From IMG/VR virus record IMGVR_UViG_3300045125_000028, positions 1 through 43,053 of that record: a stretch of DNA of 43,053 nucleotides. The stretch is one strand, 5' to 3'. The notes below the pieces were generated by a model that was not told the origin of the DNA, did not search any database, and saw only the letters and a program-made list of their open reading frames with translations. Shown here one piece after another: positions 1 through 43,053 of the stretch (its first letter is position 1; each line of letters begins with the position of its first letter). The DNA comes from a virus. The position numbers and the translations under genes are program-made.

Positions 1-91
1 GGTGTACTTCGTTCAGTTATCCGGAATTTGGGTGTTTAACCGTTTTCGCATTTATCGTGAAACGCTTTCGCGTTTTTCGTGCGCCGCTTCA
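1..91 (+). other. Nanopore rapid adapter plus MuA transposon end (artefact)
   Basis: Positions 3-18 read TGTACTTCGTTCAGTT and 31-41 read GGTGTTTAACC, both pieces of the Oxford Nanopore rapid adapter. Positions 42-91 match the 50-bp phage Mu right end (R1-R2 MuA sites) used in the transposase-based rapid kit, ending GCCGCTTCA. No barcode is visible between the two parts. The same block occurs in reverse complement at the right end. This is library DNA, not phage sequence; real insert starts at about 92. Confidence 0.95.
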
Positions 92-92
92 C

Positions 93-161
93 AGGAAGAC
101 CGCCATCCGTGTGTTTAAAGACCTAGAGGAAGCAAAGCCAACTTGCAGAAAGGAGAAAGGA
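93..161 (+). CDS. 3' end of an upstream gene (partial, cut by adapter)
   Basis: From 93 one frame reads RKTAIRVFKDLEEAKP, a plausible helical C-terminus, and then drifts into the ribosome-binding site of the next gene. No stop can be assigned with certainty because of likely indels. Nothing about its function can be said. It shows only that the + strand operon began upstream of this read. Confidence 0.3.
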
Positions 162-162
162 T

Positions 163-918
163 ATGTCCGAAACAAGACCCGGAGAAGCCAAGCGATGCAC
201 CGGAAACTATTGCAGCGTTGCCCAGTGGTGTGAGCAGTATCAACGTGAACTCGCTTGAGCACCAAACTTCTGAAACTGGATGTAATCCGGTTTCTACGGA
301 GAAGAAGCAGGGGCCTGACCTACCTGTCAGTGGGCGCATGCCTGGGCGCATGCCTTGAAAGATCGACCCGTCTGCCAACTTTCATGTGCATACCTTTGAA
401 GGTAAGCCGTACATGAATGTAAACGGCACCGGCATGGTGTGGGTGGGCGTGACGATGGGCGGCAACAGCAGGACCTGTTGGTTGCCGGTGATGAACCACC
501 GCAATCAACCGGATCCCTGGCCCGGATGCGTTCCAAGTCAACACCGCCATCAGCGCGTTGCCTGACCAAGTGCTTGGCTATGTTCGGCCTTGGTTTAAAT
601 GCGTCTACGCCGGAGAGGACCTGCCCCTGGACCTGGAGCAGACAAAGGAAGAGCCCAAGAAGGAGGAGAAGGCAGGCAGAGAAGAAAGAGGAGAAGCCCA
701 AGACTTCAGAAGATGACAAGGGGAGCGACTGGTGCTGCTGGCAAACACGCTGATCGAACACTCCTTTGGCATTCAGAAGAGCGAGGCAGACCTGAAGTCC
801 TACCGGAAGAGCAACCAAGAACTGTTGGACGAAATCAAGGCCAAGTCGCCTGACTTGTACGAAGATCGTCCGAACCAAGTTTGCAGAAGCAAAGGAGAAG
901 GCACTTGGACAAGCCTAA
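163..918 (+). CDS. Single-strand annealing protein, Sak3/DUF1071 type
   Basis: The start at 163 follows a clear AAAGGAG ribosome-binding site. The joined frames read SSINVNSLEH, then GLTYLS, IDPSANFHVHTFEGKPY, MWLPVM-like CWLPVMNHRNQP, CLTKCLAMFGLGLN and YAGEDLPLDLEQ. This order is characteristic of the DUF1071/Sak3 family of phage single-strand annealing proteins, which pair complementary DNA strands during phage recombination and replication. A Lys/Glu-rich linker and a helical tail (FGIQKSEADLKSYRKS, then FAEAKEKALGQA) end at TAA 916-918. Expected length is about 250 residues. At least four frameshifts are needed, which I attribute to read errors. Position at the head of a replication/recombination gene cluster fits the role. 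The family call is from recalled sequence conservation, not a search. Confidence 0.75.
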
Positions 919-928
919 GAACCGCCAC

Positions 929-1081
929 ATGGTGTCTGTTACGCCGCAGGCGCTAGACGCGCTGGAGGAGGGGAACAAACGGCGCTGCAAAAGAGATTGG
1001 GTATCTCGGCTGGACCTCACACGCAGGTCATCGGCAATCACTGGTCCAGTCACTACAAGGAAAGCAACGGAGCAACTTTGA
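929..1081 (+). CDS. Small putative DNA-binding protein
   Basis: This reads MVSVTPQALDALEE and then, allowing frame changes, LQKRLGI and SHYKESNGATL. The pattern of a short strand, TPQALDALEE and a later HYKES helix resembles small ribbon-helix-helix or helix-turn-helix phage regulators of about 50 residues. In the literal frame it is open from 929 to a TGA at 1079-1081. It sits 10 bp after the annealing protein stop, so it is probably co-transcribed. The fold assignment is an inference; a frameshifted junction with the next gene cannot be excluded. Confidence 0.45.
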   Translation: MVSVTPQALDALEEGNKRRCKRDWVSRLDLTRRSSAITGPVTTRKATEQL

Positions 1082-1347
1082 ACACAAGCCCGACAGCGGG
1101 CGTCTGATGGCTTCTGCAATCCAAGAAGCATGAGAAGGCCCCCGACTACTGGGGCGAGATCGCAATCAACCTGGAAGGACATGACGAAGATCAAGGTCGA
1201 AGACGGCCTGGACCATCGTCAAGTTGTCGGGTTGGAAGCGCAAGAGCAAGACCGGGCAGGTTTACCTGTCCCTTGCAGTAGATCGTTTTGTGCCCCGTGG
1301 CGAAGAGCCGCAGCGTCACAACGACGACGAGGATGTTCCCTTATTAA
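1071..1347 (+). CDS. SSB-like small protein with acidic DDEDVPF-type tail
   Basis: Joined frames read NFEHKPDSGRLMAS, KHEKAPDYWGEIAINL, MTKIKVEDGLTIVKLSGWK, RKSKTGQVYLSLAVDRF and a terminal HNDDEDVP. The DYWGEIAIN...VKLSGWK...QVYLSLAVD core is seen in small beta-barrel phage proteins of the DUF736-like/ssDNA-binding type. The acidic end followed by a likely Phe and stop (read here as Leu-Leu because of a homopolymer error) is the hallmark protein-interaction tail of SSB-like proteins. Being next to an annealing protein supports a role at single-stranded DNA. The start codon is not visible, so the 5' end is approximate. Confidence 0.55.
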
Positions 1348-1363
1348 TCAGGAGATTTAAACC

Positions 1364-1700
1364 ATGACAACGAAACAGAAAGTGTTGGACTACATCAAAA
1401 GGAGCGCCTCTTGAGGCATCTGCCAAAGATGTGGCGGCGGCGGGGGGACCAGCGAACTCCAGTATGTCCAGCACCATCAGAGATATCTGAAGAACGGCCC
1501 CAAGAAATCCAAGCGTAGGTTGGGACGCCCCCTGCAAGAATGTCCCTCCTTTCGAGGGCGCTGTGCTTAAGCGGGAAGACCCGGAACTTCGCAGCCTTCG
1601 CATGGCAGTCAGTGAACACGCCCACATCGTTGACAACCTCAAGGAAAGAGATCAACGAACTGACGGTGATCATTGCCTACCTTGAGCATCGTTGCTTTAA
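1364..1700 (+). CDS. HTH plus coiled-coil protein, function unknown
   Basis: The ATG at 1364 follows GGAGATTTAAACC. The N-terminus MTTKQKVLDYIK with AKDVAAAAGT and QYVSTIRD looks like a winged-helix or helix-turn-helix unit with a recognition helix near residues 20-40. The second half, LKREDPELRSLRMAVSEHAH and IVDNLKERINELT-like, ending IIAYLEHR, is a coiled coil. The layout suggests a dimeric DNA-binding protein about 105-110 residues long. Three or more frameshifts are present. A role in early transcription or replication control is an inference from the context. Confidence 0.5.
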
Positions 1701-1714
1701 AGCGGAGGGACCCC

Positions 1715-2108
1715 GTGGCCCTTCCAGTTTGAAGCCAGGAAGGTCGCTCTCAAGCTTAGGATCGGACGGGGGTTCGCTCCTGACCCTGTCTGTCCACCCT
1801 GATGAGATTCCAGAAGAACTCATGCGGGACTTTGTTGGGGCGCGGTACGGCTGCGCCCTTGTACAGATTCAGGATGACGAGTCCCCAACGCCGTACAACA
1901 ACCGGGTCCAGCAGGCAGCAATCCTGTGTAAACAGGAGACCTTCTGGAAGTTCATGGTGGTGAGCTCTGCTGAAGAGGAGGCGGCCAGAGCACCTGTGCG
2001 GCTACCTTGGCATTGGAGTCACGCGCTGAACTCAATGGCAACAAAGTCGCGCAGGAAAGGTTTGTTGAGATGGTTAAACGATATGAGGCCATGAATGACC
2101 CTTTCTAA
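1715..2108 (+). CDS. Conserved phage protein, function unknown
   Basis: Starts probably at GTG 1715 behind GCGGAGGGA. It reads PFQFEARKVALK, TLSVHPDEIPEELMRDF, GARYGCALVQIQDDE, QQAAILCKQETFWKFM, SRAELNGNKVAQERF and ends YEAMNDPF before TAA 2106-2108. The ALVQI...ILC...F...SRAEL pattern recurs in small early phage proteins of unknown function, about 130 residues long. One frame is intact for roughly 300 bp, so it is among the better-read genes here. No catalytic motif is evident to me. Confidence 0.6.
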
Positions 2109-2112
2109 CCGC

Positions 2113-2412
2113 ATGAAGCCGTTCATGGCGTACCTGGAGGAAACCAAGTATGTCCAGTTGAAACGGTTCTCTAAGCACTCAAAGATTCCAATGAGCCAGT
2201 TGGTGCGCGAGGCCATCGAACCTCCGTCGCTCAGCCCTGGTGACAAATACCACGTCACAGGGTTCAATGATGAGGCTCTTGGCTGCAACGAAGGCAGTCT
2301 CTGACCACGAGGCTACTCCAGATGCGGTTCCCCTCGGGGAGATCGTTGCAGAACTTGTAAACGAAAGATAGAAGCGCAAAAGATGGTCGAGGCAAACATG
2401 GGAGACAAATGA
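2113..2412 (+). CDS. Ribbon-helix-helix DNA-binding protein
   Basis: Reads MKPFMAYLEETKYVQLKRF, SKHSKIPMSQLVREAIE, SPGDKY, SGFNDGL and AVSDHEATQMRFPSGRS, ending KMVEANMGDK at TGA 2410-2412, about 100 residues. The short N-terminal strand followed by two helices (residues about 5-40, with MSQLVREAI) is a typical ribbon-helix-helix fold, as in Arc/CopG repressors, which dimerise and bind operator DNA. A probable autoregulator or early-gene regulator. Its stop overlaps the next start as ATGA. Confidence 0.6.
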
Positions 2413-2695
2413 AAACACCTTGTTACACCACGCACCGGCATCAAGATCGGGATCGCGTATCAACCGCGCCGTGCGAGGGCTTTCCTACGAGGAGAGGCTG
2501 ATTCAATCACCTGATTGGCGAAAAGAAGAAGTTCTTTTCTCCCAAAACTGACAGCAATCTGTCTTGGTCTCGCAGTTGCACTTTCGGTTGGATAAGCAAA
2601 CCTTAGAAGATGGTTTTGACGAGTTGGGTTGGCTAGTCATTGCGCTAGTCATCATCCTGCTCGCACTTATAACTTGGATCATTTTGGAGATTTAA
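2409..2695 (+). CDS. Small two-TM membrane protein
   Basis: Starts at ATG 2409, overlapping the preceding stop (ATGA). The frame-joined product has a polar N-terminus (MKTPCYT, then GIKIGIAYQPRR), a hydrophobic stretch LTAICLGLAVALSVG, a polar loop DKQTLEDGFDEL and a second strong membrane segment GWLVIALVIILLALITWIIL, ending at TAA 2693-2695. It is about 95 residues. Early phage genes of this kind often act at the host membrane, for example in exclusion or lysis control, but nothing in the sequence identifies a role. Confidence 0.55.
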
Positions 2696-2698
2696 ACC

Positions 2699-3350
2699 AT
2701 GAAAGAAGAAACCTGCATCATCACCCCGCCTAAGTTTGGCGTCACCGATTTCTACATTGAGGGCGCTGCGCCCCTGGTGGTAGAGCGATTCAGCAAGAAG
2801 GCTGAGTTGATGGCAAGAATGGCCGAAGGAAAGTCGGCGGGGAGCAAGAAGGTCCGCGATGCCCGCGACTACGACAAGGAAGCCGAAGAGGCCCGCTATC
2901 GCAGTGGCGACGGTTGGGAAGGCATGAACGCTGCTGCATTCCGTGCAGCAATGATCAGTGCCTGCCGACTTTAGTTGGCTTCAAGATGACGCTTGCGAAG
3001 TTGTCTACCTTCATTGAGGCAGATGGCTACGACAAGAACGATGGTGTTCCCTTGGTCCGTATCTGCGGCGAGTCAGGTTTTTACGGCACACACCCGTAAC
3101 GCCACAGGTGTTGTTGATGTGGCTCCGCCCGATAATGTATCGCAACTGGGCAGCGCGTTTACGTCCCGTTACGACATGGACCAGTTCAAGGTGGCCGATG
3201 TCTTGAACCTTGTCTCCCGGTGTGGGATGCAAGTGGGTATCGGTGCAGGTCGTCCCGACAGCAAGGCTTCTGCCGGATGCGGGTTCGGTCTGTTTAACGT
3301 GGTTGCCACTGACCTGAAGCGAAGTAATTGCCAAGTACGGCATCAAGTAA
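2699..3350 (+). CDS. Conserved phage protein (~217 aa), recombination-cluster associated
   Basis: The ATG at 2699 follows GGAGATTTAAACC. It reads MKEETCIITPPKFGVTDFYI, APLVVERFSKKAELMARM, AAFRAAMISACRLVGFKMT, EADGYDKNDGVPLVRICGE, RYDMDQFKVADVLNLVSRCG and QVGIGAGRPDSKA, ending YGIK at TAA 3348-3350. The AFRAAMISACRL and GMQVGIGAGRP blocks resemble a phage protein family I recall beside annealing proteins, but whose function I do not know. Two or three frameshifts interrupt it. It is the last gene before the repeat tract. Confidence 0.6.
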
Positions 3351-3735
3351 GGCAGGCCAGGATCGGACGGGCAAGGCGTGGCGAGGTCTGGCAGAGCGGT
3401 TTGGGCGGGGCACGGCTTGGCAGGCGCGTCAAGGCGGCGCAGGGCTTGGTTCAGGCAGGCATGGCAGGCTAGGAGCGGCAACGCTCGGACGGGAGCGTCG
3501 CGGCGTGGTCCGGCAGGGCAGGCAAGGCATGTCGGGGTAAGTTCAGATCAGGGCGATCCAGAGAGGCACGGCAGGCAAGGCTGAACGAAGAGCGCGACCT
3601 GGACTGTTTGGTGTGGCAGGCGAGGTTTCGCTGGGCAGGGTACGTCGCGGTGAGGCTTGGCGTGGCGAGCAAAGAACGGCGTGAAGCTGGCGAGGATGGT
3701 CGAGGTCAGGCAAGGCAGGCATTTAAACCCGAGGA
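3351..3735 (+). repeat. Noncoding tract of 5-nt-periodic NNGGC repeats
   Basis: Between two genes lies about 385 bp with strong purine bias and a 5-nt period. Successive pentamers read CAGGC, AAGGC, GTGGC, GAGGT, CTGGC and similar, with G at fixed positions, in at least three blocks interrupted by less regular sequence. The period is not a multiple of three and no frame gives a credible protein. It ends just before the GAGGAG ribosome-binding site of the next gene. It could be an origin, a regulatory RNA leader or a recombination site; the sequence does not say which. Confidence 0.75.
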
Positions 3736-3742
3736 GATTGAA

Positions 3743-4290
3743 ATGGAAATGGAACGCAAGTATTTGACACAGATCGCCAAGCAAAGCGGCAGCGTGTTGA
3801 TGGTCGATCAGGTGATTGAGTTGGCGGCAGGATGAGGACAGCATCCACCGCACAACCATTTCACCTGGGATGACTCCAAGGCTGCGGACTCTTACCGCAA
3901 GCAAGCCCGGGCACTAATTCAACGGTGCAAGATCAGGCTTGTGGGAACAGGACCCCGTAGAGGTCCGAGCCTTCGTCAGTCTGCCGACGGATCAGGAAGA
4001 ACGGCGGCGGTTATCGTTTAACGACCCGCGTTATGAGCGATTCGGGTTTAAAGGGACGAACTGCTGCGGGACATCAAGTTGACGATACGCCAGCGCGCGG
4101 AACAAGAAGTTGCACCTGTTGGATCAGGACTTGAAGCATGACCTTCTCCTGGCCGTCGAGGAGAAACTGGAGCGCGGGTCAGTACAAACCTGAAGACAGG
4201 ACGGCAGCATACGAGCCTACGAGAAGCAGCGCAGCAGAGCGCTTGAGGCGTTGGAGGCGGTGCATCCGTACACGGACAGCCTGATCTGGG
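3743..4290 (+). CDS. Conserved phage protein (DDSKAADSYR family)
   Basis: The ATG at 3743 follows GAGGAGATTGAA. It reads MEMERKYLTQIAKQSGSVLM, DQVIELA, HNHFTWDDSKAADSYRKQ, ARALIQRCKI, PVEVRAFVSLPTDQEERR and DIKLTIRQRAEQE. The HxxFxWDDSKAAxxYR element is recurrent in phage proteins of about 130-180 residues. These are annotated as hypothetical, sometimes suggested to bind DNA. The C-terminal half is helical and badly frameshifted; the end near EALEAVHPYTDSL is approximate. Confidence 0.5.
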
Positions 4291-4293
4291 TTA

Positions 4294-4545
4294 TGCAAGC
4301 ACCATCGAGGAGCACCCGCCAAATGCGATTGATGGCAAGGTCGGAGAGCCATCACCACCCTACGCGCCGCGCTTGCGGAGCCGTATTGCGATGACTGCGG
4401 AGGCACTGATCCTGAGTGTCCTTTAAAGCGCACGGAGCCTGATGAAAGTCCGATCACCAATGTGACGGAGGCGGTTACTACGACGATCATCGAAGTCGAG
4501 AAGTCGCTGCGCGAAAAACTCGGCAAAGCATGGCAGCCTTCCGAG
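4294..4545 (+). CDS. Poorly resolved small gene with CxxC motif
   Basis: Frames in this stretch give EEHPPNAIDGKVGEPSPPYA, then EPYCDDCGGTDPECPLKRTE and VTEAVTTTIIEVEKSLREKL. The CDDCGGTDPEC segment could bind a metal. Neither start nor stop can be placed. It may be one gene with the following stretch: the 13-base word GCGCACGGAGCCT occurs in both (near 4429 and 4585). I do not recognise it. Confidence 0.3.
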
Positions 4546-4547
4546 CT

Positions 4548-4889
4548 ATGTCGATTCAGACATTGGTTGATGAATTGGCAGCGCAGCGCACGGAGCCTAG
4601 AGCCAGTTCACCAGTGGCGGAAGTCAGGGTGCGCGGAACTGGTATGACGGGCACCCGGACTATGAGGATGGTGGCGGCCCCTACGGGAGCCCCGCGTCCT
4701 CTATACTCCACCCACCTCCGAAGCGCACGGAGGAGTTTGTGTGGCTCCACTGGCCTGTGCCACTACCGCAGGCCGCTGACGGATGAGGAGATCACCTTCC
4801 AAATCTCCATTGACACGCCAATCAATCTTTACGCCTTTGCGCCGCTTGCATCGAAGCAGCACACGGCATCAAGCAGGAGGATGTATGAC
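4548..4889 (+). CDS. Phage protein of unknown function, C-terminus clear
   Basis: The 3' part is well defined: NWYDGHPDYEDGGGPYGSP, PKRTEEFVWLHWPVPLPQ, LTDEEI, QISIDTPINLYAFARAIEAA and HGIKQEDV, ending at TGA 4887-4889, which overlaps the next gene's start region. The FARAIEAAHGI ending is common in small early phage proteins of unknown function. A possible start is near 4548 (MSIQTLVDELAAQRTEP). At least two frameshifts are present. Confidence 0.4.
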
Positions 4890-5552
4890 TCCGCTCATTC
4901 AAGAGATGGTGGCCTTCAACCCTGAAAAAGCGGTTGACCACCATTGGTTTGATATGAGTCCTGCATACAGGGCCGAGCAGAACATAAGTGGCGAAGTGCT
5001 GTCTCGACCTCTGCCGTTTCCTGATGTTGCCTTGGTGTGCGCCTATGAGGAAAGAAAGCCCTCATCTTTGTGACTCGCTCAGGATCGCTGACTGGCGTCG
5101 CCGGACTTCAATGGGACAACAGAAAGACTTACGACATCCCCGGGTTTTTCTTTCTTGTGGACGATGAAGGAATCAGAGTAAAGCACAAAGATGGAACGCC
5201 GTTCGATTACAGAACCAGTTACGCAACTGGAGTCCTTGCGTTCATTGCGGCGTTCCTTGAGTCAATAGAACTAGAACCCGCCACGGGCTATCAGCCGATT
5301 AAAAGGGCAAACTGGGAAAAGAAAGTGCGGCAGGGCAAAGTACCCACTTACGACTGGACAACGGTTGTGATTGAGCCGTCCAAGCCCAAAGGCGACTCAC
5401 AAGGCGGAACTCATGCAAGCCCAAGATGGCATGAGCGCAGAGGACATTGGCGCAACATGAAATCAGGAAAGAAAGTTTGGGTCAAGAACTGCGAGGTTGG
5501 CGACAAAAGTCTTGGCGCGGTGTTTAAGGACTACAAGTTGGAGCAAGCATGA
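4884..5552 (+). CDS. Conserved phage protein (~222 aa), function unknown
   Basis: Starts at ATG 4884 with GCAGGAGG just upstream; an ATG 4 bp earlier is in another frame. A single frameshift near 5056 separates MTPLIQEMVAFNPEKAVDHH...ALVCAYEERK from FVTRSGSLTGVAGLQWDN, FFFLVDDEGIRVKHKDG and the C-terminus. The end, GGTHASPRWHERRGHWRN followed by MKSGKKVWVKNCEVGD, is a conserved, basic, His/Arg-rich signature that I recall from phages of proteobacteria. No enzymatic motif is apparent. The stop overlaps the next start. Confidence 0.65.
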
Positions 5553-5879
5553 GCGGCGACCATAACGCACATCAAAAGCCCAGGTCTTATCTTGACCGTG
5601 ACACCATCATCCGATTGGCTCACGCGGCCAACTTTGAAGGGTTTGGTAACGGCGACTGGGTATGCACCACTGAAGAGATTGAACGCTTCTGCCGCCCTTG
5701 TTGCAGCCCACGAACGAGAGGCTTGCGCGAAGATGCGTGAACAACACGGCGACGATGTTGTGGCAACAGGCAGGTTTATCGCGTCGGACGGGAAGTTATA
5801 CCACTCAGGAGATCATTGGTTGGGTGACCGGGCCGAGGGGGCAGAAGAATGCGCCGAACTTATCAGGAGCAGGACATGA
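5549..5879 (+). CDS. Small phage protein, AHEREACAK family, copy 1
   Basis: ATG 5549 overlaps the preceding stop. It reads YLDRDTIIRLAHAANFEGF, DWVCTTEEIERF, then after one frameshift ALVAAHEREACAKMREQHG and ends CAELIRSRT at TGA 5877-5879. The DRDTIIRLA start and AHERExCAK core recur in genes at 6311 and 6537, so it belongs to a local paralogous family. Members are helical and around 100 residues. Similar proteins are common in phages and have no known role. Confidence 0.65.
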
Positions 5880-6127
5880 GCAACATCAAAGCACTACCAG
5901 GGGCCATCCTGCAAACAAGTGAACCCAATGAAGACCTGATACACGCCATCAAAGGAATACTTGCGGATGCGGAATCGGGCCTGTTGCAATCGCTGTTCGC
6001 TACCGGGTTCCGATCTGACGGGCTACGGATGTCCTGTATGTTCCCGCACACCAATGTGTACGAAGTTGTTGGAGCCATTGAATGGCTGAAGCACCAGTAC
6101 ATCGACCAAATGACGGAGCCGCTATGA
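5876..6127 (+). CDS. Small conserved phage protein (83 aa)
   Basis: Intact frame from ATG 5876 (ATGA overlap with the previous gene) to TGA 6125-6127. It reads MSNIKALPGAILQTSEPNED, then AIKGILADAESGLLQSL and YEVVGAIEWLKHQYID. The LADAESG...GAIEWLKH pattern matches a widespread small phage protein that I know only as hypothetical. It contains no frameshift, so this stretch of the read is accurate. Confidence 0.7.
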   Translation: MSNIKALPGAILQTSEPNEDLIHAIKGILADAESGLLQSLFATGFRSDGLRMSCMFPHTNVYEVVGAIEWLKHQYIDQMTEPL

Positions 6128-6321
6128 ACGAGCAAGAACGCATCCACATCAAAGCCGCGAACTACGCCAACGACCTCAAGAAGCAATATCTTCAGAAGGT
6201 CAAGGAGGGGTGACGCCGCCCTCGCACCAAGAAGATGGAGGGGGAGATATGGATGGCCCAATACGAAGGCTACAGGGATGCTCTTCAGGACTTGTTGAAG
6301 GAGCAAAACAATGGATCGTGA
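6124..6321 (+). CDS. Small helical phage protein
   Basis: ATG 6124 overlaps the preceding stop. The first frame reads MNEQERIHIKAANYANDLKK and QYLQKVKEG, then meets a stop at 6211-6213. A second frame continues KKMEGEIWMAQYEGYRDALQ and DLLKEQNNGS to TGA 6319-6321. I join them as one about 65-residue alpha-helical protein with a read error near 6212. Two tiny genes are possible. Function unknown. Confidence 0.45.
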
Positions 6322-6540
6322 CACCATCATCCGGGCTGGCGCGGGAGGCGGGACTGCACCTGCCGCAACCGATGTTGCTTGGATGCCCATCATTGGAAGC
6401 CAGCTCCGCTGACGCTTCGCCGCCCTGTATTGCCGCGCATGAGCGAGAGCAATGCGCGAAGGTGGTAGAGAACTACACAGGCGCATGGAATGGTGAGGCT
6501 GGCTATGCCCTCGCCGCCGCCATCCAGGAGCAGGAAATGA
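6311..6540 (+). CDS. Small phage protein, AHERExCAK family, copy 2
   Basis: Starts at ATG 6311 with MDRDTIIR, the same opening as the gene at 5549. After frame changes it reads AAHEREQCAKVVENYTGAW and GYALAAAIQEQE, ending at TGA 6538-6540. It is a paralogue of the 5549 gene, about 75 residues long. Start and stop both overlap neighbours in the ATGA style. Confidence 0.55.
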
Positions 6541-6729
6541 ATGAAAACCTAATCCTTGCCGCCGCCCTCAAGGTTTGGACTGACGTTGGAACTCCCCACA
6601 CCGAAGTTGTTTGAGTTTGCCGATCTGTTACGGGCGCGGGCAGGCGGAATGCGCGAAGGTGTGTGAGTCTTATGTTGCAGAGGGTATTGGCCGAGAAATG
6701 GCCGCAGCGATCAGGAGCAGAACGCATGA
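6537..6729 (+). CDS. Small phage protein, CAKV family, copy 3
   Basis: ATG 6537 overlaps the preceding stop. It reads MNENLILAAALK, then in shifted frames TLELPTPKLFEFADLL, CAKVCESYVAEGIG and EMAAAIRSRT, ending at TGA 6727-6729. The C-terminal CAKV...AAAIRSRT matches the ends of the two paralogues upstream, but the N-terminus differs. About 63 residues. Confidence 0.5.
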
Positions 6730-6986
6730 ATCCCATCACTCCTACTCATGCGTGCTGCCACGAGCTGCTCCGCAAAGTCGATGCCGTCACGCCTGAAGGG
6801 CGTACAACGCCAGACGGCGACAGACTCGCCAAGGACATCAACAACTATTTAAACCACATCGGCAGTCACAGCCACGACTGTTGGCGGTGAGGGCCGGAGC
6901 ACTACATATGCGCCTACGAGCAAGTAAAACGGTTAGAAGAGAAAATCAAACGTCTTGAGAGGCAACTAACCGAACTGAACGACTGA
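6726..6986 (+). CDS. Small phage protein with C-terminal coiled coil
   Basis: ATG 6726 overlaps the preceding stop. It reads MNPITPTHACCHELLRKVDA, then TPDGDRLAKDINNYLNHIG and, after a frameshift near 6890, YICAYEQVKRLEEKIKRLER and QLTELND, ending at TGA 6984-6986. The last about 25 residues are a clear coiled coil. About 86 residues; function unknown. The stop overlaps the next start (TGATG). Confidence 0.6.
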
Positions 6987-7310
6987 TGTTCAAATTCCCG
7001 CAGTACACCTGGGACAAAGACCGTGAACTCTGTAAGAGATGTAAACATTATCCAGAAGCAGCCGGACTCTAGTAACTACAACGGCGGAGGCGTGGTCATG
7101 CGATGCGCCAGCCAATCCGTTTAAAGGGTTCAAAGGCATCGGCACCTCATCGACAACGGACCAGGGACCATGCAAAAGAAGGTCGTCTTTTTGAAGCCAT
7201 CAGACCCGTACCCGACTTGGCCGTTTACACAGGTGGACCCGAGATCGCTATCCCGTTGGTGCAAGAAGAACTTGCAAAGCGTCTACCAGATTGAAGAGGC
7301 CCCCTTTTGA
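6986..7310 (+). CDS. Cys-rich small phage protein, probable metal binding
   Basis: Reads MFKFPQYTWDKDRELCKRCK, HYPEA, then in other frames NYNGGGVVMRCAANPFKGF, GIGTC and EGRLFE, ending IEEAPF at TGA 7308-7310. The CKRCKHY pair and later Cys residues suggest a zinc-binding fold of about 105 residues. Similar Cys-rich proteins sit beside recombination endonucleases in lambdoid-type clusters, consistent with the YbcO-type gene that follows. It needs several frame corrections. Confidence 0.5.
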
Positions 7311-7598
7311 ACTACAGAGAACCAGTACCTTCTAGAGGCTGTAAGGGAATCTGCCTGCCAACATTGCGGGGCGCGGGATGGCACGATAGTGGCTGCTCAC
7401 TCCAACCAACTGCGTGACGGGAAGGGCAAAGGCATCAAGGCCCATGATTACAGAATCGCGGCCTTGTGCTTTAAATGCCACTACTCCATAGACCAGGGCA
7501 TGACCCTGACCAAAGAGGAGCGCAGAGAGATGTGGGAAGAGGCGCACAGAAAGACGGTGGGGTGGCTGTTTGACAACGGCCACCTCAAGGTCACTTAG
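7306..7598 (+). CDS. YbcO-family (DUF1364) nuclease
   Basis: One frame reads LLEAVRESACQHCGARDG, TIVAAHSNQLRDGKGKGIKA, HDYRIAALCFKCHYSID, EERREMWEEAHRKTV, ending HLKVT at TAG 7596-7598. The CxxC...AAH...GKGKGIKAHD...CxxCH...EAH order is the signature of YbcO/DUF1364, an HNH-like zinc nuclease found in lambdoid phage recombination regions. Both zinc Cys pairs and the His residues are present. It is about 97 residues long, normal for the family. The start is uncertain (TTG 7306 proposed). Its 3' end overlaps the end of the convergent giant gene. Confidence 0.75.
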
Positions 7599-10500
7599 CT
7601 GCCAACTTCCTCACATCTTGGATGTTGGATGTGAGTTGATTCTCTATCCTTTGAATGTCCAGGATCAGGTCGCGCTTGGTGTCTGCATCCATCTCTGAGT
7701 ATTGGATCATCGTCTTCATCTCTCGGAATTCCTTCATGGACTTCTCAAGAGCGAGGACGTAATCCCGCTGTGCCAACACGTTGATGTTGTCTGACAGGTA
7801 CTTGGCAAACTCTTCTGGCCGCTGCGTCCGCTCAAGCAGGTTGCTCGTACGCACCACCTCGTCTACAGAGTTCTTCAGGTCGTAGTACGCGGTTACCTGC
7901 CCTCGCGCATCCGGGTCCAGCGCCAATCGTTTAATGATTGGCAACTGCTCAAAGCGTTTAGACGGCTTTGGCACGTCAGCGTTTAAGTTGTGCAGGGCAT
8001 CGAAGACCTCGACCGCGTACTGGCCCAGGGTTCCCGTGTAGCCCCTGATGACGTGGTCCACCTTGATGGGCGACAGGTCAAGAGACTTGGCAAGCGCCCT
8101 GGTGAACTCTGAAGAATCTTCCGCTGTCTCAATCCGCAGTTTGTCTGCAAGCATCTGTGCAAACATGGACGTGCCGGGAGACGTCTGGAACCGCGCCGCC
8201 ACATCCTCCATGCCTTGCCCAATGATCCGGGCGCTGCGTGAAGAAGGAGAAGTTGGATTTGACCTCATACAGCGGCAGGAAAGCCTGCGGCATGAAGTTA
8301 AACCCGAGGGTAGGGACTGCAACTGACGCGACAGGGACTCCAGTGTGTCCTTGCCCGTGTCAGAGCCGAAGGCGTTCTGGAGAATCCGCTCCGGCAGAAC
8401 CTTGAAGATCACGCCCACTTCAAACGGGATGGCAATCTTTAAACCAAGGCTGGGCACCAGCCAGTAGTTGTCGCGGGTCTCCTGCTCCTGCTTCTTGTAC
8501 TCCTCATCATCGTGGACGAGCATCCAGTACATAGTAGACAGGGCCATCATCGTCATGCCCCGGGTCCAGAACGTCTTCATCCGCTGACGCTGTGCGTCCG
8601 TGGCGTTCTTGTCCAACATCGGATTTATACCGGCGCGGTACAGAACATCCAGACCCTGGATGCGGGCGTTCATGAACGGGATGGCTGCGGTCAGCACCCG
8701 AATGATCGGTGAGCGACCATGACGGTAGAAGTTCAGAACCTCTGCCGCTTGCCACAGGGCTTCAGCACGGTTGCCCGTCTCAGCCAGAACCCGCTTGTAA
8801 ACCTCTGCCCGGGTTGCGCCGTCAGAGATTTGAGTACCACGCTCCAAGGCTCCCCACAGTGACGTGATGGGCGAGGCGGCTGTCTCCAGTGCGGTCTTGG
8901 CTCCAACCTTCTTGCGGACTTCCCGCTTAAAGACTGACGCACCTTCTTTGACGCCGTGAGCATACTCGTAGCCACCGATCACGCCTGCGTTAAATAGAGC
9001 CTCCATCTCTGGAGTTTCTTTAGCAATGGAAGCGGCGAACTGACGGGCGCTGTCCACCACGGGCGTCATCTTGATGCCGGACGTGACATAGGCCGAGAGC
9101 GAGTCACGCATCTGGTTGACCAACATGTAGCCGGGTTCTTTGGTCACCAGGGTACGCAGAGCATTAGCCGGTGCAGACAGAAGACCAATGAACGGCAGGT
9201 CAGCCATGTTCATCGCCTTGATGGCGTTGATGAACTTGATGTCGTTGGCGCGGTAGTAGACCGGGGTGCCGTTCTCAAGCACCTTGTAAACGAACACATC
9301 AGGACGGCGTAGGTGTTGAGTGCGGGCCTCTTGCATCGCTTCGCTGGCGTTGGATGCAAACACCTGACCGATCTTGACGGGTCTAAACACGTTCCACTGA
9401 CCGGGGTTGGTCGGAGACTCAACCACGTTTACATTTGCACCGTGTTTACTGCGGGCGGTGGACTCGGCAACGGCTTTGGTCGCGCCGGGAACAGTATCAA
9501 TGTAGTCCCCGTCAAACACGTCCCAGGTATCAGCGGCAACCTGCTTGATCTGCGGGTTGTCTGAAAGACGCACGACCTCATCAATGCGCAGAGCCTGGGC
9601 AGTCATCCGCTGTGCTGCCACATTCTTCATGCTCATCGTGATGGCAGATTGCGTGTTGCGCACCACGGTTTCAAAGAAGTCGGCAAACTCAACCTCGGAG
9701 CCTTTGCAGCCTTCGGAGGCTTGGTTCCTGCGATGGTGGAGAAAAGTCTTCGGGCCCGCAACTTCTTCTTCGCTCACTTGACGGTAGAACGGAAAAGTCG
9801 CCGTGCTCCATGAAGTCCTGGGCAGCACGGCCAGAGATGACGCCTGTGTCGCGCATCAGTTTGACCAGACCGTCGTTGTACTTCCTCCAACGGGATTGAA
9901 TGTCGCGGAAGTCGATGCCTTGGGCGAGATACTGCTGACGCAGGCGCTCGGCCTCTCAATGTCGCCCTTCTCAAGCAACTGCTCGACATACCGCGTTTGC
10001 CCCTGATTGAGCATGTACCGCTTGGCCCTGTTTACTTATTTGCCCAGAACTGGTAATGTTCAAACGTCTTGAGGTCTCCTGTCGATGCCAGCGGGGCAAA
10101 GATGGAAACGATGCCCTCGTTGTCGCCTGACGTATCGACGGTCACAACGCCATCGGCGTAAACAGGAATGCCACCCTTGCGGTTGTGCATGCCCATCGCC
10201 GCAGCAGCAACTGCTGTGGACTGATCCGACATGAGGGCAGCAGATTCCGCTCTCTCATCTGCCAACTGCTCGGGCCCGCCTGCCGCTCTGATCTGAGCAG
10301 CAACGCGCTTGTCCAACTCTGCCGCTTCGTTGTAGCGGTTGATAAATTCTTCGCGCAACAGAGAGAAAGACTTGGGCGAGAAGACTTCAAACACCCTGTC
10401 AATGAAGCCAACCTCCTTGCGCGGACGAATGACTTCCTTTACCCGATCATCAATGTCGGGATCGACGGTGGGCATGGACCGCATGCTGAAGCGCAAACGA

Positions 10501-13500
10501 TCCGGGTTAGCAAACTTCTTCTTGAGTTCCTTTTCTTGCGTGTAAACAAGAGGTGTTAGGTCAAACACGCCCACCGGCGCACCCTTCGCCCGGGTAGAAC
10601 TTCTGACCCTCAAGATACATGTGCTCGATGGGCTGATACTGGAGCAGGCTTCTTGTATTGGTCCTCTCGCGCAACGATCACCACGGGCGCTGATTTAATG
10701 CCCTCGACATCCATCGCCGCCATGCGATGGCGTCCTTCGTGGCCCTCAATCCTGCCTGTCTTCATATCGACGTACAGGAACGGCGTCTGTGTCTCGCGGC
10801 GCAACTCTTCCACGTCCAACTCGCCCGCCTCTTCATAAATGCGTCGAGCATCTTCTTCTGACGGAACGGTTGCGGCTATAAACCTTTTCGGGTTTACGAA
10901 CGCAGCAAAGCCGTAGGTGCGGCCATCGGTGTAGCCGTACTCGTTGATGAGGCTGTCGATACGCTCAGGTGTAAAGCCTGCGGCTTCGGTGCGCAGGCTC
11001 TTACGAACTGGCTCCTCGCCAATGACTTTAATCTCTTCTGGGTTGTACCCTTGGCCGTAATCAACGACCAACTCTTGCTCCTCAGGGTGCCCAATCATGT
11101 GAACATGCTCGGGCGTCAGGTCCATCTCGACAACAACCAAATCCTTGCGCTTGGCGTAGGCCGGTAGGTTTTTAAACGCTTTTGCAACATCCGGGTTAAG
11201 GCTGAAGGAAACAAACTGACTGCCCATAGCGGCAGTCTTCAGTTCCTCCAACTCGTCCGGGGACATCAAGCGGTAGCCCTTGAAACTGTCGCCAAGATTG
11301 GATCGGACAAACCTTTGAACAGCAGATGTGTACTCGGGGCCACCCTCTACCCGGTACAGGTCGTACATCCCATCGCGGTTTCCAACACCAGAGACGCCGC
11401 CAATCCAGTTGTCTCTGATTGTCTCAACGCCCTCAGACATTGGGATTTCATCTGCGCGGTCAAACAAGTCTTTGTGAGCGCGCAGGCTCTTACGGATGTC
11501 TGGGCTTGTGGACTCGTAGGTGCCGTAGTTGCCAATTGCAGACTTGACCTGCTCCGGGCGGAAGACACCAAGATTTTTGCGGCCCTGCTCTTTTACATAG
11601 AAGGCATCAAACCCGTTTGTCTCAAACAGATCGTAATCGTTGGCATGCTCAATCGCGGTCCAGCGTCCTTCGCGGAAGTTGTTGAGAACTTCATCAATTT
11701 GGGCATTGGAGTAGTCCTCTTCCGTTTTTAGGATGCGCTTGAATTGAGGAACCAACTTGTTCATGTGTTCGACGTTCTCGTAGTCGAACGGGTTGGATGC
11801 TTTGATGTAAACGGGGAGTACGTTTGCGCCTTCTTCGCCCTTTGTCATCGTTGTTCCCTTGCCAGGGAACCAATCCAAGTCGTTGAGTGCGTACTTGTTG
11901 GCAAAGTTGGCGTCAGGGCGTCACAAAGAAGGCGTTACGGTTGCCGCGAGTGCGAGGCTCAATAACGTCTTGCCGGGTGCCGTGGTACATGACCTTCGGC
12001 TCACCGTTTTCATCCACAACCTTGCTATCACCAAACCAACGCTTGAACGCTTCGGTCTTTGGTGCTCGTAGGCTCTTACGTTCAGCACCGGCTTCGCGCA
12101 GGCTTGGTCGGTGTCAGAGCGCCTTCCTCGACCTTGCCAAAGATGTCTTCTGCCGACTCAAAGCCTTGACCGTTAAACGCTGACTTGACCGCCTTGAAGA
12201 AGTTCTTCATGCGGGTGGTCAGAGTCCCCATCAGTCCGGCAGGCTGCTTCTTGGAGAAGTTGCGGAACGCATCAGCAATGGCTTCCTCGCGGATCATCGC
12301 CATGTTGCCGCCGTACTCCTGCATGTAGGCGTCGTAACGGCTCATCTCCTGGCCGTTGTAAACGGTCTGCTGCCCCTTGAGATACTGGTCAATCCACTTG
12401 GTGTCTGCCGTCTTCTCCAGAGTTGCCCACTGCTTGGGCGTGAAGAAGCCTGCCTCCTTCAAGGCGTGGATGGACTCATGGCGCAGGATGCCAAGCGGGT
12501 CAGCGGCGTCCAGGGCCAACTTGATCAGCATGCCGTCGTAACTGCCCTCGTCGGTCATGCCGCGCTCAAGGTTCAGTTCGACATCCTTCAGACCGAACTT
12601 GTTCAGGTTCTTCCGAAGCACCTGACGCAAGACTTCAATCTTCTTCTGAATCTCTGGCGGCACCTCGGGCTTGGCGGCTTCGACCGCAGCCTCTGCCTCG
12701 TCAGCCCGCTTCTCTGCCTGTTTAGCCCTGCGCTCCAGTTCTTTAAACCGTGCCTCTGGGATGGCGGCCAGAGACTTCTTGACTACTCGTTCACCAAGGG
12801 GTTGGGCTTCAAATTCTGGCCCGAGGTCCAGGCCGGCATCGCCGACATCCTCCGCTTCAGCAGTTCCAGGCGGACGCTCGGCGGCAGTCCTCTTAGCCGC
12901 TTGATCAATTCGTCTTTGCTCATCTTGGGCTTCATTGACAAGTGCCTCGACTTCTTTGGCGGTTAGATACTCGCGGATTAAGGAATCAGCCTGCTGGATG
13001 CCTTCAAACGCGGCCTTGATTTGAACGTTTGCTTCTTGGGTCAGGAAGTTGCCCTGACGCAACTGCTCCTTGATGAATTCGGTGTTGTCGTATTCATCGT
13101 AGTTGGGAGCGCCAAGACGCTTATCGGGAGGTAGCCACGGATCAAGGTCTCCGTTGGCGACAAACGTACTGATGCTGTCGCCCCTGCCCTTGCTGATCAG
13201 GGGCCTGAACCGCAGGAGTTCGCGCCCACATCACTGACTTCGGTCTTGGTTAACTTGCCGCGCAGTGCTGTAAACAGGCTTGGGCTTTCGCGCTTGGCCG
13301 TTCTAGCCTGACGCTCAGCAGCACGAACAGCCTTCTCTGCCTCGGCAACATCTTCTGGCTCTGGGGCCTTGGGCTGCGGCAGCTCTTTGGCCTTGGCGGG
13401 CATGGCGGGCGGCATCGGTCCCCGCACACGCTTTACACGCTCTTCAGGAGCAATCTTTGCTGGCGTCGTGATGTCGCTGTAAATCTGAAGCAGTTCTGTA

Positions 13501-16145
13501 AACGCATTGTCTGGCTTCAGGCCCAGCAAATTAGCGATGGTCTTGGTAAACCGATCCCAGGCCGTCGTGTTCTCGTACTCAATGCGAGACAGCACGTACT
13601 GGAAGTCCGGGTTGCCCAGGCCCTCAGCCACGAACTCTTGCACGCTCTCAATGCCGTAAGGCTTGCGGAACAACCTGTCCTGAGATTCGCGCTCTTCAAG
13701 AACTTTCTGACGTGGGCGTACAGTTTCTCAAGCCGCTCAACAGCGGGCTTCTGCTCTTGGGTTGGGTTGGCAATTGCCCCAACCGTCTGGGCATGAACAA
13801 TCTCGTGGGCGAGAGTCTTCTCGTCCTTGGCCGAATACTCAGGCACGAAGATCGTGTCCTTGCCTGCGTCATACACGCCTGCCGCACCAATCGCATTGAT
13901 GGTGGCCTGCGCGGTCATCCGCAGTTTGGTCTCGCCCAACTCATTTGTCAGGCGTTCAAACGCATCAAGGGTGCGTTTAAAGTCTTCCTTGTGCCGAACC
14001 CTGCACCCTCGCCAAGCCCAAGTGGGCCAAACATGCTGTTGTCTGCGTTTACAGCATCTTTAATGCGCAGGATTTTGCCCTGTCCTCGCCACCCTCAAAC
14101 ACGTTGGTGGAGGCCGCAAGTACATCCTGCGGCAGTGCTGCGCCGTCAGGAAGCGCATCTACCGTGGGGGCAAGTTCGCGCAACTTCTCAAGCAGACCAA
14201 GGTGCATCTTGGCACTGTCTGAGGAGAACTGATCCATGACCGGGCTGGGTGAGTCTGATAGGTCTCGACGGCCTCGTCGTCAATAGCGATCTTGGTCTTG
14301 AGGTTCTTGGCCCTGCGCGCGATCTCGGCGACAACGGCGTTCTTGCTCTTCTTCAGAGCATCAATCACACCCTTGAAGTCGCCTGCCTTTGCAGCCTTCT
14401 GGGCGGGCAGGTTTACACGACCTGCCAGAGTCCCGGGGTAGGGCTGAACCGCTCCGATTCCCTTGCCAAACTCAATACGTTGCTGACGCTCGGTCGGCCC
14501 TCTGGGTGCGGCGGGAGCAGCCTCTTCCGCAGGAACCTGTGCAACCTGTTCCTCTACAGGGGCATCGGCAGCGTAAACATCTGCGGGATGCCCGCATCCT
14601 GACCTTCAGGATAAAGTCCTGCCGCAGTTGAGATAAGCCTTCGTACAGGCCTTCGTACTTCTGACGCTGCGTGCCTGAGATTTCTCCGGACAGAGCCTGA
14701 TTGATCGCATCAAAGACTTGGTTGTCGGCCATGAAGTCTTTGTTGACGATGGAGGCAATTGGGTCTTTTGAGGTAATACCCGCCTGCTTCAACTCGGCCT
14801 GAGTTACAACCGTCTGTGGAGTCTGGGCGCGAGTAGCCTCTTCCTCCGTCATCTTCAGTTGGATGTTGGCATGTTGTCAGCAGCAGCCTTGCGGTCAGCC
14901 TCTGGGAACTGCTGATCCTGGAGTAAACGCTGCTTCAGGTTCTCCAGCAGGCCGTAGCCATTGGGCTGTGCTGCCAATGTAAACAGTTGCTGGTCGGTCG
15001 GCAGTTGCGGCGGAGCGGGCGGTGGCGCAGGCGGACGAAGGCCAGCATCAATCTCGCGCTGTAAACGAGCGGCAAATTGCCGGTCAGACTCGCCTTCGCG
15101 CTGACCTTCAAAGCGTTGCTCTTGCTCGACAGTCTTTGCCAAGGGCTGCGCCCAAGATGCCGCCGCCCAGAGCACCAAGACCTGCCGCACCACCGACGCC
15201 CTCAAGTAGTGACTGGTTTGGATCAACCTGACGCAGACCAATATTCTTGAAGACCTGTCCGCCGCCTTCTTCAAACGACTCGCCAACCGCCTCACCAAGA
15301 CCAGCAAGCAATACGCCCCTTTGATCCAGGCACACCGGCAAGACGCCGTTCAATTGCTTGCGCCCCAGGAAGACGTTGAGCCAAGAGGGCTGTCACACCT
15401 GCGCCTGCGCCCGCAATCCGGGCAGCATTGATGGCGCGGTCAGCAGCGTCTTGCTCGCTCAGGCCTGCTTCAATAGCCTTTTGGTAAGCATCCCGGTAGG
15501 TGTCATCGCTGACATCAGCGGCTTGCATTGCCGCACCGGTGCCATAGGCTGCAGCGGCAGAACGTCTGTTTACAGACTCGACGGCCTCTTTAACCGCTTG
15601 ATCTGCTGCCGCGCCGGTCAGCCCAATACCAGCAGACTCAATAGCCTTGGCACCAATCTTCTGAGTGACCTTAACAGCGGCTGCGGGACCTAGCAGTTGA
15701 GGGACCTGCTCTGCCACAAACGTTGTGATGAGGGCTGGGTCTTTGAGGGTGGATGTGATGGCGGTTGCAAACTGGGCAAGTATTCCGTCCTTCTCTGCCT
15801 CAGAAATCTCTTCTGTTGAAGCGCCTGACGGGCCTTTAAACCTTCGGATTTCAGTTGCTCGCCAATGTCGCCAATAAACTCTCCCGGCTCTGAAAAATTC
15901 TCCAACCGGACGGGCTCCGGCAGCAGCCCAACAACCTGTCCCGAAACTGAAGCAAACCGCCAAGCCCTCGGATGCCGGAGGCAAGAATGTCCGTTCCCGC
16001 CTCGGTGGCGGTGCGGCCCGTCTTGGGCCGCTCTTTCTGCCCCAACAGAGAGAACGCCGCCATACTTTTCAGCAACCTTGTCAAAGCCTGATTCAGACGA
16101 AGAAGGTGCGCCGCCATACTTGCGGGCGATCTCATCAAAGTTCAT
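7591..16145 (-). CDS. Giant polyvalent virion protein (~2850 aa), probably ejected
   Basis: Starts at ATG 16145 with MNFDEIARKYGG and a near repeat, FDKVAEKYGG, and ends VRKLAAK at TGA 7591-7593. Similarity runs on through about a dozen frameshifts with no credible internal gene boundary, so I treat it as one gene. From N to C: paired KYGG motif; Gly/Ala-rich, possibly membrane-active segment (15330-15700); HEIVH metallopeptidase-like domain (13.8 kb); second HESIH domain (12.5 kb); two ADP-ribosyltransferase-like domains (12.1-11.0 kb); a GHEGRHR ParB-like element (10.7 kb); helical LPD38-type region (10.0-7.6 kb). Linkers repeat a KSLRA-like motif. Polyvalent proteins of this kind are carried in phage virions and delivered with the DNA. 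It is the last gene of the late operon. Domain calls are by motif recall; catalytic activity is inferred. Confidence 0.75.
7610..7635. terminator. Hairpin at the convergent junction (candidate terminator)
   Basis: CTCACATC at 7610-7617 and GATGTGAG at 7628-7635 are perfect reverse complements with a 10-nt loop. The hairpin lies 12 bp beyond the + strand stop and inside the last codons of the - strand giant gene, so it could end transcription from the left arm. There is no clean T-run after it on either strand, so the call is weak. Confidence 0.3.
7640..9830 (-). other. LPD38-like C-terminal region of the giant protein
   Basis: The part from 9830 to 7640 contains TLVTKEPGYMLVNQMRDSLS, ERGTQISDGATRAEVYKR, AAIPFMNARIQGLDVLYRAG and a single hydrophobic stretch GMTMMALSTMYWMLV. 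This order fits the large polyvalent protein-associated domain LPD38. It is preceded by a helical segment (FRDIQSRWRKYNDGLV, VKLMRDTGVIS) that usually accompanies it. A short out-of-frame stretch at about 8240-8320 (the true frame reads LGFNFMPQAFLPLYEVKSN) shows that even the longest open frame contains compensating indels. Confidence 0.55.
10680..10800 (-). other. ParB-like GHEGRHR element in the giant protein
   Basis: Reads FLYVDMKTGRIEGHEGRHRM followed by AAMDVEG and APVVIV. A VD-x-TG-x-(I/V)-x-GHEGRHR-x-x-A run followed by a hydrophobic strand resembles the ParB/sulfiredoxin-like nuclease core seen in polyvalent proteins. Whether it is catalytic here is unknown. Confidence 0.45.
11020..11370 (-). 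other. ADP-ribosyltransferase-like domain 2 (R-S-E class)
   Basis: In one unbroken frame the order is DLYRVEGG (candidate catalytic Arg), about 47 residues later QFVSFSLNP (SxS-type motif, followed by VAKAFKN), then PEEQELVVDYG (ExE-type EQE motif). This Arg, SFS, ExE order and spacing is that of R-S-E mono-ADP-ribosyltransferases. It is bounded on both sides by KSLR linkers (DIRKSLRAHK and PVRKSLRTEA). Confidence 0.5.
11497..12080 (-). other. ADP-ribosyltransferase-like domain 1 (ART-PolyVal type)
   Basis: Across one frameshift near 11880 it reads TEAFKRWFGDSKVVDENG, EPKVMYHGTRQD, NAFFVTP, NVLPVYIKASNPFDY, ETNGFDAFYVKEQG and FRPEQVKSAIGNYGTY, STSPDI. RWFGDSKVVDENGEP...VMYHGT...VYIKASNP...GFDAF...QVKSAIGNYGT is the usual signature of the ART-PolyVal domain of phage polyvalent proteins. 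It follows a KSLRAPKTEA linker. Confidence 0.65.
12200..12570 (-). other. HExxH metallopeptidase-like domain 2
   Basis: Reads DPLGILRHESIHALKEAGFF at about 12495-12437, with HESIH at 12466-12480, then about 60 residues later MIREEAIADAFRNF. An HExxH helix followed downstream by an acidic EEAIAD helix fits a zincin-type metallopeptidase with a third ligand in the second helix. The preceding 100 residues are a Lys/Glu/Ala coiled coil. Confidence 0.6.
13500..13940 (-). other. HExxH metallopeptidase-like domain 1
   Basis: Reads DTIFVPEYSAKDEKTLAHEI, with HEIVH at 13793-13807, then across a frameshift YGIESVQEFVAEGLGNPDFQ. The LAHEIVHAQT zinc helix followed by an EFVAEGLxNPxF helix is the pattern of the zincin module of phage polyvalent proteins; the Glu of EFVAE may be the third zinc ligand. 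Confidence 0.65.
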
Positions 16146-16163
16146 CCGGAAACCTCTGTTACT

Positions 16164-17805
16164 TTATGCCTGCGTCCCGCTTTCGGCTTTTTCCGCCGCC
16201 TCGGCAGTCGGGAAGGTGTAGGCCTTCCTGTTGGGGGAATGTAACCGTCGTGGGGCCGCCTGACTGCCCAATATCAAATACCGCCCCAGGGTATTGCTCC
16301 ATCACGGCGCGTCTTTTTGGCATTAAGTGCGGCCTCTCGCTCTTTTGGCTTGTTGAGCAGGCTGATGTAATCGTAAGACTTCTTAAATTCATCAAGGCTC
16401 TTATGTGGGCGCTTTCCCTGCATGCGGATGTCTCTGCCGCCAGCACCACTTGCTCCGCGCAGGCGCTCAATCGAGGCCATGCGAGACCTCGGCGGTCACA
16501 GGCTTGCCGCTAAGGCGCTCAATGTCAGACACCATGCGCTCCAACTCACTTGGCGGACGGGTTGCCTGCATGCGAGCACGAGCCTCCCCGCTGAGAAGTT
16601 CGGCCTCTTTGATCCTGAGTTCGGCCTTGGCTTGCCTCAGTTGGCTGTCTGCGTTTGCTGCCTCGCTGCTCTCGGTCCATTGCAGATTTGGGAAGTCGCC
16701 CGTGGCGATGCTTTCCGTCACGCATCTTGGCAAGCGCGTTGCGCTTTTCAAGCGACAGCATTTGGATGTCCATCTTCAGGTCTTCCAACCCCTGGATGCG
16801 ACCACGAACGGCCTCGTCATAAGAGCGGGGCGGCCGGAGCGCCGGTCTTTCAGAGTTTGCCCAAGCCCTTCTCCTTTAAAACCCGCGCGCGCCGAGCAAG
16901 AAGTTAATCAGACCCTGCCGACCCTTCTCCGACTGCAGTTGTTGCATGCGCTCAGAGATTCTCTTCTCACGCTCACCCATGAGGCGCGCGTCATCTCTGC
17001 TTCTTGAGTGCCAACCTGCTCCATGCGCCCAGGAAGCCCGGAGACGATGCGACGACACTCATCCACGCTCTGCCCCATACTTCTGAGCGGCTTCGATGCC
17101 TTGCTCCATCGGGATGGGTTTGCGATTCATTTGCTCCAAGAAACCTTCTGGCTCGCCCAAGAAGGCGTGAAGTGTGCCCCATGGCAGGAGCCTGTGCGGC
17201 AGAACCTGCGGGCGCTTGCTGTGGAGGGGCGGATTTGGGCGGAGCGGGAGGCCGTTCGGCAGGGAATCGAATGTCGCCGCGAGTAAAGCCCTCTGCTTGC
17301 AACAATTTCCATGTTGCGGCGGCGTTCTTTCCATGCGCTCCCTAAAGAGTCGCCTTTCTTCTTCCTTTCTGCGCTCAAATTCTTCTTCGGTTTCTCTGGA
17401 GAGAATTCAACCCCTCCCCCCATCGGCTCTATAAACATAGAAGTGCCAGGGTCCTCCGCCTCCTCCGGCAGCGGAATAACCAACAATGCCGCCCTGAGCA
17501 AAAGTTGCCCATCTGGGGATTTAAACCAGAAATCCACAGGCGCTTGTTGCTGCTGCTGCATCAGGCGGTTCATCAGTTGCTTCTGAGCTCTCTTGCATCT
17601 GCATGGCTTGTAATCCGCCCGCCCAATCCTGCCCGTCGCGCTATGTCAGGGACGGCGGGGGGAGCAGGCGGCATGGCCTTCTGCATCAGTTGAGCAGCGA
17701 CTGCGGGCTGCCCGTCCGGCGTCGTCGGCTGGAACTCACCGACTTTCTCGGCACGCTTAAGCGTCATTGCAGCCAGGCGAGTGCAGAATTGATTGGTGTC
17801 TGCAT
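16164..17805 (-). CDS. Conserved virion-associated protein, Gln/Pro-rich
   Basis: Starts at ATG 17805 (MQTPINSALA, 2 bp after the upstream stop) and ends EAAEKAESGTQA at TAA 16164-16166, just before the giant gene. About 547 residues. It includes RLAAMTLKRAEKVGEFQPTT, QLMQKAMPPAPPAVPDIARR, MNRLMQQQQQAPVDF, GGIVGYSAAGGG, ETEEEFERRKKERR, EKRISERMQQLQSEKG and KSLDEFKKSYDYISLL. It is a low-complexity, coiled-coil-rich protein with a Gly-rich GGIVGY patch. Proteins with this composition and position occur beside large internal virion proteins in environmental phages. Function unknown. At least six frameshifts. Confidence 0.55.
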
Positions 17806-17807
17806 GA

Positions 17808-18681
17808 TCACTTCTTGCCGCCAAAGATACGTTCGTACAAATCCATCAGACCACCCGTCTGATTTAGGAAGGTTTGTGGCGCTGCTAGGCTGTTGATACT
17901 GGGCAGCAACAGATTGGATCGGCATGCCTTGAAGCATTGAGTTCAAGAACTGCAACTGGGCGTACGGGTAATCCCTCTGACGTTCAAACTCTTTTAGGTC
18001 TGCCGCAATTCCTTCTGGACTCAATACCACGCTGAGTTGCGCCTGCCCTGGCCATCATGTCGGCCAAGTCCTTTGGCCTGAGCCTGCTCAGTATTGAACT
18101 GTTGCATGGCTCTTGTCATACGCCGTTGCGTATCCCGTACCGATGGTTGTGCCCATCGTGCTCAGCAGATTGCGCTGCAACTCTGCATCCATGATGGCTT
18201 GCCGTCCACCACCAAATGATCCGGCCTTGGTCATCCGAGCAGCGTTCTGCATCTGCTTCAATTTGTGCCTGACGGTTCAACTCCGTCGAGTTGCGGTTGA
18301 AGCACTGCGTTCAGGTACGGGTTCATGTACTGGGCCGCAATCCCAGTGGGCTGGACCCCGGCGCAGTGGTTCCAGTCGTTGATGCCGTGGGCAACGATGG
18401 TGCTCCTGCTCCTGTAAACGACTGCCCCAGAACAGAAGGGAAGTTCAATCCTCCCAACCCGCTGAAGTATTTCTGCTGAAGGTCAGATGCCCTGGCAGTC
18501 AGATGGCCCACCATAAACTTGGTAAGGCTGTTCGGCCAACGCTTCAGCCTTTCCAAACATGGAGGTCACATAAGGACCCGCCCATTCAGACAGCGTGGAC
18601 TGCCTGCCAGTCATTGCTCCGGTGGCGGGAGGTAAACGCATTTGCTGCGCTACCCAATTGGTTGGTTGCTGCGGCTGCCAT
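17808..18681 (-). CDS. Conserved virion-associated protein (~291 aa)
   Basis: ATG 18681 follows AAGGATTAAAC. Joined frames read MAAAATNQLGSAANAFTS, TLSEWAGPYVTSMFGKAEAL, SDLQQKYFSGLGGLNFPSVL, AAQYMNPYLNAVLQPQLD, SRMTKAGSFGGGRQAIMDAE, IGTGYATAYDKSH, GIAADLKEFERQRDYPYAQL and FLNSMLQGMPIQSVAAQYQQ, ending LMDLYERIFGGKK at TGA 17808-17810. This order (PYL..VLQPQLD, GGRQAIM, QRDYPYAQLQFL, final GGKK) is a strongly conserved phage protein family located next to the large internal proteins. Role unknown; likely a component of, or chaperone for, the ejected complex (inference). Confidence 0.65.
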
Positions 18682-18690
18682 GTTTAATCC

Positions 18691-21600
18691 TTAAGCAAGT
18701 TTCTTCAGTTCACGGTCAGCGCCGGACGGCTTGCCGCGCTTGGTCTTCCTTGCTTGAGCCTCAACACGGTCAAGCATCGCATAGAGTTTCCTGGCTCCAG
18801 CATCGGATGAACTCGTTACCAAGTTCAGATACGACACGGGCAGGGATCACAAACTCACCATCTGCCAGTCGAGCCTCTTGGCCTGAACCGGAGAAGCGGA
18901 GCGGGGATGGAGTCGGACACGCCGTCACCATTTCCCTTGAGGTAGCGCCCCTGGGCAAGCATGGCAATCCCGCCGGGCATGTAACCGCCTGCGGCGTTAG
19001 TGATGACGGTGGACGTATCGTTTGTTGAAATCAAATCACTGCCCGGTAATGGCACGACGCCACCATCTGTGTTGCCTTGACCTGCGGGAGTGGGTGGAGC
19101 CAAGAACTCTTGAGCACTCTTTGGGGTGTAGCCTGCGTATTTAAACGAGCCGGAGCGAAGTAAGAGACGCCACCTTGGCCGGGACGGTAAGGAACCGTCT
19201 GACCGGCAGCGTTCATGGTAGTCGGACGCTGCACTGACATTGGAGTTTGAGTGCGTTCGTAGGTGAACTTGGGGATGCCGCCTTGGTAGCCAAACAGGCT
19301 TCTGGGTTTGATCTCCCATCATGCGGTTGAGCAAAGAGGCTAAGCCCGCCAAAGGCTACCAACTGCCCGCGTCGCCTCCAGTGTCACCCGAAAACAAACC
19401 GCCAAAAGACTTGAGCAAGTCTTGAAACTTAGTGCTCGACAGTTGGTCTGTAAGACTTCTTCAAGCCGTAGTCAATGTTGGAACCAAAAGGCACGTCTCC
19501 CGCGTCCATAGTCCGTGTAGTCGCCCAGGTCTTGGCGGCACATCATCCGACCCGGTAGTACGCTGGGCCGGTGTCTGGATACGGATTGCGCATCTCAGCC
19601 CCTTCCAATAATCTTCATAAGTTCATCGACGGTCGCTGCCGGGTTTCGCTCGGCAAGCGCCATTAAACGTGGGTGTAGGCATCTTCTGCCCCATTTCCAC
19701 CGCCCTCTCCTTCAAGGGCAAGTTCCATTGCTTCTCTTGCCTGTGCCTTGCGTCCTTGAAATCGGTGACATCAGCCATCGGACTTGGCCCCTGGGCCAAA
19801 CCTGACCGCACCCTTCCCATAGAACACATCTGGCCAGTCCGGGTTTTAAATGAAGACCCTGGCGCTTGAGCAACCATAGGCATGGGTGCTTGAGACGGAC
19901 GGCTTGGGAATTTGATTACAGGTGCCTTTGGGTGGCGTAACAGTCGGCGGCGTAACCGCTGGCGGCACCAATGTTGGTGGCGTTGGTGGCCGAACGGGCG
20001 GCGGTTCAACTGGAGGAGCAGGTGGGCGTAACAACCGGAGGCCGAGGTGTCACTGGCGGCGAGAGCAACCGGCGGGGTTGTTGGGGCCGGACGTAGGTGC
20101 CGGACGTTGTGCGCAGGTGTGGGAGCCGGAGGAGGCGCCGGTGCAGGCGAAGGTGCTGGGCTAGGTGCAGGCGCCGGACTGGGCGCCGGACCTTGGTGCC
20201 AGGCGGGCGACGGAGAAGGTGCTGGGCCGGTGCCGGACTTGGAGCAGGTGCCGGAGCCGGTGCAGGTGCCGGGGACGGCGCAGGACTCGGCGCAGGCGAA
20301 GGAGCAGGCGCAGGCGATGGCGCGGGTGCAGGGCTAGGGAGCCGGAGCAGGCGATGGTGCCGGAGAAAGGGGGCGGGGCCAGGCGCAGGAGCGGGCGATG
20401 GAGCCGGACTTGGCGCGGGGCTTGGAGCGGGCGCGGGAGACGGTGCCGGACTCGGTGCAGGAGCGGGTGATGGTGCAGGTGCCGGAGCCGGACTGGGCGC
20501 CGGAGAAGGAGCGGGAGATGGCGCCGGAGCAGGCGCTGGAGCAGGAGAGGGAGCAGGCGCAGGACTTGGAGCCGGTGTCGGCGCGGGAGATGGGGCAGGT
20601 GCCGGGGATCGCGCTGGCGAAGGAGCAGGCGCGGGGGATGGCGGGGATGGCGCGGGCGACGGAGATGGTGCAGGACTGGGTGCTGGACTGGGGGCAGCGC
20701 AGGACTTGGTGCAGGGGGCAGGTGATGGCGGTGCGATGGCGCGGGCGCAGGACCAGGAGCCGGACTCGGTGCAGGACTAGGCGCAGGTGAGGGCGCGGGC
20801 GATGGAGCGGGTGCCGGACTTGGAGTAGGTGCAGGGCTTGGAGCAGGAGCCGGGGACGGCGCAGGACTGGGTGCTTGAGCGGGAGCCTGAGCAGGCAAAG
20901 CTCGTGCAGGTGCCCGCGATGGGAGCCGGAGCCTGGGCAGGCGCTTGACTTGGAGCGGCGCTTGGTGCCGGAGAAGGGGCTGGAGCGGGCGAAGGAGCCC
21001 GGACTTGGAGCCGGAGATGGCGCGGGCGCAGGAGACGGCGCAGGAGACGGCGCAGGAGACGGCGCAGGACTTGGTGCCGGAGAGGAGCGAGGACTCGGTG
21101 CAGGAGATGGAGCCGGGACTGGGTGCAGCACTGGGTGCCGGGACCCGGAGCGGGGCTAGGTGCCGCACTCGGAAGCAGCAGAAGGAGCCGCACCTGGGAG
21201 CGCGCCGCAGGCGCTGCTGAGGAGGGCAGGCTGAGCGGCAGACGGGGCAGGTGCGGGCGCCGGAGCTGCACCAACATCAGCCGCAGTCAAAGCATTGCCA
21301 TCACGGTCTACAGCACAACCGTGTCAGGCTTGATCTGGCTTGATGGGATATTTCCTTTCCGGCAACGATGTTCTCCAAATCTTTTGAGTGACCGGGTTGC
21401 CATCGTTGTCAAACGCTACAACAGCATCTTTCTTACTTTCTGCGGCATCTTGCTTCTGCTCTGGAGTGATCTCAGGCTTTGCCTCTGGCTCGTTTGCCGC
21501 CTCCTGCTCCTGCTTTGCTACTGGAGCGGTTGTGGGAGAGGGTGACAAACGAAGCGCGGGAGCAGTCTCAAGTTGCGGAGCAAGAGCAGTCGCACCTGCC

Positions 21601-24600
21601 GTTGGGGCTTGAGCAGAAGTTGATGCGGCAGCGGCTGAGACTCCATCGGAGCAGCTCATTGGCTGCCACACCGGGTGTAAACAAGTCTCTACACCGGGAA
21701 CCGCTTCAACAAGACCCGCCTGCTGAAGAGCCTGCATGGTCGGATCGTTGTGAGCAGTTTCTACCGGGAACAGCAGGACAGTTCGCCGGGTTGCGTGATT
21801 ACAGATGGACGAGTAGCGCCTTACAGGTTGTTCAACGGGCGTCTGGGTTGATGTGGTGAAAGTGGCTGATTTGGTGCGGTTGTTTGTTCTTGCTGTACAG
21901 ATTGCTGAATAGTATTGACAGCATTTTGCGCCAATTGAGAAACACTGCGCCCAACCCCTGACTGCCGCGCCTTGGGTTGCTATGGCATAAACAGTTTGAA
22001 CTGCCGCATCAATCCCTGTATCCCATGTTTCTTCAAACGTAATCGGTTTTCTCGTCTACACCGCCAAGAAATTCAAATTTGTCAGCAATTTTTTGGGAAA
22101 CCTCGATGTTCCAACTTCCGTTAGTAGTTCTCCCTAATCCACCTCTTTGACCTTGCTTGCTGTCCACGCAAACATTTCTTGCGGAGACATTGAGTTCCCA
22201 GGCATATTTTTAGCAGGGTCTTCATAGACCCAAATCCAGCCAATTCTCCAACTAACTCAATGGTAGATTGCGTTGCTGTACGAATTGCGTTTTGTTTTGT
22301 ATCAAGCCCCCTCTCAAGGCCGTCTTGCCATGTCTGATTGGCAGTGTTGGTAACGCCAAGAACAATAGAGCCAACAGGTCCACCAAACGGCAAGCCCGCC
22401 GCAGATATTGCACCCGCAGCAGCGCCCACAACAAAATTACGCTCTCCAGGCGTTAGATTTTGTAGATTCTGCTGATTTCTTCTAAACAGTTCGCTCTGTC
22501 GTTGAGATACGATATTGGCAGATTGTTCAGCAGATGGACGCTCGTAGAAAAGATTTTTCGACATTAGGCAAAGCCCGATTGGCTCGCAGAATGGCAGATT
22601 CCAACTGGTTTGCCAGGGCGGTAGTTCCCAAAACAGGAATGCGCCCGATTGGCAGACTCCAAAAGTGCCGGAGAGCCAACCGTGGGCGTTGTCATCCGGA
22701 TCACCAGGTGCGCCCGTTTGCATTCCGGTCAGTAGGGCTTCGTAGTCCAGTTGCTCTTCGCCGGGAGGCGTTTCACCAGGACGCAACGGTGCCTTGATGG
22801 CTGACAACTGCGCCGCCGCTGGTCCGGCAGCAAGTCCACGCCCCTGCACCTGCCTCCGGAATAATCTCCGATGTCTGGAATTCGGCATTCGGGTAACGGG
22901 CAACCCAGTAGCCCTAGCCGTAGCCAGATCAGAATTTCATCAGGAGTTGTGTACTCCTTGCCCTGATACATGAAGGTGCCGCTGCCCGTCTTCATGGCTC
23001 TTTGCATGCCTGCGTCACTAAGTGACTTGGCCGCACTCACGTTCGGCAGTTTGGCCATCCGCTCCTCTTCCACAAAGCGACGATTTGCCGCCTCAAGTTC
23101 TGATCCAGTATCCCCGCTAAGGTTGTAGATCATCCCTGAGCGGGCAGGGGAACTCAAACGACCCAAACCCGCGAGATGCGGCCAACGCACCCGCCTCTTC
23201 AAGGGTCTTGACATCCGTGCTTGGTTCAACCTGAAGCGCACGCTCAGACCGGCCGGATTGGAAACATCTTGCTCCGCTGGGGCCGGAGCGCGTGGCGTTG
23301 CCGCCAAAGCAGCATCTGCCGCCTCAAAAAATGGCCTTGACGCCTTCTCATCAATGGCTTTGCCAAGCCCAGACAGTTCCTCCAAGAACCGCGCTTAACG
23401 ATGCAGGGCTGTTTAAATTTGCCTTGCTAAGTGCAATCCCAGTCCTTGCCGCTTTGGTAGCAACATCTGCGTCGGGATGCCCACTCAAGCTCAAATTTTC
23501 TTCAAGCGCGGTGACAAGCGCCTTGATCACGTTGCCAGACGCCAACTGTGTGGCAACTGTCAATGCGCCTTGAATCTGCTTGGGAGCAAATCCAGAACCC
23601 TCCAATGATTTAGACAACTCAGAGCCTGCGGCTGGATGTAACACCGCCAAGTGCTGCTTGTTTAAATGCTATCAGGAAAACTGCCTGTTTGGATAGCGCC
23701 GGGAAGAGCCTGCGCTCCTGCTGTTGCAGCATTTATAAGTGCTGTACCGGCTGTGGTCCCTTGCAACCCAAAGCCTTGACCGCTTCGGCTGCATACTGAC
23801 CGGCAAACTGACCCGCTCCTGCGGCGGTAGCACCAATTGCGGCTTGCTTTAAGCATGTCGGAACCCTTTCTGCGCCCGCAATGGCTGCGTTGGTTGCGCC
23901 CATAAAAGCGCTCGCCAAGTGCTGCTGCTGCAACTTGAGAAGTTGCGCCAAGAGCGTATCCAATTTCTTGAGGCAATCCAATGGATGCACTCAATTACGG
24001 ACGCAAACATTGCAGCAGGTTTGCGCCAACTCTCCGACTCATCGTATTTGTCAACGCTGGTACACTTTCCGTTGGGGTCACTGTCAACGTAGTAGCCTGC
24101 TGTAAACCCCGGCCGGTCCTCAGATTCATCTGATAACCGACGATGTTGCCGCTTGCATCTGTCCGAACAACCCGATCGTAAGGCGTTCCTGCTGGAGCGA
24201 ACGGCAACGCTTGCTGTGTTGCGCCGCTTAGGACCGGCAATGTCATAGCCCTGAACCTCACCTGAACCATAACCAGTTGGCGCAATTGAAAACTGCCCAA
24301 TTTGCCGACTAACTGCCTGAGGCCCAGCCTCGCCCCCGTCTACAAATGCGTTCTGATTTGTGATGTTGGTCTTGGCAAAAATTGATTGCGTCTGTTGCAA
24401 AGAACCGGAGCGCCAGGACGACCCTCTTTGGCCCCAAACTGAACGTAATGGCGCTTTTGCTTCTGCCTCAGTGTCAATTCCAATCTCTTGCCCAGATCAG
24501 GGTTTAGACGGACATATTCCTGCCAGTTAAACCCTTGCGGCACACTGCTAAACGTTTCTGGCTTGAACTCTTGCTGGCCGGTAGATTCATCAAAATAGGA

Positions 24601-26530
24601 TTGACGATACTGTTGACCCCAGTCATCGACTGTTTGGTTAATTGGCAAAGAGGTGGATGCGGCGGGCAAAGTGCTGAAATCCCGGCGGGTGCAACAGGGG
24701 GCGCAACAAACTTTGGCGTGCCCTCTCCGCGAGCAAGTTTCTCTTCAGTGTCAAACGTCACGCCCTGACGGGCCATTTCCTATCTGGGCGGGCGTTACTA
24801 CCCTGCTTTGAGCGGCCCACGACTCAATATCACTAAGGGCAAACGGACTAACCCCCTCACGACCACCACGCTCTGCCCCGAACCGCAACAGGTTATAAAC
24901 ACCATAAGGGGTCTGATTCCCTAAATTTGAAGCAACAGCGACTGTAATCAGGAGCGCCACCAATGGATCTCCGCAGATCGTCCTCGGTGTATCCGTTGTC
25001 TTCTTGGTAAAGCGGACGCATGATCAATCCTGTTTAACCTAAACCGCCAATACCCTGCCGTCATTCTGGAAGCATAAGCCCCGGGACGATTGGTTACCCT
25101 GCCAATGTCTTTTTCGGCCTTCCATTTCCTTTTGTTGCAACTGTTTGATCGCTGCCGGTTTTGCCTTTGTCCGTTTGATTCCAAAGTGATGTCAACCTTT
25201 GACTTTCGGGCGCTTCGGGCTGTAAGCCACAACCTCGCTCACTCCCGGTATGGTCATCAACTTTTTGTTGTAGTCCATAACTTGTTGAGGAGACAGCGTT
25301 GAATTTGATGGTCCAAGATCGTTCTGCATAAACTCAAAATGGTACGCACGCCCATATCATTCATTAGGCCGGTAAAACTCTTTACTCCAATCAAAAAGTT
25401 GTTTTTCTGACAAATTAAACCATCCAATATATGGATCAATTGCTACAAAATCCAACAACCGGAGCGTTTAACCTCTGCTGCCAATTCAGCAGGGGGTCAT
25501 TTTATTGCCTTGCCTCTTCATTTGCCCCAACGTATGTTGTGTATGGGCTAATCCGCAACACCGGCGTTATAACCTCGCTTCTTATTTGTATCTACAAGGT
25601 TTTTAAGTTTGTCGCCCGTAGATGCATAAGGACTCCAAAAAATTTCATCAGAAACAACTACGTCATTGCCTCGCTGAAACACTACACCGCTTGGCGGCTC
25701 ATATACACGACCCCTGGTTGGGTCTGACATATGTCTCCCCTGCCGGCGAGTGTCCCATCCCCCTCCCTGCCCAAAGAAAGTTAATTCTGGAGTTTGCCCT
25801 GTTTGATTAAAGAAATCTGTAGCATTAAATTTCTGTACCAAGAGCATTGTTCTCACAGGTTAACCGCATCCTGCGGCCTCATCCCTTGCTGAGTTACCCA
25901 ATCAATACCACGCCGGGTAGCCTCGGCATCATCAGCGCCCCCCGCATAGATGTACTGTTTAAATTGCTCTGGAGTAAACGTTGATGATTGTGTGTTTGTG
26001 TAGGGGGCTGATTGCCCATGATTCGGTTGTAATCATCAATCGTAAAATCTGACCCCGGCATTTGCCCTTGTACAAATCCGCCGGTTGTTGCGGAATCAGA
26101 GTTTGTTCTGGCGCAACGTTTTGTTGAGCGGCGTAGTTGGTAATGGGCGGAGCGGCGGTTCTGCAGAAGGAGCAGGTGGATTGGTCGGCCTGATTAAATT
26201 CATCAATGCATCTGGCATTACTTACAGACTGGCCTTGTTGAGCCATCTCCAATTGATAAGGTGTAAGCACTCCAGACGATGTTGCCCAGTTTGAAATGTC
26301 CCCCATACTAAACGGAGAAACCCCCCTCTAGATTGCCTCTTTCTGACCCAAATCTAAGAAGGTTGTAGACCCCAAAAGGAGATTCTCGGCCATATTGTTG
26401 GCTGATCCTGCTGTATATCGGGAGGAGAAACATTCTGTTGATCTTGTGCGGGACTTTGCGACGTGCCGCCAACAATGTTCAGCAGGTCGTCCTGCGTCAT
26501 GTCTTGGTCTGTAAAGAAGTTTGTTGCCAT
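18691..26530 (-). CDS. Very large structural protein with Pro/Ala rod (~2600 aa)
   Basis: Proposed to run from ATG 26530 ([20 protein letters not shown]) to TAA 18691-18693 (ADRELKKLA). Two copies of a VYNLLRFG-type module lie near the N-terminus. Then come a YVRLNPDL...[11 protein letters not shown] element (24.4-24.5 kb) and long Gly/Ala-rich hydrophobic segments ([36 protein letters not shown]). They are followed by a Pro/Ala/Ser repeat (about 21280-19930) and a C-terminal block with [47 protein letters not shown] and [20 protein letters not shown]. The C-terminal block is well conserved in phages of this type. The great length and hydrophobic segments suggest an ejected or tail-interior protein. 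The frame is broken many times, so two or more consecutive genes cannot be ruled out. Confidence 0.5.
19930..21280 (-). repeat. Pro/Ala/Ser repeat (PAPSPAP)n, ~450 residues
   Basis: About 1.35 kb of short degenerate repeats. On the coding - strand one frame gives long runs of [17 protein letters not shown] with few interruptions. The + strand shows the complementary GGAGCAGGCGCAGGA-like units and a shadow Gly/Ala/Asp frame. The units are multiples of 3, mostly 6 and 18 nt. Repeat length may be misread, since indels are hard to spot here. The product would be an extended, stiff linker. Confidence 0.8.
24775..24912 (-). repeat. VYNLLRFG module, copy 2
   Basis: Reads [40 protein letters not shown] and PAQI. 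It matches copy 1 at 26250-26390 in the same order at most positions, so it is an internal duplication within the large protein. Confidence 0.7.
26250..26390 (-). repeat. VYNLLRFG module, copy 1
   Basis: Reads [40 protein letters not shown] and TPYQL. Paralogous to 24775-24912; the conserved core is the P[14 protein letters not shown] run, VSPF and a following W-A-x-S helix. Confidence 0.7.
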
Positions 26531-26532
26531 GA

Positions 26533-27724
26533 TCAGTCCGTCAAATCAAGGAAGTCGATAGCACCCACAGCGTCTCCGGTGGTTGCACCTGAGATAACCC
26601 GGATAGCCAATGTAAACACATCACTGACCCCGGCGAGGCTTGCGCCCAACTGGAGATCGAAGTTGTAGCCCTGTCGGGACTATCGAAGTAGACCTGCCCT
26701 GGGCCGTGGACGACACATAGGAGCGCAGGACAATGGTGCCGCCTGACACTGCCGTTGCCGATACGTCGTAGTCCACATGATTGAAGTCTGTGGTGTTGTA
26801 TGACGCGCCGGTCAGCGTGGCGTTCTTCAGCAGGACTGCCTCATAAGTTCTGATTGGTCGTGGGGAAGACCTGAATCGCCTGCGCCAACACAACCGCCCC
26901 CAGGCTGTCAGATGCCAAGCCGGATCGAGACAAGCGGCAGGAACGTCGTGGAGATCGTCCCGCAACACCGAGGTACGCTCCAGCGTACTGGTTGACCGCT
27001 GCCTGCTGATACCCGCCGTCTGAGATGACCGTCGAGCAGATTTGCTTCATGGTGGACGAACTGGCCGTCTGCACTCTGCGTTGGTGATCTCGTACCGGAT
27101 TGGCAGGATGGCCGTGGTCATGTAGACCTTGGCGATGTCGTTGGCGTTGTTGAACGTGTGAGCGATCGATGAACTTCTCGTTGATTACAAAGCCACAGCG
27201 AACAGAGCCAACGCCAAGCCACTCAAAATCCATGAACAGGAATCTGCGCCTTGGTAATGTCCAAGGTGTATCCGCTGTCCCCAGTCCCATCCAGTTTGTC
27301 TCCATTCCAGTCTGCCTGATTGACCGTCCGGGCGTCACTGGGTGAGCCGGAGGTAGCGGTGCGAAGCACGAAGGAAATCGTCGTGCCGTTCTGCTGCAAG
27401 GAACACGCCGTTGTCGGTATTGAAGTAGCCCGACCCGCTGACGCAGGTTGGTCTTCCCGGCGTTCATCACGAACGTGGCAAAGACCAAGAGTCCCTTACC
27501 CGGCTGATACGGGAAGACACGGTACGTTTGCCGTACTACTTCAGAACCGGATGATGATGTCGTGACCGCAAGGTCTACCGTGGACTCGTTGCCGTTGTAG
27601 GTTGGATGTCCCGCCCGTGGCAGTGGACTCCGTCAAACTGATTGTCCTTGGCGTAGCGGTTCTGGCTGTCGAAGATGGTCAGAGGGTTGCTGACCCGCGC
27701 ACGGCCAAACGGGTCTACCGCCAT
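26533..27724 (-). CDS. Conserved phage virion protein, DPFGRxRVSNP family
   Basis: Reads MAVDPFGRARVSNPLTIFDS from ATG 27724, then VVRQTYRVFPYQPGKGL, VFATFVMNAGKTNLRQRVG, FLFMDFEWLGVGSVRCGFVI, VYMTTAILPIRYEIT, and ends VGAIDFLDLTD at TGA 26533-26535, 2 bp before the next start. The N-terminal DPFGRxRVSNPxTxFDS and the central EWLGVGSVRxGFV are hallmark strings of a beta-rich virion protein common in environmental phages; its place in the particle is not known to me. About 397 residues; at least seven frameshifts. An in-frame upstream extension (VAFTG) means the true start may lie higher. Confidence 0.65.
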
Positions 27725-27725
27725 G

Positions 27726-27913
27726 CCGGTAAACGCTACGGGGATCGGGTGTTTGTGTGGTCACGATCTGTCCAAGCAGGGCCGTTGAGCCGATTGAAGT
27801 ACAGGCGCAGGACGTTGTTGAACTGCTTCCTGATACCGCGAGTCGTAATCCCCAGGAGCCAGAGGCAGGTTTGGCGGCGGCGGATAGAGGCACTCCTCGA
27901 CAAGGACGCTCAT
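27726..27913 (-). CDS. Small conserved phage protein (LYFNRL family)
   Basis: ATG 27913 gives MSVLVEECLYPPPPNLPLAP, GDYDSRYQ, then in a second frame QFNNVLRLYFNRLNG. The YPPxPNLPxAPxxYDxxYxxQxNNVLRLYFNxL arrangement is a recurrent short phage protein, usually under 100 residues and located among tail genes. The 3' end is unclear and it could be fused to the following gene. Its ATGA start overlaps the end of the HNH gene. Confidence 0.5.
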
Positions 27914-28594
27914 CCGCTGACCCCAGTGCTTACGCTCAAGTTCTTTGCGGTCCGCGGCCGGCTTCTGCCATCGGTGTCGCGCAACTTGGGGCAGTATGAC
28001 CGTTTTTTGTCCGACCGTTATCTGATGCCATGCATCTTTGCCATAGCCGGTCTCGACAACCCCAGTCGTACACCAGACTTGTACTGGATTTTGGCACGCA
28101 AGCGAGTATTTCTGTGCTTGGATGTCTGAGCGTCCGGCCCATCGGCAGTTGCCGGGTTCGGTAGCCGCCGTACCCGTTGATGCGGCCAAGTTGCCTTGAT
28201 CACGCCATCCGGCTCACCCAGGCGTCTGAGCCACAAACTTGGCGTACTCCATCCACTCCGGAGCACACAGTAACGCCCGTGCCGCCGTAGCGCGGACAGT
28301 CCTGTCCGTTGGGACGGTGCACCGCCGGATCATTGCGCGCCATGTGTTGTAGCGTTACCCTTTGCCGCGAGCCGCCATGCTTGGTGATGCGCTCTTGGCA
28401 ACGATAGCAACCGCACGAGGTCGTGTTGCCGGTCACCAAGACTTCCTGACGGAACGCACTCACCGTTCCGTCTGCCGCACTCGCAGCGACAACGCCACAG
28501 CAACCTTTGTTTTGATCCGGTACTCGCGCAGCCTGCTCAACCACGCGTCAGTCGCCCAAATACTTCGCCCAACCCGTTCAACAAGACGACCCAT
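27911..28594 (-). CDS. HNH homing endonuclease-like protein with AP2-type C-terminus
   Basis: Starts at ATG 28594 (MGRLVERVG, then FGRLT-like LGRLT). Joined frames give RCRCECG-like zinc knuckle residues, TGNTTSCGCYR, ITKHGGSRQ, TWRAMIRRCTVPT, RYGGTGVTVC, EWMEYAKFVA, RINGYGGY, GNCRWA and QTxxRNTRLRAK. After that come VGVSKTGYGKDAWMAS and a terminal RKELERKHWG. The W..M..RC...Y.GGxGVTVC..W..F...DRI...GGY...NCRW region is the core of a widespread phage HNH nuclease. The GVS....W.A segment resembles an AP2 DNA-binding domain. Such genes are mobile and often sit between structural genes, as here. The reading is heavily frameshifted, so catalytic residues cannot all be verified. Confidence 0.65.
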
Positions 28595-28666
28595 AACAGA
28601 GTCCCGAATGAAGAAGCCTGTCTTGTACACGGTCTGCATTGTGTCACCATGTGTTCCGATGGGACG

Positions 28667-30604
28667 TCATCTCCGCCCGTCCTGGCGAACATCGATACGG
28701 GGCGAACCCAACTGCCACGTCACCCCAAGGTCAGTGGACTGGGCCTTCATAATCATCTGACGCCCGCGCACCCGGATGTAAACGATGTTGGTGAACTGCT
28801 CAATGGGCACCAGTGGCTGACCGCGTCACCGCAGCACTGCTTGAGCCACCCAAAGACTGCGGGCTGTTGAAGCCCGGAACCTGACCCCTTCATTGGGATC
28901 AGCGTCATGGTCAGCGACGGATTGCTCGCGGTTGAGCCTGTAAACGTCACGTCGGGCAGCATGCGCCAGACGAAGCCAAAGTTCTGGCCCGTCTTCGATG
29001 ATCAAACTCGGCAGACTCGATGTAGGCATTGATCGCAGGGCGTGCCCGTGACGTTGTCGTCTACACCGTTTTCGTGCATGCACGATGTTGTTGTGGTAGG
29101 TGCGCTGCGATTGGGTAATCCAAGAGTGCCGGAATCAAGCCAAGCCGTGCGGGCCATCGTGCCGTAGTGCCAAATCTTCTCGAGGTAGCTGAAGACCACA
29201 TACCTGTCGATGGTCATGGAGTCTGGCCGAGCAGTAGAACCACCAGACTTCGTTGAAGCCTTCGTTCGTACCGGCAAAGACCTGAGCGCGCTTGCGCCTG
29301 GTTGATGTCCCCAAACACATGCGCGGCGCAGGTCGCAGGGCAGCGTTTGCACGCGACCATCGTAGGCGTAGAACTTGTCCACGCCCATCCAGTAGCACAC
29401 GTTCCAGAGCGACGATGACCGCAGCGTTCTGCCCTTCGACGGAGATGTTGTCGCCCAAGAGTTGAGCGCCCCAAACTTCAGGAGCGCCGAGGTACTGCAA
29501 GGAGTACACGGCGGAGTCCGTGAACACCACGATTTCCTGACGGGTTTGACTGCCGCGATGATCTCAGAGCCATGAGACAGGCGCAGACTGCCTGCTTGAT
29601 TGGTAGCCGCAGGCGTCCAGTCGACCGGGCGCTCTCCTGATCCTGACCAGCGAATCAGCATGGGGTTCAGGGCGTGGATGACCGCCGTAATCGTCGTTGC
29701 TAACTCATCGCAGAACACAAACCTGTTGATGTCAGAGACATAGATCATGGTTCTGGCACCGGTGGGGACATCCGTTGGCGCCAGAGACCAGTAGACGACG
29801 ATCAAGACGCACGACCTGGTCACGCCCGGCCGGTGGCATCCCAATAGGCAATACATGCCACCACCGCGTAGGGCCAAAGACCAAGTCTTCGCCCCAGCTG
29901 TCCTCGGCTCCACAAGCCGGATGGCCGCGTTGGAGGTTCCGCCAACACCCCATGCGCCAGACGCCCCAAGTGCCCGCGCCCCCACCAGTCAGCGGGACAG
30001 CAAACGCAGGACCCGACGTTGATCTGATAGGCGGCATTGACTACGGTCAGCGCCACCTGCCCGCACCTGCCGGCGATAGCCGGTAGCCGCCGGGCGTTGC
30101 TGTGATCGTGATCGGCAGGTGTTGGAGTCATAACGGTGACCTGAAACTCTTTGTTTAGGAACCGCTGCGCGTAACGTTGGTCCCCACGCCGCCAATGTCC
30201 ACGGCTCCACTGAAGGTTACGAAGTCGCCCGTTACAGTCCATGAGCCGTGTCTGTCACCGTTACCGTCGTCGAGGCGGTTAGTGCAAACGGGTCGTTGCT
30301 GATCGCGCCCGAAGTGCGAATGGGAGTGATGTCGCTGTAGATGCCGCCGCTGCTCGATGTAGAACTTCGAGGTTGGTGCCAACGCCGACCAGATTGAGAC
30401 TGCCCAAGCGTCACCCAGTTCCACAGGGAACGGCAGACGCCAAGGAATGTGGACGCAGAAAACCGCACCCAGCCACCGATCTTTTCTGGTGTGCCCTGAC
30501 GGAAGCGGACCTTGTCGCACTCGTACCAACCCCGCTCCTCATTGGTATAGCGGGTGTTCTCTCTGTTTACACCTGGACAGGAGTTTGAGTTTCTTCAGCG
30601 GCAT
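28667..30604 (-). CDS. Conserved structural protein, tail/DNA-stabilisation-like (~645 aa)
   Basis: ATG 30604 (MPLKKLKLLS) lies just after the lysozyme stop; it ends SPRIDVRQDGRR at TGA 28667-28669. In between: RYTNEERGWYECDKVRFRQG, TPEKIGGWVRF, GVGTNLKFYIEQ, SDITPIRTSGAISNDPFALT, PMLIRWSDQE, DWTPAATNQAGSLRLSHGSE, SLQYLGAPEVWGAQLLGDNI, YWMGVDKFYAYDGRVQTLPC, FAGTNEGFNEVWWFYCSA and VRGRQMIMKAQSTDLGVTW. This is one of the best conserved virion proteins of environmental podovirus- and siphovirus-like phages, of normal length for the family. I recall it as a tail or packaged-DNA stabilisation-type protein, but the role is not established. Frameshifts occur every few hundred bases. Confidence 0.7.
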
Positions 30605-30606
30605 GG

Positions 30607-31071
30607 TTATCTCAGCAGTGCTGCCTCGGCCTCGCGTCTACGGGTTAACCCCTTCATTACGCGGCCTGCGGCCTTATTCCACTTGACGATTTCCTCGCAC
30701 GCACCCGCCCAGTCCTGAGCGTCTACCCGCTTTTTCAGCGTGGAAATGCGGTAGTTTCCTAAGCCGCAGTTATAGCAAAAGGACAGGATGGCGGCAAGGC
30801 GTCTGGCGGGTTGTTTGAGCAGTATCGGGAGAGTTTGATCGCACCCATGCAGAAGTGCAGCAGGTGCTTGTTCAAGGAGTCCTGGGCCTGCGCCTCAGTC
30901 CACACCGTACTCGGCGTTACCTCCGGTCCCGTACTTCCCCAACCGATAGTCACGGATCGCCACCAGTCCCAGGGTCGGGGTAGGCCGCGCAGTCACCATT
31001 TGGCAAGCGTCGAGCATACCCCTCAAAGGGTTTAGGACATCCCGTGCAATGCTGATGGCCTCCGTGGTCAC
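30607..31071 (-). CDS. Endolysin, lysozyme GH24 type
   Basis: Probable GTG start at 31071 overlapping the holin-like stop; ends REAEAALLR at TAA 30607-30609. Joined frames read EAISIARDVLNPFEG, then TPTLGLVAIRDYRLGKYGT in a wrong frame (true frame near GGDPWTIGWGSTG), VTPSTVWTEAQAQDSLNKHL, LSFCYNCGLGNYRISTLKKR, DAQDWAGACEEIVKWNKAAG and RVMKGLTRRREAEA. This is the standard order of phage T4-like/lambdoid GH24 muramidases. The catalytic Glu is expected in the FEG segment, and the C-terminal W-N-K-A-x-G-R-V-x-x-G-L-x-x-R-R-x-x-E signature is intact. It cleaves peptidoglycan for lysis. About 155 residues. Confidence 0.8.
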
Positions 31072-31555
31072 CTGGTACTTCTCAATGTCTTCCACGAACC
31101 AGAACGTCAAGCACATGTTGAGCATGGCGAAATCGTCAGCATCCCAGACACGGGTGATTACTTCAGTCCAGTGCCCGCCAGTTTGAAACGCCATGACGAT
31201 GGCAGCAGCCTTGACGGCGGCATACATGAAGAGCAGCTGCCCAGGTGTAACGCCGGGGCGGACAAGCGCAGGGATGGCCGCCACCACCCACCCGGCTTCC
31301 TTGGCAGTCTGCGGCCTGCTCCGGGACGAACGCTTCCTTGATGGCGTCGAGTTGGTTGACGCTGTAGTCAGCGTACTTCTCTTCCATCTTGAACTGACCG
31401 GGCATCTTTTCCAGATCGGTCTGGAGCGTGAACATTGCCAGTTCATGCTTGCGCTCGTTGCCCTTGTCCATGAATCCCTGAGGACTTCCAGGGCAAGCCG
31501 GAACAGGCCACCAAGTACTGGAGCCAAGCAGGCCACCACTAAGCATTTCCAACAT
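31068..31555 (-). CDS. Holin-like membrane protein
   Basis: ATG 31555 is part of a TGATG overlap with the upstream gene. Reads MLEMLSGGLLGS, LGGLFRLALEVL, GNERKHELAMFTLQTDLEKM, FKMEEKYADYSVNQLDAIKE, LVRPGVTPGQLLFMYAAVKA, AAIVMAFQTGGHW and DDFAMLNMCLTFWFV. A soluble coiled coil in the middle is followed by two hydrophobic helices, with a possible amphipathic or hydrophobic N-terminus. This layout matches a conserved phage membrane protein usually placed before the lysozyme, similar to three-helix holins. The position directly upstream of the endolysin supports a lysis role; this is an inference. Confidence 0.6.
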
Positions 31556-32059
31556 CACTGCCTCACTAAGTCTTTGAGCCAATAAAGCGAACGCCACCAA
31601 GGCGGCGAGGAAGGCAACGGCAGACCCGTATTTCACATTGAGCATGAAGTCCTGCTGCCGAAGCCGTGCTCCCGTTCTCACGTCTCTGCGCTCCTTCTGA
31701 ACCCGGATGCGCTCCATGATCATCTCGTTGCAGCCTCGCGCTCACCGTAGTGGGCGATGATCAGAATCCTGGCGGCTCGTTCTCCTGCTTGATCGCAGGG
31801 CCTGGCTGGTGCATCGTGATCTGCAAGGCCTCCTGCTCCAACGCTGTCGTCGTGCAGCAGCCTGCTTGAAGACACGATGGGCTTCCTGTTGGCCTTGGCA
31901 CTGGACGACCTATTGCTGTCCCCCAGTGCCGCCATACCACTTCCCGATCTGACCGGCAACCTCCTCTATCTCCTTGCCCGTAGCCACCAACTTCTTGATG
32001 ACGGTGAAGGCGGAGTTTGCAGCGGAAACCGCTGCAATGATCCCGGTAATTGGTTCCAT
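31555..32059 (-). CDS. Membrane-anchored coiled-coil protein, lysis/tail cluster
   Basis: ATG 32059 with AGGCGG five bases upstream. Reads MEPITGIIAAVSAANSAFTV, IKKLVATGKEIEEVAGQIGK, WYGG, then EQEALQITMHQPG, AARILIIAHYGEREAA, MIMERIRVQKERRDVRTGAR and a single membrane span MLNVKYGSAVAFLAALVAF. About 168 residues with an N-terminal helical domain and a C-terminal TM helix. A family of this layout is regularly found between tail and lysis genes; an i-spanin-like role is possible but not shown. Confidence 0.55.
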
Positions 32060-32127
32060 CAGCCGCCTGAAGCCAGTCTCGGCTGCGCTGCCCATAGAGA
32101 TGGTGTCGGCGCTGCTGCCCATCGTGA

Positions 32128-32404
32128 TCACATCTGCTGCGCTACGGCAAAACAGTATGGCAGATCAATCTCAATCACAGGCAGCACTTCCTCCACGGGC
32201 GTGGCAACCCACTTCTCCTCAGACTGGCTCCAGTTGTAAGCCATGCCGGGTTCGTTGGGGCACACAGGTCTGACCACCCATCCGGGGGATACCACCACAC
32301 CACTTCTGACCCTCGCCGGGAGTCGGGGCTACCTCGACTTCAATCCATCCCTCAGTACCGTCTGTCTGAGGCTTAGGAATAGAACCGTTCTTTGAATAGA
32401 GCAT
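32128..32404 (-). CDS. Small conserved phage protein (~92 aa)
   Basis: ATG 32404 follows GAGGACAACC. Reads MLYSKNGSIPKPQTDGTEGW, IEVEVAPTPGEGQK, then across frameshifts GWVVRPVCPNEPGMAYNWSQ, SEEKWVATPVEEVLPV and ends FAVAQQM at TGA 32128-32130. The Trp-rich C-terminus (YNWSQSEEKWV) is typical of a short accessory protein encoded after tail fibres. It may help fibre assembly or attachment (inference). Confidence 0.6.
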
Positions 32405-32409
32405 GGTTG

Positions 32410-34495
32410 TCCTCACGAGCGGGAACGGCGCAGTCGGCGCGTTAAACGATGAGGTGTACCGGGCATAGCCCTTGGTGATGCGGAGGTCGTCGATGTAGCC
32501 GTTGATTGTGATGCCCCCGGTTGGATACACCCCAATATACAGCAGCAAGTAAGCGTTTATATTTCCATTCCATGCTGACGGAAAGTAGCATCTGCGTTGC
32601 CATTTAAGTATATTTTCCCGTTTCCAGATGCTGTCCCATTTCTAACAACGCGACATGGTACCAAGTGCCTGTAGTCAGAAGTGTTGCGCCCGTCAAGAGA
32701 GCCGTCTGGAGAGGAAAACTGAAGATAGTTGGATGAACTACTTCTGCCCATGCTCCACCTGACCCATCATCTGTACCTAAGATTGAATAATTAGATGTTG
32801 AATTGAAAGCATCGAAATCTAATCCACATTTCTGATCGTGAAGTCGCGAGGTATAAAACGCAAACAGATTTGTTAGCCGGTGTTCTTAAATAATCCCCCG
32901 TCCCATCAAAGTACATCGACCCACCACCGAACTTGCTCTGCGCCGTGCTGATCTGCGCGTTGCCGACAGTCTCCAAGTCGTTCATCTCGGCGTTGTCGAT
33001 GATCCCGGCGTTGGTGTAAGACAGGAGCAAGGCAGGGGCGCTAGAGCCTTGAAGACGTTGTAGTTGGAGCAGATGGAGGAGTAAATATTGTCGTGCCGTT
33101 GGTCGTGCTGCTTGTTTGACAACTTGTTGGAATAGAACCCTAACACCGTACGAACATCAGAACATATAACCCGTATACGGTCTGCTGCCATCGAGCCAAC
33201 ATATTGCGTAGTCAGGGAAGCAAAACTGATTGTGTTTGTGCCGTTTGCGCGAAGGACTCCATTTACAAACAGCCTGAAGGTGTTGCCGCTTCTGGTAACT
33301 GCAATATGACTCCATGCGCCGGACAAGGCTGTTTGAGGCAATGGTGTATGTAATGACGTTTGATACGTTACCAAAATACCAACTGCCAACAACGTACTAG
33401 CAACATCGTAGTAAATCTGGAACCCGTTTGTCGTTGGGTTAGAAATAATCTGTGGGTATGAAACCACCCTGCGTTTGCCAATACAGCCACATCTCCACGC
33501 AGAAATCTTGCGTTCCTGTTGGCAGGGCCGTGCTACTTGACGCAATACTTAAACTATCCCCCGTCCCATCAAAAGTACCCACTCCCGCCATCCGTGCCTG
33601 CGGCGTATGGAGCAGTCCAGAGAGAACGGGCTGAAGCGTTGGACGCTCACATCGCCGTTGACCGTGATGGTGAATGCGTTGCTGCTGTTGTCGATGAAGC
33701 GGTTGGACTGGCAGGTCAGCAGAGCAGGTATTGGTGATCGCCGTAAGCGGGGAGTCGTACTCGGGGTGAAGTTGGAGGTGTAAACCGCGAGTGCCTATTA
33801 CAACGCCGAAGATTCGAGATGTAGCCATTCACTGGCCTAGTTAACAGCAGCATCGCTACGGTGATGTCAACTGCGTTGTGAACTTGGTCTGGTCGCTGAC
33901 GAACCCGTTCATCATTGTCTGTGACGTCAGTTATCCCAATCGGAACTCCGTTCACAAACGTGCGTTGATGCCACCGGAACTACTGCCAAGGTGGCGCAAT
34001 GTGATGTCACACGCCGGCAGAAGTTGCAGGCCTAAATTCTGCCAAATTCCTGCGCCCGATACGTTGTACTGTAAACATAATATTGAGTCTGTTAGTCAGG
34101 GTATAGTCAAAAACGTACTAGATCCCGCCCAATGCGCCACTGAAGAACCCGCCGCGTCTGCTGACAGAAATACCAAAATTCAACCGTGAAGTCGCTGCGC
34201 CAAAGTCAAAGCGCCGTGCTATTCGTTAGGTTCAAGGCAATTCCGCTACCATCAAAGTAGTTCGACCACAGGTTCCCATACGGCGAGAACGTCCCCTGCG
34301 TGGCATTGCCGTTGCGGGTGATCGTGAAGTTGTTGGTTGATGAATCAAGGAACGTGTTGTTCTGCGCCCCGTTCGTGCCGTTGCCGGGAAGACGACATGG
34401 TGACGTAGTTGAAATACGGGTCAATCGCGGCAGCAAGTTTTCCAAGAAAACCAAACGCCCGAGCAGAAATAGCCCCAAATGTGATGGGTAGGCAT
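32410..34495 (-). CDS. Tail fibre with three LamG/jelly-roll modules
   Basis: ATG 34495 follows AAGGAGCGC; end near 32410. The start reads PITFGAISARAFGF and IDPYFNYVTM. Three modules follow. Module 1 has NNTFLDSSTNNFTITRNGN, SPYGNLWSNYFDGSG and NGYISNLRVV. Module 2 has FIDNSSNAFTITVNGD, FDGTGDSLSIASSSTALPTG, QDFCVEMWLYW and FVNGVLRANG. Module 3 has GSMYFDGTGDYLRTP, KIYLNGNADATF and INGYIDDLRITKGYARYTSS. The YFDGTGD..L, W.H.A..R, NG and GYIDDLRITKG..RYT motifs are those of laminin-G/concanavalin-like carbohydrate-binding domains in phage fibres. It likely recognises a host surface glycan. About 695 residues. Confidence 0.75.
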
Positions 34496-34504
34496 CTGCG
34501 CTCC

Positions 34505-35698
34505 TTACTTGAACTGAACCTGTGCCGCCAAGACAGTAAACGCCGCGCTTCCGGTTTTGATGATCGTGTACGAATACACATCAATCCCGCTTGCATTACC
34601 CGCAGTCGGAGCCAGTGCCGCCTTGCCACTTTGGGGTCACGCTAGAACCGTCCACCTGCACCGCGCTGTTGTAGTAAGCCGTAGAACCTTGCGTGACCAT
34701 AAACACTACGGTCATAGATTGGCCCTGTCGACATCAGCGTGTTGAGGCTAGTGCCGGATGAGCCTCGAAAGTTCACCGTCCAATTTGCGGAGGCATTGGA
34801 GGTGTAATACAGGACGCTCTGCGTAGTGACATCGTAGGCAATCGTGCCTGTAGCGGCAGTTGCGCTGATCGTTGTGGTTTCTGCGGCATCAGTCAAAACC
34901 GCCGCAAGCGTGCTTGATGTGCCACTGAAAGTTTGGGTTGCCGTAAAAGTGGTCGCGAGCTCCCGGAGCAACATAGTCAGTCCCCGCAGTCGCCGCGCTG
35001 AAGGCTAGAAGTGCCGTTGCCTTTTGCCAGGCCCCGGTAAGGGTGGTTGACTCCTGTGCCGCCCGCCGCCGTCAGGCAGCGTACCCGTGGTCAGCGCAGA
35101 AGTGGAGGATGCGTATACCGCCCCGCCGGACGCGAACGATGCCAGGCCCGTGCCGCCGTTCGTGGTGGCGAGGGTTCCTGCGAGGGTCACCGCGCCCGCA
35201 GTGGCCGAATTGAAGGCGTGCAGCCCTGTCGTGCCTGCGCTGCAGCGTGGTCACGCCGTCCGCCGCGCTCGACGCCACCTTCACATAGTCACTGCCGTTC
35301 CAGGCAACGATGGCGCTCTGCCGACACCAAGGTCACGCCTGTCGTTGGGCCTGCTCCGACAATCTTCACAGACTGCTGAGTTGAGGTTGCGTTGATGATC
35401 AGGTACTGACGGCTAGAAGCCGGAGCCGTGATGGTCAGCAGTGAAGCAGGGTTGCCCGTGCAGTTGATCACCGCGTACTGAGCAGAACCCGGTGGAGCCA
35501 GACCCAGCCTGAGACAGCGACGTGCCGTTGGTGACAGTCAGCGTGACTGCGGTCTGTGAACCGCTGATGGTCTGCGTACCTGCGGCAGCGGCATCTACAT
35601 ACTGAGTGATGTAGTCGTTGACCGTGTCGCCCCAGGTTCCGGCCAGTTCTCCGGTGACTGGGAGAGCCAGTCCAAGAAGGGAGGTATGAGGTGGGCAT
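34505..35698 (-). CDS. Tail appendage protein (~397 aa), beta-repeat
   Basis: ATG 35698 follows AGGAGCATTAG. Reads LGLALPVTGELAGTWGDTVN, DYITQYVDAAAAGTQTISGS, SLLTITAPASSRQYLIINAT, GAGPTTGVTLVSAE, GVTTLQR, VTLAGTLATTNGGTGLASFA, then ETTTISATAATGTIAYDVTT and IDVYSYTIIKTGSAAFTVLA, ending AQVQFK at TAA 34505-34507. The LPVTGELAGTWGDTVND start is a very common beginning of phage fibre-type proteins. The NGGTG motifs fit a beta-helical or trimeric shaft. Several indels in the middle. Confidence 0.65.
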
Positions 35699-35707
35699 CT
35701 AATGCTC

Positions 35708-36496
35708 CTATGTCGTCGGGATAGTCGTCCAACCAGCCGACTGGGTGTTGCCGATATTCTGCCAATTAGCAGTCTGGGTGTCATCAACGATTTCCCAGAA
35801 CTTTCTTCCGTTGACCGTGTCCGTTGCCGTGGCGAGCTTCTTGGATGGCCGCAAAGATTCTAGCCTGCGCCGAAACGGCGTTCTGCGCCTGGTGGCAGCT
35901 TCAACCACCGCGCCTTGAAGTTCTTGGCTGGTGCTGACCTGATGCCCGCGCCGGTCGACGGTCTCTGCTATGGCTACGTTGGAGGCGTTGGTCCGCACGT
36001 GACACTCGTCCGTGCCGGTAGCAGTCTCAGCCACTGCTGCTGTAGAAAGCAAACGCAGCAGAAACTTCGTCTGCCCCCGACGCCGCCTCGCCCTGATGAC
36101 CGCGTTTGGCTTGGAACAGCGCAAAGGTTTGATCCGGGCCGGAGGCCGTCGCGGTGACCCAGCCGCGCTGCACTCTGGCGTTGCGGCAGCGATGCTGTGC
36201 CGCGCCCGGACGCAGTCTCGGCTACCGGCGGTGGCGTAGGTCTGGCTGTCGCTGATACAGCGATCCGCGCCGGTGGCAGTCTCGCTGACCGCCCCATAAA
36301 CCTCAACTACACCGGCAACTGCGTCTGGGTGCCAGTGGCATCGTCTGCGATATCGGACTGGCACCAAGAGTAAGGAAGAGCGGAGGTGGCGTCTGTACCT
36401 GTCGCTGTCTCAGCAACATCGCGGTCATAAACCGATTCACCCAACCGGCCTGACCCCAGAGTGCCTGAACCCCACCCGCCTTCTGGCACAACTCAT
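35708..36496 (-). CDS. Tail appendage protein with AETATGTD repeats
   Basis: Proposed ATG at 36496; ends SAGWTTIPTT at TAG 35708-35710. It begins PEGGWGSGTLGSGRLGESVY and carries a string of degenerate repeats, VAETATGTDA, AVSETATGADR, VAETASG, AVAETATGTDE and AIAETVDR, spaced about 25-30 residues. The ending is FWEIVDDTQTANWQNI, then GNTQSAGW. Repeats of ATGTD with a W-x-x-I-x-D-x-Q-x-x-x-W end are found in phage fibre or tail-tip accessory proteins. The repeats are frame-shifted relative to each other by read errors. Confidence 0.55.
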
Positions 36497-36500
36497 CCCT

Positions 36501-37083
36501 TTAAGCGGACAGGCTGAAGGTATAAGTCACATTCAGAATGTCACCCGACACAACCGAGCACGGTCGCCAGGGGCATTGAGAAGTCAGCCGCCGAGAACAG
36601 CGTGCCAGTCGTTCCGCTCTTGGTGTTGTTGGAGGTCAGAAACGCTCCACCCACCGTCGTCGTGCCGTTGATCGTGAACACTGCCTTGCTTGCGGTGTTG
36701 GTCACCACAGAAGGGTTGGCGTTCGTTGCGGCAAACGTAGCCGTGGGGCGGTTGGATTCGCTGTAAGCCGTGACTTCCAGTCCAACCGGCGTGCGAAGAC
36801 ATGGTGTCACCAGCAGCGGGGTTGTTGGAAGACGACGCACCGTACAGGCCCAGATACCACGTCGTGATCTGAGCGGTAGAGGTCAGGGCAGTACCTGCCA
36901 TGTACTGAAGACCGACGTTCACCACGAGGTTGGGCGTCTCAGCAACCCACTTGAGGTTGCCATCCTTGTCGTAGCACTCAACGGGTGTACTCTGCCCGTG
37001 GCCTTCGCGCCTTCGGACGAACCGGTGTTGGCAATCAATCCACCACCAACAGTATCAGTGGCCTTGGCCTTTTCGATGCTCAT
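36501..37083 (-). CDS. Conserved phage virion protein (~193 aa)
   Basis: ATG 37083 follows AGGAGTCATAA. Joined frames read MSIEKAKATDTVGGGL, ECYDKDGNLKWVAETPNLVV, NVGLQYMAGTALTSTAQITT, WYLGLYGA, AAGDTMSSHAGW, EVTAYSESNRPTATFAATNA, TINGTTTVGGAFLTSN and NVTYTFSLSA before TAA 36501-36503. The D-x-x-GNLKWVAE...N-x-VVN-x-GL start, GDTM-x-SHAGW-x-EVTAY centre and GGAFLT-x-N-x-TKSGTTGTL are a well-conserved small phage structural family near fibres. Four or more indels. Confidence 0.65.
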
Positions 37084-37092
37084 TTATGACTC

Positions 37093-37512
37093 CTAGTTGG
37101 AAGACCGGATCAAGGCACTGTTGGCGTCGTTGACCGGCATAACGATGGTGAATGTGGCCGTCGAGGTCTTGTCTGACCCGAAGTCCAACACGGCGATGGA
37201 ACGGTTGGCTTTGCTGGAGTTGTAGATCAGAGCACACCGCGCTGTAAACACGCCGGGGTTCCACTCCACATTGTCGAAGTCCACAAACGCCGTGTACCCA
37301 GAACTGCTGATGGTCGTGCCGGTCAGCGTCTTGCCTCCGGCAGAGTACCCAGTCCCAGTGATCTCGTTGGTCGTGGTGTAAACGGTCGTGTCTTCGTTTA
37401 TATCAGCGTTGCCGTTGTACAAAGCAATCTTCAGGGTATCCGTCGTGAGATCGTGGATGCCCTGGTACAACTCCTTCTTGAAGGAGGTGGTCTGCGTTTG
37501 AACGATGGGCAT
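37093..37512 (-). CDS. Conserved phage structural protein (139 aa), intact
   Basis: One unbroken frame from ATG 37512 to the stop at 37093-37095. It opens MPIVQTQTTSFKKELYQGIH and includes DTLKIALYNGNADINEDTTV, TGYSAGGKTLTG, NPGVFTARCALIYNSSKANR and SIAVLDFGSDKTSTATFTIV. The FKIALY...GYSAGG...ARxALIYNxS...VLDFGxDK...FTIxxP order marks a beta-sandwich virion protein that is common next to tail adaptor genes in environmental phages. Its exact role is not known. The start overlaps the adaptor stop (TGATG). Confidence 0.75.
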   Translation of the reverse strand: MPIVQTQTTSFKKELYQGIHDLTTDTLKIALYNGNADINEDTTVYTTTNEITGTGYSAGGKTLTGTTISSSGYTAFVDFDNVEWNPGVFTARCALIYNSSKANRSIAVLDFGSDKTSTATFTIVMPVNDANSALIRSSN

Positions 37513-38167
37513 CAGCCCACCTTCACCCTAACCTGCCCGTTGCGGTAGGCATCCTGGCGGTTCTTGCCATCGCCCAGTTGCTTCAACAGGATCAGAGACT
37601 GTGCAAACTGCTGCTCGTACATAGTGACCACGTCCGGCTCTTCCTTCATAAACCGAGCGGCCTCGACCATCACGCCGTTAAACAGCGCAGAGTCAAAGTT
37701 GTCGCCAAGCCAAGACGTACCAGCGGTCACAATCGAGACCGGGTAGTAGAAGTAATGCAACTCCACTTCCAAGCCTGCGCTCGGAGTCGGCCCAACGATG
37801 AACGTCAACTCATTGGCGTTGTCAGACCGAGGCCCGAAGATGGCGTAGTACCGAGGAGTCCCAGTGCTCGTGGGCGTGGGGTATGCCTGACGGATGAAGT
37901 TCACATCCTTATCAAGCAGATACTCATACGAACCATCTGCCAGGATTACCGCCATCGAAAAGACGGACAGGAAATCCTGACGGGCACTGAAGATACTTGT
38001 TATTGGCAGTAGAGATACCCGGTGACGTTCTTGCGAAGCGCCGGGAGTTGAACCGTGTTGTAGATTTTCTGCTCTGCCAACTCTGTCATGTTGGCGAAGT
38101 CAGTCGCCGAGAACGAGTTCTCGGTGTAAGTCCTCTAACAGCGAGTCTTCAACTCCGTGTAGTTCAT
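37512..38167 (-). CDS. Phage head-to-tail adaptor-type protein (~218 aa)
   Basis: ATG 38167 (MNYTELKTRC) overlaps the preceding stop. Reads YTENSFSATDFANMTELAEQ, KIYNTVQLPALRKNVTGYL, DGSYEYLLDKDVNFIRQAYP, PRYYAIFGPRSDNANELTFI, VGPTPSAGLEVELHYFYYPV and WLGDNFDSALFNGVMVEAAR, ending NGQVRVKVG at 37512. The N-terminal YTEN...F..AEQ-x-IYN helices followed by a beta-rich middle and a C-terminal helical bundle fit the conserved connector/adaptor family placed between portal and tail tube. The last 147 residues are intact; two frameshifts affect the first 70. Confidence 0.7.
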
Positions 38168-38437
38168 ACGAACCTCGGCTTCATCGGGCCGCGTGCGGTC
38201 ACACCACGTTGAGCAGCACCATTCCCACGGGTTTTGATGCCCGAAGTCTTGGGCGCAGGGTTGTAGCCATCACGGGTGATGTTGCCCACGGACATGTTTA
38301 CACGGTTGGCCGCAGTCGGCTCTGCCTGAGTACCGTTACCCAGGGCAACCTTGCCGCCCGTCATGGTGTGCGGCTCGGCGTAGACGGAGGTCGTCACCGA
38401 CCTCCTTGCCGCCCATCTTCTTGCTGAACTTAGCCAT
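38164..38437 (-). CDS. Small Gly/Lys-rich conserved phage protein
   Basis: ATG 38437 (MAKFSKKMGGKEVGD) then, after a frameshift, SVYAEPHTMTGGKVALGNGT, NRVNMSVGNITRDGYNPAPK and TSGIKTRGNGAAQRGVTARG, ending at TGA 38164-38166 as an ATGA overlap. About 91 residues, disordered and basic. The TSGIKxRGxGAAxxGxxxRGPM ending recurs in short proteins of similar phages. Function unknown. Confidence 0.6.
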
Positions 38438-38438
38438 C

Positions 38439-38617
38439 TCAGCCACCCTTTCTTGTAGGTGAACGAACCGACTTCTTTCTGGTTGGCAACCTTGGCAAGG
38501 TTACGGCCCAGTTTGCGCATCTGTTCATTGGTCTTGCCGCCCTTGGCAAGTTTGCGTCATGGGCTTGTCCCGGATGCATGTGCTTCTCGTGGCGTGAACG
38601 GCTTTCTTGGCGTCCAT
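38439..38617 (-). CDS. Small basic phage protein (~59 aa)
   Basis: ATG 38617 gives MDAKKAVH, then in other frames HEKHMHPG, LAKGGKTNEQM and RKLGRNLAKVANQK, ending near TKKGG at TGA 38439-38441. It is a His/Lys-rich short protein, one base from the next start. The RKLGRNLAKVANQK ending is a repeated theme in this phage type. Function unknown. Confidence 0.5.
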
Positions 38618-38626
38618 ATTCGACCC

Positions 38627-39053
38627 TTACGTCGTTTGGATAGTTACTGTACCAACAGATGTCGTTGCCACCAAGTAATTTGGCGTCAGACCTGCATCAT
38701 TTGCTCTGGCTCCGCCCAACCGGACTCCAGCCCCATTGAATGTCCCGAGAGCCGCCTGTGGCAACCCCTTGCTCAGGGTTGGCGATAGGTTGGATTTCGC
38801 GCTGTTCGTTCCGGCGGATCTGTATGTGCTGTCTCGACGGGGATTGGTGGACAGCCTGGTGGATCGTCAACCGGGAACATCCCAAGGAGCAATTGAGGAT
38901 GGTCGGGGTCCAGCACTCCGAGCAAGACCAAAAGGTTATAACGTCTTGGTTTTGATAACATTCTTCCTTTGCGTGCTTTTAGATTTGAACTGCTGCGCCA
39001 CAGCGATCGCACATGGCAATGCTGGCTTTACCGGAGGCAAACCGATTTCCCAT
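38627..39053 (-). CDS. Zinc-ribbon-like conserved phage protein (~142 aa)
   Basis: ATG 39053 gives MGNRFASGKASIAMCDRCGA, then NLLVCLECWDPDHPQLLLGM, FPVDDPP, RRDSTYRSAG, GSRDIQWGWSPVG and a C-terminal NYLVATTSVGTVTIQTT at TAA 38627-38629. The MCDRCG and later C-x-x-CWDPDHPQLxLGMxPVDDPQ strings are strongly conserved. The two Cys pairs suggest a structural zinc. Such proteins sit among neck and tail genes in podovirus-like phages. At least four indels. Confidence 0.7.
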
Positions 39054-40000
39054 TTAGGTGTGTCGCTCCGCCAATGAACTGCTGACGCGGCACGAAACCG
39101 GATCGCAGCCTTCTCCCGGTCTTCGTCAGCGGCCAAAGCTGCCATGCTTCTTCGTACTGAGCCTCAGGATCGGCAGGCGGTCACAGGCTTCAGGAATCTT
39201 CATGCCCATGTAGTACGACAGCCCTGCCACCATGCAGGGGATGAATCTAAACGGGACATCAGCCACGTCCACGCCCCGACCGGCGTCCTGCGTGCGGCGC
39301 AGTCGCCAGTAGCACCAGGGTGTGTGGTCTGAGTTGTCCGGCACCGGCCAGACCGTCACGGCAGGAACCTGCGCCCAGCTACACCGCTGTCCCGGATGTA
39401 TGGCTTGCCGCCGTGGTGCCTTGCTGACCACGGAAGCAGTTGTACAGCGTATTGCCCGTGATGTAGCCGTAGACGATGATCTCGTCGTCAATCTTGATAA
39501 ACCCTGAGCCGGAAGACCCGCCGCGCTGGACAGCGTGATGGTCGTGGCAGAAGAGTTGATCGTTGTAGACAGCGTAGCCCCAATCGGGGAGATCATGCCG
39601 TTGTTCGCGCTGAACCAGAATCTGGATCGGGCGCGATGTGGTGCAACTTGTTCGGGATCGTGGCGTAAGTAGAAACACTGATCCGCGTGATGTTCAGGGT
39701 CAGCCTGATGTGCTGCTGCTGTTAGCCTGCGTGCGAATGACTAGTGCTCAAGCAGGTCCACCGTGTCGTTGGGCAGGGCATAGGTCATCTGGTTGTGGAC
39801 CAGGGTGATACGTCCCCGGCTCCATCGTCCACATGTTGATGCCACGGTTGGCCCAGTCGGCGAACAGCAGGTTCAGAGCTGCGGCGCGCAGTGCGGAGAT
39901 CGTAGCCCGTGCGAAGTTCTGAGCCGCAACGCTCAAAGGCTTCTTCCACGACCTCAGAAAGATCGAGGTTGAATACAGCGATGCCTGCAGTTGTTGCCAT
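39054..40000 (-). CDS. Conserved tail/neck protein (~315 aa)
   Basis: ATG 40000 gives MATTAGIAVFNLDLSEVVEE, AFERCGSELRTGYDLRTARR, LLFADWANRGINMWTMEPG, then NQMTYALPNDTVDLLEH, SSATTITLSSAAGLPAQGFI, KIDDEIIVYGYITGNTLYNC, FRGQQGTTAASHTSGTAVY, RRTQDAGRGVDVADVPFRFI, PCMVAGLSYYMGMKIPEACD and DEDREKAAIRFR. The start, with EEAYERCG-like helices and RSLNLLF-x-DWANRG-x-NLW, and the VPFRF-x-PC-x-VAGL-x-YY-x-A-x-KIPE ending are very widely conserved in environmental phages. They probably form part of the neck or tail tube. The end near 39054 is approximate. Confidence 0.7.
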
Positions 40001-40247
40001 TTAACGGAACCTTGCAGTCTTCTTGGCGATGGCCTTGGGCTGGGCTACGAACTGCTTGCCGGAGGCTTTGCCTGCTCGTTTTGCTCGGGTTGAGGCGGCG
40101 TACTCTTGGGGGAAAGACTCTTTGATCGCAGCCTCTGGAAGATACCTTTCACCCGTGTCAGAAGATCGTTTACCACTCTTGGTTCTCCACTTCTGGGCGG
40201 TCCAGTTCTTCAGGACGAGGCGGCTTTTTCAAGATTCCGCTCCAACA
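40001..40247 (-). CDS. Small basic phage protein
   Basis: Ends AKKTARFR at TAA 40001-40003, directly before the next ATG. Upstream frames read QKWRTKSGKRSSDTGERYLP, EAAIK, QEYAASTRAKRAGKASGKQF and VAQPKAIA. The SGKRSSxTGERYLPEAAIKALSxxEYAATTRAKRAG string is a familiar, highly basic short phage protein (60-75 residues). The start is uncertain, and it overlaps the end of the endonuclease gene in my reading. Confidence 0.55.
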
Positions 40248-40680
40248 TACGCAACCTTGTTCTGCTCAATGTATGCGGCCGCTTTACGCAACAAATTGCG
40301 TTGTCCTTCGTTAAGCCAAGACCGCGATTGCAGTTGGGGCACAGCTGCCCCCGTATTCTTCCAGTCTCGTGGCGTGGTCAATACACAACCATGCAAATTT
40401 TTCTTCGGGTTCGTTGCAGAGAGCGCAGCAGCCCTTTTGGGCTTCGTACATCTCGTCGTACATCTGCTGAGTTGCGCCACGTCGGCGCAGTCTACGGTTT
40501 GACGGCAAGTTCAGTTGTTACGCCGCCAATCGTTAAGATGCTCGCGGTTCTGGTCTGCCCACTCCTGTCTTTTGGTCTGCATGCACGACTTGCACTGCGA
40601 CTTGTACAGATGGGCCAACTTGCCACCTCGGCTGAACAACTCAGTCAGCGGCTTGTCTGCTTGCACCCAGTAGTCTTAGT
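40229..40680 (-). CDS. Endonuclease VII-like HNH protein
   Basis: Frames give DKPLTELFSRGGK, YKSQCKSCMQTKRQEWADQN, REHLNDWRRNN, RRGATQQMYDEMYEAQKGCC, ALCNEPEEKFAWLCIDHDHA-like residues (the last part in a shifted frame) and a helical end LLRKAAAYIEQNKVAYVGAE. The N-terminal CxxC, then Y-x-x-MYEAQKGCCALC and LCIDH, fit the recombination endonuclease VII fold: two zinc Cys pairs and a DH catalytic motif. The family resolves branched DNA before packaging. The start is uncertain, near 40666-40683. Confidence 0.65.
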
Positions 40681-40971
40681 CACGGTACCCACCAACCTCA
40701 GCGAGCCTTATATTGCTTGGCTAACAGTTGACTTTTTGCGGGCGCTCCACTGACTCCGCTGCCGTGCCCTGGGTAGCCCTGCCCCTTGATACTCTCAAAT
40801 ATGCGACTTGCGCATCCCGGGCTTGGTGTAGTTGCCTGCCTCGTTTACCTTGGACTTGGCCTCACCACCCTCGGCGTACTCCGTGAAGTCCGTGTTGTCA
40901 CGGCGCTGCTTCACAGTGCCCTTGGGCATCTTTGCCGGGTTGATGCAACCCATTCCACGGGAGGCACGCAT
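40676..40971 (-). CDS. Small conserved phage protein (KVNEAGNYTKPGMRK family)
   Basis: ATG 40971 gives MRASRGMGCINPAKMPKG, DNTDFTEYAEGGEAKSKVNE and AGNYTKPGMRKS. In shifted frames it continues ESIKG, QWSARK and LLAKQYKAR, with a GGYRD-type end at TAA 40676-40678. The KVNEAGNYTKPGMRKxLFxxIK and QWSARKAQLLAKQYKAxGGGYRD blocks are strongly conserved among small genes of related phages. Function unknown. Confidence 0.65.
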
Positions 40972-40974
40972 GGT

Positions 40975-41319
40975 TACACATCGTCCCGCGAGTCTTGCCG
41001 CCTTGGCAATCCCGTCAGCAGCCTTCACGCACCCACCCTTGCGGAAGGTGGGCATGTCGGCATCTGGATTTTCGTAGCATGTCACGCGCGTACCGGGCTT
41101 GATCCACATCCGTAATCTTGTACTCAGGACGAGCGCGGGCTCTCTGCCTTGTCACCGAGCACCAGGAGCTCCTTGTCGCCAATGAACTGAGCCTTGCCGG
41201 CTGCTTCTCTTCATCAGCCGTGCGGGTGTGAGTACCGCTTACCTTTGAAAGGTGAACTCCTCTTCAGCCCACTCTTACGAGCGTCACGAAAGGCTTTGCC
41301 AAATTCGCTAGATTGCCAT
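40975..41319 (-). CDS. Small basic phage protein(s), FGKAFRDAR family
   Basis: From ATG 41319, frames read FGKAFRDARKSG, FTFKGKRY, TRTADEE, AQFIGDKELLVLGDKAE and EYKITDVDQAR. A second block reads MPTFRKGGCVKAADGIAK and ends in an RGKTRGRM-like sequence near 40975. The FGKAFxxARxxGxKTFTxxGKxYTTRTADE string is a very common short phage protein. The second block may be a separate tiny gene. The repeated ADGxAKRGKTRG tail also occurs in the next two genes upstream. Confidence 0.45.
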
Positions 41320-41322
41320 GAG

Positions 41323-41584
41323 TTACACCATCTTTCCAGCGAGTCTTGCCCCGCTTGCACAGCCATCGGCCGCGTGGGTGTAGCCACCAGCAGCCATCTT
41401 TCTCCGGAGAAGGAAGACTCCAGGCATCAAGTCTCGGGGCAATTCGCTCACCTCTTGGGCGTCTTGACCTTGCCAACCTTGCTCTTCGGTAAAGACGTCA
41501 CAGTCGCGCGCTCTTCGCATCCGCTTCATCTCAAGGGCGGTGGGCGGCACTGGTCAGCCCACGCTCTGCACCTGCTTCAGCCAT
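41323..41584 (-). CDS. Small basic phage protein with ADGCAKRGKTR tail
   Basis: ATG 41584 gives MAEAGAERGL; other frames give PPTALEMKRMRRARD, SLPKSKVGKVKTPK, SELPRDLMPGVFLLRRKMAA and GGYTHAADGCAKRGKTRW-like, ending KMV at TAA 41323-41325. About 87 residues, rich in Lys, Arg and Gly. Its C-terminal tail is shared with its neighbours. Role unknown. Confidence 0.5.
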
Positions 41585-41586
41585 GA

Positions 41587-41951
41587 TCAGCACTTCCCCG
41601 CAAGCTTTGCCACCCCTGGCCATCTTCACTTCACATGCCACGGGTCTCGCCCTTCTTGGCAACGCCGTCTGCCTAGACTTGTGACCTGCGGCCAGACCAC
41701 GGGAAGCGTAGCGGCCATGCCGCCCTTCTTCATGCCCATCTCTCAGCCTTCTTCATGCTTGATCATGGACTTGGGAGCGCCCCTTCTTCTTCATGAAGGC
41801 CAACTTCCTTCTACCAATCATTTCCTTGGATTCCATTTCGCCACCTCCGGCAAATTTGCGGCCCTTGTCGGCCTTGATGAACTCTTCCCCCACAGACTGA
41901 GGGAACACCTGCTTTCTTGGCGAACTTGGGGTTGTTGGCCACCGCCGCCAT
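41587..41951 (-). CDS. Small basic phage protein (SVGEEFIKADKGRKF family)
   Basis: ATG 41951 gives MAAVANNPKFAKKAGVPQSV, then GEEFIKADKGRKFAGGGEME, SKEMIGRRKLAFMKKKGA, MIKHEEAEMGMKKGG and ADGVAKKGETRGM, ending near TGA 41587-41589. The GVPxSVGEEFxKADKGRKF-x-x-GG start and GxAxKGxTRG tail are a familiar small protein of environmental phages. Function unknown; abundance of Lys and Gly suggests a disordered nucleic-acid-binding protein (inference). Confidence 0.6.
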
Positions 41952-41970
41952 GAAATTGTGCTGCTTACCG

Positions 41971-42221
41971 CTAACTGAGGGCACTGCGCTGCTCCTTCAT
42001 GTAGGCGTCCAACTTGCCCTCAAGCCTGATCCAACCGCGCAATCACGCGGTTCATGTCGTCGTGCACGTCCGCTTTGGTGACGTACTCCTTGGCAGATCT
42101 CTTCCCGCGTGCGGTTGAGCAAAATCTGAATACGCTTCACCTCTTCCGCATGACTCTTGACCACCCAGAAGATGATGGCCGAGAGGAAGGAGAGGACCAC
42201 GTTCCATATCAGCAGTTCCAT
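41971..42221 (-). CDS. Small membrane protein with coiled coil, spanin-like layout
   Basis: ATG 42221 gives MELLIWNVVLSFLSAIIFWV and VKSHAEEVKRIQILLNRTRE, then after a frameshift EYVTKADVHDDMNRVIARLD and ends QRSALS at TAG 41971-41973. It has one N-terminal TM helix followed by a coiled coil of about 55 residues, 83 residues in all. This resembles i-spanins, but related proteins are also tail accessory proteins, so function is open. Its start overlaps the preceding stop. Confidence 0.6.
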
Positions 42222-42468
42222 GCTCGCAAACTCTTGTTGATACGGCTATTCGGATCGTTGGCTGTCTTGCGCTCGTCAAGCTTCTTCTTCATGCCCTTCA
42301 TCCGGGCGCAGAAAGAGTCGCGACGTGGGACCGCCCTCCGGCTGTGGAGCCTTCAGACCCGGCTTCCCAGGATTGGCGCGCGTTGTAGGAGGCGCGCCTT
42401 TGGCGTTCAACCCGCCGCTCTGGCCGCCTTGCCCTCCTCTGCTGCTGCCATGCCGGTGACTTAGCCAT
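42209..42468 (-). CDS. Small conserved phage protein (DUF6321-like)
   Basis: ATG 42468 gives MAKSPAWQ, then GGQSGGLNAKGAPPTTRANP, GKPGLKAPQPEGG, FCARMKGMKKKL and INKSLRAWNC at TGA 42209-42211. The MAKSPAWxRKEGK...GGLNAKGRASYNR...GKPGLKxP...SFCARMxGM...SLRxWNC order is diagnostic of a short protein that is very common in environmental phages and cyanophages (I recall DUF6321). About 86 residues; function unknown. Confidence 0.7.
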
Positions 42469-42751
42469 AGAACACCGTGGCAGATGCGTCGGCAAAGCCG
42501 CTGGTCGCCGTGTAGATGCCTGTCTGAGCAAGGATGCTCCGCCTGGGTACAGCATGTACAGAGAACCAATCGCCCCGGCAGGTGTAAACGGCAAACAGCG
42601 TGGCCCCACCGTTGCCATCCGTGATGGTGACGGTTCCAGCAGCGGCGGTGTGCGTCAGGGCCAAAGCCTTGGATTCGGGCACGATACGCCGTGACCGCCG
42701 TACCTGGCTGGCCGCAGCGGCTGTGCCCGATTTAACGTCGGTTTGCATCAT
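42461..42751 (-). CDS. Conserved small virion-type protein (~96 aa)
   Basis: ATG 42751 gives MMQTDVKSGTAAAASQVRRS, SKALALTHTAAAGTVTITDG, NGGATLFAVYTPA-like, and ends SGFADASATVFYG at TAA 42461-42463. The MMQTDV start and a beta-sandwich-like pattern of short strands, with a final TVFYG, resemble small phage surface or decoration proteins. The stop overlaps the following ATG. One compensating frameshift pair lies near 42555-42585. Confidence 0.6.
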   Translation of the reverse strand: MMQTDVKSGTAAAASQVRRSRRIVPESKALALTHTAAAGTVTITDGNGGATLFAVYTCRGDWFSVHAVPRRSILAQTGIYTATSGFADASATVFYG

Positions 42752-42770
42752 GGTGATGCGCTCCTATGCG

Positions 42771-42969
42771 TTAGGCTGCACTGACGACGATAACGCCATA
42801 CGTTACCGCAGCGGCATCAACGGGGCTACCCGTGATATTGCTTGCGTGGACAGTGACCGTGTCGGCGGCGGAAACAAAGCGTTAAACACCAGACCGGCGG
42901 TCGGTGCAGCGGGCAGTGCCATCATCACTTCATCGCCAACAACTGCGCCGGTAACCGTGATCGTTAGAC
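42771..42969 (-). CDS. Decoration-like protein, 5' end cut by adapter
   Basis: From the adapter junction the frame reads ITVTGAVVGDEVMMALPAAP, TAGLVFNA, then VSAADTVTVHASNITGSPV, DAAAVTYGVIVVSAA at TAA 42771-42773. A GA-x-x-GD-x-V...P...GL-x-x-A-x-VSAADTVTV-x-x-x-N-x-T pattern is a common phage beta-sandwich protein near the capsid genes. The N-terminus is missing from the read. Confidence 0.55.
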
Positions 42970-43053
42970 AGCGGCGCACGAAAACGCGAAAGCGTTTCAC
43001 GATAAATGCGAAAACGGTTAAAAACACCCACCGAAGAACGAACCGAAGTACAC
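42970..43053 (-). other. MuA transposon end plus Nanopore adapter, inverted copy (artefact)
   Basis: In reverse complement this repeats the left end: GTGTACTTCG, a corrupted GGTGTTTTTAACC, then the Mu right-end sequence ending GTGCGCCGCT at 42970. One A of the five-A run and the final TCA are lost, typical of read-end errors. It proves that the molecule was read from adapter to adapter. Confidence 0.92.

Follow-up and report, generated by a model that had tools for sequence, protein, structure and literature searches.

In the Oxford Nanopore rapid kit the adapter is joined to the 5' end of the strands, and raw rapid-kit reads begin with it. Contamination by adapters of this type has already been described: the accessible part of the Barbell study (PMC13293122) reports, at contig ends of public assemblies, the same MuA flank and GGTGTTTAACC that are found in the DNA analysed here, together with the same warning that the kit block mimics Mu elements. 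Streptomyces is named in that part of the study, and our own genome scan with the adapter block matched two Streptomyces NBC assemblies. Nanopore adapters were also present at the termini of the phage YF01 assembly (PMC9965538), but there, at 704x coverage, they were found and trimmed, whereas in our case they were left in. As for gene prediction, the VirION study (PMC6487183) found that frameshifts shorten gene calls in viral assemblies, as they do here. The window, that is, the whole stretch of 43,053 nucleotides constituting IMG/VR record IMGVR_UViG_3300045125_000028, differs from the cases in the accessible part of PMC13293122 because it carries no barcode and derives from an IMG/VR metagenome, 3300045125. 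New here are a list of affected records in that one metagenome and a way to separate a read from a contig.

The two ends of the window (1-91 and 42970-43053) are mutually inverted copies of the rapid-kit adapter block, an untrimmed technical artefact, as the preliminary description had proposed with coordinates that proved correct (Table 1). The elements follow the expected order and face inward: TGTACTTCGTTCAGTT, a linker, GGTGTTTAACC and then the 50-nt MuA sequence of the phage Mu right end, with no barcode among them. Alignment to the adapter scored 122 for the left block and 104 for the right one, while the best of 500 control segments from the interior reached 29. The pieces of the adapter match the Nanopore sequences that PMC9965538 and PMC7730629 give. 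In the right block, 57 identities were counted when positions 42970-43028 were aligned to adapter positions 1-58, and the rest of the block, up to 43053, is degraded adapter. The blocks pair as a 45-nt inverted repeat, 98% complementary, which is the longest inverted repeat in the window. No barcode was found between GGTGTTTAACC and GTTTTCGC, whereas one does separate these two sequences in the contaminated Streptomyces assemblies and in Proteus phage PM1; since only barcoded kits need one, the library used non-barcoded rapid chemistry, although an exact version of the kit would have to be inferred.

Table 1. Coordinates of the features recognised in the window.
Feature	Position	Strand	Basis or remark
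Sequencing-adapter remnant	1..41	+	TGTACTTCGTTCAGTT at 3-18, miscalled linker, GGTGTTTAACC at 31-41; without barcode
Rapid-kit MuA transposon end	42..91	+	Identical at 50/50 positions to the right end of phage Mu (NC_000929)
Phage insert, genome fragment cut at both ends	92..42969	.	Collinear with relatives
Sak-like ssDNA annealing protein gene, about 8 frameshifts	151..894	+	Annotation of a relative and frameshift-aware alignment
Giant gene for a polyvalent protein with LPD38 and ART-PolyVal domains, in about a dozen frame segments	7594..16027	-	Relatives, domains
Lowest-error stretch, about 1-4 frameshifts/kb, within the single giant polyvalent-protein gene	7594..13870	-	Frameshift-aware and DNA alignment
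High-error stretch, about 19 frame-breaking indels/kb over aligned parts (18.7-42.8 kb), insertion-biased	16439..42767	-	DNA alignment
Repeat linker of Pro/Ala/Ser type, part of a large protein (with DUF4214 in relative G017)	19591..21190	-	Comparison with G017
Virion structural protein phrog_1645, 15 frameshifts	26539..27925	-	Frameshift-aware alignment
Virion structural protein phrog_3287 of 631 aa; 34 frameshifts here, none in eight relatives	28670..30613	-	Frameshift-aware alignment
Phage lysozyme, pieces in three frames	30610..31083	-	
Laminin-G/concanavalin-like tail protein, pieces in three frames	32291..34391	-	
SU10-type adaptor protein, two frames	37518..38233	-	
Second adapter block, reverse-complemented, several basecalling errors	42970..43053	-	Alignment to adapter

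The same block recurs at the ends of unrelated sequences from the same library. A search of 2.9 million viral contigs with a 31-nt MuA pattern returned 20 matching stretches, 17 of which come from metagenome 3300045125 and lie, without exception, at contig ends. The remaining three (L002, L008 and L017) belong to isolate-derived records and share a common Mu-like flank, GAAGCGCGAAAGCTAAA, at the place where the Nanopore adapter would be. A second search pattern brought the affected records of 3300045125 to 22, the window counted in. Seven of them carry the adapter at both ends, seven at the start only and eight at the far end only. In the first seven, which include a 251-kb record, a 145-kb record and the window, the adapter is placed outward at both ends; in the eight far-end-only records, out of 15 with a single adapter, it is reverse-complemented. 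The linker between TTCAGTT and GGTGTTTAACC is unlike in each record, as expected where the calls at a contig end come from one read. Apart from the window, at least 21 IMG/VR records from 3300045125 retain untrimmed rapid adapters (L003-L007, L009-L016, L018-L021 and L041-L047), and in one of them, the 101-kb contig L046, two MuA blocks lie 64 nt apart at its end.

This distribution bears on two readings of the terminal inverted repeat against which the preliminary description had rightly warned, namely a genuine end of a phage genome and the two ends of a transposing element of the Mu type. The identity of the 50-nt block with the Mu right end would speak for such an origin, as would the similarity of the relatives' capsid gene to Mu gpT. 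However, 21 other records from a single sample also carry the block, always at contig ends, and it is preceded by the Nanopore adapter and not by the flank common to Mu-like records: the native sequence upstream of the terminal 50 nt of the Mu right end (NC_000929) is absent from the window in comparison with L002, L008 and L017, and the block serves as a kit reagent. Furthermore, the related genomes do not end where the window ends, and relatives extend past both sides. The left end just precedes a gene whose relative in G019 lies at 19.5 kb in a contig of 42.5 kb; on the right, about 0.5 kb separates the end from the major head protein gene, into which L213 and L227 continue. A MuA transposase domain search gave no match in the window with its broken genes, and the control genomes were also without a match. 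When bases 1-25000 were searched by megablast, the Mu block was the sole match, with no near relative among named phages. We regard a real terminus or a Mu element as having practically no chance of being correct.

Between the two blocks lies an ordinary tailed-phage fragment, with nothing unusual for environmental phages. Collinearity extends over 6.7-30.6 kb with G017 and over 26.6-42.8 kb with L227 and L213, so that from 6.7 to 42.8 kb the fragment represents one phage and not a chimera; for 2.1-6.7 kb no close relative was found, and no tRNA genes were found in the window. The giant polyvalent-protein gene has open frames of 2500-3200 aa in most relatives, and phages of Vibrio, Bacillus and Escherichia carry distant relatives of it, at about 24% identity. 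In G017 (L057) this gene is itself broken once, at 2770-2914, a place at which the frame of G016 stays open (2597 aa). The repeat linker corresponds in G017 to the closing part of a 1555-aa protein with DUF4214 near its start, and a plus-strand Gly/Ala repeat at 20000-21200 is simply the reverse complement of this Pro/Ala/Ser-rich segment.

The genes of this fragment are broken throughout, in agreement with the frame switching noted in the preliminary description. The longest stop-to-stop ORF in the window has 754 aa and ORFs of at least 250 aa cover only 22% of its bases, while in seven of eight relatives the longest ORF has 2246-3184 aa and in all eight ORFs of at least 250 aa cover 44-90% of the bases; in at least six of those seven the longest open frame contains the polyvalent-protein gene. 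Frameshift rates were obtained by frameshift-aware protein-to-DNA alignment against G017. Expressed per kb, they were 1.1 (7.6-9.3 kb), 4.3 (9.4-11 kb), 1.9 (11.8-13.9 kb), 5.4 (13.8-16 kb), 8.0 (16.4-17.8 kb), 11.1 (17.8-18.6 kb), 8.3 (18.7-19.4 kb), 10.8 (26.5-27.9 kb) and 17.5 (28.7-30.6 kb), that is, from 1-4 over 7.6-13.9 kb up to 11-17.5 over 26.5-30.6 kb, and one 1.7-kb stretch holds just two frameshifts. Over 0.15-2.1 kb we counted about 10 per kb against the proteins of G019, a more distant relative (56-59% identity). Controls at 60% identity or more gave no frameshift, while at about 30% identity spurious ones appeared at 1.6-2.8 per kb; we therefore relied on a rate only where the relative reached 60% identity, 0.15-2.1 kb (56-59%) being near this limit and 16.4-17.8 kb (41%) below it. 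A coding-frame HMM counted 85 frameshifts, a figure that was not used for rates and is only a floor because the coding signal is lost where indels are densest: the model takes 27-30 kb for non-coding in spite of the 631-aa gene in that interval.

The advice to treat broken genes first as sequencing error is well founded, since the 631-aa gene at 28.7-30.6 kb contains 34 frameshifts and none occurs in its eight relatives, nor in the four relatives of the gene at 7.6-9.3 kb. Nothing specific speaks in favour of a biological origin, such as a decayed prophage, recoding or programmed frameshifting, and we consider it extremely improbable. Dozens of indels are spread across many genes, structural ones included, whose counterparts in the relatives are free of frameshifts; frames change rather than in-frame stops arise, hence stop recoding does not apply; moreover, other contigs from the same sample are fragmented too.

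The errors are not evenly distributed along the window. At the DNA level, the left part (6.7-16.0 kb) had 42 gaps of a length not divisible by three in 7.6 kb of alignment, and the right part (18.7-42.8 kb) had 201 such gaps in 10.5 kb (p = 1.6e-16). These counts correspond to 5.5 and about 19 (19.2) frame-breaking indels per kb, a change of about 3.5-fold; the reference for both was not the same phage but relatives with 77-90% DNA identity, and for this reason part of the indels is real divergence. The 474 indels per 100 kb that PMC6487183 gives for viral assemblies from long reads alone correspond closely to our left rate (4.7 against 5.5 per kb), whereas the right part is about four times worse than that and nearer to raw-read quality. 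The bias also flips from deletion to insertion, with 10 single-base insertions and 18 deletions on the left and 128 and 35 on the right.

Of the 128 single-base insertions on the right, 31 adjoin the same base and most lie outside homopolymers. This pattern is unlike the usual nanopore signature of homopolymer deletion, and it counts against the explanation that we prefer, namely a low-coverage contig. It could be accounted for by a two-read consensus retaining extra bases or by modified DNA. The insertion bias outside homopolymers is indeed what would favour a contribution of hypermodified phage DNA to the systematic nanopore error, beyond low coverage; if that were the case, the real chemistry of the DNA would be reflected in some of the errors. 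On the other hand, the error rate steps within one genome, which uniform modification would not produce, and further contigs of the sample are also poor. Such a contribution is thus very unlikely, and the version in which base modifications add insertion-type basecalling errors beyond those of low coverage seems to us a shade less probable still.

Low coverage brings us to the nature of the record, which the preliminary description had taken for a single read running from adapter to adapter. In our opinion this is probably wrong, and the window is very probably a contig assembled from low-coverage, non-barcoded Oxford Nanopore rapid-kit metagenome reads whose adapters were left untrimmed. In this kit MuA transposase cuts the DNA randomly and attaches its own end sequence and the sequencing adapter 5' on each strand. 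According to the layout that we propose, a plus-strand read from the left end and a minus-strand read from the right end would then have been merged, and a merger of opposite-strand reads leaves the adapter facing outward at both contig ends. Several overlapping reads at about 7-14 kb may have given a fairly good consensus, and outside this interval, above all at 16-43 kb, the sequence would have stayed near raw-read quality, with every gene broken. We infer this read layout and coverage from two independent patterns. If the sister records were raw reads, the adapter would stand at the 5' start of every one, but eight of the 15 one-ended records carry only a far-end copy, in reverse complement; this points to contigs, for which the assembler picks the orientation, while raw reads look otherwise. 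Similarly, a single read should show uniform error along the molecule, and here the frame-breaking indels rise more than threefold with a flip of the bias. Taken together, the forward and reverse-complement adapters and the error step favour a contig built from opposite-strand reads. Long-ORF coverage along the sister contigs varies without a clear pattern of ends versus middle, and was not used to prove assembly.

One raw nanopore read with an adapter at both ends is, by comparison, unlikely. The indel rate of the right half approaches raw-read error, the right adapter copy is itself rich in errors, and rapid-kit reads tagged at both ends do occur, at 3-5% in the accessible part of PMC13293122. 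Nevertheless, the double-tagged reads in that part are forward-forward, not forward and reverse-complement as in the window, and adapters stand at both ends even of the 251-kb and 145-kb records. The 1.7-kb stretch with so few frameshifts is also difficult to reconcile with one read, as are the far-end-only sister records and the internal step already discussed. An assembled contig thus remains our preferred reading, and the combination of adapter orientation across sister records with steps in indel rate separates a read from a low-coverage contig without raw data.

The biological interest of the record is low, and its practical value is that of a warning on IMG/VR dataset 3300045125. Genes, terminal repeats and "fragmented" proteins drawn from the record would be artefacts, and the same caution holds for at least 21 other records of this metagenome. 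Its adapter-bearing records can seed viral gene catalogues with false Mu links, inverted terminal repeats and short genes.

Comparable blocks were also seen elsewhere. In the Proteus phage vB_PmiA_PM1 (L285, PQ065999.1), deposited as a "complete" genome, a barcoded rapid-kit adapter with the MuA end lies near the 3' end (41810-42188), and this stretch is annotated as a hypothetical protein. In PLSDB, 22 plasmid records match the MuA/adapter block, many of them from Streptomyces and others from Borrelia, Acinetobacter, E. coli and Salmonella; some of these matches may be contamination and others true Mu.
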